DNA of 64,000 nt. Origin: a virus. Both the position numbers and the translations under genes were made by a program. The notes below the pieces were generated by a model. That model did not search any database. It was not told the origin of the DNA and saw nothing but the letters and a program-made list of their open reading frames with translations. The stretch lies in the IMG/VR virus record IMGVR_UViG_3300027754_000063, positions 25,277 through 89,276 of that record. One strand, given 5' to 3'. Below, piece after piece: positions 1-64,000 of this stretch. Each line of letters begins with the position of its first letter. Positions within the stretch are counted from its first letter, which is position 1.

Positions 1-672
1 ATTTATCAGGGAATTACAATCTTTTTGTAGTATTTCTGGTATAGATTTATTAGGAATTTCATTGATTTCATTATTCTCAAATTTAAATTTTATTTGTTTT
101 TTATGGGTACTTCCAATTGTAACAATAGCTTCTTCAGACAAATATGCTATATTCCCATATTCTGGAGTAGGGTACAGTGCTTCCACAAAAATATTGTGGT
201 TGTGCCAGATTATATTCTTTACTGCTTTATCTATTTTTTCAGCTAATTCCTGTACTCTTTTTTTTGAATGGTAAGAATAATTACTAATAGCTTTATCTAT
301 CTCTATACAGTTAATTTCCTCTGCATACAAACTAGTTTCATACTCTAATAACATTGAGTTTATTTTTTCTGCTGCTGTATTTGAATTTTTATATGCCCAA
401 TCAAATAGTTTTTTTCTTTCTTGTGATATCTTTTTTACTAAATGTGTAGCAACTGCCATCTCCAACAAAATTGAATTTGGGTACTGAGATTCTTCTAACA
501 AATTTGTTAATTCTAGTTCATTAATCGTATCGTTTTTAACAAATTTTATACGGTCTTTGCTTGGGTTCATTAGCAAGCCAGATAGTTCTTCTATCAAACT
601 ATTATTGTATTGTTCTATAGAAAATTCTGTTTTCTTATTTTCTTTAATTTCTATGTATTTTTTGTAAGACAT
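1..672 (-). CDS. Unknown protein, truncated by the window edge (3' end missing)
   Basis: An open frame runs from an ATG at 672-670 to the window edge without a stop (224 codons seen). The start follows a purine-rich AGAAAGAAA stretch and lies 9 bases after the terminase stop, so the two are probably cotranscribed. The protein begins MSYKKYIEIKENKK and is rich in Lys, Glu, Asn and Ile, mostly predicted helical. It has no signal peptide, membrane segment or motif I recognise. Position right after the terminase suggests a packaging or head role, but that is only context. The rest of the gene lies outside the window. Confidence 0.8.
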   Translation of the reverse strand, partial: MSYKKYIEIKENKKTEFSIEQYNNSLIEELSGLLMNPSKDRIKFVKNDTINELELTNLLEESQYPNSILLEMAVATHLVKKISQERKKLFDWAYKNSNTAAEKINSMLLEYETSLYAEEINCIEIDKAISNYSYHSKKRVQELAEKIDKAVKNIIWHNHNIFVEALYPTPEYGNIAYLSEEAIVTIGSTHKKQIKFKFENNEINEIPNKSIPEILQKDCNSLIN

Positions 673-681
673 TTTTTCTTT

Positions 682-2514
682 CTACCAATCAAATTCACGT
701 AAAATGTTGTTGTTTTTTCTTTGTTCGTTCATTATTGGACTTGCCGAGTTGTCCATATCTGGTGCCAGTAGATCTATTTCCTCTTCCTCAAGGTCGTCTA
801 TAGACATTTCGTCTATTTCTTTTTTAATTTCTTCATAAACTTGCGATTTTATGCTAGCATTATCCTCTCTAGTTCTTTCTTCTAATCCTATTGGAACATC
901 TCTAGCTATTGACTCTCTAACATATAATGCCATGCACATAGAAAGTATGGCATCATCATGTTTTCCTTTTTGTGCCTGTGCTTTTTTTGTTACGGCATTA
1001 TATTCAAATGTTTGAAGTTCTGTAACGAACCTTATGCTATTTATCAAAATAGAATTATTTATAAGTCTGTTTTGCAAAGACTCTAGGAATAAAGCCCTAT
1101 TTGTCTGACCGATTTTTATTCCAGGCTTTGTATTAGAAGTTATTTTGTCTGTATCATAATAAAGATTATCATAATATAGGGTGTGTTGTAAGTTGCTTAT
1201 TACAGCACCGCCTGGTCCCATATGTTCTATTGCCAGCATAGCATTATTGTAAAAAGTTCCCACTTCGTTTAGAACCTGAGCAAATTCATGTGGAACAATT
1301 GTGTTAGAATAAAATTCGGCTACTTGTTCAAGCGACATAGTGTCTATTATTTCAAAACAAGAATTATCATTATTTTCTCCTTGTCCTTCAGCACAATCTA
1401 CTCCAATTATGTATTCATGACCTTCAATTGGCTCTTTCCAGACCCACAAGGCTCCCCTTAAATGTTCATTTTCTAATTGAGCCATTCGACCTGTACGATT
1501 AGACCATTTTGAAAATAATTTTCTGCTCGGATGATTTTCTCTCGTTTGTTCTGTTAGATCAGTTATCACTTTTGTAGGAAAATATGTTTCTCCTGATCCT
1601 AAAAACTCTCTCATTACTTCTTGTAAGAATCCTTTTGGTCCAAGCTGTGCTTTTTGCTCAGCAACCCATTTTGGATCATTATAATCGGGATGCTCCCAGT
1701 AATCTAAGTCTATAACATGAAATTTGTTTCTATTTTCTTTTGCATCAACATATGTTTGCTCATACCAATTACCCAATCCATTAACAGTAGAAATTAAAGT
1801 GCATGATCCACCGGTAGACAGTACCGGCCACATAGCTTTCCAGTGCTTTTCCATATCGTCAATAAATGCGGCTTCGTCTACGATTAAAAATGTAACGGCT
1901 TTACCTCGTGCCGCCTCAGGAGAGTAAAACTTTATGGCGGAACCAGTGTCTGTAAACATTTTTAAATGATCGTTCCATTTTCCTTCTTTTTTTGGCTTTA
2001 ACCAAATTGGAAAATGCTCGCAAGCCCTATCGATCATCATGCCAATGTCGGTTGCTTCTCTATCTGTTTTAGACAACAACATTATTTGTTGATCCATTTG
2101 AAACATACACCTCCATAGCCCCCACAAAAGAGTAACGGTGGTGAGTCCTCCCTGCCTAAACTTGCTAATTATGTTGAATCTATAAACCTCGTAATCCTTA
2201 ATTACCTTTCTTTGGTACCCATATAAGACAAATGGAACAAGACCCTTCATTGGATGTAGAATCTTAATATATTTGTGGCAAAAATATGGAAAAGAATTAC
2301 AACATTTTATAATTTCTTTTTGCCTTCTATCAGAGTCATACGCATCAACCTCTTCGGCTGATTCGCAGGGATCTATTTCAAGTTCGTATTTGTCAAATTC
2401 GTAATATTGAGGATCATACTGAAATTGTTTCTTTTTTTTATCAAAAATGCCGCCAGATTCATAAAAGTCTTTTAAATTTTTATGTGATTTTTTCCAGAAT
2501 TTTTCTTTAGACAT
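682..2514 (-). CDS. Terminase large subunit (T4 gp17-like)
   Basis: DNA-packaging motor ATPase and nuclease, 610 residues, the usual size for T4-like TerL. The N-terminal ATPase domain has the P-loop region KFRQGGLTT (residues 118-126), a variant in which the expected Lys is replaced. This variant is seen in other phage terminases that read RQxGxST, so I do not treat it as damage. Walker B is FLIVDEAAF (209-217). The C-terminal RNase-H-like nuclease shows IIGVDCAEGQ with the first acidic residue and DDAILSMCMAL with a late acidic pair. The C-terminus is acidic. It starts at the ATG 2514-2512. The gene is transcribed away from the ferritin operon and is far from the portal gene on the opposite strand, unlike T4, where 17 lies in the same late cluster. 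Confidence 0.96.
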   Translation of the reverse strand: MSKEKFWKKSHKNLKDFYESGGIFDKKKKQFQYDPQYYEFDKYELEIDPCESAEEVDAYDSDRRQKEIIKCCNSFPYFCHKYIKILHPMKGLVPFVLYGYQRKVIKDYEVYRFNIISKFRQGGLTTVTLLWGLWRCMFQMDQQIMLLSKTDREATDIGMMIDRACEHFPIWLKPKKEGKWNDHLKMFTDTGSAIKFYSPEAARGKAVTFLIVDEAAFIDDMEKHWKAMWPVLSTGGSCTLISTVNGLGNWYEQTYVDAKENRNKFHVIDLDYWEHPDYNDPKWVAEQKAQLGPKGFLQEVMREFLGSGETYFPTKVITDLTEQTRENHPSRKLFSKWSNRTGRMAQLENEHLRGALWVWKEPIEGHEYIIGVDCAEGQGENNDNSCFEIIDTMSLEQVAEFYSNTIVPHEFAQVLNEVGTFYNNAMLAIEHMGPGGAVISNLQHTLYYDNLYYDTDKITSNTKPGIKIGQTNRALFLESLQNRLINNSILINSIRFVTELQTFEYNAVTKKAQAQKGKHDDAILSMCMALYVRESIARDVPIGLEERTREDNASIKSQVYEEIKKEIDEMSIDDLEEEEIDLLAPDMDNSASPIMNEQRKNNNILREFDW

Positions 2515-2558
2515 AATACTAACTTAGTTAATGTTTGCGAGAAACATATCTAGTAGAC

Positions 2559-2585
2559 TTGACTCTCTGTTTAAATTATTATAAT
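2559..2585 (+). promoter_or_regulatory. Probable sigma70-type promoter of the ferritin/CYTH operon
   Basis: TTGACT (2559-2564) and TATAAT (2580-2585) are separated by 15 bases, slightly short of optimal. The start codon of the ferritin-like gene follows 40 bases downstream after AAAAGGAAC. The region lies between divergent genes. Confidence 0.5.
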
Positions 2586-2625
2586 ATATCTCAATCAATA
2601 TAATTAAATTAAAAAGGAACGTTAA

Positions 2626-3066
2626 ATGGGCGAAAAATCAATACAATTAGCAGATATGCTGGAGATACTTAATGGAGACTTAAGAAATGAATGGAAGCAC
2701 TTAAGATTTTACCTATTCCATGCTAGTGCTGTAACAGGTCTTCATGCTACAGAGTATAAAGAGTTTTTTCTTGAAGAAGCAGCAGGCGAAATGGTGCATG
2801 TAACGCAGTTTTCTGACTTAATCATAGGATTAGGGGGAACCGCAACAGATAAGTCTAATGACTTTTTAAAGTTTAAAAAGCCAAAAGAAATATTAGAATA
2901 TGCTTACGAAATGGAAAAAGAAGTTGTTTCAAATTATTCTGAGCGAATAAAACACGCCCAAATATTGGGTGGCGTCGACGGGCAATGGTTAGAAATTTTC
3001 CTAGAAACACAAATACAAAAGAGTCGAGAAGATGTAGACCATTATAAACAAATAATTCAAGAATAG
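2626..3066 (+). CDS. Ferritin-like diiron protein
   Basis: A 146-residue four-helix-bundle protein of the ferritin/bacterioferritin type. Visible metal-ligand candidates are Glu22 in NEWKHLRFYLFHA, an ExxH motif at E55-H58 (EEAAGEMVHV), a Glu in the third helix (YEMEKEVVSNY) and Glu126 in FLETQIQKSREDVDHY. The fourth helix has no clean ExxH but has the ExQ/DxxH pattern common in ferritin-like relatives. The likely role is iron storage or detoxification, or oxidative-stress protection during infection. The ribosome site is AAAAGGAAC. It is followed after 11 bases by the CYTH gene, with which it forms an operon. Whether it assembles into a cage cannot be judged from sequence. Confidence 0.82.
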   Translation: MGEKSIQLADMLEILNGDLRNEWKHLRFYLFHASAVTGLHATEYKEFFLEEAAGEMVHVTQFSDLIIGLGGTATDKSNDFLKFKKPKEILEYAYEMEKEVVSNYSERIKHAQILGGVDGQWLEIFLETQIQKSREDVDHYKQIIQE

Positions 3067-3077
3067 AGGAGATCCAA

Positions 3078-3608
3078 ATTCCTATTGAAAACGAAGTTAA
3101 GTTTGTATTGCTTGAAACAATAGAGTCCGAGCAATCAATAGCAGAACAAGCAGAACAAAAACTTCATATAGAACAAAAATACCTTACTATAGAAAAAGGA
3201 ATATCTGTTCGTATAAGACGCACAATAAATAATAGTATTTCTTCATATTCTATGACAGTTAAGAAAAATGTTTCAGGGCAATGCATAGAAATTGAATGTT
3301 TAATATCCAAAGATGACTTTGATAAATTGTGGACCACGGGACACAATAAAGTCACCAAAATAAGGTACCTATACAAAGGTTGGGATATTGATTTTTTTAA
3401 ACGCCATAATGGTAAAAATTATATCGCAATTGCAGAAATTGAGATGTTACCATTACAAAAGGCTCCTAAATTCATTCCAATTATAATAAAAAGAAATATA
3501 ATCCATAATGTTGATATTAATGATAATCGTTTTTCCAACAAAAAGTTAGGAAATATAAAATATGCCAACCAACTTCTTAAAAAAATTAAAAAAATAATAA
3601 AGATTTGA
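3078..3608 (+). CDS. CYTH-domain triphosphatase-like protein, apparent ATT start
   Basis: CYTH/triphosphate-tunnel fold, known for hydrolysing thiamine triphosphate, tripolyphosphate or RNA 5'-triphosphates. The defining ExExK motif reads IENEVKF and lies upstream of the first conventional start (TTG at 3108). The frame has a stop at 3045-3047, and between it and 3108 there is no ATG, GTG, TTG or CTG. A strong AGAGGAG site at 3065-3071 sits 6 bases before ATT at 3078, which gives a 176-residue protein beginning MPIENEVKFVL, a typical CYTH N-terminus. Later motifs are VRIRR, YSMTVKK, IEIE, KIRY and AEIEM. The true start is therefore inferred to be ATT, or a mutated or misread ATG. The substrate is unknown. 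Confidence 0.8.
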   Translation: MPIENEVKFVLLETIESEQSIAEQAEQKLHIEQKYLTIEKGISVRIRRTINNSISSYSMTVKKNVSGQCIEIECLISKDDFDKLWTTGHNKVTKIRYLYKGWDIDFFKRHNGKNYIAIAEIEMLPLQKAPKFIPIIIKRNIIHNVDINDNRFSNKKLGNIKYANQLLKKIKKIIKI

Positions 3609-3633
3609 CCCAGAAATTTAATTGTGTTATAAT
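3605..3633 (+). promoter_or_regulatory. Consensus sigma70 promoter
   Basis: TTGACC (3605-3610), a 17-base spacer, then TATAAT (3628-3633). It overlaps the end of the CYTH gene and reads into the small basic-protein gene at 3672. The same TTGACC-17-TATAAT arrangement recurs on the minus strand at 54318-54346. It probably serves expression by the unmodified host polymerase. Confidence 0.75.
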
Positions 3634-3671
3634 AAAAAGGTGTCAAATAACAAAAGAATTAAGGAGTTAAA

Positions 3672-3971
3672 ATGAAGTACAATTTAGTAGAAAACTATCC
3701 GGTTGCAAGATTTTGGTATAAAGGAACTCACACGCACCCAGTTCGTAGAACTGTACTCGTTACAGAGTCTACAAAAACGCATTTGAGTGGATACGAACTT
3801 AGAGATGGAAATATTGTAAGACAGACAATAAACGCACCTGTAAAAACATACATAAGAAAGAAAATTGCAAAAGGAAGAAATTTGAGAGCAAGGCAAAAGA
3901 GCGTAATCAATCTTTCTAAAACTACTTTAGTGAGAAAAAGCCTCATGAGTCTCATAGAATCTGGAATTTAG
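3672..3971 (+). CDS. Small basic protein of unknown function
   Basis: A 99-residue protein with a perfect AAGGAG site 6 bases upstream. It is strongly basic in its second half (RKKIAKGRNLRARQKS) and has a compact N-terminal part with VRRTVLVTEST, HLSGYELRDGNIVRQ and APVKTYIRKKI, which looks like a small beta-barrel or nucleic-acid-binding fold. I cannot name a family. It has its own consensus sigma70 promoter 39 bases upstream, so it may be an early gene, possibly acting on host nucleic acid or the transcription machinery. That role is inference only. Confidence 0.75.
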   Translation: MKYNLVENYPVARFWYKGTHTHPVRRTVLVTESTKTHLSGYELRDGNIVRQTINAPVKTYIRKKIAKGRNLRARQKSVINLSKTTLVRKSLMSLIESGI

Positions 3972-4023
3972 AAAATTTTTTACAAATTGTACACTATATT
4001 AAGATTAAGAACGAACGTAATAT

Positions 4024-4083
4024 CCGCTCCTACTGATTTTAGACAATCATAAGATTGCATTTAGTGGGAGAGGAAACTCACCC
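4024..4083 (+). promoter_or_regulatory. Structured 5' leader with two competing hairpins
   Basis: CTCCTACT (4027-4034) can pair with AGTGGGAG (4063-4070), enclosing a second stem CAATC/GATTG (4044-4048 with 4053-4057) and an ATAA loop. The 3' arm overlaps an alternative hairpin, GGG-A-GAG / CTC-A-CCC (4066-4083), closed by a GAAA tetraloop, so the two are mutually exclusive. It lies in the 165-base leader before the gene at 4137. It matches no riboswitch class I recognise. Confidence 0.45.
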
Positions 4084-4136
4084 GCATTTAGCGTGTGTGT
4101 AGCTCAACGTCCACGAATTAGAAAAGGGTAAAAAAA

Positions 4137-4637
4137 ATGAATAATGTTGAAAAATGGACACTTGATGACGGAAGACGAGCTGAAAAAACAACCACAGAAA
4201 AACAAGTTAATGAGTTAGAGTTTGAGAGAGTTATAGAAATTAGTGTAGAAGAAGAGCGAACATTAAATTTGCAAAAAAGAATAACAGAAAAAACTCGACC
4301 ATTTGTTTATGAAAGAACAATAGAAACAATTAACGCAACTGGTGAAGTCGTTGACAAAGTGGTTGAGTCTATTGATCCTGAAGTTAACCTTAAATTAGTA
4401 CAATTGAATAATGATAGTTATGTTACAAAAAACGAAATGATTGAAACAATTGTAGAAGCTATAAAGTCTTCAAAAGATTTGCCTGTTAGTGCATGTCAAA
4501 TTAATACGAGAGGTGCCGCAGAAGAAATATCAAATTTAAAAGTAGTTGGCTATTCTGTTAAGGATATTGTTTTAACGCTTGTTATTGTATTACAGGTTGC
4601 ATTCTTAGCCTATTTGCTTGTTACTAAACCCAACTAA
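4137..4637 (+). CDS. C-terminally anchored membrane protein, unknown function
   Basis: A 166-residue protein with a long charged, Glu/Thr-rich region (residues 1-130) and a single hydrophobic segment near the C-terminus (DIVLTLVIVLQVAFLAYLLV), followed only by TKPN. This is the architecture of a tail-anchored protein facing the cytoplasm. Repeated phrases such as VIEISVEEERT and YERTIETINATGEVVDKVVE suggest a beta-rich or coiled body. AAAAGGG lies 8 bases upstream. It is preceded by the structured leader and followed 14 bases later by a virion-like gene. Function unknown; it may act at the host membrane. Confidence 0.72.
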   Translation: MNNVEKWTLDDGRRAEKTTTEKQVNELEFERVIEISVEEERTLNLQKRITEKTRPFVYERTIETINATGEVVDKVVESIDPEVNLKLVQLNNDSYVTKNEMIETIVEAIKSSKDLPVSACQINTRGAAEEISNLKVVGYSVKDIVLTLVIVLQVAFLAYLLVTKPN

Positions 4638-4651
4638 AATAAGGAACCCAA

Positions 4652-5509
4652 ATGTCTTTTTACCAAAATGTATTTAATCAAGAGTTCAAAGGAAATTGGG
4701 TTCTGTCAGATAGACAATATTCTCTTACTTTTACGTGCCCTGCAAATAGAAACTCCTCAGAGTATCAGTATGCATATACAAACGGACCTTGGGACTTAAC
4801 AAATGGTAAAGATCATTTATTATTAAACTATGCATGGGATGTTGATTTTAAGAACTACGCAGTATTAGATGTAGATCTTCTACCAGCCGGAGCATTAGCT
4901 CCAGCTTTAGATACTGCTGTTACCGCATACGAAGTAGTAGCAATTTTAAATGCAAACGCAACATTTTCGGATATGTTCGTTGCAGAAACATCTGTTGATC
5001 GGTCTAATCCAAGCTTAATAACCGTTATAATAAAATCGAAAACTGGAAGAGCAAAGAAAGATATTAAGCTATGGATAAGCAATAGCGGGTCAGAAAGATC
5101 CATGAAATTCAATAAGTATGCAGGTGTTGCAGAACTACCAACTTATTTTGATAGGCACACAATCAGCAGTAGATTCAGTTTTTCTGATTCTGCTGGTGCT
5201 CTCATACTGCTTGACAACACGGATGGTGCGGAAGACGAAGACGTTATAACACTTGCGGGATTCGATCCAGCTAATCCTCTAGAAGATTGGGCGTTGCTTC
5301 GAGGAAGAGCATCTGGACTTTTTTCCTTTAAAAAGCAAACAGTAGACGGGGCAAGTAGGATTACGGAGATAATTGAGTATCCAGCAGGAGCAGCGGCTGG
5401 TGATTTTGCTAGAAAAACATTAATGACTTACACAGGTGATCAGACGGCTCCAGATGAGATTCTGCAAATTCCTTATGTATTAGCAGATGGTGATTTGATA
5501 GAGCCTTAA
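4652..5509 (+). CDS. Probable virion structural protein
   Basis: A 285-residue soluble protein starting MSFYQNVFNQEF after an AAGGAACCC ribosome site. It is rich in Tyr, Asp, Ala and Leu, with beta-type segments (YAVLDVDLLPAG, ITVIIKSKTGR, ILLDNTDGAEDED) and no signal peptide or transmembrane helix. Composition (balanced acidic, Gly/Ala-rich) resembles tail or decoration proteins of T4-like phages, but no family is recognisable. It ends 15 bases from the end of the convergent gene at 5525. Confidence 0.6.
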   Translation: MSFYQNVFNQEFKGNWVLSDRQYSLTFTCPANRNSSEYQYAYTNGPWDLTNGKDHLLLNYAWDVDFKNYAVLDVDLLPAGALAPALDTAVTAYEVVAILNANATFSDMFVAETSVDRSNPSLITVIIKSKTGRAKKDIKLWISNSGSERSMKFNKYAGVAELPTYFDRHTISSRFSFSDSAGALILLDNTDGAEDEDVITLAGFDPANPLEDWALLRGRASGLFSFKKQTVDGASRITEIIEYPAGAAAGDFARKTLMTYTGDQTAPDEILQIPYVLADGDLIEP

Positions 5510-5524
5510 TAGCTAATTAGTTAA

Positions 5525-5881
5525 TTATAGTTGCCTTAATTTAACTTCAATTATAGTAGAATCTTTTAGTATTTTTTCTGCGTTATTTACTGCTATTATT
5601 TTTGCTTCTTCTTTTGTTAAAGCAAATATAGAAAAAATATTTTTGTATTCTATACCAAGACCTCTATCATATCTAACAATTGCTTGCCATTCTTTCTGGC
5701 GATTCACAAGCAACCATCCGGCAGCGGCAGCATCATCAAAACTTTTGTATTCCAATTTATTTTGGAAAGAATCATTCGTTTGTGTTGAAATTTTTTCTAA
5801 AATGAATTTACCATGCATATTTGCATAAATTATAATTCCATTTAAAGAAAACACTTCTTGTTGATTGACTAAATCCCCCAT
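5525..5881 (-). CDS. Hypothetical protein
   Basis: A 118-residue protein, start ATG at 5881-5879 inside the last codons of the upstream gene (13-base overlap), so translation is probably coupled. It has a small alpha/beta look, with repeated FILEKISTQ / FSIFALTKEEAKIIAVNNAEKIL phrases and an Ala run (DDAAAAGWLLVN). The C-terminal KEEA..IAVNNAEKIL helix resembles small single-domain phage proteins, but I cannot assign a function. Confidence 0.65.
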   Translation of the reverse strand: MGDLVNQQEVFSLNGIIIYANMHGKFILEKISTQTNDSFQNKLEYKSFDDAAAAGWLLVNRQKEWQAIVRYDRGLGIEYKNIFSIFALTKEEAKIIAVNNAEKILKDSTIIEVKLRQL

Positions 5882-6390
5882 TTTTTTCTCAAATTTTCTA
5901 ATATTGTGTTTTTCTGTTTTTCTTTTTTATTTATATTTTCTTTTTTATCTCTTATTTTAACTTCTTTGTCAATGCCTTTTGCAATATTATAAAAATATTC
6001 TATTTTTTCTTGCCACTTTTCTTGTGGAGCATAGTTTTCTAATTCTCCAGATACCTCCTTATAAACTACATTGCTTTCGTTTGTTACTATTATTTCTCTT
6101 AAATGGAATCTAACAAGAATAGAGATATTTGATCCACGTGATAATCCATCAAAGTGTAAACCAATTTCTTGCGTTTGTTCCATATCATCCATTGTGTGTA
6201 TGGTTTCTTCTGTTTCCTGAAACTCATATGGATCTGCAAACTCGGTGCAGTCGGAGTACAGTCCTCCTTGCCTTATGATGGGGAACCCAAGTCTTTTTGC
6301 AATTAAGCAAAATTTACCACCAAGACCCATATAGCCATTTTTCATTGCTTCTAATGTTCTTGCCTCTTGAACTCTTTGATAAGGATCCAT
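5869..6390 (-). CDS. Hypothetical phage protein
   Basis: A 173-residue protein. The N-terminal half contains MGLGGKFCLIAKRLGFPIIRQGGLYSD and a central acidic stretch (ETEETIHTMDDMEQTQEIG), followed by a beta segment (ISILVRFHLREIIVTNESNVVYKE split over adjacent strands) and a very basic C-terminal helix (KEKQKNTILENLRKKWGI). Upstream of the start at 6390 lie AT-rich sequences without a clear AGGAGG. It forms a two-gene unit with the next gene. No catalytic motif is visible; the length and acidic centre fit a virion assembly or tail accessory protein, but this is speculation. Confidence 0.6.
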   Translation of the reverse strand: MDPYQRVQEARTLEAMKNGYMGLGGKFCLIAKRLGFPIIRQGGLYSDCTEFADPYEFQETEETIHTMDDMEQTQEIGLHFDGLSRGSNISILVRFHLREIIVTNESNVVYKEVSGELENYAPQEKWQEKIEYFYNIAKGIDKEVKIRDKKENINKKEKQKNTILENLRKKWGI

Positions 6391-6469
6391 TTTAATTTCC
6401 GTTAATTGTTAAATTTTGATATAAAAGTCATATATATATATGTACATCTACAAAACAAAAGGAGTTGTT

Positions 6470-7969
6470 ATGTTGAGTTTCTTAAATAAATTTTATAATA
6501 TTTTGACTTTAAGACAAGAGTCAATCCATGGAGAACCGTTATTTTTTCATAATGGAACAAATAGCACAAGATTCTATCTTAATGATCCAACCACGCCACA
6601 ATTAATTAATGAGCAAGATGCTACGTTTAAAACAGCTTTACCAATTAGTTCTTTAAACGATAAAGGCGGAGGATTTGAATTAGGAAGCCTTCAACAACAA
6701 GCCAGTGCGTGCAGTATAATGATAAACAATATATTGTCGTACATGATGGTTGCATATAAAACATCTGGGCCATTAAAAACGATATCAAAATGGGCAGCAA
6801 CAAACAACTTGGCGATTAAATCCAGAGCTGGAGTCGATATAAACGCTTATTATGATAGAAAATCATTAAAATTCTTTTATTTTAAAGATACTGTTAAAAA
6901 TAAAACTGTTTACGCTTGCGACTCTAACTCTGTCGTCTCACACGAATTCGGACATGCTTTTTTAGACATAATGCGCCCAGACTTTTGGTCAACACAAGCC
7001 CCAGAAATATGGGCATATCACGAAGCATTCGGAGACATTACAGCATTAATAGCATCGCTTCAATACGATTCTTTAATTAACTGTGCCCTAGAAGAAACAA
7101 AAGGCAATATGATGCAGTCTAATGTTATTTCAAGACTGGCTTCAGAAATGGGAATAGGACTTAACAATGTGTCCAGAGATAAAGATCCTGGACGTAACTG
7201 CCTTAGAGATCTTTCTACTGTATTTGTTTATCAAACACCAGAAAGCCTGCCTAAATCTGGTCCAGAAAGTATGCTTATTAATGAATGCCATAGTTTTAGT
7301 CGAGTTTTTAGCGGTGCATTTTATGAGATTTTAATACTGATCAATAAACATCATATAGCTTTAGGAAGATCGCCATTAGATGCTATGAAAATTTCAAGAG
7401 ACGTTATGGCAAGATATCTATTAAAAGCAACAGCAGCAGTTCCTGTAACAGTAAGACTATTTGATGCTTTATCCAGACAAATACTACAAGTAGATCAAAG
7501 CGAAGGTGGTAAATATCAGGATATAATAAAAGATGTTTTTACAAGACGCAAAATTTTAATTCAAAGAATTTTAATGCTAGATAATGCAAATATTGATTCT
7601 GTAAAAAAAACCATTTCAGATAATCCATATGAATTGCACCTTTTGAACAAAAATAAGCTTTTAAGAACAATTTCTAAAAAAACAATAAATTTATCTAAAA
7701 TGGATAAAAAAATATCTATTTTAAGTAATAACCCTTTATTAAAATTAGACATAGATGTTCCAAGTGAAACAGGTTACTATTTTGATGAAAATAATATGCT
7801 TTTTGATGTAGTAGAAACAACGAACGAGGAGATGATTACTGCTGCATATGACTGTTTAGAGTTTTTAGACAAAAAGCACTTGGTCGGAAGCCATGGTAAT
7901 GCTTTATTTGAAATCAAACACGGTAAGCTCATAAGAAAACAAATTGTGTGCAGATGTGGAGGTGCATAA
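6470..7969 (+). CDS. Zinc metalloprotease, thermolysin-like gluzincin
   Basis: A 499-residue protein. I place the start at ATG 6470 because AAAGGAG lies just upstream; an in-frame ATG at 6440 has no such site. HEFGH (residues 158-162) followed by HEAFGD, with Glu185 as third ligand, is the HExxH...E arrangement of M4-type gluzincins. The region after it (TALIASLQYDSLINCALEE, later ECHSFSRVFSGAFYEILI) also resembles M4-type proteases. No signal peptide is visible, so it would act inside the cell or be carried by the virion. The C-terminal third (from about residue 365) is a separate charged domain. An AT-rich TATATATATATA box precedes it, and its stop overlaps the next start (TAATG). Confidence 0.85.
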   Translation: MLSFLNKFYNILTLRQESIHGEPLFFHNGTNSTRFYLNDPTTPQLINEQDATFKTALPISSLNDKGGGFELGSLQQQASACSIMINNILSYMMVAYKTSGPLKTISKWAATNNLAIKSRAGVDINAYYDRKSLKFFYFKDTVKNKTVYACDSNSVVSHEFGHAFLDIMRPDFWSTQAPEIWAYHEAFGDITALIASLQYDSLINCALEETKGNMMQSNVISRLASEMGIGLNNVSRDKDPGRNCLRDLSTVFVYQTPESLPKSGPESMLINECHSFSRVFSGAFYEILILINKHHIALGRSPLDAMKISRDVMARYLLKATAAVPVTVRLFDALSRQILQVDQSEGGKYQDIIKDVFTRRKILIQRILMLDNANIDSVKKTISDNPYELHLLNKNKLLRTISKKTINLSKMDKKISILSNNPLLKLDIDVPSETGYYFDENNMLFDVVETTNEEMITAAYDCLEFLDKKHLVGSHGNALFEIKHGKLIRKQIVCRCGGA

Positions 7970-8199
7970 TGTGTAAATGCTTGCCAAATTACTGCGACCC
8001 CTCGGCACCAGAATACCAAAAACCATGGAAACCAGCCAATAATTCCAGTTGTAGTGGGGCAGCATGCCTTCCAAGGAGTTGTGACTGCTCTCAAACAGTT
8101 AATATTCAAACAGAGAAAAAAGGTTGTTTTTTGACTGTAAAAAATTGTTTTAAAAATACATATCAAGTTGGTCAGAAGATAAGTAGGAAAAGTTGCTAA
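7969..8199 (+). CDS. Small cysteine-rich protein
   Basis: A 76-residue protein beginning MCKCLPNYC. The ATG at 7969 overlaps the protease stop, and GGAGGTG lies 5 bases upstream. Ten cysteines occur in CxC, CxxxxC and C-terminal positions, and there are many Pro, Ser and Asn residues, so a disulphide- or metal-stabilised knot is likely. Coupling to the metalloprotease suggests a partner, substrate or inhibitor of it. No known family was recognised. Confidence 0.72.
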   Translation: MCKCLPNYCDPSAPEYQKPWKPANNSSCSGAACLPRSCDCSQTVNIQTEKKGCFLTVKNCFKNTYQVGQKISRKSC

Positions 8200-8201
8200 A
8201 A

Positions 8202-8209
8202 TATAAATA
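8202..8209 (+). promoter_or_regulatory. T4-type late promoter box TATAAATA
   Basis: This is an exact match to the classical T4 late promoter -10 octamer, 82 bases upstream of the hyperacidic protein gene and just after the Cys-rich gene stop. Similar AT boxes precede other late genes here. Confidence 0.55.
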
Positions 8210-8291
8210 TATAAACCATAAATTTTTTTCACCTTTTTAATACATAGTTACATTCTAATTAGCGTTATAAAAAAAATAAGAGAGGAATTCA

Positions 8292-8690
8292 ATGAAGAAA
8301 CTTGTACTTTTAAAAGAAAAATCACCTAGCTGCCATTTGATAAATTATTTTTTTGTATCCGTTACTTGCGAACTCGATACCGTTGTGAATCATGAATTTA
8401 TAGGTTCGAATGAATCATGCAGCTATGACGATTATGACGACGATGAAGATGAAGATTACGATGATGACGATGATGATGATGAAGATGATGACGAGGACGA
8501 TAGTGACGATGGTTACAATGACTACAAATATGAAAAGTATGATGATGATGATGATGATTACGAAGATGATGATGAGGATGATGATGAGGACGAGAACGAT
8601 GATGAGGACGATGAGGACGAGGATGAGGATGAAGACGACGATGAGGATGAAGACGACGATGAAGATGATGATTGGTCCATAGATGGATAA
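8292..8690 (+). CDS. Hyperacidic low-complexity protein
   Basis: A 132-residue protein with a normal 40-residue N-terminus (MKKLVLLKEKSPSCHLINYF...) and then about 85 residues almost entirely Asp and Glu, with occasional Tyr, Asn and Lys, ending DDWSIDG. GAGAGG precedes the ATG. The acidic tail is encoded by imperfect GAT/GAC/GAG/GAA trinucleotide runs that should expand and contract by slippage. Extreme acidity recalls DNA-mimic inhibitors, histone-like chaperones or Ca-binding tails, none of which can be chosen from sequence. The other two frames of this stretch are open only because of the repeat. Confidence 0.75.
   Translation: MKKLVLLKEKSPSCHLINYFFVSVTCELDTVVNHEFIGSNESCSYDDYDDDEDEDYDDDDDDDEDDDEDDSDDGYNDYKYEKYDDDDDDYEDDDEDDDEDENDDEDDEDEDEDEDDDEDEDDDEDDDWSIDG
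8440..8680 (+). repeat. GAT/GAC/GAG trinucleotide low-complexity tract
   Basis: About 240 bases of imperfect GAY/GAR codon repeats within the hyperacidic gene. It creates spurious open frames on both strands (Met/Thr-rich on plus, poly-Ser on minus). Confidence 0.9.
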
Positions 8691-8754
8691 TTGATATGTA
8701 ATATATAATATTTGTACTTACACGATGTAAGTATTGTTTGAAACAAGGAGGTTT

Positions 8755-9420
8755 ATGGTCAAAGTAATTTGTTTTTTTACACTTCTATGCTTTTTAAGCT
8801 TTTCTTATAAAATAAATTCAGATTTTGGTAGCGAAAAACAAGAGCTAACAGAAAATGAAGATGAACTTAAGAATGTTATGGTGCCTATCCAAATGCAAGA
8901 TAGGGTCTATAATAAAACCGGTGTGCAATGTGTGTGGGCGTCTATTGAATGTGTAGGACGATATGCAGAGGAGCCAAAATTAATTGGGCTTACTAAAGAT
9001 AAAGAATGTCAGAGCTATGCAAGTCCATCATCACTCTCAGCTAAACTGAAGAAATTAAATGTAAGATATGAACAGACAACAAGCCGTAATGATCGTAGTC
9101 TTATAATTAAATCCGTTGTTAAAGAAAGACGAGGTTGCCTGTTCGCAGTTCCAGGACATGCTATGACATTAGTGCATTATGATGCAATAAAAGGAGTAGT
9201 TAAGTATATCAACAACAGCGACAGAAGCTTACAAATTAGAACATGGACTATGAAAGAATTTGAACAAAGATGGGACGGATGGATTTGTGCAATATATGCT
9301 GATAATGATATTATTCCCAAAAAATACACTATAATGTATCCAATATCAATAATCGATAGAAGTGCAATACAAGGCGATTACGATAAGAGCTACATATTGA
9401 TGCCACGCCAGCTAAACTGA
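8755..9420 (+). CDS. Papain-like cysteine protease with N-terminal signal/anchor
   Basis: A 221-residue protein; ATG 8755 is chosen because AAGGAGG lies 4 bases before it. The N-terminus (VICFFTLLCFLSFSY) is a signal peptide or membrane anchor. The mature part carries GVQCVWASIECVG with candidate nucleophile Cys59, a Cys-His-type second motif VPGHAMTLVHYD (His135) and VKYINNSD with an Asn. This is the order of papain/C39-like peptidases. The likely site of action is the periplasm or cell surface. Together with the zinc protease upstream it makes a small proteolytic cluster. A peptidoglycan-peptide or bacteriocin-type substrate is possible. Confidence 0.75.
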   Translation: MVKVICFFTLLCFLSFSYKINSDFGSEKQELTENEDELKNVMVPIQMQDRVYNKTGVQCVWASIECVGRYAEEPKLIGLTKDKECQSYASPSSLSAKLKKLNVRYEQTTSRNDRSLIIKSVVKERRGCLFAVPGHAMTLVHYDAIKGVVKYINNSDRSLQIRTWTMKEFEQRWDGWICAIYADNDIIPKKYTIMYPISIIDRSAIQGDYDKSYILMPRQLN

Positions 9421-9639
9421 ATGATTGTCCAAATTAACAGGCTTCGGAAAAGCTTTTTTTGGAGAAGCGTTTGTTTTTGGCAATCGAACATGTGGCGGTG
9501 GATTTTTTTTTGTTATAGGCAAATCATCCTTATATGTTGGGAAAGCTCCTATAACTTCACCAGGCTTTTCATCGTCCACTCCAGAAACATTGCCGACAGA
9601 CCCACCATAATTTTCTAACCATTTTTTAAAATAAAACAT
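9412..9639 (-). CDS. Short protein with capsid-targeting-like N-terminus
   Basis: A 75-residue protein, MFYFKKWLENYGG..., followed by a Pro/Lys-rich tail (ITKKNPPPHVRLPKTN). The N-terminal F-x-x-W-L-E pattern matches the family of tags described in the findings, which I interpret as prohead targeting signals. The Pro/Lys-rich rest would suit a small DNA-associated internal head protein. Its 3' end overlaps the papain-like gene by 9 bases on the opposite strand. Confidence 0.65.
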   Translation of the reverse strand: MFYFKKWLENYGGSVGNVSGVDDEKPGEVIGAFPTYKDDLPITKKNPPPHVRLPKTNASPKKAFPKPVNLDNHSV

Positions 9640-9668
9640 ATAGCACCTAAAAATATTTAATTATAATG

Positions 9669-9678
9669 TATATATATT
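9669..9678 (+). promoter_or_regulatory. Late-promoter-like AT box
   Basis: TATATATATT followed by AAG lies about 36 bases before the ATG at 9714. It fits the recurrent TATATAT(A/T)A element of this genome. Confidence 0.45.
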
Positions 9679-9713
9679 AAGTAATGGAATTCTATTGTTC
9701 GACAAGGAGGATT

Positions 9714-9890
9714 ATGAAAAAAATAGTCAATATATTGATTTTAGTTAATTTGTTAAGTGCTGGTTATTTAATCTGTTCTATTTATGAAGAAAACTTTTTA
9801 AATAAGCAAGAAGATAATTCAAAAAATTATGGTATAGAAAGCAATTACTATAATTATCAAAAAAGCATTCTGCATTTTAGTTGCGAATAA
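9714..9890 (+). CDS. Small membrane or secreted protein
   Basis: A 58-residue protein. ATG 9714 has AAGGAGG 4 bases upstream, whereas the longer in-frame start at 9684 does not. MKKIVNILILVNLLSAGYLIC is a signal peptide or anchor, possibly a lipoprotein-type or inner-membrane segment. The remainder is polar and Asn/Tyr-rich (YGIESNYYNYQ). It sits alone between minus-strand genes. The small size and membrane location suggest an infection-accessory (moron) function, otherwise unknown. Confidence 0.65.
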   Translation: MKKIVNILILVNLLSAGYLICSIYEENFLNKQEDNSKNYGIESNYYNYQKSILHFSCE

Positions 9891-9892
9891 TA

Positions 9893-10519
9893 TTAATTCA
9901 AAAAACCAGTAGAAAAAATATTTTTTTGTTGGCTTAAAAAGTAATTATACCTTTCGTAACAATCATCAGCTTCTTTCATAACGTTTAATGAAATACAATC
10001 TTTTTCTTTGTTAAAAGTTATTGGAGATAAAAGCTCTTTTTTAAAATTTATTTTCTCTTTTAAATCAAAAATGTCTTCAATTAAAGACATGCCTTTTTCC
10101 TTATATAAATCATCAAAAGTTAAAAGAATAGAATTTGGTGCTATTTTTGCAACCTCACATATTCTTCTAAGCCTATATTCATAATAACGAGCAGCAAATA
10201 TCTCGTTTATATTTTCTTTTATAACCATAAAATTTAAAACATCTTGTGGTCTTCTTATAATGTTTATCAAGAAAAACTTAGAATAATCTAGTTTTGTTGA
10301 AAGTTGATGGTTTTTTAGTATTTCATCAATATAAACTGCCGACTTATTTTTCTTTTTATGCAACTGCTTTGTAAGGCTAAGAAGATCTATATTGGTTAAA
10401 TAATTGTTTTCTGTCCTATATCTTTTATAACCTTGAATATTACCAATATCGCATAAGGATTCATACAAAGCAGAGCTGCCTGAATAGAAATGGCTGTTTA
10501 ATATGATTATTTTTTTCAT
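9893..10519 (-). CDS. Sulfotransferase-like P-loop protein
   Basis: A 208-residue protein with an N-terminal strand and loop IIILNSHFYSGSSALYESL, matching the 5'-phosphosulfate-binding loop of sulfotransferases, and a central FFLINIIRRPQDVLNF, matching their RxPxDV segment for the 3'-phosphate. Family members move sulfate from PAPS to sugars or proteins. It is small for the family, and the C-terminal region is hard to align, so it could be a related P-loop kinase. Several sugar-acting enzymes elsewhere in the window make a surface-modification role reasonable. Confidence 0.6.
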   Translation of the reverse strand: MKKIIILNSHFYSGSSALYESLCDIGNIQGYKRYRTENNYLTNIDLLSLTKQLHKKKNKSAVYIDEILKNHQLSTKLDYSKFFLINIIRRPQDVLNFMVIKENINEIFAARYYEYRLRRICEVAKIAPNSILLTFDDLYKEKGMSLIEDIFDLKEKINFKKELLSPITFNKEKDCISLNVMKEADDCYERYNYFLSQQKNIFSTGFLN

Positions 10520-10603
10520 ATATGTCCGACAAAATTAAAGATTGACATACTATAATAGTAATAAAACAAAAAGTCTGTTTACTTTGTAGAAAAGAGAAGA
10601 ACA

Positions 10604-13138
10604 ATGCCCATATGGAGTGATTTTTTTAAACTGTTCACGTACGCCGGTGAGCAGGATCCTTTGTCAAAACAAAAGGATAACAATCAATTTCAAGGAGCTG
10701 GAATTGCACAACCGGATGCTATGGGCGTCGATTTCGCTGGAAGCGGTCCCAATTCGGGCACAGCCGGATTGCGTCAAACGAATGATATGATCGATACGAC
10801 CACTCTCACAAATCGGTCGATGAGATACAAAGAATACGAAAGACTAAGAAACGTACCAGAAATAGAAATGGCTATGACAGTGTTCTCTGATGAGGCATGT
10901 GTCGTTGGAGACACAAAAGTAGCTACTCCTTTTGGAATGATTAGTATAAAAGAACTAGCAGAGGAAAAAGGTAAAGAAAGATTCTTGGTTTATTGCTATG
11001 ATTTTGAAAGTAAAGACTACTCATTAGGATGGGCTTTTTCTCCAAGATTAGTAAAAGAAGAAAAAACACTAACACTTGTGCTAGACAATGGCACTACTTT
11101 AACATGCACCGAAGATCATAAAATATTGAAAAGAGATGGAACTTGGGCAGAAGCTGGCGAATTAAAACTATTTGAAGAGTTAATGCCCTTTTATAGAAAG
11201 CCAGCAAATTTTAGATTAACTAAAATAAGACAAAAACAATACCCAAGATTGTTTACTTTTTCTCATGGATGGATTCACGAAAGAAAATTTATAGACGATT
11301 GGAAATCAGGTAATAAAAAATCAGATTATAAAAGCGAAGTTGTAAGCAAAGCAATGAGAATGATCGGAGCAGGCATATCTGTTCGAAAAATAGTAGCAGA
11401 AATAAAAAAAGATTGGCTTACCATAGAAAGTTGGATAAAAGCACAAGGCTTTTCACACCAAGAAACAAAGAATTTATTCAAATTAGAAGATAGAAGAAAA
11501 ATTGTAGGAATACATCAAAATGAAGACCCGCAACCTGTTTATGATCTTTCTGTAGAAAATCACAAATGCTTTGCAACAGATAGCTTAATAATTCACAATT
11601 GCCAAAAAGATGAAACAGGAAATATCCTGAAAGTTGTTGCAAATAATGAAGAAGTTAAAAAAGAAATAGAATTTCTAATGCTTCATCGAAAAATGCTGAA
11701 CATAAACAGAAACGGATGGGGATGGTTTAAGAGCTTGTGTATATCAGGAGATTTATTTCTAGAAATAATTATCAATCCTGATAGCCCAAAAGATGGAATA
11801 TACAAAACTGTACCGCTACCGCCCGACACAATGTACAAAATAGAAACAGTTAAAGGAAAGGTAATAGAATACCAACAGTCAAAAGAAGGACCAGACTATC
11901 AGGCTATAGTAAGAGGATCAGCGGATGGATTCAATGACACAGAACTAAACAACACAACAGCAATACGATTTGCTACAAATCAAATCGTACATTTTAAAAT
12001 AGGAGATGATAGAAAAACATTTTATCCATACGGACAGTCTTTAGTAGAACCAGCAAGAGGTCCAGCACATAACCTCAGAATGCTAGAAGATGCTATGGTA
12101 ATTTATAGGCTCACCCGCGCCCCTGAGAGGCGTGTTTTTTACATAGATGTAGGGCAATTACCTCCATTCAAAGCAGAAGCTTTCCTAGAAAGAGTAAAAG
12201 ATCAATTCCGCAAAAGAAAAGTAACAAGCAATAGAGGAAATAGTGCAGGAGCTAATCAAGTAGACGAAAGATGGCAACCTCCTGCACAAGATGAAGATTA
12301 TTGGTTGCCAACGAGACCAAATAGCAACACTAGAATTGAAACTCTTCCAGGTGCTGAAAACTTAGGAGAAATTGACGATGCTATATATTTTAGAAATAAA
12401 TTACTTACTTCACTTAACTTTCCTAAAAATTATTTTAATAACGAAGATCCTACTGCAACAAGAATAACTTTGTCTTCGCAAGATGTAAAATTTGCACGAA
12501 TGATAGAAAGATTACAAAGCAATTTTGAAGACGGACTTTTAGCAATAGCTGAAACGCATTTACATCTAAGAGGTTTTCCTGAATCATCTTATCAAGATAT
12601 TAGAATAAAAATGACGCCACCATCCGATTGGAGAGAACTCTCTCGATCAGAAGTCATTACCGCTCGATACGGAAATGCAGCAAATCTAAAAAGCTCACTT
12701 CTTATGTCAGATTATGACATAATAAATAAAATACTAAAGTATGGGGAAAACGAAACAGAAGAAATGATTGCAAGATTAAAAATACAAAAACTTGAAGATC
12801 TTAAACTTCAAGTTATGGCTCAAAATCCACAGCTTCTAGGCGTGGGAATACCAGGACAAGAAGAATCTTCAACAGAACTAGGCACAGATCCAAGTGGACC
12901 GAATCCCATGATATCGCCAGAAGGACAACCAGAAGGACAACCCGAGGGACAACCCGAAGGACAACCTGATGAACAATCCGACGAACCACAAGGACCAGAA
13001 AAAGAGCAAACACCAGAACCAATTAATTTAGAAGAACCATCAAAAGACGATATAAAGAAATATGATCTAGAATTACAAGGATACGAAGCAGAACAAGACC
13101 TTGAAGATATAGATTATAGCGTCGGGGACAACGGATGA
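10604..13138 (+). CDS. Portal protein (T4 gp20-like) interrupted by an intein
   Basis: Dodecameric head vertex protein through which DNA is packaged. The 844-residue precursor contains a 234-residue intein (residues 99-332); the spliced protein would be 610 residues, close to other T4-like portals. Extein features include YKEYERLRNVPEIEMAMTVFSDEA before the insertion, then WFKSLCISGDLFLEIII, VHFKIGDDRKTFYPYGQS and a helical C-terminal domain. The insertion sits directly after SDEA, a highly conserved point of the family. The C-terminus carries PEGQ tandem repeats and an acidic tail. Its stop overlaps the next start (ATGA). First gene of the head operon. Confidence 0.95.
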   Translation: MPIWSDFFKLFTYAGEQDPLSKQKDNNQFQGAGIAQPDAMGVDFAGSGPNSGTAGLRQTNDMIDTTTLTNRSMRYKEYERLRNVPEIEMAMTVFSDEACVVGDTKVATPFGMISIKELAEEKGKERFLVYCYDFESKDYSLGWAFSPRLVKEEKTLTLVLDNGTTLTCTEDHKILKRDGTWAEAGELKLFEELMPFYRKPANFRLTKIRQKQYPRLFTFSHGWIHERKFIDDWKSGNKKSDYKSEVVSKAMRMIGAGISVRKIVAEIKKDWLTIESWIKAQGFSHQETKNLFKLEDRRKIVGIHQNEDPQPVYDLSVENHKCFATDSLIIHNCQKDETGNILKVVANNEEVKKEIEFLMLHRKMLNINRNGWGWFKSLCISGDLFLEIIINPDSPKDGIYKTVPLPPDTMYKIETVKGKVIEYQQSKEGPDYQAIVRGSADGFNDTELNNTTAIRFATNQIVHFKIGDDRKTFYPYGQSLVEPARGPAHNLRMLEDAMVIYRLTRAPERRVFYIDVGQLPPFKAEAFLERVKDQFRKRKVTSNRGNSAGANQVDERWQPPAQDEDYWLPTRPNSNTRIETLPGAENLGEIDDAIYFRNKLLTSLNFPKNYFNNEDPTATRITLSSQDVKFARMIERLQSNFEDGLLAIAETHLHLRGFPESSYQDIRIKMTPPSDWRELSRSEVITARYGNAANLKSSLLMSDYDIINKILKYGENETEEMIARLKIQKLEDLKLQVMAQNPQLLGVGIPGQEESSTELGTDPSGPNPMISPEGQPEGQPEGQPEGQPDEQSDEPQGPEKEQTPEPINLEEPSKDDIKKYDLELQGYEAEQDLEDIDYSVGDNG
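10898..11599 (+). other. Mini-intein in the portal protein
   Basis: It starts at Cys99 (CVVGDTKVATPFG, block A), has block B TLTCTEDHKIL with the T-x-x-H, block F VYDLSVENHKCFA and ends SLIIHN before Cys333 (block G, Cys+1). There is no LAGLIDADG or HNH nuclease. The linker contains a helix-turn-helix-like segment (ISVRKIVAEIKKDWLTIESW) that may be the remnant of a homing endonuclease DNA-binding domain. All splicing residues are present, so it is probably active in splicing but not in homing. Confidence 0.93.
12918..12970 (+). repeat. 12-base tandem repeat in the portal C-terminus
   Basis: About four and a half copies of a 12-base unit (GAAGGACAACCA and variants) encoding PEGQ repeats near the portal C-terminus. 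Confidence 0.85.
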
Positions 13139-13380
13139 TAAAAATTTTTCCTAGAATAGCAATGAAAAATAGGAAAATGATAGAACAATCATCTTTAGTG
13201 GGATGCTATTCATGTTGCAAAATATTTGATTCAAAAGACGTAAAAGAATACACAGACCGTAATGAAACGGCATTATGCCCGCATTGCAACGTCGATTGCT
13301 TGGTCGGAAATCAATGCGGATTCGTTCTAGAAGAAAGTATATTAATAAAAGCACGCCAATACTGGTTTAATAATTGTTAA
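13135..13380 (+). CDS. Small zinc-ribbon-like protein
   Basis: An 81-residue protein whose ATG overlaps the portal stop (ATGA). Two Cys pairs, GCYSCCKIF and LCPHCNVDC, fit a zinc ribbon, and the segment ETALCPHCNVDCLVG followed by a helix ending ARQYWF recurs in small bacterial and phage proteins of unknown function. It is translationally coupled to the portal, so a head-assembly role or a simple hitch-hiker is possible. The 3' end overlaps the convergent gene by 14 bases. Confidence 0.72.
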   Translation: MIKIFPRIAMKNRKMIEQSSLVGCYSCCKIFDSKDVKEYTDRNETALCPHCNVDCLVGNQCGFVLEESILIKARQYWFNNC

Positions 13381-13744
13381 CTGCTGGGTTGGCATTAGGA
13401 TCCTTAGAAACATCACCTAAACCTTGTGTAATCATTCCGCTAACACGCTTGCCACCACGAGTTACGCCAGTTCTTAAGTCTGATAGTGACTCAAAGTCAT
13501 GTTGCTTTAGTATTGCTTCAACTGTATCTCTTACCTCTGGAATACTATTGCTTTGAGCTTTAAGCCACGATATAGCAGCACCCGGCCTTTCGCCAAGTAT
13601 TAACTCAAAAGCCTCTATTGCAGCACTTAAAGCAGCTTGTGTTCTTGCATCTAATCCAATGCTTCCCGCTCCTCCAAGCATCTCTTTGCCCATGTTCATG
13701 GCACTTATTTCTTGTAGTTTTACGTAATCTATAAATTTTTTCAA
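13367..13744 (-). CDS. Predicted capsid-targeted internal protein (TTG start)
   Basis: A 125-residue protein starting at TTG 13744, with AGGAGAG 7 bases upstream. The N-terminus MKKFIDYVKLQE|IS aligns with the T4 capsid-targeting peptide MKTYQEFIAE and contains an L-Q-E site that fits the (L/I)-x-E cleavage rule of gp21-type proteases. The rest is Gly/Ala-rich and helical (AALSAAIEAFELILGERPGA, TVEAILKQHDFESLSDL). It is encoded on the opposite strand inside the head region, between the portal operon and the core protein gene. An internal head protein is the best reading. Confidence 0.65.
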   Translation of the reverse strand: MKKFIDYVKLQEISAMNMGKEMLGGAGSIGLDARTQAALSAAIEAFELILGERPGAAISWLKAQSNSIPEVRDTVEAILKQHDFESLSDLRTGVTRGGKRVSGMITQGLGDVSKDPNANPAVNNY

Positions 13745-13850
13745 TGTATTACTCTCCTAATTTTTAGCTTAGATGTATATCTATGTATTAGTCACTAATA
13801 AAAAATTATTATATAAAAAAATATTTTATTTGTTAAAAATTTGCATTGAA

Positions 13851-13860
13851 TATATATATA
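13851..13860 (+). promoter_or_regulatory. Late-promoter-like AT box for the head operon
   Basis: TATATATATA followed by ACTC lies 39 bases before the ATG at 13900. It is the most likely start of the transcript carrying the core protein, protease, scaffold and capsid genes. Confidence 0.5.
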
Positions 13861-13899
13861 ACTCATTCGGATCAAACAATACAGGGAGTCAATTGACCT

Positions 13900-15744
13900 A
13901 TGAAAAGAAAACTAATTAGTTTCGATGTCTTCAAGAATCTTGAAGAACAGTCACTTACAAACGCTCAGAGAGAATTGGTTGAGGCTCAAGATGTTTTGGC
14001 CGAAGCACTAGGCGTAGAAAGCATCAAACTGTTTACCTTCGGAGAATCCGAAGTAACATATGAAGTACAAGATGGTACTTACATTCATGCAACATATACC
14101 ATAAAAGATAATAGCATCATATTAGAAAATATAGAGCAACTTGTTGTTGACGAAGAAGGCGAAAGAAAGAATACAAGAGAAATCATCTCGCAAATGGTGG
14201 AATCTATTATAAGCAATGATGAAAACAAAGCCAATCAAAAGTTTGAGCAGTACATAAATACACCCGCTGTTAAAAGAAGCCTAAACGAAGCAGCGTTCAA
14301 AGTTACAACATCAAGACCAACCGGTAAACGTTCTGAACTATGGCACAAGCGCCAGTCACGCTCAACGGTTGCTAAAAGAACCAGAGCTAGGAAAATGACA
14401 CTTTCCAGAATGTCACCTTCACAGAAGAAGCAACTCGCCAGAGCAAGAGCTATTGCGAAAAGAAAGTTGGGCGGCACGACAAACAGCAGAGCACGTGTTT
14501 ATGCAAGGAAAATCAAGAAAAGTCATATGAAAGAATGGAACACAATAATTGAAAATGTAACTAATTATATTAATTACAAACAATTCGGTTCTGTTATGAC
14601 TGAGTCCTTCGTAAAACATGATAAAAATGGAGAAATATCATCGCTATCAGTGCCAACAACCTCTAAAAGAAATGAAGGAAAGATTCTTTCTTTTAATTGG
14701 GACACAATGGATCACGAAGTAAAGTGCATGCGTAGCAAAATGAAGAATATAAAAGAAGATCAGAATTTTATCAAAGCTATGGCAGATCTAAAAAGATATA
14801 ACAACATATCAGACAACACTTCGCTAGAAAGTACATTGGAAGCTATTGTAACTCGTTGGCCTGAAATGATCTATATGACAGAGTCGGAACTAGCTACACA
14901 AATTTCAAAGGCACTAGAATCAGCAAATATTAAAAACTTTGATGATAAAACTTGCTTGTTTATGGCAGAAGCTGTGCTGCGAACTGCACACAATGCATAT
15001 GCAGACAGAGTTAAAAATATAAGCAAATTAGCCGGAGAAACAAAAGATGTAACAAGCGAATGCAAAGATTGCGAAGATGCTTATAATGACTTTAAAAATG
15101 TTGTAGAACAGTTTTATGTCAAATTAGACGAATCAGAAGAAAAAGAACTAAAGGTTTTTGAAGACCTGTTTAACGCTTTGAGAGAAGTACATGCTTTTGC
15201 TGTAGAAGCCGAAGACAAAGAAGAACTAGAAGAGATTGAAGGTCTTCTCGAAAGATGCGTTTCTGTACTTAAAAAAGAAAGCGAAATCGATCTTGAACTC
15301 GCAGAAGAAATGACAGACTATTTGGCATATTTCTCTGAGGCAAATGTCGATGGAGCATCACAGGATTGGGATGTCGAAGAGAAACCTCATCATTCCGTAT
15401 CAGGAAATCATCCTTATGTTGATAAACTTGCAAAATCAGATGCTGTAGCAAGTTTGTACAACGGTGACTGGAAAAGCCCAGCACCTGTGAGTGATGGAAA
15501 AAGTCACCATGGTAATCTTGATGATGAAATGAAAAATGATGGATGGAGCAATTGTGGAGGCGATGACACATGGCCAACACTAGATAATCCATATGTTCCT
15601 AAATCCGATACATATAAAATGAAAGAAAAGTCTGTTGTTGATGATGGTGATGAACTCGCTCAGAATCAATCAAATGACACATGGCCAAATTTGAGTAATC
15701 CTTATGCTAAAGTAGGAAAAAATACACCCAAAGACGTAGAGTAA
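13900..15744 (+). CDS. Head-region core/internal protein with capsid-targeting-like N-terminus
   Basis: A 614-residue protein at the position held in T4 by prohead-core genes 67/68, between portal and protease. The N-terminus ISFDVFKNLEE|QS resembles the other targeting tags and includes an L-E-E site. Residues 139-208 are strongly basic (RQSRSTVAKRTRARK, RARAIAKRKLGG, RARVYARKIKKS), suitable for DNA or scaffold contact. A long acidic helical region follows, and the C-terminus has two TWP-x-L-x-NPY repeats (DDTWPTLDNPYV, NDTWPNLSNPYA). The likely role is a prohead core component processed during maturation. GGGAGTC precedes the ATG. Confidence 0.7.
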   Translation: MKRKLISFDVFKNLEEQSLTNAQRELVEAQDVLAEALGVESIKLFTFGESEVTYEVQDGTYIHATYTIKDNSIILENIEQLVVDEEGERKNTREIISQMVESIISNDENKANQKFEQYINTPAVKRSLNEAAFKVTTSRPTGKRSELWHKRQSRSTVAKRTRARKMTLSRMSPSQKKQLARARAIAKRKLGGTTNSRARVYARKIKKSHMKEWNTIIENVTNYINYKQFGSVMTESFVKHDKNGEISSLSVPTTSKRNEGKILSFNWDTMDHEVKCMRSKMKNIKEDQNFIKAMADLKRYNNISDNTSLESTLEAIVTRWPEMIYMTESELATQISKALESANIKNFDDKTCLFMAEAVLRTAHNAYADRVKNISKLAGETKDVTSECKDCEDAYNDFKNVVEQFYVKLDESEEKELKVFEDLFNALREVHAFAVEAEDKEELEEIEGLLERCVSVLKKESEIDLELAEEMTDYLAYFSEANVDGASQDWDVEEKPHHSVSGNHPYVDKLAKSDAVASLYNGDWKSPAPVSDGKSHHGNLDDEMKNDGWSNCGGDDTWPTLDNPYVPKSDTYKMKEKSVVDDGDELAQNQSNDTWPNLSNPYAKVGKNTPKDVE

Positions 15745-15768
15745 TTTATAAAAAAAAGGAGTACGTTA

Positions 15769-16449
15769 ATGGAACAAAAACAAACACTTTTCGTAGATTG
15801 CTGCTGCAATTCTGGCTTTACTCTGGACTTAAATGAGTCCACTGAAAAAGGCACAACCGTTTTTAAAGGTAAATTCCAAGAAGCAGAGGCTGTTAATAAA
15901 AACAAAAGAATATACCCATATGCTGTATTAGATGAAAATGTTAAAAAACTAATACCAATAATCGAAGCAAGAGGACTTGTAGGTGAATTAGACCACCCAG
16001 CAGATAGTATTATTCATTTTGAAAAATGTTCCCACATAATTACTAAGCTATGGTGGGAAGGTAATAGCCTCATGGGACAAGGAGAGATACTGAACACACC
16101 ACACGGTAGAATATTAAAAGGATTGCTAAATGATGGCGTTAGAATAGGAATCAGTAGCCGTGGGGTAGGGAATGGGAAAAATGATGATAATGGTATTTTA
16201 ATAATTGGAGAAAGTTATAAACTCATCACGTTTGATGCTGTAGCTGATCCAAGTACATATTCTGCTTTTCAAGAAAAAGTAGTAGGGAAAAAAGAAAATT
16301 ATGAAGCACATGCAAACAAAGATCTTCAATTAACAAAAAAAGCAGAAAAAATTGACTCGAGCTGCATACATAAAGTTAACAAAGAAGCACTCATTGCTTG
16401 CTTGGGCGGAATAATAGAACAAAAAACAGAAACATTAAAGCGAGGTTAG
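15769..16449 (+). CDS. Prohead core protease (T4 gp21-like)
   Basis: Serine protease that degrades the scaffold and trims head proteins after Glu in (L/I)-x-E sites. It has 226 residues. Candidate catalytic residues are His76 in GELDHP, Ser130 in GISSRG and Asp156 in KLITFDAVADPS; their spacing (54 and 26) matches the T4 triad closely. The N-terminal VNKNKRIYPYAVL strand is family-typical. A ribosome site AAAAAAAGGAG precedes the ATG. It lies directly upstream of the scaffold gene, 6 bases apart, as in T4. It is the presumed processor of all the tagged proteins in this window. Confidence 0.93.
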   Translation: MEQKQTLFVDCCCNSGFTLDLNESTEKGTTVFKGKFQEAEAVNKNKRIYPYAVLDENVKKLIPIIEARGLVGELDHPADSIIHFEKCSHIITKLWWEGNSLMGQGEILNTPHGRILKGLLNDGVRIGISSRGVGNGKNDDNGILIIGESYKLITFDAVADPSTYSAFQEKVVGKKENYEAHANKDLQLTKKAEKIDSSCIHKVNKEALIACLGGIIEQKTETLKRG

Positions 16450-16455
16450 ACTAAT

Positions 16456-17355
16456 ATGGAAAAGATTGTAGAAGCATTAAGAAAACTTTTGCCAGAAAAT
16501 GAAATCAATGAGGTTTCATCCGCCGTTCAACAAATGTTGGAACAAGCAAAGCTTGATCTAGAAACAGAATTCAACGAGAAACTTGAAGAAGCGTATGGCG
16601 ACCTATCCAGCGAAGTAGCCGAAGCAGAAAAAATTGCAGAAGCTGGATATGAAGAAGCATATGCAATTATTGCAGATCTTAGAAACAGATTAGAAATTCA
16701 AGGCGAAGAATATAAAGCCGCATTAGAAGAAGGATACGAAGAAGCATACGAAATGCTCACCCAAGAAAAGGGAAAGAATCAAACACTCGAAGTAGAAATG
16801 TACGAAGAGTATGACAAAAAGCTTTCCGAAATGAAAGAATATATCGTAGACAAAGTCGACCAGTTCCTACAGTTTAAAGGTCAAGAGATTTATGAACAAG
16901 CTAAACTTGAGATCGTAAATGATCCTCGTATGGCAGAACATAAAGTCGCTCTTAACAAAATTGTAGACATAACTGCAAACTACCTGTCTGACGATGACTT
17001 TGCTGCTGTATCTTCAAATAAAGTTGAAGAAGCAAATAAGAAGATAGAAGAAATGAAAGGACAGCTTCGAATCATGGAAGCCCGCAACATCAGAGTTTCA
17101 ACAGAAAATACCAAGCTCAATGAAACCGTACGACACGCTCAAGAAGTAATCAACGAAAGCCGAAAAGCTGTCGTGGAAAGCAAAAAGGAAGCTGTCGTTA
17201 ACGAACAGAAAGAAAGAACTGAAAAAGCAAAGAATGTAACGGGGAGAGGAAGAACAAGTGATGGTGAAGTCGTATCGGAATACGCATCACCCAATAATAA
17301 TAATTCTGGTGCAGATCAATTATTGATCCTATCAGGATTGAAACAAGCTCAATAA
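16456..17355 (+). CDS. Prohead scaffold protein (T4 gp22-like)
   Basis: A 299-residue, highly acidic and almost entirely helical, coiled-coil protein with many Glu/Ala (GYEEAYAIIADLRNRLEIQ, LEEGYEEAYEMLTQEK). The central part (VDQFLQFKGQEIYEQAKLEI) is typical for gp22 scaffolds. It forms the core on which the capsid assembles and is degraded by the protease encoded just upstream. Tandem similarity between GYEEAYAII and GYEEAYEML suggests internal duplication. The C-terminus (LLILSGLKQAQ) is the usual short hydrophobic end. It is followed 29 bases later by the capsid gene. Confidence 0.9.
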   Translation: MEKIVEALRKLLPENEINEVSSAVQQMLEQAKLDLETEFNEKLEEAYGDLSSEVAEAEKIAEAGYEEAYAIIADLRNRLEIQGEEYKAALEEGYEEAYEMLTQEKGKNQTLEVEMYEEYDKKLSEMKEYIVDKVDQFLQFKGQEIYEQAKLEIVNDPRMAEHKVALNKIVDITANYLSDDDFAAVSSNKVEEANKKIEEMKGQLRIMEARNIRVSTENTKLNETVRHAQEVINESRKAVVESKKEAVVNEQKERTEKAKNVTGRGRTSDGEVVSEYASPNNNNSGADQLLILSGLKQAQ

Positions 17356-17384
17356 ATTTAACTCATATAAATTATAAGGAAAAT

Positions 17385-18824
17385 ATGAACGCAAATTCGC
17401 AATTTCTCAATGAAGCAAAAGAGTTAGAATCTCGCTGGGCGCAGACAGGTCTCCTCGAAGGCATTACAGACAGGTTCACTCGATCTGCTACAGCGGTTCT
17501 ACTCGAAAATCAAAGGCTTATGAACGAAGCCAGCACCGACACAGGTGACGTTGCTCAGTTCAAACGAATCAGTATACCACTCGTTCGTCGTATCTATCCA
17601 CAGCTTATCGCTAACAAAATTGTTAGCGTTCAGCCACTACTCGGACCAACAGGTCTAGTGTATTATCTCCGATTCCGATATGGTAGCAATAAGGGTGCAA
17701 CTCGAGGTGCTGACAAGAACGGTTTCCCAACTGATGATGCAAACAGCTTGATGCAGTTGGCAGACGGTACTGCCAATTTAGATATTTTCTATAGCAGCCA
17801 GTTCGTTCAGAATGAAGTATCCAATACGGATACAGGCACCGGAACCACAGTTGTGTACACCGGAACTGAACACACTCCAATCCTAGCAGGAACCATCACT
17901 GGTACTGTTTATGATAATGCTACTGCAATTCAGACGTTTGTTGTATCAGCGGCTGGCGTTTTTACATTTACTGATATTGGTAGTCCAAATCCTAAAGCTC
18001 AATCTGCTGGATCAAGCGTTAACACAACAACGGGCGAACTAACAGTTGTGTGGACCGGTGTTGCAGGAGATAATCATCTTGTATTCAGCTATGAATACAA
18101 TATGGAATGTAATCAGGATCTACCAGAAATCAACCTAGTTATTGAGTCAGAAGAAATTGCTGCAAAAACACGCAAGCTAAAAGCTGTGTGGAGCTATGAA
18201 GCTCAGCAAGATCTACGCTCACAGCACAATCTTGATGCTGAAGCTGAGTTGACTGCTGTTCTAGCTCAGGAAATTAACCTTGAAATCGACCGTGAAGTTC
18301 TAACCGATCTTCGTAACAATGCTGGTACCGTATCAGCTTGGGATTTCAATACCGCTCTTGGTGATACCATCAAAGAGAAGTATGAATCACTATATGTTAA
18401 GGTTGTCGAAATCAGCAACGTAATTCATCGTAAGACATTACGTGGTGGTGCCAATTGGCTCGTAACAAGCCCAGAAGTTGCCTCAATATTTGAGACGGCA
18501 ACCGCCGGCTTCGCTCCAGCCCCAAGTGAGACGTTCACAAGCTCACTCGGTGTTCAGTATGTTGGTACTGTCAATAACAGATGGAGACTCTACAAGGATC
18601 CACTATTCCCAAGCAATCAGGTATTGATGGGATATAAGGGCGACAGCTACATGGACAGCGGATATTTCTACTGCCCATACGTGCCACTCACCCAGACTCC
18701 AGTGGTTCTTGACCCAGAATCCTTCTGCCCACGCAAGGGAATCTTGACTCGTTACGGAAAAAAATTATTAAGGGAAGGGGCAAAATTCTACGCCAGATTA
18801 TCTATCGCTAATTTTGTGATATAG
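17385..18824 (+). CDS. Major capsid protein (T4 gp23-like) with inserted domain
   Basis: A 479-residue HK97-fold capsid protein. ESRWAQTGLLEGI and TAVLLENQRLMNEAS are the classic gp23 N-terminus; cleavage near LMNE|A is likely. Family signatures are RRIYPQLIANKIVSVQPLLGPTG, ANWLVTSPEVASIFET and the C-terminal YGKKLLREGAKFYARL. Residues about 141-242 form an Ig-like domain (GTITGTVYDNATAIQTFVVS, GVFTFTDIGSP, SYEYN) that reappears in the protein at 51938-52732. GC content is higher than its surroundings, consistent with codon selection for very high expression. It is followed by a strong terminator. Confidence 0.96.
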   Translation: MNANSQFLNEAKELESRWAQTGLLEGITDRFTRSATAVLLENQRLMNEASTDTGDVAQFKRISIPLVRRIYPQLIANKIVSVQPLLGPTGLVYYLRFRYGSNKGATRGADKNGFPTDDANSLMQLADGTANLDIFYSSQFVQNEVSNTDTGTGTTVVYTGTEHTPILAGTITGTVYDNATAIQTFVVSAAGVFTFTDIGSPNPKAQSAGSSVNTTTGELTVVWTGVAGDNHLVFSYEYNMECNQDLPEINLVIESEEIAAKTRKLKAVWSYEAQQDLRSQHNLDAEAELTAVLAQEINLEIDREVLTDLRNNAGTVSAWDFNTALGDTIKEKYESLYVKVVEISNVIHRKTLRGGANWLVTSPEVASIFETATAGFAPAPSETFTSSLGVQYVGTVNNRWRLYKDPLFPSNQVLMGYKGDSYMDSGYFYCPYVPLTQTPVVLDPESFCPRKGILTRYGKKLLREGAKFYARLSIANFVI

Positions 18825-18853
18825 GCATGAATATTTGTTCGCTATAAAAACTA

Positions 18854-18884
18854 AACCTCGACTGGAAACAGTCGAGGTTTTTTT
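18854..18884 (+). terminator. Strong rho-independent terminator after the capsid gene
   Basis: The perfect 10-base stem AACCTCGACT/AGTCGAGGTT with a six-base loop GGAAAC is followed by a seven-T run. It ends the head operon 30 bases after the capsid stop. Confidence 0.93.
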
Positions 18885-18937
18885 GTAGAATTTACTATAC
18901 TAAATTAAACGTAAAAACCAAAAAAAGGACAAATAAA

Positions 18938-19759
18938 ATGCCTAGTGGTGGATCCAATAAACTTTCTTATGAAGATGTCAAAATTATTTTTGAACAAAAT
19001 GGACTTAAGTTATTGGAAAAAGACTATGTAAACAATAATACTCCTCTTGAGTGCATTTGTGTTTGTGGAAATAAAGTTAAACTACGTCTGTCTCATGTGA
19101 AAAAAGGCGAAAAATGTCAAAAATATTGTATGCCTAAAATTCTTTCTGATAAATTTAAAACTAAAGATGAAGAAATTAAAAAAGTATGTGATGAAAATGG
19201 TTGCAAACTTATAAAATCATGGATTCATAAAAAAAGAACTCGAATAAAATATATTTGTAAATGTGGAAATGATTGGGAAGCTTATCTTTGTAACTTTAGA
19301 CGTTGTCCCAACTGTAAAAAGTGTGGAAATGCAAAAGTATCAGGAGAGAATTGTTATATGTACGATCCTGATAGAGATGCTGTTAAATTAAGAAAAAGAT
19401 TCCGTAAAATGTGTGGTCAATATATTAAACGGTTTATGGATGCCACAGGACAATGTAAAACACGTCATACGCACGAATTATTAGGTTACACGCCACAGCA
19501 GTTGCAAGCACACATATTAAATCATCCTGACTATGAAGCTCTTAAAAATGAAGAGTGGCACGTTGACCACATTACGCCTATTCAAGCATTTTTAGATCAT
19601 GATATATTAGACTTAAAGATAATTAATGCTTTAGATAATTTGAGACCAATGAAAGGATTTGAAAACTTATCAAAGGCAGACGAATATTCTAAGGAAGAAT
19701 TTAAGAACAAATATAAAATAGATTTATTTTTTCAAGATAAACCATCCCTACTCAATTAA
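18938..19759 (+). CDS. HNH homing endonuclease
   Basis: A 273-residue free-standing homing endonuclease. The N-terminal half has repeated zinc-finger-like Cys clusters (CICVCGNKVKLRLSHV, YICKCGNDWEAYLCNFRRCP), which probably bind DNA. The C-terminal half has the HNH core WHVDHITPIQAF, then ALDNLRPMKGFENLSKAD, with His, Asp-His and the final Asn. It is placed between the capsid operon terminator and a second endonuclease, so the likely target is the conserved capsid gene or its flank in related phages. AAAAAAGGAC precedes the ATG. Codon use is more AT-rich than the capsid gene. Confidence 0.92.
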   Translation: MPSGGSNKLSYEDVKIIFEQNGLKLLEKDYVNNNTPLECICVCGNKVKLRLSHVKKGEKCQKYCMPKILSDKFKTKDEEIKKVCDENGCKLIKSWIHKKRTRIKYICKCGNDWEAYLCNFRRCPNCKKCGNAKVSGENCYMYDPDRDAVKLRKRFRKMCGQYIKRFMDATGQCKTRHTHELLGYTPQQLQAHILNHPDYEALKNEEWHVDHITPIQAFLDHDILDLKIINALDNLRPMKGFENLSKADEYSKEEFKNKYKIDLFFQDKPSLLN

Positions 19760-19790
19760 ATCAAATCATTTATTTCTGCACCAACTCCTA

Positions 19791-19818
19791 TTGATTCAAT
19801 CATAAGCTGTGATACTAT
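19791..19818 (+). promoter_or_regulatory. Probable sigma70-like promoter of the second endonuclease
   Basis: TTGATT (19791-19796), a 16-base spacer, then TACTAT (19813-19818), nine bases before the ATG at 19827. The very short leader leaves no room for a ribosome site. Confidence 0.4.
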
Positions 19819-19826
19819 ATAACGTT

Positions 19827-21263
19827 ATGATAAAAGACCCCACAGAGTTCGAATTTTCTTCTAAAAAGCTAAAAATCGACTGTTCATGTGATTATTGTGG
19901 ACTTCCATTTCAAAGAACTATATCTAATCTTGAAAGATCCCACAAACATATAAAAAAAGATTCTTGTGGCAAAAAAGAGTGTGTACAGAAGAAGAAAAAA
20001 GAAGTATTTAATTTGAAATATGGCTGTGATAATCCATTTCAATCACAAGAGATAAAACAGAAAATAGCAGATTCTAATCTGCAAAAATATGGTGTTGTTA
20101 ATCCTACACAAAATGAAGAAATAAGAAAAAAACAAAAGAGTACATGTTTAGAAAAATATGGAGTTGAGAATCCTTTTCAGTCACAAGAAATAAAGGACAA
20201 AATAAAGAGGCAGAATATTAATTTGTATGGTGTTGAGAATAGTTTTCAAAGAAAAGAAGTTCAAGAAAAACAAAGGAATACCATACAGAGAAACTATAAA
20301 GTTAGTCATTATTCAAAGACTCAGGAATGTAGAAGTAAAGTAGTCGCCACCAACATAGAAAAATATGGCTCACCTTTTCCAAATCATAAATATGGCAAAA
20401 CACAAGATGAAATAAAAGAATGGCTTAATAGTTTTGGGTTTAATTTTTCATCTGACTATGAAATCTTAGAAAATAAAGAAATAGACCTTTTAGATAAAGA
20501 CAAGAAGGTGGGAATAGAATATTGTGGCTTATATTGGCACAACGATACATCACCAGAGCCTAGAGATCGTACGTATCATATTGGCAAGTATAAAAATTGT
20601 CTTAAGAAGGATGTACAGCTTTTAACTATATTTGAAGATGAGTGGAAATCGAGACAAGATCAGTGTAAGTCTCATATTAAGTCTATTTTGGGAATATACA
20701 ATAATAAGGTTTTTGCTAGAAAGTGTAAGGTTGTAGAAATTTCAAAAGAAGAGGCGAGACGGTTTTTTGATTCTTATCATATACAGGGATCTAATAGTCT
20801 TGGATTGGTATTTTTTGGTTTATTTTTTCAAGATGAGTTGTGTGCTGTTATGAGTTTAGGAAGGCATACTAGAAAAACAGATATTTCTAAAAAAGAAATA
20901 ACATTAGATCGTCTTTGTTTCAAGGACGGTTTTAATGTTGTTGGTGGAGCAAGTAAGTTGTTCTGTCAGTGTTTAGAGTGGGCAAAAATCCATGGATATA
21001 AAAAAGTAATTAGCTTCAGTGATAACAGGTGGAGTTTAGGTCGTGTATATGAAAAAATGGGATTTATTTTAGACGAAGAATATGGTGCAGACTATAGTTA
21101 TGTAGAAATTAAAAATCCTAGAAAAAGACTGAGCAAGCAAAGTCAGAAGAAGTCAATTACTAATTGTCCTGCTGAATTAACTGAGCACACATGGGCGGTA
21201 CAGAGGGGCTTGGCAAGAATTTATGATTGTGGCAAGAAAAGGTGGACGTTTAATGTTGGATAG
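19827..21263 (+). CDS. EDxHD/Vsr-like homing endonuclease with KYGVENP repeats
   Basis: A 478-residue protein from ATG 19827 (a GTG 18 bases upstream is also in frame; neither has a clear ribosome site). Domains in order: zinc finger CDYCGLPFQR...CGKKEC; four to five repeats of the kind KYGVENPFQSQEIKDKI, DNA-binding modules of phage homing enzymes; a Vsr/EDxHD-type nuclease with EIDLLDKDKKVGIEYCGLYWHN and FEDEW; and a C-terminal GNAT-like domain (ELCAVMSLGRHT, RLCFKDGFNVVGGASKLF, FSDNRWSLGRVYEKMGF). Such proteins are free-standing mobile genes. Having two of different families in tandem behind the capsid gene marks this as an insertion hot spot. Confidence 0.88.
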   Translation: MIKDPTEFEFSSKKLKIDCSCDYCGLPFQRTISNLERSHKHIKKDSCGKKECVQKKKKEVFNLKYGCDNPFQSQEIKQKIADSNLQKYGVVNPTQNEEIRKKQKSTCLEKYGVENPFQSQEIKDKIKRQNINLYGVENSFQRKEVQEKQRNTIQRNYKVSHYSKTQECRSKVVATNIEKYGSPFPNHKYGKTQDEIKEWLNSFGFNFSSDYEILENKEIDLLDKDKKVGIEYCGLYWHNDTSPEPRDRTYHIGKYKNCLKKDVQLLTIFEDEWKSRQDQCKSHIKSILGIYNNKVFARKCKVVEISKEEARRFFDSYHIQGSNSLGLVFFGLFFQDELCAVMSLGRHTRKTDISKKEITLDRLCFKDGFNVVGGASKLFCQCLEWAKIHGYKKVISFSDNRWSLGRVYEKMGFILDEEYGADYSYVEIKNPRKRLSKQSQKKSITNCPAELTEHTWAVQRGLARIYDCGKKRWTFNVG

Positions 21264-21273
21264 ATTATTCGTA

Positions 21274-21726
21274 TCAGTTTAACTCCCAAACGACCATAGC
21301 AACATCTTGTTGAGTGGAGATAACTATCTTGGCATTTGGAAATTCTTGGGGAAAGTGTGTTGCGTATTTCATCCAAGAGAATTTTTTAAGAAAAACCCTA
21401 CAAACTAATTTGTTGCATCGCTTCAGCATCTTTTCTACTAATTGCATTCCCTCCAGATTTATAACTCCATCTCCAATTATAGCATCAGCATATTCTTCAA
21501 ATTCATTCCAATTTTTTTCGATTACTGGTTTCGATTGTTTTGTAGGATGCAATTCGACCATATAATCACAAAGTGGTTGCATGTCTTTAGTCATACCTAA
21601 AAGGCATACTGGGGAGCACCCTTTAACATACTTTTTATACAAACTAATTTCGTATTCGTTTGGACATAGGGGAGGGCTCAGATTATCCCAATACTCTGTA
21701 TTTTTTTCTATTTCCATATAATTCAA
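21274..21726 (-). CDS. SAM-dependent methyltransferase-like protein
   Basis: A 150-residue protein. VCLLGMTKDMQPLCDYMVELHP looks like the SAM-binding first strand and loop of a class I methyltransferase (G-x-T variant), and DAIIGDGVINLEGMQ like motif IV followed by a helix. It is short for the fold, ending soon after HFPQEFPNAKIVI, so part of the C-terminal sheet is missing or minimal. The substrate is unknown. It is encoded 7 bases downstream of the delta-60 repeat protein and convergent with the endonuclease gene. Confidence 0.55.
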   Translation of the reverse strand: MNYMEIEKNTEYWDNLSPPLCPNEYEISLYKKYVKGCSPVCLLGMTKDMQPLCDYMVELHPTKQSKPVIEKNWNEFEEYADAIIGDGVINLEGMQLVEKMLKRCNKLVCRVFLKKFSWMKYATHFPQEFPNAKIVISTQQDVAMVVWELN

Positions 21727-21733
21727 ATTTTAT

Positions 21734-23944
21734 TTAGAATAGTCTTTGATTACAAATAGTAACAGCAGGAACCCAAGCACCAGATCGACCACTACAGGTT
21801 CCTAGTGCTTGTAAAATCCTGCTGCATCGTGGATAGAAGATCTTCCATTTTCTGCATGAGCATGTTGACTTTTTTAAACAGCTAAATCCAGTTGATCCGC
21901 ATGGTTGCCCACAAGTCTCAACAATTACGGGTACGGTTGCGTTGATTGTATCTAAGAACTTTTGGGATAAGTCTGTGTACTCTTCTGTTGTAAAAAGAGT
22001 TCCATCTTTCTTAGAAACAGTTAAAGCATACAACTCTGTCTTACCGCTTATTCCTTCGACGGCATGGTCATCATATTCGGTTGATGTGTCATAGGAGTGA
22101 GTTATTCCTTCGCTAGTTCCGGGCACTATTATCAAGTGAGTAGGAGCGGTTTCATTATTCTCTGCTTCAACAGTTTTAACAAATACAGAGTATAGATTTC
22201 CTTTTGATGTTAATGAAAGAGCGTCCACGGCATAAGTGGTATCGCCATCTGCACCAATGTCTCCTGTTATAGAGAATTCATCAACATTTACGCTTGTAGC
22301 TACCAAAACAAACATTCCGGGATACATGTTTGTAAAGTAGCTGCTGCCAGCACCGAAGTAACTTGTCCCGTCTTCTACACTTCCGTCAGGATTACTAGGT
22401 ATATAAGCATATCCCATTGAATCTTCGGGATTGTCAGCAACGTCATTTGTCATTTGCGTGTGTGTTGATGGAATGGATAGATCGCTATTTCCCTCGCCAC
22501 CATCTATACTGCTATAAGGTTGTGTTAAATCAGTGTTATAATAATTAGCACCATCATACATATCAAAATTACTATCGCTGATTCCTGTTGTGCGAATCTT
22601 GAATGGACTACCGAAGCTTGCAACTCCTGATCCATTAAGTTTTGCATAATATCTCTTTGGTTGTATGAAATAGCCACCAACCCATATTTCACTAGATGAA
22701 ACAATATAAATATCATAAATACAGTTGTAATAACTACTATTATCGATTCCTTGTTGGTAAGTATTTGAATTATCATTGTAGAAATCTGTTGGATTTCCAA
22801 AAGATGAGTCTAAACTACCATTAATGTTTAATCTGCATATGTAGTTTCTTGTACTTTCGTTGTATGAGTTAAAGTCGCCAACAACAATTAGCTTGTCGTC
22901 TGATTGAACTTTAATTTGGGAAACGTATGGATAATAAAAACCATCATCATTATCTGGGTTGCTATAATATTGAAGTCCCGCTCCTGTTTGGGAGAAGGTA
23001 TTATCATAATTACCAATGGAATTTAATCTTGCAATAGAAATAGCAGCGTGAGAATCTACACCGCAAATGATAGTATCAAATACGCCTCCGATGATAATTT
23101 TATTATTGCTCTGCACTTCCACAGTTCTTAAAAAGCAGTCATAAGCTCCCGTTTGTATAACAGTGGGTGCTGTGAAACTTCCATCAGTTGTTCCGTTATC
23201 GTTTAGTTTGGCTATAAAACCTGTGTTGTTACTTTTTCCGCCTACTACAATAATTTTTGCTGATGAATCAATAGCAATATCATAAATAGCAGAAACATCA
23301 AAATTGCTTCCTAAAACATTGTTGGTAAATGTTTCATCTAGAGTACCGTCGCTGTTTAGTTTAATTAGTCTTGTATGGTCTGAGTCTACGCTATAATCAA
23401 ATCTGCCGCAAACTAAGATTGAGTCGTCCGAAAGAACAACAACTTTATTTACAACATGGTCTGCACCACTATTAATTATGTTGTTTAGGTTGGTGTCAAA
23501 AGTTGAATCAAAAGTTCCATCTGCATTTAATCTTGCAAGTCCCCAGTTCTGTCCTGGCGTCAGATCAACCCAGCCAGCACCAGAATTATACTGCTGAATC
23601 ACTCCACCGACTATAATTTTACCAGTTGATTGAATGCCTAGCGTGTAAACACTTAGGTCAAATTTGGTTTTTGTAAAGCTTTCATCCGTTACGTTTGAAC
23701 TGCTTACTTTGGTGACATAGCTAAAACAACAGCCACCATCAAGTTGTATGTCTAAAAAACCTTCTCCTGCGAGAATCATGTCGCCACTAGTGTGTTTGGC
23801 TACAGCCATAACTTCTTGGCCATTACAGTCGCAGCCTAGGGTCGTAGATCTATCGTCTGTAAAGTAGAATAAATCATTTACTGTATTGGTGATTTGCTCA
23901 TGGCTGGTGTTTAATTTGGATAGAACGTAATTAATATTTGTCAA
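21734..23944 (-). CDS. Delta-60-repeat (beta-propeller-like) virion protein, TTG start
   Basis: A 736-residue protein; the start is TTG at 23944 with AAGGAGG six bases upstream. Residues about 60-440 contain at least five copies of the delta-60 motif (IIVGG..., LARLNADGTFDSTFD, LIKLNSDGTLDETF, IARLNSIGNYDNTFS, ICRLNINGSLDSSF), which form blades of a propeller. A beta-rich region follows, and the C-terminus is Cys-rich (CGQPCGSTGFSCLKKSTCSC). Delta-60 repeats are common in bacterial surface proteins and rare in phages; a receptor-binding or fibre role is probable. A late-type AT box (TATATATAAGATA on the minus strand, around 23975-23987) precedes it. Confidence 0.75.
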   Translation of the reverse strand: MTNINYVLSKLNTSHEQITNTVNDLFYFTDDRSTTLGCDCNGQEVMAVAKHTSGDMILAGEGFLDIQLDGGCCFSYVTKVSSSNVTDESFTKTKFDLSVYTLGIQSTGKIIVGGVIQQYNSGAGWVDLTPGQNWGLARLNADGTFDSTFDTNLNNIINSGADHVVNKVVVLSDDSILVCGRFDYSVDSDHTRLIKLNSDGTLDETFTNNVLGSNFDVSAIYDIAIDSSAKIIVVGGKSNNTGFIAKLNDNGTTDGSFTAPTVIQTGAYDCFLRTVEVQSNNKIIIGGVFDTIICGVDSHAAISIARLNSIGNYDNTFSQTGAGLQYYSNPDNDDGFYYPYVSQIKVQSDDKLIVVGDFNSYNESTRNYICRLNINGSLDSSFGNPTDFYNDNSNTYQQGIDNSSYYNCIYDIYIVSSSEIWVGGYFIQPKRYYAKLNGSGVASFGSPFKIRTTGISDSNFDMYDGANYYNTDLTQPYSSIDGGEGNSDLSIPSTHTQMTNDVADNPEDSMGYAYIPSNPDGSVEDGTSYFGAGSSYFTNMYPGMFVLVATSVNVDEFSITGDIGADGDTTYAVDALSLTSKGNLYSVFVKTVEAENNETAPTHLIIVPGTSEGITHSYDTSTEYDDHAVEGISGKTELYALTVSKKDGTLFTTEEYTDLSQKFLDTINATVPVIVETCGQPCGSTGFSCLKKSTCSCRKWKIFYPRCSRILQALGTCSGRSGAWVPAVTICNQRLF

Positions 23945-23990
23945 ACTGCCCTCCTTGAGTTAATCACATGTATCTTATATATATTTTGTG

Positions 23991-23998
23991 TATAAATT
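23991..23998 (+). promoter_or_regulatory. Late-promoter-like box TATAAATT
   Basis: One mismatch to TATAAATA, 37 bases before the adenylate-forming enzyme gene at 24036, inside a divergent intergenic region. Confidence 0.4.
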
Positions 23999-24035
23999 TT
24001 TTTTAAAAAATTTTACCAATTGAGTATTATAAAAT

Positions 24036-25085
24036 ATGTTTAATAGTAATAAAATTATTGAAAAAGTACAACTTCTTTTAGAAGTATTTGAAGATTCACA
24101 ATGGAATCATGTTGTCAATTTCGATTATGTTTCTGATTTTAAAGTCATGACTAGGAGCGACCTTCAGACTTTGAAAATGAAAAGATATTTATGTTCTACT
24201 AGAACATCTGGATCTACTGGTGAGCCTATTACTATAGAAAAAACTATCCTTGATCATATTTGGTATGTTGCTACAAATATAAGAGAAATTAGATGGAGAA
24301 AGTGGGACGCAACAAAGAATATAGCTATAATAAAACCTGGTCATAAAAAACAAGATAAAAATTCTTGGGGCATTCCTAATATTATCAATAAAGAACAAGG
24401 CAAGTCATTTATAAATGGTTACGCCACTATAGCAGAACTTCAATGTTGGCTAGAAGAAAAAAACCCTCATTACCTGCATTGTGCTCCATCTATACTAACT
24501 CAACTAGACTTGTCTAAGATGCCTAATTTCATAGACCACAAAGGCACAGGAGAGGCCGGTGGTTCAATGTATTCTAGTGAAGAGTGTGGGACTATATCTA
24601 TAAGATGTCCTGACAATTCTGATTTCCACCATGTTATGGAAAATCAAATAGTAGAGGTAGATTATGATGGCGGGATAATCATAACTACTACTACTAACCC
24701 TTACATTAAAAGATACAAGCATGGTGATCACATAGAACTTGGTGAGTGCACATGTGGTAGAAAACTACAGGCTATTAAGAAAATTAATGGAAGAATAAGA
24801 AACATGTTTATTCTTCCAAATGGCGATAAAAAATGGCCTCTTTTTGGTTCTAGAGATTATTATGAAGTATTCGGAATTAAAAGGTATAAGATAGTTCAGA
24901 CTACTTTAAATGATTTAGAAGCTCAGATAATTTCGGAACCTTTAGGAGACAAAGAGGAAGCATTTATTAGGCTAATTAAAGATACATTAAATTCGCCAAT
25001 AAACGTAAAAATCAAGTATGTAAATGAATTTCCAATGTATAAATTTGAAGAATTTGTTTCTTTGGTGGATATATCTTCATCGTAA
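24036..25085 (+). CDS. PaaK/CapK-like adenylate-forming enzyme
   Basis: A 349-residue member of the AMP-forming acyl/aryl-CoA ligase superfamily of the phenylacetate-CoA ligase and CapK type. Motifs are the phosphate loop TSGSTGEPITI (near residue 63), the GTGEAGG and SMYSSEECG region of the acceptor pocket, and YKHGDHIELGECTCGRKL with INGRIRNMFILPNG, which mark the hinge between the large and small domains. It is about 80 residues shorter than PaaK. The known reaction is activation of a carboxylate as an acyl-adenylate. The substrate is unknown and no acyl-carrier protein is nearby. There is no clear ribosome site. Such enzymes are very unusual in phages. Confidence 0.8.
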   Translation: MFNSNKIIEKVQLLLEVFEDSQWNHVVNFDYVSDFKVMTRSDLQTLKMKRYLCSTRTSGSTGEPITIEKTILDHIWYVATNIREIRWRKWDATKNIAIIKPGHKKQDKNSWGIPNIINKEQGKSFINGYATIAELQCWLEEKNPHYLHCAPSILTQLDLSKMPNFIDHKGTGEAGGSMYSSEECGTISIRCPDNSDFHHVMENQIVEVDYDGGIIITTTTNPYIKRYKHGDHIELGECTCGRKLQAIKKINGRIRNMFILPNGDKKWPLFGSRDYYEVFGIKRYKIVQTTLNDLEAQIISEPLGDKEEAFIRLIKDTLNSPINVKIKYVNEFPMYKFEEFVSLVDISSS

Positions 25086-25108
25086 CATGATGGATCGCTG
25101 TATTTAAA

Positions 25109-25195
25109 TCAAAACATGGTTGTTCCTAAAACATATCCAACAACAAAAAATGCAATAATAATGAAAATTGCAGTTATTTCTTTTCTGTGCTTCAT
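25109..25195 (-). CDS. Very small membrane protein
   Basis: A 28-residue ORF (MKHRKEITAIFIIIAFFVVG...) 8 bases after the stop of the metallophosphoesterase gene. It has a basic N-terminus followed by one hydrophobic helix. No ribosome site is clear, so expression would rely on coupling. It is listed because the frame, spacing and charge pattern look designed, but chance cannot be excluded. Confidence 0.4.
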   Translation of the reverse strand: MKHRKEITAIFIIIAFFVVGYVLGTTMF

Positions 25196-25203
25196 ATTAT
25201 AGT

Positions 25204-25881
25204 TTAGAAAAAATTAAATAAATCTATTTTTCCATCCTTTACAACAAGATAATTACAGGGAATTTCAGTCCAACTTCCACTATTATAGTAACCTGTGTGC
25301 GGTTTTGCGTCTGCATAATGCACATGACCACAACAAACCATATCGCAGCCAATTTTTCTCATATAATCAGTTGATTTTTTCTCTATAATTTCTGCATTTC
25401 TTAAAAAAGTTTTGCTACTTTTCTTGGCAAGTTTAGCCAAATAAAAACTCTTATCTATTTTTTGAATAAACTTGTATATTTTATCTGCAAAATATACTAA
25501 TATTGGTCTGTCTATTATAACGCTATCGAATCTATCGCCGTGTAAAGCCAAAATTTTCTTGCCACCGCTCTCAAAAACATATTCCTCTAAAAAATCTATT
25601 CCTAATAGATGTGAAAGAACTTCAGCAGGACCATCATGATTGCCCAAAATTAAAACAACCTTAATATGATCGGACATACTTCTTATGAGCGAAAGAACTT
25701 TCCAGTGATGTTTCTTTAAACGACGAAAATCCATATTATCAAAAAAATCACCGTTCAAAATAATACACTTTGTTGAGTTTTCTTTTTCAATTTTTTCTAA
25801 AAAAGTAGTTAGTAATTTTGCTTGACTAACATCACTACCCAAATGAATATCGCTTATTATGATAGCATCAGCATTTTCCAT
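25204..25881 (-). CDS. Calcineurin-like metallophosphoesterase, LpxH-like
   Basis: A 225-residue enzyme with all metal-binding motifs in order: SDIHLGSD, NGDFFD, LILGNHDG, LHGDRFD and CCGHVHYA. The arrangement and length match UDP-2,3-diacylglucosamine pyrophosphatase (LpxH) and relatives. In that family the product feeds lipid A synthesis. Here it could alter lipid A or hydrolyse another nucleotide-linked compound. A phage copy next to an adenylating enzyme and a small membrane protein suggests host-envelope manipulation, which is inference. Confidence 0.82.
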   Translation of the reverse strand: MENADAIIISDIHLGSDVSQAKLLTTFLEKIEKENSTKCIILNGDFFDNMDFRRLKKHHWKVLSLIRSMSDHIKVVLILGNHDGPAEVLSHLLGIDFLEEYVFESGGKKILALHGDRFDSVIIDRPILVYFADKIYKFIQKIDKSFYLAKLAKKSSKTFLRNAEIIEKKSTDYMRKIGCDMVCCGHVHYADAKPHTGYYNSGSWTEIPCNYLVVKDGKIDLFNFF

Positions 25882-25926
25882 GATATTATTTATTATAATG
25901 ATTTAATTATTATAATGATATTCGTA

Positions 25927-26100
25927 TCAGTTTTTCTTCAAAGAAGCGTTCTTTTTCTTTTTTATAGATTTTTTCCCACAATTTAAATCAGAAAGTGCAC
26001 CCCAAATTTGAAAATTAGCATTACTTCTATCTTTGCAACCTACTATGGCATCACCGCCTGCGTTCTCTTTAATTTTTAACCAATTATAAAATGTTTTCAT
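25927..26100 (-). CDS. 57-residue protein with capsid-targeting-like N-terminus
   Basis: Below the size limit of usual ORF calling. It begins MKTFYNWLKIKE|NAGGD: MKT-aromatic-x-x-aromatic-hydrophobic matches T4 MKTYQEFIAE, and I-K-E fits the protease cleavage rule. The remainder ends in a strongly basic tail (CGKKSIKKKKNASLKKN), suitable for DNA binding inside the capsid. The segment DAIVGCKDRSN recalls DSIVGCKVELK in the tagged protein at 59116-59397. It lies just upstream of a metallophosphoesterase gene on the same strand. Confidence 0.65.
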   Translation of the reverse strand: MKTFYNWLKIKENAGGDAIVGCKDRSNANFQIWGALSDLNCGKKSIKKKKNASLKKN

Positions 26101-26126
26101 GATATATTAATGCTGGAAGCGAAAGA

Positions 26127-26158
26127 AAAAAGCCCTTAATTCTTCAATTAAGGGCTTT
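26127..26158 (-). terminator. Rho-independent terminator of the first fibre-like gene
   Basis: A perfect 13-base stem AAAGCCCTTAATT/AATTAAGGGCTTT with CTTC loop; on the minus strand it is followed by a T run. A near-identical copy lies at 37387-37420 behind the paralogous gene. Read from plus it also has some T residues. Confidence 0.88.
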
Positions 26159-26183
26159 AAAAATGTTTAATTTTTTCTAATTA

Positions 26184-26891
26184 TTATGATACGGCTGCAC
26201 TGAACGGAGTAACCTCGGTGGCAGTCTGAGTAAGAACAGCTTTTACATGGAATAATCCGGCGGCAATGTCGAGTATTTCAACATAATTTCCTCTTCTACC
26301 ACCTTTGGTAGAGCCATCCATAGTAATCGTATCATCGGTTCCACCTGCAATCCACATATCGATTGCTGTAGGCGTACCAGTCAGTGGTGTCTCGTCATCT
26401 GAACCAAAAGCAACTCCGGTCATTACGTCAGTAGCATTAGCGACCTGAACTACGTATGTACCAGGACTTACAACAAGAGTATCTACATAAAACTTATAAT
26501 TATTACCAGATCCAGATGCGGCTGGAAGCGTTGCAACAACGCCTGCGGCTCTTGTTAAAACGAGCGGCACATTAGCATGTGTGGCGGCTGTAAGCGTCAC
26601 AGTCGCTGTATTTAGAACCACAGGGGCTTTTGATAGAGCGGTATTTGCTATCTTCGCCTGCGTAACGGCTAAAGCATCTAATTTAGCAGTTGTAACGGCT
26701 AGAGCATCTAATTTAGCAGTTGTAACGGCTAGAGCGGCTAATTCGGCGGTTGAAATCGCTGAATCTGCGACGTCTACATTTACAACAGCATCTGTTGCCA
26801 AATTAACTGTTTTAACGACACCATTTAATATTCTTGGTTTTAGTAGCTCGACAGAGCCAGGACCAGTACCTTCAGTTGTTTGTGTTGACAT
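26184..26891 (-). CDS. Fibre-like structural protein A (paralogue of 37446-37997)
   Basis: A 235-residue protein. It opens with MSTQTTEGTGPGS, then a 10-residue tandem repeat LAVTTAKLDA (three copies) of the type that forms trimeric fibre stalks, then a beta-rich head (ANVPLVLTRAAGVVATLPAA, YKFYVDT, YVEILDIAAGLFHVKAVLTQ) ending TPFSAAVS. Compared with its paralogue it carries the extra repeats. The C-terminal halves and the downstream terminator are nearly identical, which shows duplication or gene conversion. A minus-strand AATATATAATGTA box (26920-26932) precedes it. A short tail-fibre or head-fibre role is inferred. Confidence 0.75.
   Translation of the reverse strand: MSTQTTEGTGPGSVELLKPRILNGVVKTVNLATDAVVNVDVADSAISTAELAALAVTTAKLDALAVTTAKLDALAVTQAKIANTALSKAPVVLNTATVTLTAATHANVPLVLTRAAGVVATLPAASGSGNNYKFYVDTLVVSPGTYVVQVANATDVMTGVAFGSDDETPLTGTPTAIDMWIAGGTDDTITMDGSTKGGRRGNYVEILDIAAGLFHVKAVLTQTATEVTPFSAAVS
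26671..26760 (-). repeat. Three 30-base tandem repeats in fibre-like gene A
   Basis: Units at 26671-26700, 26701-26730 and 26731-26760 encode LAVTTAKLDA; the third has diverged, and a degraded fourth unit lies at 26641-26670. Repeat-number change would alter stalk length. Confidence 0.88.
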
Positions 26892-26919
26892 TTTAAAATC
26901 CTTTCAAAGAAATACCTAG

Positions 26920-26932
26920 TACATTATATATT
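26920..26932 (-). promoter_or_regulatory. Late-promoter-like element AATATATAATGTA
   Basis: Minus-strand element 29 bases before the start of fibre-like gene A. It shares the 12 bases ATATATAATGTA with the elements at 33432-33444 and 57966-57978. Confidence 0.55.
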
Positions 26933-26995
26933 ATTTTATAAATAAAATTTAAAATTTGTTATCAGAATTTCTTTGAATTTCGCAGAAATCTGTAG

Positions 26996-29900
26996 TTAAG
27001 GAATAGACCAAGTATTGTTTTGAACATTAAAAGTTCCTTCTTGAACATAATATCCTGCTGGAGGCGTGTTGGATGCAGTTGCATAGTTAAAATAACCTCT
27101 ATTATATCTCATTTCGTCTCCACCAACTCCGTTTTTGTAATAAGCTGCTTTATACCATTCATTTTCTGTAGGAATCCAGCAATCGCTCATAACTTCAATA
27201 GACATTTCTCCATAATACGAAGTATTTGGGAAAATATACGAACCAGTTTCTGTGTCAGCATGAAAAGTTATACTAACTGTTCCGCTTGCAGTAGCAGGTG
27301 CCGACATAATAATTGTTGCATCCTCATAATCTGGTATGTCTATAACAGAGGCACCGGTATCTATTCCCGTTCCAGTCATTAGCATTCCAATACAAACATC
27401 AAGAACACCAGGATCTGTATCCGCTGTAAAAATTACAGAGCTGCTCCCGTTTGTTGTGGTGCCTGTCAGAACTATCGTGTAAACGGCGGGAGTTTGTGCA
27501 CCATTGTGAATCCAATTGCAGTACCGTGCTGCTGCATGCCATTTCGTTGCTATCGGTTTTTTGTGCATTCCGCTTCTAATTTGCAAAATATCCAGTGTAG
27601 AATCAAAATATATTCCTAACCATTGACCGGATAAGTTTGGATTTGCACCTTCTTGATCTTGAATAAGATCTAGGTCTACTATGCGTTGCATGCTGCCGTC
27701 TATTACATTAGCCTGTAAAAAAAGCATATATTGTTCTACAGTTATATTCAAAGCACTAATATAAAAATCATAATGTACATTACCACAATTCTTTTTAAGT
27801 GCTTTTGTGGATAACAAGCCATCTCCGAACCTGCTTTCCACCACATCAGCATTGTTACCTGCTTCATCAATGTCAATTAGATTTACTAATTTAAGCGATG
27901 CGTTTCCATCATAAAAATCTTTGTGAAAACTTGCAATTCTAAATGTTGAAAGGTTTTCTATATCCCATGATATTTCATGTTTATTGGTAGATCGAAAAAC
28001 TTTAGTTCTTTTATCTGGTCTGTTGTCTTCAATTTCATATAAAGATCGTTTATTAGGAAATAAAGTTCTTCCTCCTGTGAGACCTACTCCTCTTACAATG
28101 TATTCTGCATCTTGTTCTAACTGTTCTGGAGCATCGAAAGAATCTTCTACGTAAACAGCACTGCTAGATATACGAACATCATCAATATATCCATTAAAAA
28201 CTTCGGCTAAATTGTGTCGACCGGCACCAATAGTAAGGTCGTGTGTGGCTGGAGAATCTGGATCCGTTATTACCGTGTTGTTGAAGAATTCGTATACATT
28301 TACACCATTCGCATATATGCGGTAATTGTTAGTATTTTCATCTACAAGCCAAGCATTATTTCTTACTAATGCAAGGTGCGTCCATGATCCAACGGGAGCA
28401 TGAACCTCAGCGTTCCAATCATAATGCAGAACGCTTGTTCCTGTTATTTCTGCATAACCAGACGTACTACAACCATCACTATCGTTGAAGTGTGCGGATT
28501 GTGCAACTGTAAAAGCCGTATCCGTAACAGTAAGTATTGTATAGGTTATTGTAACATCGTGTAGACAAGCGGTACACTGTGCATATTTAAGCCTTGTTAT
28601 TGTAACGCTACCACCAACTGAAAATCCGTGGGAGCGTTCAGCGATAGGATCAGCAAAGCCTCCAATTTCACTTGTATCTCCTACATACGTGATTGTAATC
28701 GTAGCACCACTTCTATTATAAGATCCCGTAAATGATTTATTCCCACTGATATATAAAGAATCTGAATTGCTCCCGTGTCTCCAAAGGATACCATCGTTAT
28801 ACTCTCCTACACTGAACAAGCCTCCTACTAAAGTTTGAGATGTTGGGTAAACCCATGCTTCTAAAGTAAAGTCTCCTATTCCAAAATCAAAAACTTCGTT
28901 TGCCGCGATATACGCAAAATTGCCAGAACAAGCCATAGCAGATGCACCAAATTTCTTTTCAGCACTAGTTGTAATACTTATTGGACTGCCAATTGATCCG
29001 TTGTATCCCAATACTTCCAAACCAAAATAACTGTTATCCGTTAATTCGTCCTCGAAATTTAGAATTAATATGGCATTTACACCTTCCCATGTGCTTGTAA
29101 GTTCTCTACCGTTTCCACCTTGATCGAATGTGCCATAAGCACTCGTGCTTTTTATTGTGCCAACATCCAGTATAACACCTCCAGAGCTATGGCTATAGCC
29201 GCTGCCGCCGTTTGTAACAGTTACAGCGGTTATAACGCCGTTGCTTGTGTTTATTATACCCGTAGCACCTGAACCATTTGAAGCTGTGAAAATAATTTTT
29301 GATCCATTTCCATACCCTGTGCCTCCTTTAGGATCATATTTCCCGAACCCTACAACATTAACGCCGCTGATGGATGTACTAGGTTCTGGGCTTACAACTA
29401 CAAAGAATTCTGCTCCTACACCGTCAACCACAGATGCTGTAATGTACCCAGAAACTTCAGGATCGTTAGTAGAGATGTAGCCACTGCCGCCATTTGTAAT
29501 ATTTACGCTAGTAACAATACCAGAAGAAGTAACAATTGTTGCTGTGGCTCCAGAACCATTTGAAGTTGTAAAAGAAATGTTTGATCCACTTCCATAATCT
29601 GCACCTCCTCTGATAATGCCTACGCCTGTTATCGCACCAGAAGATACTGTTATATTTCCAAACACAACTCCAGAACCGCTTTTAACATAAGCTTGAACAG
29701 GATCTTCGGGTTGAGTATTATTTTCTGTTGAATCTCCATGCGTAAATTGATCTTCTTTAACATCAACATTAAAATGAAAGGTAGAGCAGTTGTCAGCACA
29801 CCTTGGATCTGCTTGTGTTTCTATCATGAGTCGAATAGTTTTTGTTTCAAAAGGTAGAGCTATTACATACCCTTCTTCTTCTTGCGATCCAGTCCAAACC

Positions 29901-32065
29901 TGAAAATCATCAGCCCATATATGAAATACATTCGGGTTCTCAATTTGACCACCGCATGTGAATGTCAAGGACTTTATTCCAATAGGGCGTATAAAATTGT
30001 GAGTAAACCAAGAGCCATCTGGTTCTGCTGTAACCTGACACTTACAATTTTCAACAGGAGTTGTTGGAGGGGCTCCAGGATCTGTGCCGCATGTATAGGT
30101 GTGGGTTCCTATGGATGGTTCGTAACTATCAACGATGCAAACTTCTGGGGCACAACAATTCGGACACGTCCTTTGTAACGGAAATTGTTTCGGTAGATAG
30201 TTGGCTTGATTAGAATCGCTTCCAATCGTTGTGCCTGGAGGTGTTTCACTCTGTGTGGCGAAAGACCAGTATCCGCCGACGCCAGATCCACAGCGATTTG
30301 GTGAGTAGTACCCAGCTTTGTACCACTCGTCTATAGTTGGCATCCGATACGTAGGAGCTAAACCCGTATTTGGGTTTATGTCGTTGACGGTATATATTAA
30401 GTTTGATACACTTAGTAGTGTAGGTTGACCGTATTGGTCCAATGCACTCTCATCAAAATTGTATGCACCGTTTTCTGTTGTCGTTCCGTCTTGTGCTCCG
30501 CTCGGTTTGCCATTACTCATCCAATTGCAAAATCTCGCACATGAATCAAAGCTAACAAACTCGACCGGATGGTTACCAGCACTGTTCAAAACGGCATATA
30601 CGTAGCCGCCGTTTGTACCAGAACGGCTGATTGATGGTATATAAGATGTTTGATAGACTGTTGTGTTCATTAGGGTACTGTAGAGACCACCAACGGGATC
30701 AGTGGCAGCTACCGCATTTAAGAACTCCGTGTACTGATCGACCGTCACTGCGTACTTGCCGATCTGGTATTCGTATGACACGGAACCCGCATCTCGTGCC
30801 GGGTTCCCGCAAACCGAAGAAGAGTCGTACGCCGCACCGAGGATGGCGGCATCCCGCCGTGCCTGCAAAGCCTGCGAGGGTGACAAGCTGTTACCACAAG
30901 GGACCAGTAAGCCACTTTCTTTGGCGGCGTTTCCAGGATTGCCAACCGGCACCATGTCAGGGAGTTCTTCCATTGATGAACTTGCGAGGCGAAAACCGAT
31001 GTAGTAACCCCCGTAACGAGGGTCCTGCTCCTCGACCATGGGTCTGCTGTAACTCCAGAGGGAGGAATATATGCTGATATTAACAGTGCTTCCCGTGAAA
31101 CCAGTAGCTACACCATTAAGTTTAATTTCGATAACCTCTCCGGTCCACTCATTTACATTGCCAAACTGATCAAATGTGCCGTAGAAGCTCTCGCTGCCAG
31201 TAAATGAGCCTACGTCAGTTACGTGCCCGATCCAGTTTTCACTAGTCCAGATGTCTTCTTCTGATACTACTGGTTGGTCATTAACTAGCGTAACAGGCGA
31301 TGTATCAGGTACAAGAGCGTCAAGTTCTGCTCCACTACCTTTGTCTCCTCCGTCCCCTCCAGACAACGGAGTTATTTCAGGTGCTCCAGTTGCTCCAACT
31401 TTAACGTTCAAAACAGTCCAAGAAATGTCTCTGAATGTTCCTTGTCCTGGCAAGTCATTATTATCAAGAATATAAGATACGGTTGTGTGGTTTGTTTGTA
31501 CTAAGTATCCAGGAACGAGTGTTGCTGTACCTTGCCAAGATTTGTCGCCAAATTTTTGATCTATTATGGCTAATTCTCCAATATCTGAAAGATTAAATGA
31601 GAATTTGTCAGGACGATAACTAGCGTCTTTCCTTGTCCATACTCTATTTCCATTTGCTCGTATAAGATTTCCTTTAACATCATATGAGGGTCCATTCATG
31701 TCTGCTGCTGTACATTCCCAGTAAACAGTCATGCCTGTAATGTTTACTCTAATTTTATCGATTCTTCTTTTGTCTCCGATTTTAAAGTGTGCATCAAGCA
31801 GTCCTTGTGCATACATAAGCGGTCCTTTTCCGTCTATTGTGTATTCAGCAGGACTAAGATCTGATGGAACTCTATCTTCTGGATCGGTGCTAGCATTTTC
31901 AAAATAGAAAGTTTTTATTCCAGTTTCAGGCATGTCATTGTCTGTTGTGAAACTGTTACAGCTTTCAATTGACAGTATGTGTGTGTCTGCTGGTACATTT
32001 TCTCCTGTAACCTTAAGACCAACACGCAAGAATGCTGTCGGGCACGATCCGGCTATTTTTGTCAT
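26996..32065 (-). CDS. Large multidomain adhesin with FGE-like and LamG-like domains
   Basis: A 1689-residue protein. Regions in order: a beta-rich N-terminus (1-400); a formylglycine-generating-enzyme/SUMF1-like domain at about 420-630 (YEYQIGKYAVTVDQYTEFLN, NHPVEFVSFDSCARFCNWM, YRMPTIDEWYKAGYY); Gly/Ser-rich repeats at about 795-970 (NGSGATATI...TNGGSGY); a laminin-G-like lectin fold (FGASAMACSGNFAYIA, FTLEAWVYPTSQ, YIDDVRISSSAVY) at about 990-1310; and a second FGE-like domain at the C-terminus (ISALNITVEQYMLFLQ, ATKWHAAARYCNWI, CWIPTENEWYKAAYY). FGE-like domains share the C-type-lectin fold, so receptor binding is more likely than enzymology. DNA at 30721-31060 is unusually GC-rich. Confidence 0.85.
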   Translation of the reverse strand: MTKIAGSCPTAFLRVGLKVTGENVPADTHILSIESCNSFTTDNDMPETGIKTFYFENASTDPEDRVPSDLSPAEYTIDGKGPLMYAQGLLDAHFKIGDKRRIDKIRVNITGMTVYWECTAADMNGPSYDVKGNLIRANGNRVWTRKDASYRPDKFSFNLSDIGELAIIDQKFGDKSWQGTATLVPGYLVQTNHTTVSYILDNNDLPGQGTFRDISWTVLNVKVGATGAPEITPLSGGDGGDKGSGAELDALVPDTSPVTLVNDQPVVSEEDIWTSENWIGHVTDVGSFTGSESFYGTFDQFGNVNEWTGEVIEIKLNGVATGFTGSTVNISIYSSLWSYSRPMVEEQDPRYGGYYIGFRLASSSMEELPDMVPVGNPGNAAKESGLLVPCGNSLSPSQALQARRDAAILGAAYDSSSVCGNPARDAGSVSYEYQIGKYAVTVDQYTEFLNAVAATDPVGGLYSTLMNTTVYQTSYIPSISRSGTNGGYVYAVLNSAGNHPVEFVSFDSCARFCNWMSNGKPSGAQDGTTTENGAYNFDESALDQYGQPTLLSVSNLIYTVNDINPNTGLAPTYRMPTIDEWYKAGYYSPNRCGSGVGGYWSFATQSETPPGTTIGSDSNQANYLPKQFPLQRTCPNCCAPEVCIVDSYEPSIGTHTYTCGTDPGAPPTTPVENCKCQVTAEPDGSWFTHNFIRPIGIKSLTFTCGGQIENPNVFHIWADDFQVWTGSQEEEGYVIALPFETKTIRLMIETQADPRCADNCSTFHFNVDVKEDQFTHGDSTENNTQPEDPVQAYVKSGSGVVFGNITVSSGAITGVGIIRGGADYGSGSNISFTTSNGSGATATIVTSSGIVTSVNITNGGSGYISTNDPEVSGYITASVVDGVGAEFFVVVSPEPSTSISGVNVVGFGKYDPKGGTGYGNGSKIIFTASNGSGATGIINTSNGVITAVTVTNGGSGYSHSSGGVILDVGTIKSTSAYGTFDQGGNGRELTSTWEGVNAILILNFEDELTDNSYFGLEVLGYNGSIGSPISITTSAEKKFGASAMACSGNFAYIAANEVFDFGIGDFTLEAWVYPTSQTLVGGLFSVGEYNDGILWRHGSNSDSLYISGNKSFTGSYNRSGATITITYVGDTSEIGGFADPIAERSHGFSVGGSVTITRLKYAQCTACLHDVTITYTILTVTDTAFTVAQSAHFNDSDGCSTSGYAEITGTSVLHYDWNAEVHAPVGSWTHLALVRNNAWLVDENTNNYRIYANGVNVYEFFNNTVITDPDSPATHDLTIGAGRHNLAEVFNGYIDDVRISSSAVYVEDSFDAPEQLEQDAEYIVRGVGLTGGRTLFPNKRSLYEIEDNRPDKRTKVFRSTNKHEISWDIENLSTFRIASFHKDFYDGNASLKLVNLIDIDEAGNNADVVESRFGDGLLSTKALKKNCGNVHYDFYISALNITVEQYMLFLQANVIDGSMQRIVDLDLIQDQEGANPNLSGQWLGIYFDSTLDILQIRSGMHKKPIATKWHAAARYCNWIHNGAQTPAVYTIVLTGTTTNGSSSVIFTADTDPGVLDVCIGMLMTGTGIDTGASVIDIPDYEDATIIMSAPATASGTVSITFHADTETGSYIFPNTSYYGEMSIEVMSDCWIPTENEWYKAAYYKNGVGGDEMRYNRGYFNYATASNTPPAGYYVQEGTFNVQNNTWSIP

Positions 32066-32081
32066 TTAATTTCTTTCTATG

Positions 32082-33347
32082 TTAGTTTTTATAGACGCCT
32101 CCGCGTCCCTTACGTGCAGGAGGAGCACATCCTACACATCCACGACGTCTTGGCGGACGAGCACCATCGCATCTACGGCAGCAACATGGTGGTTTGTAGC
32201 CGTTTGCTGCTGGATATGGGGGCGGAGGAGCACCATTGTTCGTTGCTCTGGAGAAAAACAAACGTCCTACAAGACCCCTACGCTGGCCACGTGGTCTGCA
32301 AGTGCTTGGAATGCACTTCGGTTCGGCCTGCGGCGGGCAAAGATAGCATCGTTCTGGTACTTCTTTAGGAGGCAGGTCTGGTACTGTACCTGATGGCGGT
32401 GTTGGTGGTAATGGGCTTTGTCTCGGCAGCGGAGTTATTGTTATAACTGGTGAGTCATGAGTTGTGTTTACAATAATAGGCGTGCGTGTAGTTGGAGTGA
32501 TAGGATCAGGATAATCAGGTCCAACAGTCATTGTCGTTGTTGCTCTCTTGTTATAAGTCTGCTCACCAAATCCAAACTTGTGGTAGCAATTCGCTTCCAT
32601 GGTATCGGTTGCAGGATCAAAACACCCATCAAACATTAATCTTGTTGGTTGGTATTCGTCGTCAACGTCAGGTGAGTTCGGGGAGTTATCTAAAATTCGT
32701 AAAACAGAGTCGACAGTAAGATCATCAGAGAATTCTGTCAGCATTTGGCTTACATTAGGAGCATGCTTATTGCAGTTGTATTCTCCATCTGGTCCTGTAT
32801 AAACATCCGGAAAACCAGGCGGAGTGTTGCTGCTGTACACGCACGGTTGTCCATATCCTGGTCTGTACCATCCCTCACAACCTCCAGGACAGAATGGTTT
32901 TGGGTTTGGTGGTTTTGGTGGTATTGGTATTGGTGTCATTGGGAGCCATGTTATTACTGGTACATGCTCAGGAGGGCTGGCACATGCACGAGATGAATCG
33001 CCTTCGTCGTATCCGTCGCAATTAATAAACCAAGTAACAAAGAATGAATTTGTTGGCGATACTGTGTCTCGATTATCATTTGACTGCATTGCATGGATTT
33101 CTTCTGCTGTTGCAAATGTAATTTTTTGAAAAACTTGTGCCGAACTGCAGTCATCTGTAAGCATTTCTTCTGAGTCTGCTATTTGCCCACAAGGTCTTAA
33201 TGGATGTGATGGAGGCGGGCTAACTTCCTCTTCCAAAGGCAAAGGCGTAGTTTCTTCAAGAGATTTAACGTATTCGGAAATTATATCTTCTGCATAAGAC
33301 TTTTTCTGATTCCATAATACTTTGTGTTCAAATTGAATTTCACTCAT
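32082..33347 (-). CDS. Proline- and cysteine-rich protein
   Basis: A 421-residue protein from ATG 33347 (a TTG at 33362 is also possible; neither has a clear ribosome site). Pro-rich spacers (TPIPIPPKPPNPKPF, SPLPPTPPSGTVPDLPP) alternate with Cys pairs (FCPGGCEGW, CYLCPPQ, CCCRRCDGARPPRRRGCVGC), and the C-terminus is Arg/Gly/Pro-rich and GC-rich in DNA. It lies 16 bases upstream of the large adhesin in the same operon, so it may be its attachment partner or chaperone. The cysteines suggest disulphide cross-linking or metal sites. No family was recognised. Confidence 0.65.
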   Translation of the reverse strand: MSEIQFEHKVLWNQKKSYAEDIISEYVKSLEETTPLPLEEEVSPPPSHPLRPCGQIADSEEMLTDDCSSAQVFQKITFATAEEIHAMQSNDNRDTVSPTNSFFVTWFINCDGYDEGDSSRACASPPEHVPVITWLPMTPIPIPPKPPNPKPFCPGGCEGWYRPGYGQPCVYSSNTPPGFPDVYTGPDGEYNCNKHAPNVSQMLTEFSDDLTVDSVLRILDNSPNSPDVDDEYQPTRLMFDGCFDPATDTMEANCYHKFGFGEQTYNKRATTTMTVGPDYPDPITPTTRTPIIVNTTHDSPVITITPLPRQSPLPPTPPSGTVPDLPPKEVPERCYLCPPQAEPKCIPSTCRPRGQRRGLVGRLFFSRATNNGAPPPPYPAANGYKPPCCCRRCDGARPPRRRGCVGCAPPARKGRGGVYKN

Positions 33348-33431
33348 ATATGGATTTGGCAAGGAAACAGTCCATAAGTGGAATGCAATGAATTGCCTTT
33401 AGCTCCTAAGCATTTTTATTAAAAGTTTATT

Positions 33432-33444
33432 TACATTATATATA
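33432..33444 (-). promoter_or_regulatory. Late-promoter-like element TATATATAATGTA
   Basis: Minus-strand element upstream of the Pro/Cys-rich protein and adhesin operon, about 84 bases before the ATG at 33347. The same 13 bases occur at 57966-57978. Confidence 0.55.
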
Positions 33445-33506
33445 TTGTTTTTTTTAAATTTTATTATATATAGATTGTCAGTATAATCTACAATTTAAGG
33501 GTTTTT

Positions 33507-33548
33507 ATGCAATTTAATCAATGGTTAGAATGTAATAATACCAGATAG
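33507..33548 (+). pseudogene. Orphan capsid-targeting leader (13 codons), probably a gene remnant
   Basis: ATG at 33507 after AAGGG encodes MQFNQWLECNNTR and then TAG. The first eight residues closely resemble the leader of the gene that starts 90 bases downstream (MNFKQWLV). It has its own ribosome site and start but no body, so it is either the fossil of a duplicated tagged gene or a free leader cassette. Confidence 0.5.
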
Positions 33549-33596
33549 CTACGAAGCAATTTTTAGAAAAATTATACTTACAGTACTAGGAATAAT

Positions 33597-34112
33597 ATGA
33601 ATTTTAAACAGTGGTTAGTTAGTTGCAAGTCACCAAGTATTTTTGAAAACTCTAAAGGCTTAGACTTCTTGCGGGCTGACAGCTCTGAACGTGCTAGATT
33701 CCAGTCCCTAAGTCAGCAAATAGATCAAGCATATGCGATAAAAGATTATAAAAAAGCAGAAGAACTAGAAGTTGAATTAGAAGACCTGTCTAATAATTTG
33801 GAAGATAAACTAAGTGATATTGGTCAAGAAGGTGGAGAGGAAGATGATGTTGATCAAGATTGGAGTGTTCAAGATGACTTTGCAAATATATATGCTAGAT
33901 ATTTAAGCAATAAGATAAGCGATGCTGATATTTTCCCTATTCTTAAAGATGCTATACTTGCACCTAATATTAATTTATCTTTTCCAAATATGAAGCTAAT
34001 AAATAGTCTTGACAAAGAGTCTTTACTTGCGATGGCAAAAGATGCTTATTTACATAAGAAAAATATGCATGCTTCTTTAAAAGGAGCCGGTAGTTTGTGG
34101 GGTAAAAAGTAA
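33597..34112 (+). CDS. Capsid-targeting-tagged protein coupled to the PARP-like gene
   Basis: A 171-residue protein, MNFKQWLVSCKSPSIFE|NSKG: the tag F-x-x-W-L is followed by I-F-E, a possible protease cleavage site. The body is acidic and helical (AYAIKDYKKAEELEVELEDL, DKLSDIGQEGGEEDDVDQDW), ending HASLKGAGSLWGKK. The stop TAA overlaps the ATG of the PARP-like gene (TAATG), and the last two sense codons AAA AAG are a possible slip site, so the tag protein could pilot or even be fused to the downstream protein. AGGAATAAT precedes the ATG. Confidence 0.72.
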   Translation: MNFKQWLVSCKSPSIFENSKGLDFLRADSSERARFQSLSQQIDQAYAIKDYKKAEELEVELEDLSNNLEDKLSDIGQEGGEEDDVDQDWSVQDDFANIYARYLSNKISDADIFPILKDAILAPNINLSFPNMKLINSLDKESLLAMAKDAYLHKKNMHASLKGAGSLWGKK

Positions 34113-36805
34113 TGAGTTTTTCTGGAATAATATTAGCTAAGGCGACAAGCAAAGATGGCGTAGATTCCATATTGAAAAATGGTTTTCAAACGCAAGAAAA
34201 GCATATATCTTCTACAAAAACTTTTGAAAAGCATGCGGAAACAGACACGGATCAAATGTATGGTGCTGGTTTATATTTTTCTATTGCTTATTCTATGGAT
34301 CAGGTAAAAAATAATTGTGGAAAGTATGCCGATACGTGGGGTAGCGAGATCATAATTGCCACCTTAAACGGTAAGTATAAAATACTTAATACAGCTTTCT
34401 CAATGCCGGAAAGCCATCCTATATGGAGTGCATCAACCGCTGGCAGAGCAGGCATTTATAACCAGCTAGTAAATCTTGGTATTATAAGCTTGTTTCCCGA
34501 TTATAAAGATGGCGATACACACTTTCCTTCTGAATACGGATACAAAATTTCTCATAGCATTGATGCGTGGGTTCACGAGCACAATCAAATCGCACATATT
34601 GTTGTTTATAACCCTAAAATATTAAAATATGTTACATCTTTTGAGTGCAAAAAAGAAGAAAAACAATTCAAAGTTCTACAACCATCAGAGAAAAAAGAGC
34701 AGCCAAAAATAGATCTTTTGCAACAAGCTGCACAGCGAAGAAAAGAAAAAGAAGCATTAAGTTTAAAAGTTCCAAAGGCTTCAAATGATCTTAATCTAGA
34801 AAATAATTTTAAAGCTTGGTTGGAATCAATTGAAGATTACGAGCCATTTAGAAGCAAGATAGATAAAATAGGAGCTAATAGAACATTTCCTTTTGAAAAA
34901 TGGTTTTCCAACTCAGAAAACGGAAGAATTTATATTCCCTTATCGGAGGTACAGGAAGAAGATATAAAGTCTACAAAATATTTACGTGATTATCTTGAAT
35001 CTCGTGGATATCAAATCATAGATTTAAAAAAAGGATATGCAAAGCAGGATAATAAACAAAATATTTTTAAAATAGGCAAACTTCTAGACACTTTATTATA
35101 CAAAGACCTAAAGCTATTAGATATAGAATTACAAGATAATAAAATTTCTTTGTTGAAATACAATAAAGAAAAATTAAATATGAATCAAAATCATACGTCT
35201 ATGAAAACTAAATTTGAGAATCTTAACTCTAGGGTTAGCGGCGTATTGTATGTTGTAATAAGCAGCAATATTCATGATTTAGCATCTATGAGCACAGGAA
35301 GAGGATGGAGTAGCTGCATGAATCTTGATGGCGGCGAGAAGAAAGACGATGTTTATTGTGAAGTAGAGAGAGGCGGATTTGTTGCGTATGTAATAAAAGA
35401 TAACGACAGAGAAATACAGCAGCCAATAGCAAGATTACATATACGTAGGTTTGACAGTAAAAAAGGACTTTCCATAGCCGTACCAGAAGAAACAATATAT
35501 GGAAAAGAAATAAATGGTTTTATAGAAAAAGTAAAAGACTGGATACAGTCTAAACAAGGAAGTAAGGCAGGTCGATATCGAAAAGTAGGTGGCAATTATT
35601 CAGATACATTTAGTTCTTCTAACAATATATTAATCTCTCCAAAAGAAGGCAACAAAATAAGGCAATGGCTAACGAAATGGCTTGATATTAAGCAAGAAGA
35701 TAAGAGCAAGTACGCAGATTATTTTAGTAAGTCATTGATTTCTCTTTTTAATTCTAGTGAAAAATATCCAGATAAATTTTTAAACAGACTAAAAGAATAT
35801 ATATTTAATTCTAATATATGGTATAAACCTACTAAAGGATTTGCACAAACCACAGATCAGTTCATGAGTAAATTTGCAATAAGGTTTCCAGACTTAATAA
35901 GCAAAGAAGATTTTTTTAAAGCTTATGCAAAAAATATAAACAGCGAAGGCGGTATTGGCAAGCAGCTACTGGAAAAATTCCCCCAGTATATTGACGAAAA
36001 GATATTATCAATAACATCAAATAGAAATAAGTCAGCAGTTATACAATCAGCTCCTCATCTAAGTCCTGTTCATAAAGAGATCATAGAGGACGAATTAGAC
36101 AACAAATTAACTATTAGTAATCCAGATTTCACTCCCAGCAATAAAAATGGCATATATCAAGTAAGAAATTACATACATAATGAAATAGAAAAATTATCAA
36201 TTTGGAAGCCTATACCAGAAAGAATTGCATCAAAGGCAATTAAGTTTGCAGAAGATATAATGCGTAAAGACTTCGATGAAGAAAAAGAAGGATCTAAAGA
36301 TGATAAAGACCTAATTACAGACTTTAAAAGATTGAAAATTTCTCCTTCTGATTTTGAAGAAATGAAGGAATCTGTTATAGAATCTCTTCTACACGTTTTC
36401 ACACAAACAAAAACGGATGTGCCAGTTGTACAAAAGTTCTATAAATCTTTGCTGCCAAATTGGGAGAAATATGGAGGAATAGGAATTATAGGATATGCCA
36501 TCTCTTCTCTTCGAGAAAATGGTCGACAATTTTTGCCATTTATAAAACAAAAGAAGCAAGACTTCATACGAGAAAACAGCATTGGCACTCCGGAGTCAGA
36601 ACTTCATCAAGGCTACAAGGGTTTGACACCACTAACGAACTCTGAGTACGCTAGGATTGCCAAAGACAAGGATGAGGTAGTTGAATCTTTTAACTATGTC
36701 ATTGATACATTAGAAACTGGAAGTCCCTCTAAAAAATATTCCATGAAATTTGGGGTTAATTATGACAACTATATGCACAGGCAAAAAAGAAGGACAACAA
36801 ATTAA
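34112..36805 (+). CDS. PARP-like protein with a second conserved domain
   Basis: An 897-residue protein. The N-terminal 190 residues resemble the ADP-ribosyltransferase/PARP fold: AKATSKDGVDSILKNGF, then YGAGLYFSIAYSMDQ (compare PARP GxGxYF...S), EIIIATLNGKY and IAHIVVYNPKILKYV. The usual H-Y-E residues are not all evident (no His in the first motif, His instead of Glu near VVYN), so activity is uncertain. Residues about 230-500 hold a different domain with MSTGRGWSSCMNLDGG and ARLHIRRFDSKKG. The rest is helical. Coupling to a capsid-tagged protein recalls T4 Alt, an injected ADP-ribosyltransferase. A purely structural or toxin role is the alternative. Confidence 0.6.
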   Translation: MSFSGIILAKATSKDGVDSILKNGFQTQEKHISSTKTFEKHAETDTDQMYGAGLYFSIAYSMDQVKNNCGKYADTWGSEIIIATLNGKYKILNTAFSMPESHPIWSASTAGRAGIYNQLVNLGIISLFPDYKDGDTHFPSEYGYKISHSIDAWVHEHNQIAHIVVYNPKILKYVTSFECKKEEKQFKVLQPSEKKEQPKIDLLQQAAQRRKEKEALSLKVPKASNDLNLENNFKAWLESIEDYEPFRSKIDKIGANRTFPFEKWFSNSENGRIYIPLSEVQEEDIKSTKYLRDYLESRGYQIIDLKKGYAKQDNKQNIFKIGKLLDTLLYKDLKLLDIELQDNKISLLKYNKEKLNMNQNHTSMKTKFENLNSRVSGVLYVVISSNIHDLASMSTGRGWSSCMNLDGGEKKDDVYCEVERGGFVAYVIKDNDREIQQPIARLHIRRFDSKKGLSIAVPEETIYGKEINGFIEKVKDWIQSKQGSKAGRYRKVGGNYSDTFSSSNNILISPKEGNKIRQWLTKWLDIKQEDKSKYADYFSKSLISLFNSSEKYPDKFLNRLKEYIFNSNIWYKPTKGFAQTTDQFMSKFAIRFPDLISKEDFFKAYAKNINSEGGIGKQLLEKFPQYIDEKILSITSNRNKSAVIQSAPHLSPVHKEIIEDELDNKLTISNPDFTPSNKNGIYQVRNYIHNEIEKLSIWKPIPERIASKAIKFAEDIMRKDFDEEKEGSKDDKDLITDFKRLKISPSDFEEMKESVIESLLHVFTQTKTDVPVVQKFYKSLLPNWEKYGGIGIIGYAISSLRENGRQFLPFIKQKKQDFIRENSIGTPESELHQGYKGLTPLTNSEYARIAKDKDEVVESFNYVIDTLETGSPSKKYSMKFGVNYDNYMHRQKRRTTN

Positions 36806-37382
36806 ATATATTTTTTTGTTTTTTCTTTTGATACCATTTTTTTTAATTTATTTTTTTATTTGTCTAACAATTCCTTTGATTAAATTTGGTAAAATTAAAA
36901 AAAATAAAGGAATAGTTTTTTTTGTTAGAAAAGACATCATACACGCAGACTATGTCTTTCCAGTAAACTTATGGGAAGAATTGGAAACAGAAAAAAAATA
37001 TGTTGCTATAGGTTGGGGCGAAAGATCAATGTTCTTAGAAACACAAAAGTGGTCTGAAGTAAAATTAAATAATTTGCTAAAAGCTTTTTTTGGAATTAAC
37101 AAGACGGTTGTAAGGATTGAATTTTTAGATAATATACCAAAAAACAACAAAAAGTTTGAATGCAACTCAGAGCAATTTGAAACAATTAAAAAACATATAT
37201 TACAGTCATTTGATTTAAATAAACTTATATTAAAGAAAAAATCAGATTATCAAATAGGATCATATTATGAATCTGAACTTAATTATAACTTAATTTTAAC
37301 TTGCAATAACTGGATTAATTTAGGTCTTAAAAAATGCAAATTATCGAATAGATTTTGGTGCCCTTTAAGCTTTTGGATTTGA
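36762..37382 (+). CDS. DUF2459-like membrane-anchored protein
   Basis: A 206-residue protein from ATG 36762 (GGGG upstream) or a shorter one from ATT 36801, which has AGAAGG seven bases before it and gives MKYIFLFFLLIPFF directly; both overlap the PARP-like gene end. An N-terminal membrane helix is followed by a domain with HADYVFPVNLWEEL, YVAIGWGERSMFLETQKW and C-terminal LTCNNWINLGLKK. These match the DUF2459 family (His near the start, GWGxRxFY, TCNNW), found in bacteria and suspected to be a papain-fold enzyme with Cys/His. It would sit at the inner membrane. The function is not established. Confidence 0.75.
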   Translation: MTTICTGKKEGQQIKYIFLFFLLIPFFLIYFFICLTIPLIKFGKIKKNKGIVFFVRKDIIHADYVFPVNLWEELETEKKYVAIGWGERSMFLETQKWSEVKLNNLLKAFFGINKTVVRIEFLDNIPKNNKKFECNSEQFETIKKHILQSFDLNKLILKKKSDYQIGSYYESELNYNLILTCNNWINLGLKKCKLSNRFWCPLSFWI

Positions 37383-37386
37383 CAAA

Positions 37387-37420
37387 AGAAAAAAGCCCTT
37401 AATTTTTCAATTAAGGGCTT
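37387..37420 (-). terminator. Rho-independent terminator of the second fibre-like gene
   Basis: A 12-base stem AAGCCCTTAATT/AATTAAGGGCTT with TTTC loop, followed on the minus strand by TTTTTTCTTTTG. It differs from the copy at 26127-26158 by a few bases and ends both the convergent DUF2459 gene and the minus-strand gene. Confidence 0.86.
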
Positions 37421-37445
37421 AAAAATGTTTAATTTTTTTTAATTA

Positions 37446-37997
37446 TTATGCTACGGCTGCACTGAACGGAGTAGCTTCGGTACCAGTCTGAGTCAAGTAA
37501 GCTTTTACAACGAACAATCCAGCGGCAATGTCGAGTATTTCTACGCTGTCGCCTTTGTATCCACCTTGTGTGCTACCATCCATTGTGAACGTATCGCTTG
37601 TAGACGAGGTTGCCCATCCATTGCCTGGTTCTCCGTCGCCATCATCACCGAACGCCTGACCTTGAATTACGTCAGTAGCATTAGCGACCTGAATTTTATA
37701 TGAATTCGATGTAACAGTAGTATCTACATAAAATTTATAACTATTGCCAGATCCAGATGCTTTTGGAAGCGTTGCAACAACGCCAGCAGCTCTTGTTAGC
37801 ACTAGTGGTAAATTAGCGTGAGTTTCGGCTGTGATCGTCACAGTCGATGCACTTAGAACCACAGGTGCTGAAACTGCTAGCTTTTCTCTTGTTACTGCTT
37901 TTGCCGCTAAATTTGCGGTTACGATTTTATTACGAATAATTGGGTAAACAGATTCTATAGATCCATTTCCTGTACCCATTGTTGTTTGTGTGCTCAT
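37446..37997 (-). CDS. Fibre-like structural protein B (paralogue of 26184-26891)
   Basis: A 183-residue protein with the same N-terminus (MSTQTTMGTGNGS), the same core (VVATLPKASGSGNSYKFYVDT, VEILDIAAGLF) and the same end (TPFSAAVA) as protein A, but it lacks the LAVTTAKLDA stalk repeats (only TANLAAKAVTREKLAV remains). Preceded by a minus-strand TATATACAATGTA box at 38038-38050. The role is presumably in the same virion structure; two versions could give alternative receptor binding or stalk lengths. Confidence 0.75.
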   Translation of the reverse strand: MSTQTTMGTGNGSIESVYPIIRNKIVTANLAAKAVTREKLAVSAPVVLSASTVTITAETHANLPLVLTRAAGVVATLPKASGSGNSYKFYVDTTVTSNSYKIQVANATDVIQGQAFGDDGDGEPGNGWATSSTSDTFTMDGSTQGGYKGDSVEILDIAAGLFVVKAYLTQTGTEATPFSAAVA

Positions 37998-38037
37998 TTA
38001 AATTCCTTTTTAAAAAGTATGGGAACAAAATATTCCC

Positions 38038-38050
38038 TACATTGTATATA
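38038..38050 (-). promoter_or_regulatory. Late-promoter-like element TATATACAATGTA
   Basis: Minus-strand element 41 bases before fibre-like gene B, one base different from the elements at 33432 and 57966. Confidence 0.55.
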
Positions 38051-38152
38051 TGCAAATTGAAATCATTTTTAAATTATCTATTTATTTTTTTCTTAAAATA
38101 TGTTATATAGTGTTTTGCAATAACAGTTTACATCACAAAAGTAATAAATAAC

Positions 38153-38413
38153 ATGAATGGCAAAGGTTCCAAAAGAAGAAAAAAAATAGTTACTCAAGAA
38201 ATTTGGGACGAAAATTGGACTAGGATTTTCAAAAAGGGAAAAAAAATGAGTCAAGGTATTAAAGTGTTAATAAATACAAAAGACGGAAACAACCATGATG
38301 TTTGTGATTATGGTTATATTGTCAGAAGAATGAACGCACAGCTATATGAAATTTGGTCAGAAACATATCAAGTTTCTATGCTTCTTTCGCCTGATGAGTT
38401 TACAGAAATTTAA
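38153..38413 (+). CDS. Small phage protein with MNGKGSKRR leader
   Basis: An 86-residue protein. MNGKGSKRRKKIVTQE followed by NWTRIFKKGKK is a short module seen in many phage genomes as an independent small protein. Here it is fused in frame to 55 residues (MSQGIKVLINTKDG, EIWSETYQVSMLLSPDEF). An internal ATG at residue 32 is preceded by AAAGGGAAA and could give a second product. Function unknown. Confidence 0.65.
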   Translation: MNGKGSKRRKKIVTQEIWDENWTRIFKKGKKMSQGIKVLINTKDGNNHDVCDYGYIVRRMNAQLYEIWSETYQVSMLLSPDEFTEI

Positions 38414-38442
38414 GCGGCAGAAAACCACAAGCGGTTAATTTT

Positions 38443-38862
38443 GTGAAACAAATAATAAATTTAAAAAAAATTACTGAAATTAGTATGGCGTTAGCAGGCA
38501 GGAGTTTAACCAACAAAAGATGTAAACACTTTAGTTTTATTTTTAAAGGGAAAAGACTTTTATCAATAGGAATAAATAGTTCTAAAACTCATCCTGCTAA
38601 TTTAAAATATAATTATAGAAACAAGCAGAATCATAATATTAGTGAGTTTGTTGGAACCCACTCGGAATTAAGTGCAGTGCTAAGATTAGGACTTGAAGAC
38701 TGTTCTGGACTTACCATTGTGAACACACGTATAAATAGGAACAATAAGATAGATTATAGTTGTCCGTGCAGTGGATGCATGGAAATGATAAAGCAATTAG
38801 GATTTAAAAAAATAATTTTTTCCAATAAAGATCAAGGATTTTCTTCTAAAAGAATTTTTTAG
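38443..38862 (+). CDS. Zinc-dependent nucleoside/nucleotide deaminase-like protein
   Basis: A 139-residue protein from GTG 38443. The cytidine-deaminase-fold active site is visible as THSELSAVLRL (HSE in place of HAE or CAE) and SCPCSGCMEMIKQLG (PCxxC). The known chemistry is hydrolytic deamination of cytosine- or guanine-type bases; a dCMP deaminase-like role in nucleotide supply is the simplest idea. The Ala-to-Ser change between His and Glu is conservative. Its 3' end overlaps the convergent zincin gene by 17 bases. Confidence 0.72.
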   Translation: MKQIINLKKITEISMALAGRSLTNKRCKHFSFIFKGKRLLSIGINSSKTHPANLKYNYRNKQNHNISEFVGTHSELSAVLRLGLEDCSGLTIVNTRINRNNKIDYSCPCSGCMEMIKQLGFKKIIFSNKDQGFSSKRIF

Positions 38863-39430
38863 ACAACAAATTCCAATTGCTTTTACTCCAATCAATAAAT
38901 TTTCTTTCTGCCGCAACGGGACCTACTTCACTTGTTTTACCAGTAGTTTGTAGTTCTAGTTCATGTGTTGCTTCATGTATTATTGTGGAGGCTATTTCTA
39001 ATATCGCTTGTGGAGTGTCTCCAAGCTGTTTTAGTATTTTTTGTATGTTTACATGTATTGTATCAGAAGGTATTATCTGTTTTTCATCCAGATCAGGAAG
39101 ATATTGTTTTAACACTGCATTTGGTAATGTTTGTAATTTTTTATCTAACATAATATCTTTAGGAAACAACAACTTCATTTTATCTAATACTTCTTTTCCT
39201 ATAACCTTATTATTTTCAGATGACATATACATGCCATAGACTCCGGAAGATAGAGGAGCTATTGTACTTATATTGGTTAATAGTTTTTGATTTGTCATTT
39301 TATCATATAGCTGAACAATTTGCACAGATATTTTTGCTTTCTCGTATAGCACATCTATTTTAGATGAATCAACAAGTTCTGTTCCAACTGTTGTTTGTTC
39401 AAGCCATTTTGCAAAATGCATAGAATTCAT
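38846..39430 (-). CDS. Capsid-tagged zincin metalloprotease-like protein
   Basis: A 194-residue protein beginning MNSMHFAKWLEQTT, carrying the F-x-x-W-L-E tag. Near the C-terminus TIIHEATHELELQTTG is an HExxH zinc site, with a Glu in SEVGPVAAERKFIDW as possible third ligand. It starts at an ATG overlapping the stop of the next tagged gene (ATGA), so both are made together. The best reading is a protease packaged in the virion and delivered into the host, or one acting during head maturation. The substrate is unknown. Confidence 0.72.
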   Translation of the reverse strand: MNSMHFAKWLEQTTVGTELVDSSKIDVLYEKAKISVQIVQLYDKMTNQKLLTNISTIAPLSSGVYGMYMSSENNKVIGKEVLDKMKLLFPKDIMLDKKLQTLPNAVLKQYLPDLDEKQIIPSDTIHVNIQKILKQLGDTPQAILEIASTIIHEATHELELQTTGKTSEVGPVAAERKFIDWSKSNWNLLSKKFF

Positions 39431-39690
39431 TTCTTAGAAGCAGGTTTTACTGTTTTCTGTATAAGTTTTACAAATTCACTATCGCTTAGATATGTTTTAG
39501 GATTTTTTACTAGTTTTGCAACGAGTTCTTTTCCTTTTGGAGAGGACAAGTCATCCCATACTTTCTTTCTTGTACTAATATCATATTTAGAAAATACATC
39601 TCTTAGTGCGTCTACAATTGATACAACTGCTTTTGTTTTGTTACTAGAGTTCTCAGCTTCTTGTATAATCCAATCTTGAAATTTTTTCAT
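39427..39690 (-). CDS. Small capsid-tagged protein
   Basis: An 87-residue protein, MKKFQDWIIQE|AENSS. The N-terminus aligns residue by residue with T4 MKTYQEFIAEA, and I-Q-E fits the protease cleavage rule. The body is helical and basic at its end (LVKNPKTYLSDSEFVKLIQ, KPASKK). The following zincin gene overlaps by four bases. An internal head protein or a partner of the zincin is likely. Confidence 0.7.
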   Translation of the reverse strand: MKKFQDWIIQEAENSSNKTKAVVSIVDALRDVFSKYDISTRKKVWDDLSSPKGKELVAKLVKNPKTYLSDSEFVKLIQKTVKPASKK

Positions 39691-39760
39691 TTTTTATTTT
39701 TCTTTCATATCATTTTCGTCAATATTTGGTTCTTAATATATATCTATATTTTGTTAAAAT

Positions 39761-39780
39761 CTACCATTTAAAAATGGTAG
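39761..39780 (-). terminator. Hairpin, weak terminator candidate
   Basis: CTACCAT/ATGGTAG stem with a six-base AT loop, followed on the minus strand by ATTTTAAC. It lies after the last small gene of the unit starting at 41927. Confidence 0.45.
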
Positions 39781-39802
39781 AAGAAGATAGAAGAAAGTGA
39801 GC

Positions 39803-39895
39803 TTATTCGTCGTACGGGGCTTCATCCCCGCACGGTAACTCTTGATATTCGTCAGAGACGCTGTCAAACCACGGTGATAGGTCTGGAAGTATCAC
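39803..39895 (-). CDS. 30-residue acidic peptide gene (GTG start)
   Basis: GTG at 39895 begins 2 bases after the stop of the upstream gene. The encoded peptide is Pro/Asp/Glu-rich (ILPDLSPWFDSVSDEYQEL) and ends PYDE. The region is GC-richer than its surroundings. It was too short for the usual ORF limit. The tight spacing supports coupling; the function is unknown. Confidence 0.4.
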   Translation of the reverse strand: MILPDLSPWFDSVSDEYQELPCGDEAPYDE

Positions 39896-39897
39896 GA

Positions 39898-40638
39898 TCA
39901 GTCATGAATTTGCAAAGCACTTTTATCTGAAATGAATATATTTTCACCAAAAGCAAGTTCGAACCAGATATTATATATTCCGGCATCGATTTCTGAGGTG
40001 TCTATAAAGTAGTAGGCGTACATTTTTTCACGAAATCCAACAAGTTGTCTGTCTACCAATAGTTTCAAGTCATTTTCTACTGGCACACAATCACCGCAAG
40101 CAGATTCTATTGACACTCTTAAATCTGCTACTATTGCTAAATTTTCGTAGTAGTTTTGTACATCTGATCCTCTCGGTACATTCGGTGTTACCTGTATTAG
40201 CAGATATCTTTTTGTACCTTTTCTTATTCTATTTGGTCTAAAGTTAAAATTAAAGTCATAAATTGGAGGCACAGAAGTTGTGAACCAAAGATCTGGATAG
40301 ATTGTGAAGTTGTTGGTTATAGTTGCAACACAAGCTTCATTGTCTTCAAATTTAACAGTCCATTTGTCTACATAATTTCCAATAACATAATCCGGATCCA
40401 GTGCTGCAATTTCCAGCAAATATTGTCCAGCGGATTCATTCGTTACATTGTTCCCACTTATTGTTTCTATTAATCGAAGTCCATCTGGATTATCAACTGT
40501 TTTTTCTGCTGGATCTAAGAAATATATTTTAACTTCTTCTATTTCATTTACATTAACTTTGTTATTACTGTTATAGGTGAATAGCCTTAAGAAAATATTG
40601 TCTCCAACCGTTGGATTTTGGTATCTTTCTTTTGTCAC
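39898..40638 (-). CDS. Probable tail/baseplate structural protein
   Basis: A 246-residue protein from GTG 40638 with AAGGAAG six bases upstream, directly after the frameshift-extension frame. It is all-beta in appearance with two similar halves: IFLRLFTYNSNNKVNVNEIEE..., AGQYLLEIAALDPDY, and later RYLLIQVTPNVPRG..., DAGIYNIWFELAFGENIF. Two Ig-like domains are likely. The operon context with the gp26-like gene points to a tail or baseplate role; the family is otherwise unrecognised. Confidence 0.65.
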   Translation of the reverse strand: MTKERYQNPTVGDNIFLRLFTYNSNNKVNVNEIEEVKIYFLDPAEKTVDNPDGLRLIETISGNNVTNESAGQYLLEIAALDPDYVIGNYVDKWTVKFEDNEACVATITNNFTIYPDLWFTTSVPPIYDFNFNFRPNRIRKGTKRYLLIQVTPNVPRGSDVQNYYENLAIVADLRVSIESACGDCVPVENDLKLLVDRQLVGFREKMYAYYFIDTSEIDAGIYNIWFELAFGENIFISDKSALQIHD

Positions 40639-40641
40639 TTC

Positions 40642-40872
40642 TTACTTCCTTTTTGACTGAGATTGTGCTTTTTTTCTAGAAGACTCCATAGCTGCATTCT
40701 CGCTTTCCTTTTGCTGAATAAACCTTTCGATCATCCATTTTCTCATGTTTATTGGCAAACGCATAGACTTTTCCATATCAAGGTGCAAGTGATATTGAAA
40801 GAAAAAAACTTCTTCCGCTAACCCTTTCCATAGTTCTAGGCTTGGCTGGGCCCCTTCTTGCGCCGTGGGAAG
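40642..40872 (-). CDS. -1 frameshift extension of the gp26-like gene (no own start codon)
   Basis: A 76-codon frame (LPTAQEGAQPSLELWKGLAE..., FFFQYHLHLDMEKSMRLP, INMRKWMIERFIQQKE) with good coding character but no ATG, GTG or TTG before residue 29. It overlaps the gp26-like gene in the -1 frame and is entered exactly at a TTTTTTC slip site. W-x-x-L-A-E-E followed by YHLHL...LP...R-x-W resembles the small proteins that follow gp26-like genes in contractile tails. The next gene starts 4 bases beyond its stop. It would be made as a fusion of 428 residues. Confidence 0.75.
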   Translation of the reverse strand, partial: LPTAQEGAQPSLELWKGLAEEVFFFQYHLHLDMEKSMRLPINMRKWMIERFIQQKESENAAMESSRKKAQSQSKRK

Positions 40873-41927
40873 AAAAAACTTGCTTCCAGTGGCAGATCTA
40901 TTTCAAATTCAGCATAACAGGAAGGACAAACAATTGATATATTGGTATCAACTCCAAACGGTGGTTCATTAATGACATTTCTTATATATGAAACGTCACT
41001 AATTGGCAAGCTTTTCAAAAGAATTTGAAGTTCATTTTTATTATCAATTCCATCAATTTCTTCTAATAGTGAAGCTGTTCTGAAAGTTAGAGTATCATCA
41101 GCAGCAGAATCACCGAAAGCCTTTACTCTTCGTTCTCTGTGGTCCGTAATATCTTGCTCATCTTTACCTGTTGAAAGTCTATAAGTAAAAGGAAGTTTTG
41201 TAGTTGGCAAAACGTCTTTAAGATTTGGTCCATATGTTTCTGGACATGATTCAACATAAAGTGCATTAAGATCTATCGTTGTAGAAAACTTTGCTTCACA
41301 TTCGGGGCACTTAATTTCTACGTCATATTTTGGAGTGTATGAAATACCTCTTAAATAGATAAGAAGAAATGTTCTGTCGACTGAAAGCAAGTTTTCTGAT
41401 TTGAATTGATTTCCTTCTTTTAGACATTTTTGGAATATCATATTAATTGCTTGACCTTTTCGAACAAATCTAGGAGTAGCCAAAATTTGTTCTTCTTCTC
41501 CGGTCATTGGTCTGATTGAAACAACTCCATTTGAAGGACCGTTATCTCCGTCATAAAATCGACCTTTAGACGGCAACTGTATTTCTTCATATACAGAGCT
41601 AGACCCTTTTATAATTTCTAAAAGATCTTTAAGATGCCCAGTACTGACTTCTTTCTTCTCAAAGCCTTTCATTTTTTGTTTTTGTTCTTTTTCCTCACCC
41701 ATACTACTGAATCCAGATTTAGGCTCGGTGCTTTCTCCTCGCACTTCTTTTAGTGCCCTTGTGAATTCAGCAGGAATATTGCCTTTTATTTGAACGCCGC
41801 TTCCTCCTTCTGAAGGTTGGGATTCAGAAACTGGAGAGTATGATTCTTGTGTTTCGTTTGTCTCATTTGCTTCATTTTCTGACACATCTTTATTTGGTCT
41901 CTTTGGGCGAAAAGCTTCATCTGCCAT
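40836..41927 (-). CDS. T4 gp26-like tail/baseplate assembly protein
   Basis: A 363-residue protein with a disordered acidic N-terminus (to about residue 105) and then the T4 gp26/baseplate family core: EEIQLPSKGRFYDGD, VSIRPMTGEEEQILATPRFV, INMIFQKCLKEG and LIYLRGISYTP. Two zinc-ribbon pairs, CPECEAKF and CPSCYAEF, flank the last domain. It ends FFFPRRKKGPSQA. Near its end is a T TTT TTC slip site that leads into the -1 frame. In many long-tailed phages the tail assembly chaperone uses such a shift; this protein probably plays that part here. AAGGAGACC precedes the ATG. Confidence 0.85.
   Translation of the reverse strand: MADEAFRPKRPNKDVSENEANETNETQESYSPVSESQPSEGGSGVQIKGNIPAEFTRALKEVRGESTEPKSGFSSMGEEKEQKQKMKGFEKKEVSTGHLKDLLEIIKGSSSVYEEIQLPSKGRFYDGDNGPSNGVVSIRPMTGEEEQILATPRFVRKGQAINMIFQKCLKEGNQFKSENLLSVDRTFLLIYLRGISYTPKYDVEIKCPECEAKFSTTIDLNALYVESCPETYGPNLKDVLPTTKLPFTYRLSTGKDEQDITDHRERRVKAFGDSAADDTLTFRTASLLEEIDGIDNKNELQILLKSLPISDVSYIRNVINEPPFGVDTNISIVCPSCYAEFEIDLPLEASFFFPRRKKGPSQA
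40872..40878 (-). other. Programmed -1 frameshift slippery site TTTTTTC
   Basis: T TTT TTC in phase with the gp26-like frame (codons 351-352, Phe-Phe) is a perfect X XXY YYZ heptamer. After a -1 slip the ribosome reads CTT CCC ACG GCG and continues 76 codons. A GC-rich stretch (CGGCGCAAGAAGGGGCCC) follows at the distance where a stimulatory structure would lie. Confidence 0.75.
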
Positions 41928-41975
41928 TTTGGTCTCCTTAATGTTTATGCAATACTACTATGATAAGATAGTATC

Positions 41976-42329
41976 ATGGAAATAAATTTAAAAAATGTTG
42001 AAGATTTGATTTTTTTTGACAAAAAGGCTCAAGCCGCTTTGCCTGACTTTAAGGATCTTTTCGACCAGTGGCATCTTGGACGAATGATTCCGGCTTTAAA
42101 TGGCATTGGGAATAAAAGCATTTTTGACTTAATAAACTCTTTAGAAAGCAAGCATTTAGAGTCTTTAGAGCGGTATTTTGGAGAAAAGATTATTTTCAAT
42201 AGAATAGAAACAGGTATAGTTAAAAATCATTCTATTAATTTGTCCGATAATTTATGTGGGTTCTCTGAATACAAGGATTTTTTTGCTTATCGGAATAAGA
42301 ATGAAATATTCATATCTTTTTGGAGGTGA
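41976..42329 (+). CDS. Hypothetical protein
   Basis: A 117-residue protein divergent from the gp26-like gene. It begins MEINLKNVEDLIFFDKKAQ, with a Leu/Ile-rich helical middle (LGRMIPALNGIGNKSIFDLI, ESKHLESLERYF) and a conserved-looking end (NHSINLSDNLCGFSEY...ISFWR). No motif or ribosome site is evident. It sits between two minus-strand late transcripts and ends 3 bases from the convergent gene. The function cannot be assigned. Confidence 0.6.
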   Translation: MEINLKNVEDLIFFDKKAQAALPDFKDLFDQWHLGRMIPALNGIGNKSIFDLINSLESKHLESLERYFGEKIIFNRIETGIVKNHSINLSDNLCGFSEYKDFFAYRNKNEIFISFWR

Positions 42330-42332
42330 ATA

Positions 42333-42581
42333 TCAAGAAATATTTTCTTTTTTTATCATTTCTTTTTTAAGCAATACCTGACAAGCTTCTATCGCATCTT
42401 CTAAATCTTTTGGCTTACACTTTAAGACGCGGCAGGCTCCACTTTTATTGAGTCTACCTTTTTTTGTATATACCTTGCCATCATTTAAAAGAAAAGCGTC
42501 TACTAGATTTCCGTAACCATTATCTATTAGCTTTTGTATTAGTTCTTGATTTTCTAATTGATCAAACGGGTTGTTTTTCAT
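42333..42581 (-). CDS. Small protein downstream of the late sigma factor
   Basis: An 82-residue protein: NPFDQLENQELIQKLIDNGYG, VYTKKGRLNKSGACRVL, KCKPKDLEDAIEACQVLLKKE. The central NKSGACR-x-L-x-x-KPKDLE looks like a helix-turn-helix. Position 59 bases after the gp55-like gene on the same strand makes a transcription cofactor (gp33-type role) conceivable, but sequence similarity to gp33 is not visible. Confidence 0.6.
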   Translation of the reverse strand: MKNNPFDQLENQELIQKLIDNGYGNLVDAFLLNDGKVYTKKGRLNKSGACRVLKCKPKDLEDAIEACQVLLKKEMIKKENIS

Positions 42582-42640
42582 TATATTTTATCCTATTTGG
42601 AGAGTATGTTATATTATTATAATAAAATAATAACTATGAA

Positions 42641-43177
42641 TCAATAGTCAACAACAATATTTTGTTTTTTATAAATTCCTTTTTTACTAGTAATTTGTTT
42701 TTCTTGTATTTGCACAAAATCCAAGTATCTTTTTTTAAGTTCATTATAATTTCTGGCAGTTCTGTACATCTGTCTAAAATGATTTAATATACAAGTTGTC
42801 ATATAATTAAACGCTTTGCCTTTTTGTGGGTCAAAACGGTCAATTTTTTCGAAACATATCATTACGCCTTCTTGTATTGCATCATCTTGATCTATTAGGT
42901 TAAATTTTGCATATCGAACAATGTTTTCAGAAAGAGTGTAAAACGCCATTGCCAACTGACGCTGCATTTCGACGTAATTTATACTAACAACCCCATAGGT
43001 TGATTCTGTTTGAACCCATAATGGTGGTTTTTTATATTTGCCTCTTTTTAATGTTCTTTCTTCTGTTTGCTTTATATCATCCATGAACAACTGATATTTA
43101 ATCTTTTCTTTTTTTGAGTATTGAAAAGTTACGATTAGCTTCTCGAAAGATCTGTTATTAAGGTATTCATTTGACAT
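42641..43177 (-). CDS. Late transcription sigma factor (T4 gp55-like)
   Basis: A 178-residue protein from ATG 43177, chosen for AGAAAG just upstream; a longer start at 43201 is in frame. The sigma region-2-like core reads IDQDDAIQEGVMICFEKIDRFDP and GKAFNYMTTCILNHFRQMYRTARNY, typical of gp55 family factors that direct host RNA polymerase to late promoters with only a TATAAATA-like -10 element. The N-terminal MSNEYLNNRSFEKLIV is family-like. The start overlaps the glycosyltransferase end by 11 bases. It fits the recurrent TATATAT(A/T)A boxes found throughout. Confidence 0.88.
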   Translation of the reverse strand: MSNEYLNNRSFEKLIVTFQYSKKEKIKYQLFMDDIKQTEERTLKRGKYKKPPLWVQTESTYGVVSINYVEMQRQLAMAFYTLSENIVRYAKFNLIDQDDAIQEGVMICFEKIDRFDPQKGKAFNYMTTCILNHFRQMYRTARNYNELKKRYLDFVQIQEKQITSKKGIYKKQNIVVDY

Positions 43178-44081
43178 TGAGTTTCTTTCTACAATCATCA
43201 AACTTTTCGTTTATATGATTTATTGTGTTGCTGCTAGAGTTTTCCTTCCAGCATTTTATTCTTTCAAGTGCTTCTTTTTTTGCATCAAAATACCACTTTC
43301 TAGCTTTTTTATAATATGTTTTATTATACAATTTTGAGCTTGTAAAACTACGAAAATGGTCTATATTTTCGTCTTTTTTCCTTTGAAAGTTTAATTCTTT
43401 GCCAATAATGTGCGGCACAATATTGTGTGTTCTGAGTATGTAGTTTCCCAGTATCTCCGTATCAGGCCACCCAGGACGCGATAACGAAGGAGAATAGTCT
43501 TTAATGTTATAATAGTTAGCCAATCTTCTTAGGCTCCAACCGAACCCAATTCTGTCCATTACAGGCATGTGATACATTGTGGCGGTATGAGATACCATTC
43601 CAACCCAATCTTCATGTTTTCTAGGGCTTATTTCATAGCCAACCACAGGAGATATCTTTTTACAAAGGTTAACAAGCTCAGCTAAAAAAGTTTTTTTTCG
43701 CATAAAGCAATCTGCATGTGTTGCAAAAAGATACTCGGTTCTACAGGCACTAAAAGCTAAGTCCATTGCAATTGCTGGGAAGTCTGATGGGTGTATAACT
43801 CCATTCAATCTTAATGCATGTACTTCTAAGTCATCTGATCTTAATTTCTCTATTTTCTTATATTCTTTATTGCAACTACCTGTGTCTACAATAATAATGT
43901 ATGGTTTTTGTGTTTGTAGCCTTAAAAGCTCCACATTCAAAAGGATCTGTTCAGATGTGTCTAAACAAGGTATTACTGCTGTTATGGTGTATTCCCAAGG
44001 CTTTTTAATACAATTGCCTTTCCACGGTTCGCTTTGTTGCGACATGTTTCGTAGAGGTGCCAAATCTTTTTTAACTACCAT
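43167..44081 (-). CDS. Family 2-type glycosyltransferase
   Basis: A 304-residue GT-A fold enzyme. YTITAVIPCLDTSEQILLNVE is the nucleotide-binding start, IIIVDTGSCNKEYKKIE follows, and LAFSACRTEYLFATHADCF carries the DxD-like metal site. Later WPDTEILGNYILRTH resembles the acceptor/catalytic region. It transfers a sugar from a nucleotide donor; targets could be phage DNA bases, virion proteins or host glycans. The 3' end overlaps the late sigma gene, so both are cotranscribed. The basic C-terminal tail is unusual. Confidence 0.8.
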   Translation of the reverse strand: MVVKKDLAPLRNMSQQSEPWKGNCIKKPWEYTITAVIPCLDTSEQILLNVELLRLQTQKPYIIIVDTGSCNKEYKKIEKLRSDDLEVHALRLNGVIHPSDFPAIAMDLAFSACRTEYLFATHADCFMRKKTFLAELVNLCKKISPVVGYEISPRKHEDWVGMVSHTATMYHMPVMDRIGFGWSLRRLANYYNIKDYSPSLSRPGWPDTEILGNYILRTHNIVPHIIGKELNFQRKKDENIDHFRSFTSSKLYNKTYYKKARKWYFDAKKEALERIKCWKENSSSNTINHINEKFDDCRKKLNVK

Positions 44082-44218
44082 TTAGCACCGCACTTGTTTA
44101 TAAAAAATGCCAATATTGACTCTCTATTTTTGTTTTGCACAAGCTAATATAGTACAAAATTTGCATTTCTCCTTGATAAGAAATACCGTATTTTTTGATG
44201 TTCTTACTATGTTAAATA

Positions 44219-44389
44219 GTGAAAAATATATTAGTTCAATTAATTGAAAAGCCTAATGCTCCAAAATTTTATAGAGATTTATACAAATATTATAATGAAA
44301 AAAAAATGGAAAATGAAGCTATGGCAATACTAAACTTAATCAAAATTAAATTTGATCAAGACCTTGAAAAAAATGACAATAACGATTAA
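44219..44389 (+). CDS. Small protein, GTG start
   Basis: A 56-residue ORF from GTG 44219, highly charged and helical (APKFYRDLYKYYNEKKMENE, LNLIKIKFDQDLEK). It overlaps the next gene by 17 bases. No ribosome site is visible, and only GTG is available because a stop lies two codons upstream. The reading frame and helix periodicity look genuine, but support is modest. Confidence 0.45.
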   Translation: MKNILVQLIEKPNAPKFYRDLYKYYNEKKMENEAMAILNLIKIKFDQDLEKNDNND

Positions 44390-45347
44390 CCTAGTAACCA
44401 AAAACAACGACCAGACAATTAAAAGTACTTTAGAATCTATTAAAGAATTAAAAGCAAAAATTTTAATTGGAGACTTAGGTTCAAAAGACAATACAATAAA
44501 AATATGTCGTCAATATGAGAACGCAGAAATAATTCCAATCTCGCTGAACAACAGCATGAGTATTGCAAAAAATCTACTTATTAAAAAATGTAAGACAGAA
44601 TGGATGTTTTTTATTGATCCATGGGAAGTAATAATATCTGGATTAGAAGATATAAATTCATTGTCTAATTCCAAAGATAAAAATGCATATAATGTAAATT
44701 TTTTACAAAATGATCTTATAACAAAAGAGACTAGATTGTGGCACAAAGATAAAAATTTGCAATTTAAGAATCCTGTTTTTGAAACAGTGCCTAACGTAGG
44801 CTTAGAAACAGAAATATATCTAGTTTCAAATAACAATATCAAAAATCCACTAAAAATAGAATTACTAGATCAGTGGAGATCAAATAAGCCTTTATCTAAT
44901 GAGCCACTATACTACTTATCTTGTGTGCATTTATCTAATAAAGAATGGGACAAGTTTTTAAATTTAGCTGATCTATACTTGTACAAGGAAGTGTCTGTTA
45001 CAATGTCATTCATAATGACTCAGTACTATTGTGCTATGGTCAAATGCTACGTTAAGGAGCAACAAGACTACAATAAAGCAATAGGATATATATTAAACTG
45101 TATTGAGCACAAGCCTTTAATGGCAGAGTTTTGGTGTTTGCTTGGTGATATTTTTTATGCCGTTAGCGAATATGAAAAGTCTATATGTTTTTATGAAAAT
45201 GCAATTATTCTAGGAAGTAAAAGGCTAAAGAGTGACGCATGGCCAATGGAAATATCAAAATATAAAGAATATCCAAATAAAATGATAAAAATTTGCAACA
45301 ATTTAAAAAGTACTGTATGTAACTATATTAACGATACAAAAGAATAA
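44373..45347 (+). CDS. Glycosyltransferase with C-terminal TPR-like repeats
   Basis: A 324-residue protein from ATG 44373. TITINLVTKNNDQTIKSTLE, ILIGDLGSKDNTIKIC and SIAKNLLIKKCKTEWMFFIDP are the three GT2 signatures, with FIDPWE in place of DxD. The C-terminal half (YYCAMVKCYVKEQQDYNKAI, FWCLLGDIFYAVSEYEKSIC, FYENAIILGSKR) is TPR-like, as in other GT2-TPR enzymes acting on proteins. Start is coupled to the small upstream ORF. The known role is sugar transfer; the acceptor is unknown, possibly a virion protein. Confidence 0.75.
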   Translation: MTITINLVTKNNDQTIKSTLESIKELKAKILIGDLGSKDNTIKICRQYENAEIIPISLNNSMSIAKNLLIKKCKTEWMFFIDPWEVIISGLEDINSLSNSKDKNAYNVNFLQNDLITKETRLWHKDKNLQFKNPVFETVPNVGLETEIYLVSNNNIKNPLKIELLDQWRSNKPLSNEPLYYLSCVHLSNKEWDKFLNLADLYLYKEVSVTMSFIMTQYYCAMVKCYVKEQQDYNKAIGYILNCIEHKPLMAEFWCLLGDIFYAVSEYEKSICFYENAIILGSKRLKSDAWPMEISKYKEYPNKMIKICNNLKSTVCNYINDTKE

Positions 45348-45364
45348 TTTGAAAAAAGGAAAAT

Positions 45365-45691
45365 ATGGTAAACTTAATTTTGTTCATAGTAAGTACAATT
45401 GGAATGACTCATATAATTGTTGATGGATCAATTCTGGAAAGATTTAGAATCTTTTTTAAAGAATGTTCTAAGAAGCTTTATGTTCCAACTTTAGGCAGCA
45501 TAGTTGACTGCTACCTTTGCTCTGGCACTTGGTGCGGCTTTTTAATGGGTTATATTTGGATTTCTAAAGATCCATTAGAAGTTTTTGCCTGTGGTTGTGC
45601 AGGTGGATTTTTAGCTAATTTTGCTGCAACCGTTTCTAACTGGATCGAATCCGCTACCATAATGAATTTCCCAAATGAAAACGACCAATAA
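45365..45691 (+). CDS. Small membrane protein, DUF1360-like
   Basis: A 108-residue protein with two or three membrane helices (VNLILFIVSTIGMTHIIVDG, GTWCGFLMGYIWIS, FACGCAGGFLANFAATV) and the signature DCYLCSGTWCGF, matching the C-x-x-C-x-x-W pattern of DUF1360 proteins. AAAAGGAAA precedes the ATG. The next gene overlaps by 17 bases. It probably acts at the inner membrane; the function is unknown. Confidence 0.7.
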   Translation: MVNLILFIVSTIGMTHIIVDGSILERFRIFFKECSKKLYVPTLGSIVDCYLCSGTWCGFLMGYIWISKDPLEVFACGCAGGFLANFAATVSNWIESATIMNFPNENDQ

Positions 45692-45923
45692 ATATACAGT
45701 TTTTTGTCACAATTGTAATTTTAAGCAAATAATAATTCCATCAGAATTAAAAAATTTTGTTTGCATAAAATCCTCTATGATACAAAAAACTATACCTCAA
45801 ATAGATCTATTGACTAAAAAGCTTATATCAAAAGAAACTAGTCAGCCAATAAAGGTCAAATGCCCAAAGTGTGGTTTTGCCATTAGACCAAAAATTATAC
45901 CGAAAGAAAAACAAAATGACTAA
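45675..45923 (+). CDS. Small zinc-ribbon protein
   Basis: An 82-residue protein with CHNC near the N-terminus and CPKCGF at residue 63, a split zinc ribbon. It overlaps the membrane-protein gene upstream and the next gene downstream, so the three are translated as a chain. Function unknown. Confidence 0.68.
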   Translation: MKTTNKYTVFCHNCNFKQIIIPSELKNFVCIKSSMIQKTIPQIDLLTKKLISKETSQPIKVKCPKCGFAIRPKIIPKEKQND

Positions 45924-46308
45924 TTCAATTAGCCGACCAGTTTCTTTAATGGATGTTAAACAAGCTTTAAGAGACACAAGATTCAGAGAAAAACTACCAG
46001 ATTCTTTTAAAGAAGAAATTCATAAATATCAACAAAATCCAGGATGTGCTTGTAACGTTCCTTTATACAAAAGAATAATGACAGAAGCGAAAGACGTTTT
46101 ACAAAATTACTATCCGAATAAGTCTGTGGTTAGTTTAGAAGAAGATGCAAAAAAGTTAGCAGACAATAACTTTTCTGTGATTAATTGCCATATTAAAGAT
46201 TTAGAAGAAAATCTTAAAAAGCTATCTATAGGAAGAAAACAAATAGCAATTTGTAGATATGAAGATCAGGTAACTGCTATTATAAATGAACTTGATTTCT
46301 TATACTAA
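45916..46308 (+). CDS. Conserved-looking hypothetical protein
   Basis: A 130-residue protein from ATG 45916 (overlaps the previous stop by 8 bases; AAAGAAAAAC precedes it). Segments RPVSLMDVKQALRDTRFREKL, NPGCACNVPLYKRIM, VINCHIKDLEENLKKL and GRKQIAICRYEDQVTAIINE look like a compact conserved fold. The two cysteines in GCAC and one in VINCH could bind metal. The function is not known. It ends 5 bases from the convergent tail tube gene. Confidence 0.65.
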   Translation: MTNSISRPVSLMDVKQALRDTRFREKLPDSFKEEIHKYQQNPGCACNVPLYKRIMTEAKDVLQNYYPNKSVVSLEEDAKKLADNNFSVINCHIKDLEENLKKLSIGRKQIAICRYEDQVTAIINELDFLY

Positions 46309-46313
46309 AAAAA

Positions 46314-46868
46314 TCATGCCTTTTTGAGATATGCCCTATCATATCTTAAAATTAGGTCGCACATAACTATGTCGCTACTCGCCATATCTAAATCTCCAAA
46401 GTCAATAGAGTTAGGCCACACATGATCGAAACCCCATTTTTCTATAACATTTCCACATCCATCATAAAGCTCTAATTCTGCATCATGCTTTTTGAAGTTT
46501 TCTCCTGATGTAGTAGGAACAACGTCTGCAAGGCAAGACGGAACATATGTGCCTTTTTCTGGATCATATAGTTTTTTTAACCATTCGAATATAGGATGTT
46601 CATTTTTTTTAAGGTCATATAATGTTAAGGCAACAGGTTTCCAATCGGGTTTTCCTGGATAATAAATAGTTTCTGTAAGATGCTGTGCTTCTATCTCTTT
46701 GAACGTAATAGTAGGTCTAGCTGATTTGTGTGGAGCTAAAGCATTAATCCCCTCAGCACTGATATCTTTTATTGTAAAAAGCCAACGAAATTTTCTTTTA
46801 AAACAGGTTGACTCATCATCTAGCCCAAGACCTTTAACTGCTCCGGGACCCATATCTTCTAATTTCAT
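46314..46868 (-). CDS. Tail tube protein paralogue (T4 gp19-like)
   Basis: A 184-residue protein. KRKFRWLFTIKDIS, RPTITFKEIEAQHL, YYPGKPDWKPVALTLYDL, ELELYDGCGNVIEKWGF and DFGDLDMASSDIVMCDLILRYD match the gp19 tube family and align with the protein encoded just upstream. Two tube-like genes in tandem behind the sheath gene suggest one main tube protein and one tube-end, initiator or terminator version. Which is which cannot be told; the second gene is more diverged from the usual gp19. Confidence 0.85.
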   Translation of the reverse strand: MKLEDMGPGAVKGLGLDDESTCFKRKFRWLFTIKDISAEGINALAPHKSARPTITFKEIEAQHLTETIYYPGKPDWKPVALTLYDLKKNEHPIFEWLKKLYDPEKGTYVPSCLADVVPTTSGENFKKHDAELELYDGCGNVIEKWGFDHVWPNSIDFGDLDMASSDIVMCDLILRYDRAYLKKA

Positions 46869-46899
46869 ATTAATTTTTCTATTAGAGTATAAAACAAGA

Positions 46900-46936
46900 A
46901 ACCTTGTACCTATTAGATAGTAATAAGTACAAGGTT
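46900..46936 (-). terminator. Hairpin between the two tail tube genes
   Basis: A perfect 10-base stem AACCTTGTAC/GTACAAGGTT with a 17-base loop; a partly T-rich run follows on the minus strand. It may attenuate transcription so that the first tube gene is expressed more than the second. Confidence 0.6.
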
Positions 46937-46957
46937 CCTATTAAGTAATTATAAAAT

Positions 46958-47578
46958 TTAGTTGCAGCCAGCACAGCATGGTTCTACTGTTCCGTTGCAT
47001 CGTGGGGTGTATGTGACTTCACTGTAACGAAGAGTTAGTTCCAACGTTACTTCTTCCGAAGAAGAATAGTCTAATTCACCAAAATTCACTGCCTGTGGCC
47101 ATACGTGGTTTAGCTCCCAGCTTTCAAGAGATGTACCACAGCCGTCATAAAGATCAATATAAGCAGTAGCTGCATATCCCTGTCCGCCGCCGCCTCTTTG
47201 ACCTTTCTTAGAAGCTTGTGAATACGGAACCTGCTTGCCTGTGAAGTTAAAAGTCGTGGCAAGCCAACTGTAAAGAGCTGTCATGCCCTGTACGGTATCA
47301 GGACCAGCAATATCATAGAACGTGACCGTAATCGTTTCCCAGCTTGCTTTTCCTGGAATCCACATCTTGCTATTTAGAAAATTTATTTCAGTTTCTTCAA
47401 TAGTTAGATTTGGTCTTGAGGCAAGCTTAACATAGAAAGGTGCAATGCGTCCGCCTGAGCAATTCGTCTTTAGCTCAAACGTCCACCTATATTTCCTCTT
47501 GAACACTACATTGTCTCCACCAAGTTGATCCATACCCATGTCGGTCAATTTGGCACCCGGTGCAAAAGCATTAGGCAT
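46958..47578 (-). CDS. Tail tube protein (T4 gp19-like)
   Basis: A 206-residue protein directly downstream of the sheath gene, the T4 18-19 order. Motifs are FKRKYRWTFELKTN, RPNLTIEETEINFLN, WIPGKASWETITVTFYDI, YIDLYDGCGTSLESWELN, WPQAVNFGELDYSSSEEVTLELTLRYS. The stacked hexamer rings form the inner tail tube. The C-terminus adds a Cys-rich tail (CNGTVEPCCAGCN) not expected in gp19. A Gly-rich loop lies in the middle. AAAAAGGAG precedes the start, and expression is probably the higher of the two paralogues because of the hairpin behind it. Confidence 0.9.
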   Translation of the reverse strand: MPNAFAPGAKLTDMGMDQLGGDNVVFKRKYRWTFELKTNCSGGRIAPFYVKLASRPNLTIEETEINFLNSKMWIPGKASWETITVTFYDIAGPDTVQGMTALYSWLATTFNFTGKQVPYSQASKKGQRGGGGQGYAATAYIDLYDGCGTSLESWELNHVWPQAVNFGELDYSSSEEVTLELTLRYSEVTYTPRCNGTVEPCCAGCN

Positions 47579-47622
47579 AATTTAATTCTCCTTTTTTAAC
47601 TATCTTTTTATTTTTTATAATC

Positions 47623-50022
47623 TTAGAATATCGCATCGGCGTTTTCTGTAAAGCTTCCTGTTCTGTGTATTGAGAACTCAATAAACATGAATTCGACTGC
47701 ACGTGTTGGCTGCACGCCAATTTGTGCTCTAAATTCATTCCTGTCTATAACGTCTGGAGTATTTAGCTCCGCATCAGCCTTGACAAAGTAGTCTGTTAGT
47801 CCTCGTCCTCTTTTTACTTCTTCTAGTATGCCAACGCATATGGACACGAATGATTTTCGGAATATGTCGTCGTTTGGATCGAACAACAGTCCTCTGACAG
47901 CCACTCTAATTCTTTTTTCTAAGTAGAACATAAGCCGTCTAACGTTCACTCGGTCTAAAGCCGTAGGTCTACGCTGAAGTGTCTTTTGACCCCAAACTAA
48001 GAAGCCTTGTACGTCAACAAACTGCACAATAGGATTGATACAATTTCTGAATCCATACATCAAGTCTCTCTCGGCTAACGTGGGGCGATCATAAACATCC
48101 GTGATGCCAGGAACAATTCCACGATTTAAACCTGCTGGAGCAAACCAAGGCTTGCTAAGATAGTCACTTCTTGCAATTACAGCCAAGATTGAGCCGGATG
48201 GTGGAACCCAAACGTCTACGCGATTAAAGTTGTCTCTAATTTTCACCCAAGGCCAGTACATTGCACCAAAGTCTGAATCGAATCTGGTCAAGTTAAGTGG
48301 ATGGGAACCATTTTGCCACGCTACTATTTCTTTAACAGTTAATCCGAATGGAGGATCAACGATAGCCAAGCAATCCATTCGAACGTTTTGGCAGAAGTCT
48401 AGCATAGCGGTTACGACTGATGTACTAGCATGGCCAGGAACAGCGATCAAATCGATATCAATTTGTTCTGGCTCACTAAGTACATAGAGTCCGGTGCTTC
48501 CTACGGCAGATCCGATGAGCAGCTCATCTTGTAAATCTGGATCCGATGGAATACCGTCCGAACCACCAACAAGGTCATAAGTTCCAACAAGTGGCTGAGC
48601 TAAAACGTCTGTATTGTCTACAACTCGAATATAGTCAGACACTAAAGAAAGGTATGTTTCAACATAATATGAACTTTGATCATTCTTTGTTAGCATTCCC
48701 CATGCTTCAACTTGAACACCATTGTTATAAACTTCTAATATAAAGTGATTCTCACGAGCATCGTTTTTAACAACAACTTGCGTTTGATTTCCATCGATAC
48801 CAGCAGACTCAGCAGAAAGACTAAATGTAATTTCATCTGTTGTGTTTTCTGCTCCTGTTACAACACCAAAAGCTGCTGTACCTGCAACGTCATCGGATGC
48901 CCCCTCTGGGCTAAGTCCGTGACCAGTAAGTGTAGATAAACCAAAGAATTGTTCTCCAGTGCTTGATTTTCTAACTCTAATTCTAGCGTCCGCTCCAATG
49001 CTTAACGTTGAGAACACCAAAGAGTTTGCATCTTCTGAAGCTACCCAGCCACCAGGAAGTTCGCCGCCTTCTTCATATCTCAGTGCATTTATAGCAATCA
49101 CAATATCAGCAATAGCTGTAATCGGAGTGCCAGATAACTCTAACGCTGTGTTTAAATCTATTAGTTGTATAACACCATCAATTGTTACATTATCTGTTCC
49201 ATCTAATATTAAACTTAAATTCCAAGTTCCAGATGATGGTATTGTGTACACACCAGCCGATCCACCAGCAGGATATTTCGTAAGTGTTCCTGCTGCCTGA
49301 CCTGCTGTCATGCCAGTACCCAATCCAATAATTTGATATATATCATTTTGAACAGATACTATTTCAAGCGAAGAAGCTGGACCATAAGCCCATATTGCTC
49401 TGACGCCTATTTCACTCTCATCATCCGTCTCATCGAGAAGATAAAACTCTATGCCATCATTTTCTGCATCTAGTTGTAAATTCAATTCGTCTATAACTTC
49501 TTGTGATGTTTTGTCTGTTACACTCGATTCAACCATAAGAGTTTTTGGATTTAGTATGCCATTGAGCTTGTATCGAAAGAAGTATGCTTCTACCTCTATT
49601 GAGGCATCTACATAAGGATTTGGGTCAAAAGTATGTGAAGTACCAGTTATGGCGGATTCCAGTTTTGCTACGGTTCCGGCTGCTGGAACATCAACAGCAG
49701 CTATTTCTGCCTGCTCATCACTAACAGGATCTTCGTCGCCAACTCTCACAACAAAAAGTTCGTTTGCAACTAAAAGATACTGCTGTGCAGCATATATGAG
49801 GTACGGATCACCCACATCTGGGTGTGGATTACCGAATACAGTTGTAAGTTGTCTGGATGTATTGATTAGTATCGGAAGATTGAAAGGACCTTTAGATGCA
49901 AATCCAATCAAGCCAGCACGATGAAAACTTTGTTCGGCTGGTACAAAACTTAAATCTTTTTCTGCTATTCTTATGCTTGGGCTTATTGTATTGGAAGGTG
50001 GAAAACCTCTTAAAATCGCCAT
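47623..50022 (-). CDS. Contractile tail sheath protein (T4 gp18-like)
   Basis: A 799-residue protein, larger than T4 gp18 (659). N-terminal IAEKDLSFVPAEQSFHRAG and GLIGFASKGPFNLPILI are sheath signatures; the C-terminal domain has GLNRGIVPGITDVYDRPTLAERDLMYG (split over strands), WGQKTLQRRPTALDRVNVRRL and FIEFSIHRTGSFTENADAIF. The middle (residues 120-480) is an enlarged variable, surface-exposed beta region. It forms the tube that contracts during infection. The gene is followed by the tube genes on the same strand. Confidence 0.95.
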   Translation of the reverse strand: MAILRGFPPSNTISPSIRIAEKDLSFVPAEQSFHRAGLIGFASKGPFNLPILINTSRQLTTVFGNPHPDVGDPYLIYAAQQYLLVANELFVVRVGDEDPVSDEQAEIAAVDVPAAGTVAKLESAITGTSHTFDPNPYVDASIEVEAYFFRYKLNGILNPKTLMVESSVTDKTSQEVIDELNLQLDAENDGIEFYLLDETDDESEIGVRAIWAYGPASSLEIVSVQNDIYQIIGLGTGMTAGQAAGTLTKYPAGGSAGVYTIPSSGTWNLSLILDGTDNVTIDGVIQLIDLNTALELSGTPITAIADIVIAINALRYEEGGELPGGWVASEDANSLVFSTLSIGADARIRVRKSSTGEQFFGLSTLTGHGLSPEGASDDVAGTAAFGVVTGAENTTDEITFSLSAESAGIDGNQTQVVVKNDARENHFILEVYNNGVQVEAWGMLTKNDQSSYYVETYLSLVSDYIRVVDNTDVLAQPLVGTYDLVGGSDGIPSDPDLQDELLIGSAVGSTGLYVLSEPEQIDIDLIAVPGHASTSVVTAMLDFCQNVRMDCLAIVDPPFGLTVKEIVAWQNGSHPLNLTRFDSDFGAMYWPWVKIRDNFNRVDVWVPPSGSILAVIARSDYLSKPWFAPAGLNRGIVPGITDVYDRPTLAERDLMYGFRNCINPIVQFVDVQGFLVWGQKTLQRRPTALDRVNVRRLMFYLEKRIRVAVRGLLFDPNDDIFRKSFVSICVGILEEVKRGRGLTDYFVKADAELNTPDVIDRNEFRAQIGVQPTRAVEFMFIEFSIHRTGSFTENADAIF

Positions 50023-50025
50023 AGT

Positions 50026-50244
50026 CTATTCTCCCTTGTTTACGTTTGTTGTGTTTCTTATGGAAATCAATCCATTTTTCTCTGCTCTATCTATGTATTC
50101 TGTTGTTCTTTCTTCATCCAGAAGAAAAATATTTTTTCCGGATCCAATTCCTGGTATGTTTAGCGTCGTAAAAGAGTGTGGTGCTCTTCTAGATTTTACA
50201 ACTAATTGTACTGGGAATTTATTTCTATTTCTTATTTCTAACAA
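50026..50244 (-). CDS. Small tail-region protein, TTG start
   Basis: A 72-residue protein starting at TTG 50244 with GGAGGAG five bases upstream, inside the last codons of the gp15-like gene. Beta-rich: NKFPVQLVVKSRRAPHSF, TLNIPGIGSGKNIFLLDEE, EYIDRAEKNGLIS. The sheath gene follows after 3 bases. It is probably a minor tail or neck protein. Confidence 0.72.
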   Translation of the reverse strand: MLEIRNRNKFPVQLVVKSRRAPHSFTTLNIPGIGSGKNIFLLDEERTTEYIDRAEKNGLISIRNTTNVNKGE

Positions 50245-51221
50245 TCTAACTCCTCCACGGCTTCTTCTATTTGGGTAAGTACTTCGTTTATCTGACTTTC
50301 TTGTGTAACATTTATAACATCAACTCTTGCCTTAAGTACTGCTTTCTTTCTTGTTATTGGTTGTGATATATAGGACTTTGCCAACACATTAAATTCATAT
50401 TTAATTACTTTAATTGCACTATCTCCGGGCTCTTGGTCTATGTTGTTGGCAATGCTTTCTATTGTTACAATTATTTCCCAAGGTATTCCAGTTACTTTTA
50501 TATATGCAGCTAAACTAAATTTTGTTAAAATTTGTTCAATAATTTGATTCATATCTTCTTTGTACATTGTCCAAGCTGTAATTGTATATCCTATATTGAT
50601 AGGTATTCCCTTAGAAATGCCGAAAATCGTATCTCTTTGGTACTTTTCTTTTATAGCATATCCAGGCTTTCCATCGTCTGGGCGGCTAAAATAATTGAGA
50701 GCTTGATGATACGTATATCGATCCACATCATAGTCGATGCTGGTTTGTGTGATTGCCATCATAGGTAATTTTATTCGATCAACTACGAGAGTTTCATCTT
50801 TTCTAACATTATCTTGTATAATAGCTGCGACGGCTTTTTCAGGTGTTCCTAGAATAACTGGTATAGGCCATGCTTTTCCATCTTCGTCAATTACAACAAC
50901 ATCTCGAAACATATCAAGAATGGCTTCATCTGTTCCTCTTATTGATTTTGAGTATCTGTAGATTACTGTTCTGTCTGGATTTTCTAAGTCATTTACAATG
51001 TGCCCGCGCGTAATAGGATCACAGTCCACTTTAGAACCAAACCCTGTTTTTTTCATCGTTTGATCTTTTAGCCAGTTTAAAGTAGAGTCATTTGGTTCAC
51101 GAAGGCTATCGGACTTATCTGTAGAGCAATATGCTGCGGAGTCTAGATTCACATTTCCTTGTGGTCCTTTTTCGTTACACTCCACATAGTTTTTTTGATT
51201 ATGATTTGGGTTGCTTGTCAT
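50238..51221 (-). CDS. Tail completion/sheath terminator protein (T4 gp15-like)
   Basis: A 327-residue protein. The C-terminal two thirds resemble gp15: RIKLPMMAITQTSIDYDVDR, then KGIPINIGYTITAWTMYKEDM followed by QIIEQILTKFSLAAYI, with IEWSLTFEV-like VIKYEFNVLAK. Gp15 hexamers cap the tail and join it to the head. The N-terminal 75 residues are an unusual extension. It lies directly upstream of the sheath gene, which supports the call. Confidence 0.8.
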   Translation of the reverse strand: MTSNPNHNQKNYVECNEKGPQGNVNLDSAAYCSTDKSDSLREPNDSTLNWLKDQTMKKTGFGSKVDCDPITRGHIVNDLENPDRTVIYRYSKSIRGTDEAILDMFRDVVVIDEDGKAWPIPVILGTPEKAVAAIIQDNVRKDETLVVDRIKLPMMAITQTSIDYDVDRYTYHQALNYFSRPDDGKPGYAIKEKYQRDTIFGISKGIPINIGYTITAWTMYKEDMNQIIEQILTKFSLAAYIKVTGIPWEIIVTIESIANNIDQEPGDSAIKVIKYEFNVLAKSYISQPITRKKAVLKARVDVINVTQESQINEVLTQIEEAVEELDC

Positions 51222-51251
51222 TTTTTTCTCTCTACATATGTAGTAATATTT

Positions 51252-51839
51252 TTAAAAATCAAAAGACGGCTGATTTTGTGACGGCACAGATTTTAATATC
51301 CATCCACCAACTTTCTGTTCCTTATCTTGTACTTTCCACCATCTTTTGTCTCCATTCTTTGGATATAAAATAGATCCTTCTCCAAAACTAGAGTCTGTCC
51401 ACAGCTCCATAAATAAATCGTTTTGCGTAAGAATTACTGCTTCAAAAGAAGTTGGTTTTTCATATTGAATTGTTTTATAAACATCTCCGTAAAGATCATC
51501 CTTTTTCTCTCGAATGATAGCAGGAAGACAATAAATGAATGTTTTTTCTATTGATGGCTTTAATTCTTGTTCTTTTTTATTTACTTTTATATTTTCTTTT
51601 TTAAATTCATTCTCATTTATTTTTGATGAATCTAATTCATCCAAAAAAATAGCACCTTGATTTTTTTCTTGTAATTCAAAATCTGATCCCATTGGCATGA
51701 CCATTGTTCCATCTTCTTTGAATTCTGGTTTCCAAGTCATATTGTGGACAGAGAAGGCAGACCAAATATTTTGCTCTTTCATCGCAGGATTAGGTGCTAT
51801 AAGTTTATAAACCGATCCATCTTTGTGGTAGAGCGTCAT
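51252..51839 (-). CDS. Neck/tail-region virion protein
   Basis: A 195-residue protein. The N-terminus MTLYHKDGSVYKLIAPNPAM resembles that of the divergent protein at 52736 (MALLNSDGTPYKLQG). C-terminal FIYCLPAIIREKKDDLYGDVYKTI... and ELWTDSSFGEGSILYPKNGDKRWW form a beta domain. It lies upstream of the gp15-like gene on the same strand. A neck protein (gp13/gp14-type position) is likely by context; the family is not recognised. Confidence 0.65.
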   Translation of the reverse strand: MTLYHKDGSVYKLIAPNPAMKEQNIWSAFSVHNMTWKPEFKEDGTMVMPMGSDFELQEKNQGAIFLDELDSSKINENEFKKENIKVNKKEQELKPSIEKTFIYCLPAIIREKKDDLYGDVYKTIQYEKPTSFEAVILTQNDLFMELWTDSSFGEGSILYPKNGDKRWWKVQDKEQKVGGWILKSVPSQNQPSFDF

Positions 51840-51887
51840 GTGTCTTTTCGAAATTATTTAATTTTTTCCAAAAAATGTTGGGCTGAA

Positions 51888-51896
51888 TATATATTA
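51888..51896 (+). promoter_or_regulatory. Late-promoter-like AT box
   Basis: TATATATTA, followed by GAAG, 41 bases before the ATG at 51938, with AAAGGGAAAT as ribosome site. Confidence 0.45.
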
Positions 51897-51937
51897 GAAG
51901 AAGACATAATAATTTAAAAAAATATACAAAGGGAAAT

Positions 51938-52732
51938 ATGGTTTTAGTTGTACCTGACAGTGCAGATGTTTTAATGTTAAAATTCATTTTAAACAACATT
52001 ACAACCACTGGATCTGCTCCTGTATCTGGTGGAGATAGAAGATTAAGATTGTTTACCAATGATATAATACCATATAAGTCTACTATATTGGGCGATCTCG
52101 TTGAAGCAAGCAACACAGGATACGCAGCTATACCTTTGGTTGGCACGAGTTGGGTGGTTTCCACAACAGATGCCCCTCATATTATATCATGTGGAAATCT
52201 ACAACGAACTAGCCATTTAGTTCAAAACGAGGTTTCTAATGTTGATGTTGGAGCGGTTGAACCATTACCAGCAACTTATTACTCTGTATATACTCATTCT
52301 GATAATATTCCAATTTTAGAAGGAACAATTAGCGGGACAGTTTACAGTGCATCTGTAGCCATACAAACTTTTGTTGTTTCTTGTGCTGGAGTCTTTACAT
52401 TCACAGACATTGGATCTCCAGCCGTAAAATGTAAAACTTCTGGATCAAGTGTAAACAATGTCACAGGAGTTATTACTTTGGCGTGGATTGGAATGCCAGC
52501 CGCTAATTATATCACGTTCAATTATGAATATGATGCGTGTCATAAGAAGACAACAGCTTCTTATTCTATTCAAACCTTTTCTATGACCCAAGCTGCCGAT
52601 GTATATGGTTATTATATAACTAATGTAGGCGGAACGCAACTTTTGTGGGCAGAGAGATTTCCGCATGCACCATTTATCATACCGAATTGGGGTGGAAATA
52701 TAACAGTCACATTAAACTTTACATTGGATTGA
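51938..52732 (+). CDS. Virion protein sharing a domain with the major capsid protein
   Basis: A 264-residue beta-rich protein. Residues about 95-200 (QNEVSNVDVG, IPILEGTISGTVYSASVAIQ, TFVVSCAGVFTFTDIGSP, GSSVN, YITFNYEYD) align with residues 141-242 of the major capsid protein along their whole length, including the flanking QNEVSN. The N-terminal part (LMLKFILNNITTTGSAPVSG) and C-terminal part (SMTQAADVYGYYITNVGGTQ) resemble phage structural proteins with immunoglobulin-like folds. It is followed after 3 bases by the gene at 52736. A decoration or adaptor role is suggested. Confidence 0.75.
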   Translation: MVLVVPDSADVLMLKFILNNITTTGSAPVSGGDRRLRLFTNDIIPYKSTILGDLVEASNTGYAAIPLVGTSWVVSTTDAPHIISCGNLQRTSHLVQNEVSNVDVGAVEPLPATYYSVYTHSDNIPILEGTISGTVYSASVAIQTFVVSCAGVFTFTDIGSPAVKCKTSGSSVNNVTGVITLAWIGMPAANYITFNYEYDACHKKTTASYSIQTFSMTQAADVYGYYITNVGGTQLLWAERFPHAPFIIPNWGGNITVTLNFTLD

Positions 52733-52735
52733 AAT

Positions 52736-53278
52736 ATGGCATTATTAAATTCTGATGGTACTCCATACAAACTTCAAGGTAGCGTACAGCAGTTTGATCC
52801 AAATAATCCAATGTTTGACCTTTTTAATCTGTGGGATCAAGAATCAATAAAAAGAGGTGGATCACCAATATTTTATTATGAAGTTATAATACGACCAGAT
52901 ATGATTGACCCGATATATTTGGAAGCAAGAAACAAGTTGTTTTCAAACAATCCGATACAGTTTTGGTGCAATTATGAGCCAATTTCTTCGCAAAATGTTT
53001 TAAATCAATTTGGAATAGATGCACCGGATGAAATGCGGTTTGAATTAAACTATAGGTCTGTTTTGAAAGGTCTGGGTCATCCTCCGAAAATAGGATCTAG
53101 ACTTTTTACTCCGCACCTTCAAGAGAATTGGGTTATTGTTCAAAGAAATTTAAGTGAATTTAAAATGTGGGGAGTTCTTAGAGTTGAATTAATCTGTCAA
53201 AGATTCCAAGAAGATGTTGTGACAGGGGATGGAAAAGTTACTCAGAAACAACCAGATCTAAAAATTAAAATAATATAA
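52736..53278 (+). CDS. Neck-like virion protein
   Basis: A 180-residue protein with N-terminal MALLNSDGTPYKLQGSVQ (a short motif shared with the divergent gene at 51252), then NNPMFDLFNLWDQE, YYEVIIRPDMIDPIYLEARN, QNVLNQFGIDAPDEMRFELN and KIGSRLFTPHLQENWVIVQRN. The phrase pair FGIDAPDEMRFELN and GSRLFTPH fits a T4-like neck or tail-terminator protein, but I cannot pin the gene. It ends 3 bases from the convergent small gene. Confidence 0.65.
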   Translation: MALLNSDGTPYKLQGSVQQFDPNNPMFDLFNLWDQESIKRGGSPIFYYEVIIRPDMIDPIYLEARNKLFSNNPIQFWCNYEPISSQNVLNQFGIDAPDEMRFELNYRSVLKGLGHPPKIGSRLFTPHLQENWVIVQRNLSEFKMWGVLRVELICQRFQEDVVTGDGKVTQKQPDLKIKII

Positions 53279-53281
53279 ATA

Positions 53282-53443
53282 TTACAAAATTTCAATTTGA
53301 TATATTTCGTGATTCATATTAATTATTTTATGTACTTTTTTAAAAAAACATAATGGAATAGAAGGCTTCTTAAAAGATCCAATTGCTTTTGCTAAAAAAA
53401 CATGTGTTCTAGTGTCTCTTTTTTTTATCTTAAAAGCCTTCAT
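53282..53443 (-). CDS. 53-residue basic protein
   Basis: ATG at 53443 overlaps the stop of the upstream gene (ATGA). Sequence begins MKAFKIKKRDTRTHVFLAKA and is rich in Lys, Phe and Ile. It is shorter than usual ORF limits, but overlap and composition support a real coupled gene. The function is unknown. Confidence 0.6.
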   Translation of the reverse strand: MKAFKIKKRDTRTHVFLAKAIGSFKKPSIPLCFFKKVHKIINMNHEIYQIEIL

Positions 53444-54270
53444 TTTTTTTCTTTATTTTTTTTCTTTATTTTTAACTTACATTTGTAAAGAACTGTCGGT
53501 TTCTTTTTTTTCTGTATATCGTTTAAAAAATTTTTCATTCCGTCATAACCACTTTTACCTACAATAGTAGAAAGTTGTTTGTATTTGTCACTAAACTTAT
53601 TACCTGAGTTATCTTTCCACTGATTTTTGGCAACCTTATTAAGATTACTTTCTAGTGTGTTATCTAATGTTGTTCTTTCTACTTTTTCTTCATGTGTCAT
53701 TTCTTCGATATCGTATGAAACTTTTCTTGGAATTACTAAAGCCTGTCCATACGGCTCTGCTTTTCTAAAAATTATTTCTTGATTTACTTTGGGAGCCTTA
53801 AAAACTACAAAAAATATTTTTGGCCACCAGTTCGTTTGTATGTGTCCAGGAAGACAACAAGGAACAGTTCCAGAGCAATCTGTGTAAAATCTTGGATGCG
53901 GCTCAGTTCTTAAAACATAGCCTTCTGGCACCTTTATATCTAATGATGATGTCATACCAAAGTAACCAGATGCAAAAGCCACAAATGGAGGCAATTTGAT
54001 GTCTGGGCACTGTTTATTTTCTTCTTCAAAATCGCCATCAAATACAATCGATCCGTTTATATTTCTAACGTGACATTCTGTGTCAAAAGGATAACATAAT
54101 TCAATTCCATAAGTAGATCCTTCAACAAAAGGAGGACAATGCCATGGTTGAGGTTCTGATCCATTACTATGACTATTGGGATTTCCAGCCCATCCTGGTA
54201 TGTCAAGTTTTATCTGTTTTGGTACCCCACCTTTAAACCACGACCTATATTTTATTTTTATAATTTCCAT
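53440..54270 (-). CDS. Conserved phage protein of unknown function
   Basis: A 276-residue protein. Segments QPWHCPPFVEGSTYGIELCYP, PFVAFASGYFGMTSSLDIKV, GYVLRTEPHPRFYTDCSG, NWWPKIFFVVFKAP and YGQALVIPRKVSYDIEEMT resemble a protein found in many large phages, whose role I do not know. The two cysteines in CSGTVPCC suggest metal or disulphide. The C-terminus is a Lys-rich tail (DIQKKKKPTVLYKCKLKIKK). A consensus sigma70 promoter lies just upstream (54318-54346), so it is probably an early gene unlike its late neighbours. Confidence 0.7.
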   Translation of the reverse strand: MEIIKIKYRSWFKGGVPKQIKLDIPGWAGNPNSHSNGSEPQPWHCPPFVEGSTYGIELCYPFDTECHVRNINGSIVFDGDFEEENKQCPDIKLPPFVAFASGYFGMTSSLDIKVPEGYVLRTEPHPRFYTDCSGTVPCCLPGHIQTNWWPKIFFVVFKAPKVNQEIIFRKAEPYGQALVIPRKVSYDIEEMTHEEKVERTTLDNTLESNLNKVAKNQWKDNSGNKFSDKYKQLSTIVGKSGYDGMKNFLNDIQKKKKPTVLYKCKLKIKKKNKEKK

Positions 54271-54317
54271 TTTAAAAGCATTCCTGTGAAACCATGCTTC
54301 GTCATTTACAATTCTTG

Positions 54318-54346
54318 ATTATATTGTATTTGATTTGGCGGGTCAA
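54318..54346 (-). promoter_or_regulatory. Consensus sigma70 promoter (minus strand)
   Basis: TTGACC (54346-54341), a 17-base spacer, then TATAAT (54323-54318) reading toward the gene at 54270. Same hexamers and spacing as the plus-strand promoter at 3605-3633. Confidence 0.8.
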
Positions 54347-54365
54347 CTGTTTGGCTACAGATAGC

Positions 54366-54635
54366 CTATGTGCGAGTCTTTTCGGCAACAATAGTTGCCG
54401 TAAGTCCAAGTTGAGTTAATTGTTCTTTATGATCTTGCACCGACTTCATGTAAGCTGTTTCGTAAACATCTGTAACCAGAGTAAAGAAGCTTTTCATGTC
54501 GCTCTCATTCGCAAGCATTGTTCCAAGTCGATCTATAATTTGCTCGTTTTTATAATATTTTTCTTTTATCAATTCAAACATTACTTTTTTTATATAGTTG
54601 CCATTCAAGTTGTTGAATTGATTCATCCAGTTCAT
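54366..54635 (-). CDS. Small helical protein
   Basis: An 89-residue protein, MNWMNQFNNLNGNYIKKVMF, with an otherwise helical, Glu/Lys-rich body (NEQIIDRLGTMLANESDMKS, FTLVTDVYETAYMKSVQDH) and a Thr-rich end (LGLTATIVAEKTRT). It lies 4 bases after the gene at 54640 in the same direction. It may be a virion chaperone; no family recognised. Confidence 0.62.
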   Translation of the reverse strand: MNWMNQFNNLNGNYIKKVMFELIKEKYYKNEQIIDRLGTMLANESDMKSFFTLVTDVYETAYMKSVQDHKEQLTQLGLTATIVAEKTRT

Positions 54636-54639
54636 TGTT

Positions 54640-55497
54640 TTACATTTCTGTTTGTTTTTTTACAATTTCGATAGCTTTTTTTATTTTTAATTCTTCTTCT
54701 TTTCCTATAATTTCACGCTCCAACATTCGTTTTAGATGTGATATTAGATTAGATCCAGTTTCTTCTATTTCTATTTCTTTTTTATGATGGAAAAATTTTC
54801 TGAAATTAAAGTCAGGAGAAATTATTTTATTTATAAGGGATAGTTCATTTTCTGAGTGTTTTGTAGTTTCTTCTGGTGCAGTTTTTGTAGGTTCTTCTGG
54901 TGCAGTTTGTTCGGGTTCAGTTTTAATAGTTTTTTCTGATGCAGGTTGTTTTGCTTTTCTTGGAACAGCACGGAAACGTTTTTCCGTTTTTGTTGGTGTC
55001 GGAGTCTGTTCTACCGAAGGACCGATATCCTCTACATCTTTTGATGTTATAATATCATATAAATTCATTTTTAGTTTTTCGGCGGATGATTTAATTAGTT
55101 GAACAATTCTTAATTTTTCTGCTCCTTGTGGAACATCTTCATTTAGCTGATTTAACTGATCCTCTATTTTTTTTACTATTGATCTTATCTCATAATATTG
55201 TTTTAGATTTAAAAAAGAGGGATTAAAAGATTCTTGTGCACCCAACTCATCGCCAAATCTATTTTTCCAATAATAAGGATTATTAGTGTTTGTTCTTCCT
55301 CCGTGCCATATATTAGATACAGACCCTTTGAATCGATCCCAAAGTCCACGTTTTAGAGCTGGGTTCATCGGCTCACTAACTAAACTTCTAATAAGATCAG
55401 AAACCCAAGAATCTACTGCTGCACTAATTTCATTAGAAAGCTCTTTTCCATTATGTTCTTCTCTAAATTTTTTAAGAATTTCATTGTTCGCTAACAT
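54640..55497 (-). CDS. Virion-associated helical protein with Pro/Thr/Glu repeats
   Basis: A 285-residue protein. N-terminal helical domain with VDSWVSDLIRSLVSEPMNPAL and RFKGSVSNIWHGGRTN; a central low-complexity linker with short repeats (TAPEEPTKTAPEETTK); and a C-terminal coiled coil (HLKRMLEREIIGKEEELKIK). The linker repeats suggest a flexible internal head or tail protein. It overlaps the upstream gene by 17 bases. No CTS-type N-terminus is present. Confidence 0.62.
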   Translation of the reverse strand: MLANNEILKKFREEHNGKELSNEISAAVDSWVSDLIRSLVSEPMNPALKRGLWDRFKGSVSNIWHGGRTNTNNPYYWKNRFGDELGAQESFNPSFLNLKQYYEIRSIVKKIEDQLNQLNEDVPQGAEKLRIVQLIKSSAEKLKMNLYDIITSKDVEDIGPSVEQTPTPTKTEKRFRAVPRKAKQPASEKTIKTEPEQTAPEEPTKTAPEETTKHSENELSLINKIISPDFNFRKFFHHKKEIEIEETGSNLISHLKRMLEREIIGKEEELKIKKAIEIVKKQTEM

Positions 55498-55942
55498 ATT
55501 CTCCTATCTTCTTTAGTGACATTAAGCAGGAATCAAAACAGTGAAAATCACTGGAGATATAATCTAGAGCTAAGTCATTAAATTTATCGTTATGATCGGA
55601 TGATTCTTCTACTTCAAAATAAATAGATTTGTTCTTTTTGCCTAGCACTCTGTATTTATGCATAAGAACATAGGCAGCGGCTCCTAGGTCTGTGACAAAT
55701 CGATTGCCCTTAGAATCAAAGTTATACTCTCCTATTTTTTTAAGTGACATGATACAAGAATCAAATCTATGGAATTCGCTTGAAAGGTAGTCTAGCGTTA
55801 ATTGATCAAACAATTCAGCAGTGTGCTTTTCGTCTATTAAGAAGTAAATATCTCTTCCTTTTCTCCCAATAACACGAAATTTTTGCATTAAAATATAAGC
55901 TGCTGCTCCTAAGTCTCCAATAGTTTTATAGTTTTTTTTCAT
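55481..55942 (-). CDS. Tandem-duplicated DUF5659-like protein
   Basis: A 153-residue protein made of two copies (about residues 9-75 and 84-150) of one domain: DLGAAAYILMQKFRVIGRKG / DLGAAAYVLMHKYRVLGKKN, then IYF, and SSEFHRFDSCIMSLKKIGEY / SSDFHCFDSCLMSLKKIGEY. The unit resembles the small DUF5659 domain found singly in phages and plasmids, possibly nucleic-acid binding. The duplication probably makes an intramolecular dimer. It lies 15 bases downstream of the actin-like gene. Confidence 0.75.
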   Translation of the reverse strand: MKKNYKTIGDLGAAAYILMQKFRVIGRKGRDIYFLIDEKHTAELFDQLTLDYLSSEFHRFDSCIMSLKKIGEYNFDSKGNRFVTDLGAAAYVLMHKYRVLGKKNKSIYFEVEESSDHNDKFNDLALDYISSDFHCFDSCLMSLKKIGEYVSEQ

Positions 55943-55957
55943 TTTTTATTTTTGTTT

Positions 55958-56962
55958 TTACTTTACGGCTTCAGCAGCTATTAGACACCCTCTTGCCACA
56001 GAATACAAGGGGTCTTCTGGTTTTATTATTGAGCCAATTTTTATAGGTAGCTGTGTTTGTTCAATTACATCTTTAAATAATTCTGTAAATCCGTTTGGAG
56101 AAGAAGTACCACCAGCAATTACTATATCAATAGGAGCATCGGATCTAACTGTTTTAGAAATATCTGCAAAACCTTTTTTAATGCCACCAACGGTGTGCTC
56201 TATCATTAGTTTATATTGTGTACTTATTGCTCTTTGAATAAGATTCGTTGGAGGAACAGTAAGATCTATTTTTGTTTTTTCAATATTTATGTAAGCAATT
56301 GTCTCACCAGTTGCTTTTGCAGCCTGTTTGTCTATCCAATCTCCTGAGTTAACAATAGAAAAAGCAAACACTGGGTTGCCATACATAGCATAACAAACGT
56401 TCACCATTCCGCTTCCAAATGAGATTCCGATGCCAGTAAATGCTTTTCCTCCTAATTCCGCATACACTAAAGCTAAAGCCTCGTTAATTGGGTGTGCATC
56501 AACACGATATCCAGTTTCACTCTTATAAGCTTTAAATATTGCTTCTAGTATTCTTTGGTGATAGTCAGCATCAGTATCTTGGTTTATTGCATTTGCTGGA
56601 ATACAGTAATAAAGAATCTCTCCATCTTTTTTAACATTGTTAATCAAACTGTGAATCATAATAGAAAGTATTTGAAAAGCATCTTTTTCTTTTGGGTTTA
56701 CACACCCGTGAATCATTGGGCGTTTTAGTTCTACTTGGCTCATCGTATACGCCATGTTCACGGATGCTTCTCCTAAAGCATATGCAATATTGTCCCGTTC
56801 TATCAGTGGCACTCCAGCACTCTTCATCATGTTAAAAACGAATCTGTTTTCAAGTGGAATTTCTAGAAATGCATTCACTTCTCTTTTATAAGAGAATTCC
56901 CCTTTGCTTGTTCTATTGCAACACACTAAATTATATGTACCAGCGTCAAATCCTACTGCCAT
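55958..56962 (-). CDS. Actin-like ATPase (ParM/MreB superfamily)
   Basis: A 334-residue protein with the actin-fold nucleotide motifs in order: phosphate-1 VGFDAGTYNLV (residues 3-13), connect region GYRVDAHPINEALALVYAEL, phosphate-2 GIGISFGSGMVNVCYA and the adenosine motif IVIAGGTSSPNGF. Length and the ALxxP-like PINEALAL helix match plasmid-segregation and phage actin-like proteins. It may form filaments that position phage DNA or virions. The upstream small gene at 57028 on the same strand may be its partner, as such adapters are usually small. Confidence 0.85.
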   Translation of the reverse strand: MAVGFDAGTYNLVCCNRTSKGEFSYKREVNAFLEIPLENRFVFNMMKSAGVPLIERDNIAYALGEASVNMAYTMSQVELKRPMIHGCVNPKEKDAFQILSIMIHSLINNVKKDGEILYYCIPANAINQDTDADYHQRILEAIFKAYKSETGYRVDAHPINEALALVYAELGGKAFTGIGISFGSGMVNVCYAMYGNPVFAFSIVNSGDWIDKQAAKATGETIAYINIEKTKIDLTVPPTNLIQRAISTQYKLMIEHTVGGIKKGFADISKTVRSDAPIDIVIAGGTSSPNGFTELFKDVIEQTQLPIKIGSIIKPEDPLYSVARGCLIAAEAVK

Positions 56963-57027
56963 TGTGTTTTATCCTTTACTTTGTACTTCTACTACTAATG
57001 CCGTACTTCATTATAACTATACACTTG

Positions 57028-57261
57028 TTATTTTCCAAATTCTATTTTAGATCCTTCTTCAAAACTTGGTATTTCCCAAGCAAAATCTTCTTCTTTTTTA
57101 ATTTTTTTCTCTAATTCTGTTTCTATTGATTTTCTTTCTATACCTTGTGATAACAAACCTTCTGTATTCATATTGATATTGATATCTAACGTCAGCGATA
57201 CCTGTATTTCGCCTTCTTTTGTTATTATTTTTACATTTCCTGGTTTAATTAAAGACGCCAC
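57028..57261 (-). CDS. Small protein upstream of the actin-like gene (GTG start)
   Basis: A 77-residue protein from GTG 57261 with GGTGG upstream. It has a beta-rich N-terminus (LIKPGNVKIITKEGEIQVSL, TLDININMNTEGL) and an acidic C-terminal helix ending SFEEGSKIEFGK. Its stop lies 65 bases before the actin-like start. An adapter or filament-binding role is possible because such partners are small and adjacent. Confidence 0.58.
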   Translation of the reverse strand: MASLIKPGNVKIITKEGEIQVSLTLDININMNTEGLLSQGIERKSIETELEKKIKKEEDFAWEIPSFEEGSKIEFGK

Positions 57262-57358
57262 AATACCACCTTTAAATTATAAAGTTGTTCATTCTATTTA
57301 GTGGAATATGTGCTTTTTTTAAACTAAAAACTTTCGCAAAAACAGCATATATCCATAA

Positions 57359-57940
57359 TTAGCTTGTAGGAACACTTCGGACAGAAATGATTGTTTGAAC
57401 GGATGAACTGCTACCACTGCTATTGCTTAATTCAAGCTTGGTAATTGTTATATCTCCATAATTAAAAACTTGAGTATTACCACTTTCCAAAGAAAAAACA
57501 GCGTTTGCTATACCATTAATTCTAATTGAAACATCTCCGGTGCCTATATTGTGGATTTGAACAAATTGAGCAGGACCGCCGTTGTCGCCAAGTATATCAA
57601 TAAGATTATCATCATAAGTTGAATCATCATCAACAGTTAAGGAATATACTCTTGGAAAATTGTTTTCCTCAGGTATATCACTGTATACAGAGCCATCATC
57701 AGTTACTACTGCTATAAATGCGTCTTGTTGAGATACTTGTGGATAAGAAAAGCGTTTCCAGTAATTGCAGTCTGTGAATGTCTCTCCATCTTTTAAATTT
57801 CGATAAATTCTTCCTGGCCCTGACACATATATCGTTCTTTGCACAGAAGGATCCATTTGAGCGTATGGCGATAAAACAGAAGGGTTTAAATCCAAACTAC
57901 CTTGGCTTACGTTATTTAGAACTACTCGGAATACACTCAT
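57359..57940 (-). CDS. Virion structural protein
   Basis: A 193-residue all-beta protein: MSVFRVVLNNVSQGSLDLNP, QRTIYVSGPGRIYRNLKDGE, FVQIHNIGTGDVSIRINGI and YGDITITKLELSNSSG. Such proteins with a Ser-rich C-terminus occur among virion proteins of large myoviruses. A TATATATAATGTA late element is 26 bases upstream, supporting late expression. The exact place in the virion is unknown. Confidence 0.68.
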   Translation of the reverse strand: MSVFRVVLNNVSQGSLDLNPSVLSPYAQMDPSVQRTIYVSGPGRIYRNLKDGETFTDCNYWKRFSYPQVSQQDAFIAVVTDDGSVYSDIPEENNFPRVYSLTVDDDSTYDDNLIDILGDNGGPAQFVQIHNIGTGDVSIRINGIANAVFSLESGNTQVFNYGDITITKLELSNSSGSSSSVQTIISVRSVPTS

Positions 57941-57964
57941 TTGTTACTTTCTATTATGCAAATA

Positions 57965-58627
57965 TTACATTATATATATATTGATTATTTGATTGTTTGG
58001 AAATAATTTTTTAAATAAATTCTCCCCGATTCCAGTAGGCACTAAAATAGTTTGCATGCCAGTAGAAGCCGCTTTATATAAATATTCATTTTCAACACCA
58101 AATACAGCATCAAATTCATTATAATCTATTGGATTAATATCCACAGAATATTCATTGCTTTCAATTATTTCAATAGCTTTCTTTATTTGCGAACCAGTAA
58201 GAGATTTTGTTGGAAAGCAACCGTTTGTTAGAAGAGCACATCTTTTTAAATGGTTTTTACCTGTATTTTTAAGAGTGATATCACATGAAAAATTAGGGAA
58301 ATTTGTCAAAGCAATACTTTGGAATTCTATGTCAGATTCGACCATAAGATTTTCCACAGGGTGAAAATCTATATTATCTGAAATTTCTTTTACATAGGAC
58401 AAGCTATTTTTATTGTTTATTAATTCTGTTCTAGAAAAAACTTTTTTTTCATACTTAAGAACATGAATTGAATCATCTTGGCATGCTATATACATCTGAA
58501 GACCGGGAAAAGAGGATTCTATTGTTGGTCTTAATAAAGACAATTGAACAAGATATTCTCTGTTATTTCCATAATAAGCAACACAAAAATTATTCTTTAT
58601 TTTAACGTAGTTAGGCAGTGTAATCAT
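57965..58627 (-). CDS. GT-B-type glycosyltransferase-like protein
   Basis: A 220-residue protein. FCVAYYGNNREYLVQLSLLR at the start and DAVFGVENEYLYKAASTGMQTILVP at the end resemble the sugar-nucleotide binding halves of GT-B transferases (G-x-E...AA-x-G). It is short for a whole GT-B enzyme, so a single-domain or truncated form is possible. The start codon overlaps that of the divergent small gene at 58626. Donor and acceptor unknown. Confidence 0.5.
   Translation of the reverse strand: MITLPNYVKIKNNFCVAYYGNNREYLVQLSLLRPTIESSFPGLQMYIACQDDSIHVLKYEKKVFSRTELINNKNSLSYVKEISDNIDFHPVENLMVESDIEFQSIALTNFPNFSCDITLKNTGKNHLKRCALLTNGCFPTKSLTGSQIKKAIEIIESNEYSVDINPIDYNEFDAVFGVENEYLYKAASTGMQTILVPTGIGENLFKKLFPNNQIINIYIM
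57966..57978 (-). promoter_or_regulatory. Late-promoter-like element TATATATAATGTA
   Basis: Minus-strand element 26 bases upstream of the virion gene at 57940, overlapping the end of the gene at 57965. Identical to the one at 33432-33444. Confidence 0.55.
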
Positions 58628-58781
58628 TCAAAAAATTCCTTACGATCAAGCCTTAGTTGGCACGGATGCTATTAAGGCATTTACAAAACAATTTGGATCA
58701 ATGGACGATCATATAAATAGAATTATTTTAGAAGAAGTTCTAAAATTATTGCTAAATTACAAAGAAGGCGAAAATGGTTGA
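58626..58781 (+). CDS. Small protein with apparent ATT start
   Basis: A 51-residue frame (QKIPYDQALVGTDAIKAFTKQ, MDDHINRIILEEVLKLL, NYKEGENG) ending in a TGA that overlaps the next ATG (ATGGTTGA). The frame opens at 58611 with no ATG, GTG, TTG or CTG before residue 26. ATT at 58626 follows AGG at 10 bases. The helical coding pattern and start/stop overlap with 58774 suggest a real gene. Its beginning overlaps the divergent glycosyltransferase-like gene, so the ATT start is less certain than for the CYTH gene. Confidence 0.45.
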   Translation: MQKIPYDQALVGTDAIKAFTKQFGSMDDHINRIILEEVLKLLLNYKEGENG

Positions 58782-59136
58782 ACTTTATCTTTATCTTACA
58801 AAAAGAGATAAAAAAGGAATGAGAATAATTGCAAAGTTCTTGTCAAAAGAACAATCTGCGATTAGAATCACAGAAGATAATATAACAAATCTTTCAATTC
58901 CAATCAATATATTAAATGATATCAACAAAAAAATTTATGATTCTAGAATGATGTGGGAAGTTTGGGCAGAATCCTCAGACAGCTATGTATCTCTTAAAAA
59001 ATTACTTAAAAAAAGAGGATACAAAAATATACCAATGAGTGCACAACCGGAAATTATGACGTTAACAATTGAATTAGATAACCGGTTAGAAAATAAAAAG
59101 CCTATGATTCAAAAACTAGCTGATCACAACATGTAA
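58774..59136 (+). CDS. Hypothetical protein
   Basis: A 120-residue protein coupled to the upstream small frame. ELYLYLTKRDKKGMRIIAKF, IRITEDNITNLSIPINILN, DSRMMWEVWAESSDSYVSLK and KRGYKNIPMSAQPEI suggest a compact alpha/beta domain. A TATAAATA octamer (58712-58719) lies 54 bases upstream inside the previous frame and could serve as a late promoter. The 3' end overlaps the convergent tagged gene by 21 bases. Confidence 0.65.
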   Translation: MVELYLYLTKRDKKGMRIIAKFLSKEQSAIRITEDNITNLSIPINILNDINKKIYDSRMMWEVWAESSDSYVSLKKLLKKRGYKNIPMSAQPEIMTLTIELDNRLENKKPMIQKLADHNM

Positions 59137-59397
59137 TTTATTTAATTCTATTTTACCATTATTGGTTTCTATTGTTACAATATTACCAAACTTTTCTGTT
59201 ACGATGCCTCCATTTATTCGGAAGTCTTTTAATACTTTGCGTGCATCGCCTTCAATTACTTCAGCTATTAGAGAAAGTTTTTTTGTTGATTCTTTTAATT
59301 CTACTTTGCAACCAACAATAGAATCTTTTTCTTCTTTTGAATGGGATATCCATTTTTTAAAATCACTAAAATTAAAATTAAACGGATCGTTGCTCAT
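59116..59397 (-). CDS. Capsid-tag-like protein
   Basis: A 93-residue protein, MSNDPFNFNFSDFKKWISHSKEE..., carrying an F-x-x-W-I tag at residues 13-17 and an SKEE stretch that could be cut by a Glu-specific protease. The segment DSIVGCKVELK closely resembles DAIVGCKDRSN of the tagged 57-residue protein at 25927-26100, which suggests common descent of the region after the tag. The rest is a small beta domain (GGIVTEKFGNIVTIETN, IELNKLHVVIS). Confidence 0.62.
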   Translation of the reverse strand: MSNDPFNFNFSDFKKWISHSKEEKDSIVGCKVELKESTKKLSLIAEVIEGDARKVLKDFRINGGIVTEKFGNIVTIETNNGKIELNKLHVVIS

Positions 59398-59400
59398 AGT

Positions 59401-60285
59401 TTAGTTTTCAAAAAAATCTATTATTTTGTCTTCATCTATATAAGCAGCAAATTCATGTTTTATTCCACTTGAACAATCTGCAACCTTAATTTCATAGTTT
59501 TTTTCTTGTGAAAGCCAGAATAAATTACTTCCTATTAAGTTGCTAGCAATTTTTTGCTGCGGATACATCCATAAGTTGTTTTCAAGTTTATCGGCTCCAG
59601 GACGTTCCTCTTTAAATGAACTATCGCAACATAAAAGAAGCAGTTTTTCTACTCCAAATTTGTATGATAAACCAATTGACGCACATACGGGATTTCTATA
59701 ATCGTCTATTTGCCATAGTGCCTCTTTTTTCCAAGAACCCTCATATTCTGACTCTTCCACAGGGCTATATCGGTACTTTATTCCGTTGTATTTGTTAAGA
59801 AACATAAAGTTTGTCCTTGTTGCCGCAATACAACGGGGTAATGGTCTATTTGTTCTAGGAAGATAAGACATACACTCATCATAAGGATTGTTTACAACAT
59901 AATATGATAAGTTTCTTTGACACTGCCACTTTTTAAGACTTCCATTGACTCCTATTATAACAATATCTTTTGGCAAATTATCTAAAATTTTATGCTTTTC
60001 TTTAAAGTTAAATCCGTCAGAAACAATGATGATATTTGGGTGATAAATAGGGTTTGAATCTATCCATGTATATTTTTCTAATTGATTTTTAAACTCATTC
60101 GTTAGAAAAAGAAAATGATCTTTTGCTTGAATTGTCTTGTTTATGTCCGAATAAGGAACATTATCCTTAGTAAAGTTTCTAACCCACATATTATCAGAAG
60201 TTAATATGTACTCATTACCATTTTTGTTTTTTTTAATTCTCATTACATGCTCGTATATTACAAAACCGCAATAATTCAAGTTCAT
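59401..60285 (-). CDS. MptE/DUF115-like protein
   Basis: A 294-residue protein. PNIIIVSDGFNFKEKHKILDNL, VIIGVNGSLKKW, YYVVNNPYDECMSYLP, PRCIAATRTNFMFLNKYNGI and IDDYRNPVCASIGLSYKFGVEK are repeated in a family similar to the DUF115/6-hydroxymethylpterin-pyrophosphokinase-like fold (Rossmann-type with GxN loop), often next to glycan genes. I am unsure of the family. The ATG overlaps the stop of the giant repeat protein (ATGA), so the two are coupled. A role in modifying the repeat protein is possible. Confidence 0.55.
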   Translation of the reverse strand: MNLNYCGFVIYEHVMRIKKNKNGNEYILTSDNMWVRNFTKDNVPYSDINKTIQAKDHFLFLTNEFKNQLEKYTWIDSNPIYHPNIIIVSDGFNFKEKHKILDNLPKDIVIIGVNGSLKKWQCQRNLSYYVVNNPYDECMSYLPRTNRPLPRCIAATRTNFMFLNKYNGIKYRYSPVEESEYEGSWKKEALWQIDDYRNPVCASIGLSYKFGVEKLLLLCCDSSFKEERPGADKLENNLWMYPQQKIASNLIGSNLFWLSQEKNYEIKVADCSSGIKHEFAAYIDEDKIIDFFEN

Positions 60286-63200
60286 TTAGCACATGGAACA
60301 ATAGCAACGCACTGTGCGTTTCCATTCTCGCCTGTAATTCTTCCAATATCTAAACTTATTTTTACGTCAATTGGAGAACCTTTATAAACTAGTTCTACTT
60401 CTGGTTTATCTGGAAGCACCAACTTAATTTCTGACGGTGCACCAATAAGTTCAATAACAGAAGGTATTCCAACAACTTGAATTTTATCGGGTATACCAGA
60501 TGCATCAATTTTTATAGATGGGAAATAATCCGGTACCTGTAAAGGTATGAATTTTGGCAAACTACTAGAATCTATTGCTATGGAATCAGGAAGATTACTT
60601 ACTAATTCTATTGTGCTAGGCATATTCAATACAAACATTTTTATTTCAGAAGGAATTGGTATCTCTGGGGATATAATTCTAATATCCGGTATTTCTGGAG
60701 ATAACACTTTAATCATAACGGGTATGTCATGAACAACTCTAATGTCTGGAACTTCTGGAAACTTAACTATTATTTCAGATGGGATACTAAAGTCCCCCAT
60801 GCTTACTTCAATAGAATCAGAATCTTGATCTTGATCTCTTGCTCTCATGCCGCCACCGCCGGGACTCGGACATTCTATAGACACGGTGCAGCTAAGCGTA
60901 GGAACAGAACCCCAATTTATACTTATTGTAGGTGCCGCTCCAAAGCCAATAGCAGAAAAAGTTGGTGCATTACCAAAATTAATTAAGGATGGCAACCACT
61001 CTCCACTTGTCCCCTTAGGCATAGGACCAAATTGAATTAAAGAAGGTAACCACTCTCCATTTAGCCCCTTAGGCATAGGACCAAACTGAATTAAAGAAGG
61101 CAACCACTCTCCATTTAGCCCTTTAGGCATCGGACCAAAACTAATTAAAGATGGTAGACCGGTCGGCATCGGACCAAAACTAATTGTAGATGGCAAACCA
61201 GTCGGCATCGGACCAAAACTAATTGTAGATGGTAACCCTGTCGGCATAGGACCAAAACTAATTAAAGAAGGTAACCCTGTCGGCATAGGACCAAAACTAA
61301 TTAAAGAAGGTAGACCTGTTGGCATAGGACCAAAACTAATTGTAGATGGTAGACCTGTTGGCATAGGACCAAATTCAATTAATGTAGTTCCAGTCGGTAT
61401 CGGACCAAATTCAATTAATGTAGTTCCAGTAGGTATCGGACCAAATTCAATTAATGTAGTTCCAGTAGGTATCGGACCAAATTCAATTAACGTTGTTCCA
61501 GTCGGTATTGGACCAAATTCAATTAACGTAGTTCCAGTCGGTATAGGACCAAAACTAATTAATGTAGTTCCAATCGGTATCGGACCAAAACTAATTAAAG
61601 ATGGTAGCCCTGTAGGTATCGGACCAAAACTAATTAACGTAGTTCCAGTCGGTATCGGACCAAAACTAATTAATGTAGTTCCAGTCGGTATCGGACCAAA
61701 GTTAATTAAAGATGGTAAACCTGTCGGCATCGGACCAAAACTAATTATAGAGGGGAGCCCAGTCGGCATCGGACCAAAGCTAATTAACGTGGTGCCAGTC
61801 GGTATAGGACCAAAGTTAATTAACGTAGTTCCAGTTGGTATCGGACCAAAGTTAATTAACGTAGTTCCAGTTGGTATCGGACCAAATTCAATTAACGTGG
61901 TTCCAATCGGAATCGGACCAAATTCAATTAACGTTGTTACATTCGGAATCGGACCAAAGTTAATTAATGTAGGCAGGCATACTTGTATGTCTATGTAAAG
62001 ATTCGGCAAAGGACCAAAACTAATTAAAGTTGGCAGACCTGTCGGCATAGGACCAAAACTAATTATAGATGGAAGTCCAGTTGGTATAGGACCAAAGCTA
62101 ATTAAAGTGGTTCCAGTCGGTATAGGACCAAAGTTAATTAAAGTAGTTCCAGTTGGTATCGGACCAAAGTTAATTAAAGTAGTTCCAGTTGGTATCGGAC
62201 CAAAGTTAATTAACGTGGTTCCAATTGGTATAGGACCAAATTCAATTAAAGTAGTTCCAATTGGTATAGGACCAAAATTAATTAATGTAGGCAGACAAAC
62301 TTGTATGTCTATGTAAAGATTTGGCAAAGGACCAAATTCAATTAAAGTTGGTAGACCTGTTGGCAAAGGACCAAAACTAATTATAGATGGCAATCCAGTT
62401 GGTATCGGACCAAAATTAATTAACGTAGTCCCAAATGGTATCGGACCAAATTCAATTAACGTAGTTCCAGTCGGTATAGGACCAAAGTTAATTAATGTAG
62501 GCAGGCAAACTTGTATGTCTATGTAAAGATTTGGCAAAGGACCAAATTCAATTAAAGTTGGCAGACCTGTCGGTATAGGTCCAAATTCAATCGAAGACGG
62601 TAGCCCCATTGGGATCGGACCAAACTCAATTAAAGTAGTTCCAGTCGGTATAGGACCAAAACTAATTAAAGTAGTACCAATTGGTATAGGACCAAAGTTA
62701 ATTAACGTAGTTCCAGTCGGTATCGGACCAAAGTTAATTAATGTAGGCAAACATACTTGTATATCTATATAAAGATTAGGTAAAGGACCAAATTCAATTA
62801 AAGTTGGTACTGTTGGCATAGGACCAAAACTAATTAACGATGTTCCAATCGGTATAGGACCAAAACTAATTAAAGTAGTTCCAGTCGGTATAGGACCGAA
62901 ATTAATCAACGTAGGCAAACCAGTTGGTATAGGACCAAAACTAATTAAAGAAGGCAGACCAGTCGGTATAGGACCAAAACTAATTAAAGAAAGCAGACCA
63001 GTCGGTATAGGACCGAAATTAATCAATGATGGAATGTTTGCAGGTCCAAATTCAATCTTTGAAGGCATACAAACTTGTATGTCTACTGTTACCGTTGGTA
63101 CAGCACCAAAATTAATTAACGTTGGCACTGTAGGAGTAGGACCGAAGTTAATCGCTGATGGTACTGTAGGAATAGGACCAAAGTTAATCACGGACGGTAT

Positions 63201-64000
63201 GTTTACAGGACCGAAATTAATAACCGATGGTATGTTTACAGGAGAGAATTCAATCTTTGAAGGCATACAAACTTGTATGTCCACAGTCACCGTTGGAACA
63301 GCACCAAAATTAATCAATGTTGGTACTGTAGGAATAGGACCAAAGTTAATCACGGACGGTATATTTACAGGACCGAAATTAATAACCGATGGTATGTTTA
63401 CAGGAGAGAATTCAATCTTTGAGGGCATACAAACTTGTATGTCTACGGTAACCGTTGGTACAGCACCAAAATTAATTAACGTTGGCACTGTAGGAGTAGG
63501 ACCGAAGTTAATCACTGATGGTACGTTTACAGGACCGAAACTAATAACCGATGGTATGTTTACAGGAGAGAATTCAATCTTTGAAGGCATACAAACTTGT
63601 ATGTCCACAGTCACCGTTGGTACAGCACCAAAATTAATCAATGTTGGTACTGTAGGAATAGGACCAAAGTTAATCACTGACGGTATGTTTATAGGACCGA
63701 AACTAATAACCGATGGTATGGTTACAGGAGAGAATTCAATCTTTGAAGGCATACAAACTTGTATGTCTACTGTCACGGTTGGCACAGCACCAAAGCTAAT
63801 CAATGTTGGTATGTTTAAAGGTACAGGTCCGAAACTAATCACGGATGGTACGTTTATAGGGCCGAAACTAATCACCGATGGTATGGTTACAGGAGAGAAT
63901 TCAATCTTTGAAGGCATACAAACTTGTATGTCTACTGTCACGGTTGGCACAGCACCAAAGCTAATCAATGTTGGTATGTTTAAAGGTACAGGTCCGAAAC
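60282..64000 (-). CDS. Giant FGP-repeat protein (5' end beyond the window)
   Basis: The frame is open from the window end to a TGA at 60284-60282: 1238 codons seen, start not in the window. About 70 copies of [IL](S/N/E)FGP(I/M/L)P units with linkers TGTTL, TGLPS or TVPT make a 10-12-residue repeat, punctuated by longer modules with VDIQVCMPSKIEFSP (six) and NLYIDIQVCLPTLI (four). A C-terminal domain of about 250 residues lacks the repeat (SPGGGGMRARDQDQDSDS, PSEIIVKFPEVPDIRVVHD, VELVYKGSPIDVKIS). Each repeat looks like a beta strand and turn, as in a beta-solenoid or long fibre. A fibre or tape-like tail protein is most plausible. Confidence 0.8.
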   Translation of the reverse strand, partial: FGPVPLNIPTLISFGAVPTVTVDIQVCMPSKIEFSPVTIPSVISFGPINVPSVISFGPVPLNIPTLISFGAVPTVTVDIQVCMPSKIEFSPVTIPSVISFGPINIPSVINFGPIPTVPTLINFGAVPTVTVDIQVCMPSKIEFSPVNIPSVISFGPVNVPSVINFGPTPTVPTLINFGAVPTVTVDIQVCMPSKIEFSPVNIPSVINFGPVNIPSVINFGPIPTVPTLINFGAVPTVTVDIQVCMPSKIEFSPVNIPSVINFGPVNIPSVINFGPIPTVPSAINFGPTPTVPTLINFGAVPTVTVDIQVCMPSKIEFGPANIPSLINFGPIPTGLLSLISFGPIPTGLPSLISFGPIPTGLPTLINFGPIPTGTTLISFGPIPIGTSLISFGPMPTVPTLIEFGPLPNLYIDIQVCLPTLINFGPIPTGTTLINFGPIPIGTTLISFGPIPTGTTLIEFGPIPMGLPSSIEFGPIPTGLPTLIEFGPLPNLYIDIQVCLPTLINFGPIPTGTTLIEFGPIPFGTTLINFGPIPTGLPSIISFGPLPTGLPTLIEFGPLPNLYIDIQVCLPTLINFGPIPIGTTLIEFGPIPIGTTLINFGPIPTGTTLINFGPIPTGTTLINFGPIPTGTTLISFGPIPTGLPSIISFGPMPTGLPTLISFGPLPNLYIDIQVCLPTLINFGPIPNVTTLIEFGPIPIGTTLIEFGPIPTGTTLINFGPIPTGTTLINFGPIPTGTTLISFGPMPTGLPSIISFGPMPTGLPSLINFGPIPTGTTLISFGPIPTGTTLISFGPIPTGLPSLISFGPIPIGTTLISFGPIPTGTTLIEFGPIPTGTTLIEFGPIPTGTTLIEFGPIPTGTTLIEFGPIPTGTTLIEFGPMPTGLPSTISFGPMPTGLPSLISFGPMPTGLPSLISFGPMPTGLPSTISFGPMPTGLPSTISFGPMPTGLPSLISFGPMPKGLNGEWLPSLIQFGPMPKGLNGEWLPSLIQFGPMPKGTSGEWLPSLINFGNAPTFSAIGFGAAPTISINWGSVPTLSCTVSIECPSPGGGGMRARDQDQDSDSIEVSMGDFSIPSEIIVKFPEVPDIRVVHDIPVMIKVLSPEIPDIRIISPEIPIPSEIKMFVLNMPSTIELVSNLPDSIAIDSSSLPKFIPLQVPDYFPSIKIDASGIPDKIQVVGIPSVIELIGAPSEIKLVLPDKPEVELVYKGSPIDVKISLDIGRITGENGNAQCVAIVPCAK
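61000..64000 (-). repeat. About 36-base coding tandem repeats
   Basis: Repeat units of about 30-36 bases (GGACCAAATTCAATTAA core on plus), and larger units of about 170-200 bases near the window end, all within the giant protein gene. The reverse-strand open frames are by-products of the repeat. Confidence 0.92.

What the first reader, a model, noticed from the sequence alone, without database searches (positions are those of the whole stretch)
13367..59397. A family of unrelated proteins sharing a T4-like capsid-targeting tag
At least seven ORFs begin with the pattern M-x(0-4)-F-x-x-[WFY]-[LIV]: 9412 (MFYFKKWLE), 13367 (MKKFIDYVKLQE), 25927 (MKTFYNWLKIKE), 33597 (MNFKQWLV), 38846 (MNSMHFAKWLEQ), 39427 (MKKFQDWIIQE), 59116 (FSDFKKWIS), plus 13900 (ISFDVFKNLEE) and an orphan leader at 33507 (MQFNQWLE). 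It aligns residue by residue with the T4 capsid-targeting peptide MKTYQEFIAEA. Five have an (L/I)-x-E site directly afterwards (LQE, IKE, IQE, IFE, LEE), and the gp21-type protease that would cut it is encoded at 15769. The bodies differ (zincin, acidic partner of a PARP-like protein, small basic proteins). This looks like a module for loading and injecting effectors, scattered across the genome and including genes of 13-57 codons that ORF callers miss.
Basis: partly seen in the sequence, partly recalled or inferred. Interest (0 to 1): 0.92.

Follow-up and report, generated by a model that had tools for sequence, protein, structure and literature searches.

The report
Head-packaging tag on many phage proteins
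A large group of uncultured giant phages, to which this stretch of DNA belongs, puts the same short starting peptide on dozens of otherwise unrelated proteins, very probably to load them into the virus head and inject them into the bacterium with the DNA.

Summary
The window belongs to an 89-kb fragment of a T4-like giant-phage lineage; its nearest named relative is LR756511 (595 kb). A tag profile trained on LR756511 alone finds 7 of 104 called genes in the window's record (0.20 expected), plus three ORFs missed or mis-started. Over the clade (training genome included) 113 of 3,229 distinct proteins reach 10 bits (1.3 expected), in 77 body families.

Applied blind to T4, it ranks IPI-III within the top five of 269 genes. 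[LIV]-x-E protease sites are phased to two positions, one T4's. In LR756511 tagged genes carry late-type boxes (33/61 vs 54/874).

A partly tagged Ntn-hydrolase family has its predicted catalytic Cys directly after an invariant [LIF]-x-E: probably a zymogen activated in the head.

The principle is T4's capsid targeting sequence; scale, enzyme cargo and zymogen appear new. Packaging and injection are inferred: no virion proteomics was available.

The parts
   Evidence: profile 8.4 bits; five pattern-matching proteins share its body
9412..9639 (-). probably tagged small protein, 75 aa (MFYFKKWLEN...)
   Evidence: 7.4 bits; 18 pattern-matching proteins cluster with its body (which clustered pattern-matching proteins only); look-alikes in L066, L071, L072, L169 score 9.3-17.3
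13367..13744 (-). tagged protein antisense and upstream of the core gene, 125 aa, TTG start, tag + KLQE
   Evidence: 8.2 bits; 48 pattern-matching members, 32 distinct; in 26 of these, aligned, the only invariant column is the tag Phe (members were chosen by the pattern); nine further homologues that the pattern had not caught also start with aromatic-x-x-aromatic
13900..15744 (+). conserved prohead-core-region protein, 614 aa; tag-like start MKRKLISFDVFKNLEE is weak
   Evidence: 4.4 bits; start conserved in LR756511 as INYDVFQKISE; function by position only
15769..16449 (+). prohead protease of the S77 (T4 gp21) family, the likely processing enzyme
   Evidence: PF03420 E 6e-27; PHROG 207 E 2.7e-48
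16456..17355 (+). probable scaffold (gp22 position), 299 aa; possible binding partner of the tag
   Evidence: position between gp21 and gp23; no PHROG match at E<=0.001; inference
17385..18824 (+). major capsid protein gp23; probable propeptide cut after LMNE (Glu48)
   Evidence: PHROG 138 E 7e-85; L-[MIFY]-N-E in all 79 of 80 loci in which the search motif (which fixes L-x-N-E) was found; the cut itself is inferred
25927..26100 (-). tagged small basic protein, 57 aa (MKTFYNWLKIKE)
   Evidence: 11.6 bits; LR756511 123745-123909 (54 aa) looks alike by eye
33507..33548 (+). orphan leader ORF MQFNQWLECNNTR, 13 codons, 48 bases upstream of the tagged gene 33597
   Evidence: 11.0 bits; one of five of 1248 open ATGs in the window at >=11; expression not shown
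33597..34112 (+). tagged protein, 171 aa (MNFKQWLV), directly before the 897-aa gene 34112
   Evidence: 13.7 bits
38846..39430 (-). tagged putative zinc metalloprotease (HEATHE), 194 aa
   Evidence: 12.9 bits; four further distinct IMG/VR homologues, found by body or start patterns, all start with F-x-x-[WF]-[ILV]; the LR756511 homologue has W at the first aromatic and scores below threshold
39427..39690 (-). tagged partner overlapping the metalloprotease start, 87 aa (MKKFQDWIIQE)
   Evidence: 15.5 bits; tagged look-alikes in L072, L110 and, next to the metalloprotease, L257
42641..43201 (-). gp55-like late sigma factor, the likely reader of late promoters
   Evidence: PHROG 234 'late sigma transcription factor' E 1e-7
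   Evidence: 2.7 bits at residue 13, homologue -1.0; DFKKWIS/DFRKWMS lies in the alignable body

Best explanation
The tag is a T4-type capsid targeting sequence used on a far larger scale. Step 1 (shown by sequence): genes scattered through the genome start with M-K-[ST]-F-x-[EQD]-[WFY]-[LIVF], expected to form a short amphipathic helix. Step 2 (inferred from T4): during late infection the tag binds the prohead core and carries its protein inside. Step 3 (site shown, cutting inferred): the S77 protease at 15769 cuts after [LIV]-x-E at tag position F+6 or F+8 in those that have a site, freeing the body. Step 4 (inferred): the bodies leave with the DNA and act at once in the new host. The cargo includes enzyme domains suited to counter-defence or host takeover (Acb1/2H phosphoesterase, DUF3293/SAM-lyase-like, Nudix, RNA-repair-like, GNAT, papain-like and probable zinc peptidases). 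In an Ntn-hydrolase family a protease-type site lies exactly before the predicted catalytic Cys, so head maturation would also switch the enzyme on.
For: Profile trained on LR756511 alone ranks ipII, ipIII and ipI 2nd, 3rd and 5th of 269 T4 genes. Tag positions not used for selection are constrained as in T4: F-1 is S/T/N/D in 28 of 41 (p 1.7e-10), F+2 is E/Q/D in 27 of 41 (p 3.9e-13). 113 of 3229 distinct clade proteins at >=10 bits vs 1.3 expected, 77 body families (training genome included). One representative per body family, pattern-only selection (97 families): [LIV]xE with E at F+6 16.6 vs 7.8 expected, at F+8 10.9 vs 1.7. 13367 family: the tag Phe is the only invariant column of 26 (chosen by pattern), and nine homologues outside the pattern keep aromatic-x-x-aromatic. 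Late-type boxes TA[AT]ATA: 33/61 vs 54/874 within 22 bases in LR756511, 5/13 vs 23/630 within 22 bases in a 532-kb relative, 42/73 vs 313/1304 within 60 bases in other loci. In LR756511 tagged proteins are basic, median pI 8.4 (n 60) vs 6.5 (n 912), p 4.5e-4, as T4 internal proteins are (PMC9026906, passage). Ntn family: Glu-Cys invariant in 8 of 8 aligned sequences; model pTM 0.83; in 37 of 50 listed rows the structural alignment starts at model Cys15, against residue 126 of human NAAA, 143 of human ceramidase, 1 or 2 of penicillin V acylases and bile salt hydrolases.
Against: No proteomics for this clade was available. Only 26 of 77 body families (one representative each, >=10 bits) have a phased site. 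E at F+7, F+11, F+14 and F+16 is also somewhat above expectation. The packaged T4 protein Alt is not among the six T4 genes at >=6 bits, and dmd, not known as packaged, ranks 4th. The late-promoter signal is not significant in the window's own record (5/10 vs 26/84, p 0.19). Not all T4-like giant phages have the tag: LR756508 3 of 721 vs 1.9 expected, Atu_ph07 4 of 680 vs 1.6 in its first 400 kb of 490. In the Ntn family only two of seven distinct leaders carry the aromatic tag, and an S77 gene was found on 4 of 9 contigs tested, fragments. In 89 of 292 homologue pairs the partner does not score 6 bits: some wrong starts, some real lack of tag, some chance (e.g. L142). The training set was chosen by pattern, so LR756511 counts are circular.
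Confidence: 0.82

Rival explanations
1. The tag is a prohead-core docking peptide, but most carriers are scaffold or structural head parts rather than injected effectors.
For: The most widespread carrier (13367 family) lies a few kb upstream of gp23 in many loci; T4 IPIII also affects head form (PMC9026906, passage); late-type promoters.
Against: Bodies include enzyme domains with no evident structural role: NUDIX, Acb1-like, DUF3293, C39, GNAT, HAD, cREC, AAA_33; fast turnover: 51 of 104 genes of the window's record have a homologue in LR756511, and only 3 of its 8 called tagged genes do.
Confidence: 0.1
2. The tag localises proteins elsewhere, for example to a membrane, to replication foci or to the tail, and resembles T4's capsid tag by convergence on an amphipathic helix.
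For: An amphipathic N-terminal helix can serve many ends; no direct evidence of packaging.
Against: Residue-level agreement with T4 at selected and unselected positions and blind recovery of T4 internal proteins; phased head-protease-type sites; late-type promoters.
Confidence: 0.06
3. The pattern is chance or a compositional effect of AT-rich starts.
For: Single items such as 59116, the record-21222 protein and L142 are weak, chance or fold-related matches.
Against: 113 vs 1.3 expected among 3229 distinct proteins with composition-preserving shuffles; no comparable excess in LR756508 or Atu_ph07.
Confidence: 0.01

Closest known systems
T4 internal proteins IPI, IPII, IPIII and their capsid targeting sequence (CTS)
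   Same: N-terminal tag of about 10 residues, aromatic residues 4 and 7, hydrophobic residue 8, Glu at residue 10 in a subset; S77 protease with L/I-x-E sites; unrelated bodies, often basic; scattered genes
   Different: T4 has three (at least 10 reported across T-evens, PMC12373910 passage); here 53 ORFs score >=10 bits in one 595-kb genome (the training genome; 0.6 expected among its called genes). Trp preferred at residue 7; a second site phase at F+8; enzyme cargo
T4 Alt (injected ADP-ribosyltransferase)
   Same: enzyme packaged in the head, processed by gp21, injected (PMC9026906, passages)
   Different: Alt does not score with this tag profile; no ADP-ribosyltransferase family among the Pfam matches of the tagged proteins scanned
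SPN3US ejection proteins (phiKZ-like giant phages)
   Same: giant phage with many head-packaged, protease-processed proteins
   Different: several of their propeptides exceed 100 residues and only one is of CTS length (PMC5694885, passage); another capsid lineage (recalled)
Ntn hydrolases of the NAAA / acid ceramidase / isopenicillin N acyltransferase / bile salt hydrolase group
   Same: predicted fold and N-terminal catalytic Cys position
   Different: the bond before the Cys is an invariant [LIF]-x-Glu|Cys, a head-protease-type site, instead of self-cleavage or Met removal (latter recalled)

Membership tests
T4-type capsid targeting sequence | aromatic at residue 4 and residue 7 of an N-terminal peptide | tested here: met
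   selection pattern; 113 of 3229 distinct proteins at >=10 bits vs 1.3 expected
T4-type capsid targeting sequence | agreement at positions outside the selection pattern | tested here: met
   F-1 and F+2, p 1.7e-10 and 3.9e-13, 41 training sequences
T4-type capsid targeting sequence | profile recognises the proven T4 members | tested here: met
   IPI, IPII, IPIII: 3 of 3 in the top 5 of 269; Alt, whose propeptide differs, not recovered
T4-type capsid targeting sequence | L/I-x-E cleavage site at residue 8-10 | tested here: inconclusive
   enriched at F+6 and F+8, but present in 16 (F+6) and 10 (F+8) of 77 families
T4-type capsid targeting sequence | S77 prohead protease in the same genome | tested here: met
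   window 15769-16449; 14 of 14 further records tested, tag-poor ones included
T4-type capsid targeting sequence | drives packaging into the head | not testable with these tools
   needs proteomics or a reporter assay
Ntn hydrolase (NAAA/AAT/choloylglycine group) | fold | tested here: met
   Foldseek E 2.4e-8 to 2x1c_A; VIA-align Z 19.8, rmsd 3.2 over 200 residues to 6dy1_B
Ntn hydrolase (NAAA/AAT/choloylglycine group) | N-terminal nucleophile Cys at the alignment start | tested here: met
   37 of 50 listed rows start at model residue 15; Cys invariant in 8 of 8
Ntn hydrolase (NAAA/AAT/choloylglycine group) | exposed Cys after cleavage and hydrolase activity | not testable with these tools
   needs expression with and without the protease
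zincin metalloprotease (38846) | HExxH motif | tested here: met
   HEATHE; H-E-x-T-H invariant in 6 aligned sequences
zincin metalloprotease (38846) | zincin fold | tested here: inconclusive
   model pLDDT 66.8, pTM 0.56; no PDB match at E <= 0.001
PARP-like / ADP-ribosyltransferase (34112) | sequence match to an ART family | tested here: inconclusive
   no Pfam or PHROG family at E <= 0.1, no ART among PDB sequence matches; fold not tested

The most novel reading that the evidence does not exclude
A widespread lineage of giant T4-like phages has turned the T4 capsid tag into a general secretion-like signal: dozens of exchangeable proteins per genome, among them enzymes (anti-CBASS, SAM-lyase-like, Nudix, RNA-repair, peptidases, acyl hydrolases), are expressed late, loaded by one peptide, and some are made as zymogens that the head-maturation protease activates by exposing a catalytic N-terminal Cys. 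The virion head is thus a protein-delivery device comparable to a bacterial injection system.
Probability: 0.55. Interest if true: 0.88.

Novelty: new variant of a known kind. Interest (0 to 1): 0.76.

Why it matters
The tag gives a sequence rule for predicting which of the hundreds of unknown proteins of giant phages travel in the virion and act first in the host, which is otherwise learnt from proteomics of cultured phages. It yields ready lists of candidate anti-defence proteins, and the Ntn-hydrolase family offers a testable case of an enzyme switched on by capsid maturation.

Tried and rejected
Rejected items: 59116 (2.7 bits at residue 13, inside a conserved body), the record-21222 protein and its LR756511 homologue (conserved N-terminal domain), L142 TnsA-like (homologues untagged), 34112 as PARP-like. 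34112 starts MSFSGIIL and scores 7.1, close to chance.

Led nowhere: Pfam and PHROG on most tagged bodies (no family); zincin fold search (poor model); cellular relatives of the Ntn family (31 pattern matches, none confirmed); relatives of the tagged 694-aa protein of LR756511 in the phage records (only its own record); virion proteome of Atu_ph07 as an independent test (131 virion proteins in PMC6102473, passages read, but its first 400 kb shows no clear tag excess). S-PM2, Syn9 and HTVC008M have 2, 1 and 1 hits at >=8 bits (0.15, 0.35, 0.30 expected), too few to use. Late-promoter test in the window's own record: not significant.

Print searches: (listings; open-licence papers only); none listed a survey of this tag outside T-evens. 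PMC9026906: sections 9 and 10 read in full, other passages. PMC12373910, PMC9391042, PMC5694885, PMC9697503, PMC9723584, PMC7162821, PMC6102473: passages only. Mullaney and Black 1996 and Repoila 1994: only as cited there.
Full report
Setting. The window is bases 25277-89276 of an 89,276-base virus record. Its gp23 is 78.9% identical to that of LR756511.1, an uncultured 595-kb phage, then 44% to LR756508.1 (484 kb). IMG/VR holds 251 stretches that encode a relative of this gp23, of which the best 80 were kept, on contigs of up to 532,729 bases. The head and tail genes are T4-like: terminase, portal, S77 protease, gp23, sheath, tail tubes, and there is a gp55-like late sigma factor. The finding is therefore about a giant-phage clade.

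Is the pattern real? I built a position profile from 41 LR756511 starts chosen by [FY]-x-x-[WFY]-[LIVF]. Columns not used in the choice turned out to be constrained: S/T/N/D before the first aromatic (28 of 41), E/Q/D two after it (27 of 41), K/R one after it (16 of 41). The first two fit the T4 tag. On genomes not used for training, the profile at >=8 bits finds 7 of 104 genes in the window's record (0.20 expected), 13 of 819 in a 532-kb relative (0.85) and 109 of 1756 in 111 loci (4.6; some loci overlap on one contig). Over 3229 distinct clade proteins, 113 reach 10 bits against 1.3 expected and fall into 77 body families by blastp (LR756511, the training genome, is included there). Pattern alone gives 153 against 27.5, so about 18% of pattern-only matches are chance. 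Controls: LR756508 3 of 721 against 1.9, Atu_ph07 4 of 680 against 1.6 in its first 400 kb. The tag is a property of this clade, not of giant phages in general.

Is it T4's capsid tag? The profile never saw T4. In T4 its five best of 269 genes are gp61.1, ipII, ipIII, dmd and ipI (names). IPI-III are all in the top five; by my arithmetic the chance is about 3 in a million. Alt, also packaged but with another leader, is not recovered. T4 residues 4 and 7 govern targeting, and residues 8 and 10 processing (PMC9026906, section 10). These are the tag's first aromatic, second aromatic, hydrophobic residue and F+6.

Is it cut? Of 145 distinct tags, 85 have [LIV]-x-E in the next 17 residues against 44.5 when shuffled; 24.5% of 998 untagged proteins do. 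The profile may favour Glu, so I repeated the test with pattern-only selection and one member per body family (97 families): E at F+6 16.6 against 7.8 expected, E at F+8 10.9 against 1.7; F+7, F+11 and F+14 are at about twice expectation, F+16 at 3.0 against 1.6, the rest near or below it. So there are two preferred frames, one T4's, one two residues further. At >=10 bits, 26 of 77 families have one of them. The others may be cut at looser sites or not at all. In the 13367 family the tag Phe is the only invariant column of 26 aligned members. These were chosen by the pattern, so part of that is by construction; but nine homologues that the pattern had not caught also start with aromatic-x-x-aromatic, two of them after an N-terminal stretch that may be a wrong start.

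A zymogen. A family found first beside gp23 (L073, L074 and others) starts with the tag and then reads LNE-Cys or FNE-Cys. All eight aligned members, down to 35% identity, have Glu-Cys at this point, with L, I or F two residues before the Glu, although their leaders differ in length and sequence. The AlphaFold2 model (pLDDT 78.5, pTM 0.83) matches Ntn hydrolases: isopenicillin N acyltransferase precursor at E 2.4e-8, NAAA at Z 19.8. In 37 of 50 listed rows the alignment starts at model residue 15, the Cys; the partner residues include 126 of human NAAA, 143 of human ceramidase and 1 or 2 of acylases, which entry titles in the same list name as the Cys mutated to block processing or activity. 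Ntn hydrolases need that residue to be N-terminal (established knowledge). The simplest reading is that the head protease exposes the nucleophile. Reservations: five of the seven distinct leaders lack the aromatic tag; the S77 gene was found on 4 of 9 contigs tested, fragments. In 79 of 80 loci gp23 carries L-[MIFY]-N-E near the expected propeptide end, the same kind of site; that search required L-x-N-E, so it shows what stands at x rather than that the site is always there.

When are tagged genes expressed? In LR756511, 33 of 61 tagged genes have TA[AT]ATA within 22 bases of the start codon against 54 of 874 untagged (p 5e-21), piled up at -10 and -11, and Shine-Dalgarno-like stretches are rarer (14 of 61 against 439 of 874). 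This resembles T4 late promoters (consensus recalled) set so that transcripts would begin at or near the start codon. The excess is also seen in the 532-kb relative (5/13 vs 23/630 within 22 bases) and the other loci (42/73 vs 313/1304 within 60 bases), but not significantly in the window's own AT-rich record (5/10 vs 26/84 within 60 bases).

Cargo. Pfam was run on 20 of 61 LR756511 candidates, 20 from other loci and 10 of 23 from the 532-kb relative. Above Pfam's cut-off: HAD_SAK_1, Peptidase_C39 families, tRNA_lig_CPD, DUF5661, AAA_33, cREC, GNAT, NUDIX, DUF3293, 2_5_RNA_ligase2 and Acb1 (and TnsA-like in L142, which I reject as untagged). Below it: among others AAT, SAM lyase, CxxCxxCC, PGDYG. 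The Acb1-like protein's own tag is modest (7.8 bits); the NUDIX and DUF3293 proteins score 19.1 and 10.6; the GNAT neighbour in L259 was recognised by eye. Most bodies match nothing. In the window: a HEATHE metalloprotease (38846) whose four further distinct IMG/VR homologues (five loci) all start with F-x-x-[WF]-[ILV], its overlapping tagged partner (39427), and small proteins of unknown function. Acb1 and SAM lyases are known counter-defence proteins (recalled), and T4's three internal proteins block type IV restriction enzymes (PMC12373910, passages), so injected counter-defence is the likeliest common role.

Known or new? The principle is known: T-even internal proteins share only their leader, and at least ten have been reported (PMC12373910, passages); PMC9026906 suggests the tag is a way for T4-like phages to load various proteins. 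What I did not find in the ten print searches (listed under Tried and rejected) is its use on dozens of proteins in one genome, outside T-evens, with enzyme cargo, or an Ntn zymogen activated by the head protease. I call it a new variant of a known kind.

Verdict. Packaging, cutting and injection remain inferences until proteomics or a reporter assay is done.

Noticed in passing
LR756511 loci L009-L038, upstream of tagged genes: T4-late-like boxes TA[ATG]ATA sit 10-11 bases before the ATG (29 matches among 61 tagged genes) with few Shine-Dalgarno-like stretches, as if late transcripts were leaderless.
   Followed up: partly
L241, L073, L246-L252: Viral Ntn-hydrolase family with an invariant [LIF]-x-Glu directly before the predicted catalytic Cys, and no confirmed relative in the GTDB genome scan.
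   Followed up: yes
T4 NC_000866 18966-19130 (L175): gp61.1 (54 aa, unknown function) is the best T4 match of the giant-phage tag profile, above the three internal proteins: a candidate further packaged protein.
   Followed up: no
window 34112-36805: 897-aa protein; a stretch around residues 260-500 recurs in giant phages Atu_ph07, Lu11, HRDY3, LR756504 and LR756502 without a clear annotated function.
   Followed up: no
window 51938-52732: Small protein whose residues 91-203 are 43% identical to residues 151-256 of the LR756511 major capsid protein: possibly a domain shared with gp23.
   Followed up: no
window 46314-46868 and 46958-47578: Two neighbouring tail tube paralogues, both PHROG 4542.
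   Followed up: no
window 26184-26891 and 37446-37997: Two genes share the start MSTQTTxGTGxGS: paralogues or a shared N-terminal module.
   Followed up: no
G001 315000-315569 (L195) and 459469-459861 (L202): Tagged proteins matching anti-CBASS Acb1 (E 2e-8) and DUF3293 / SAM lyase (E 2.5e-17 / 3.8e-6, the latter just under Pfam's cut-off).
   Followed up: partly
record bases 195-560, before the window: Repetitive ORF (TLRSSDALYSL repeats) at the start of the record, perhaps an assembly end effect.
   Followed up: no
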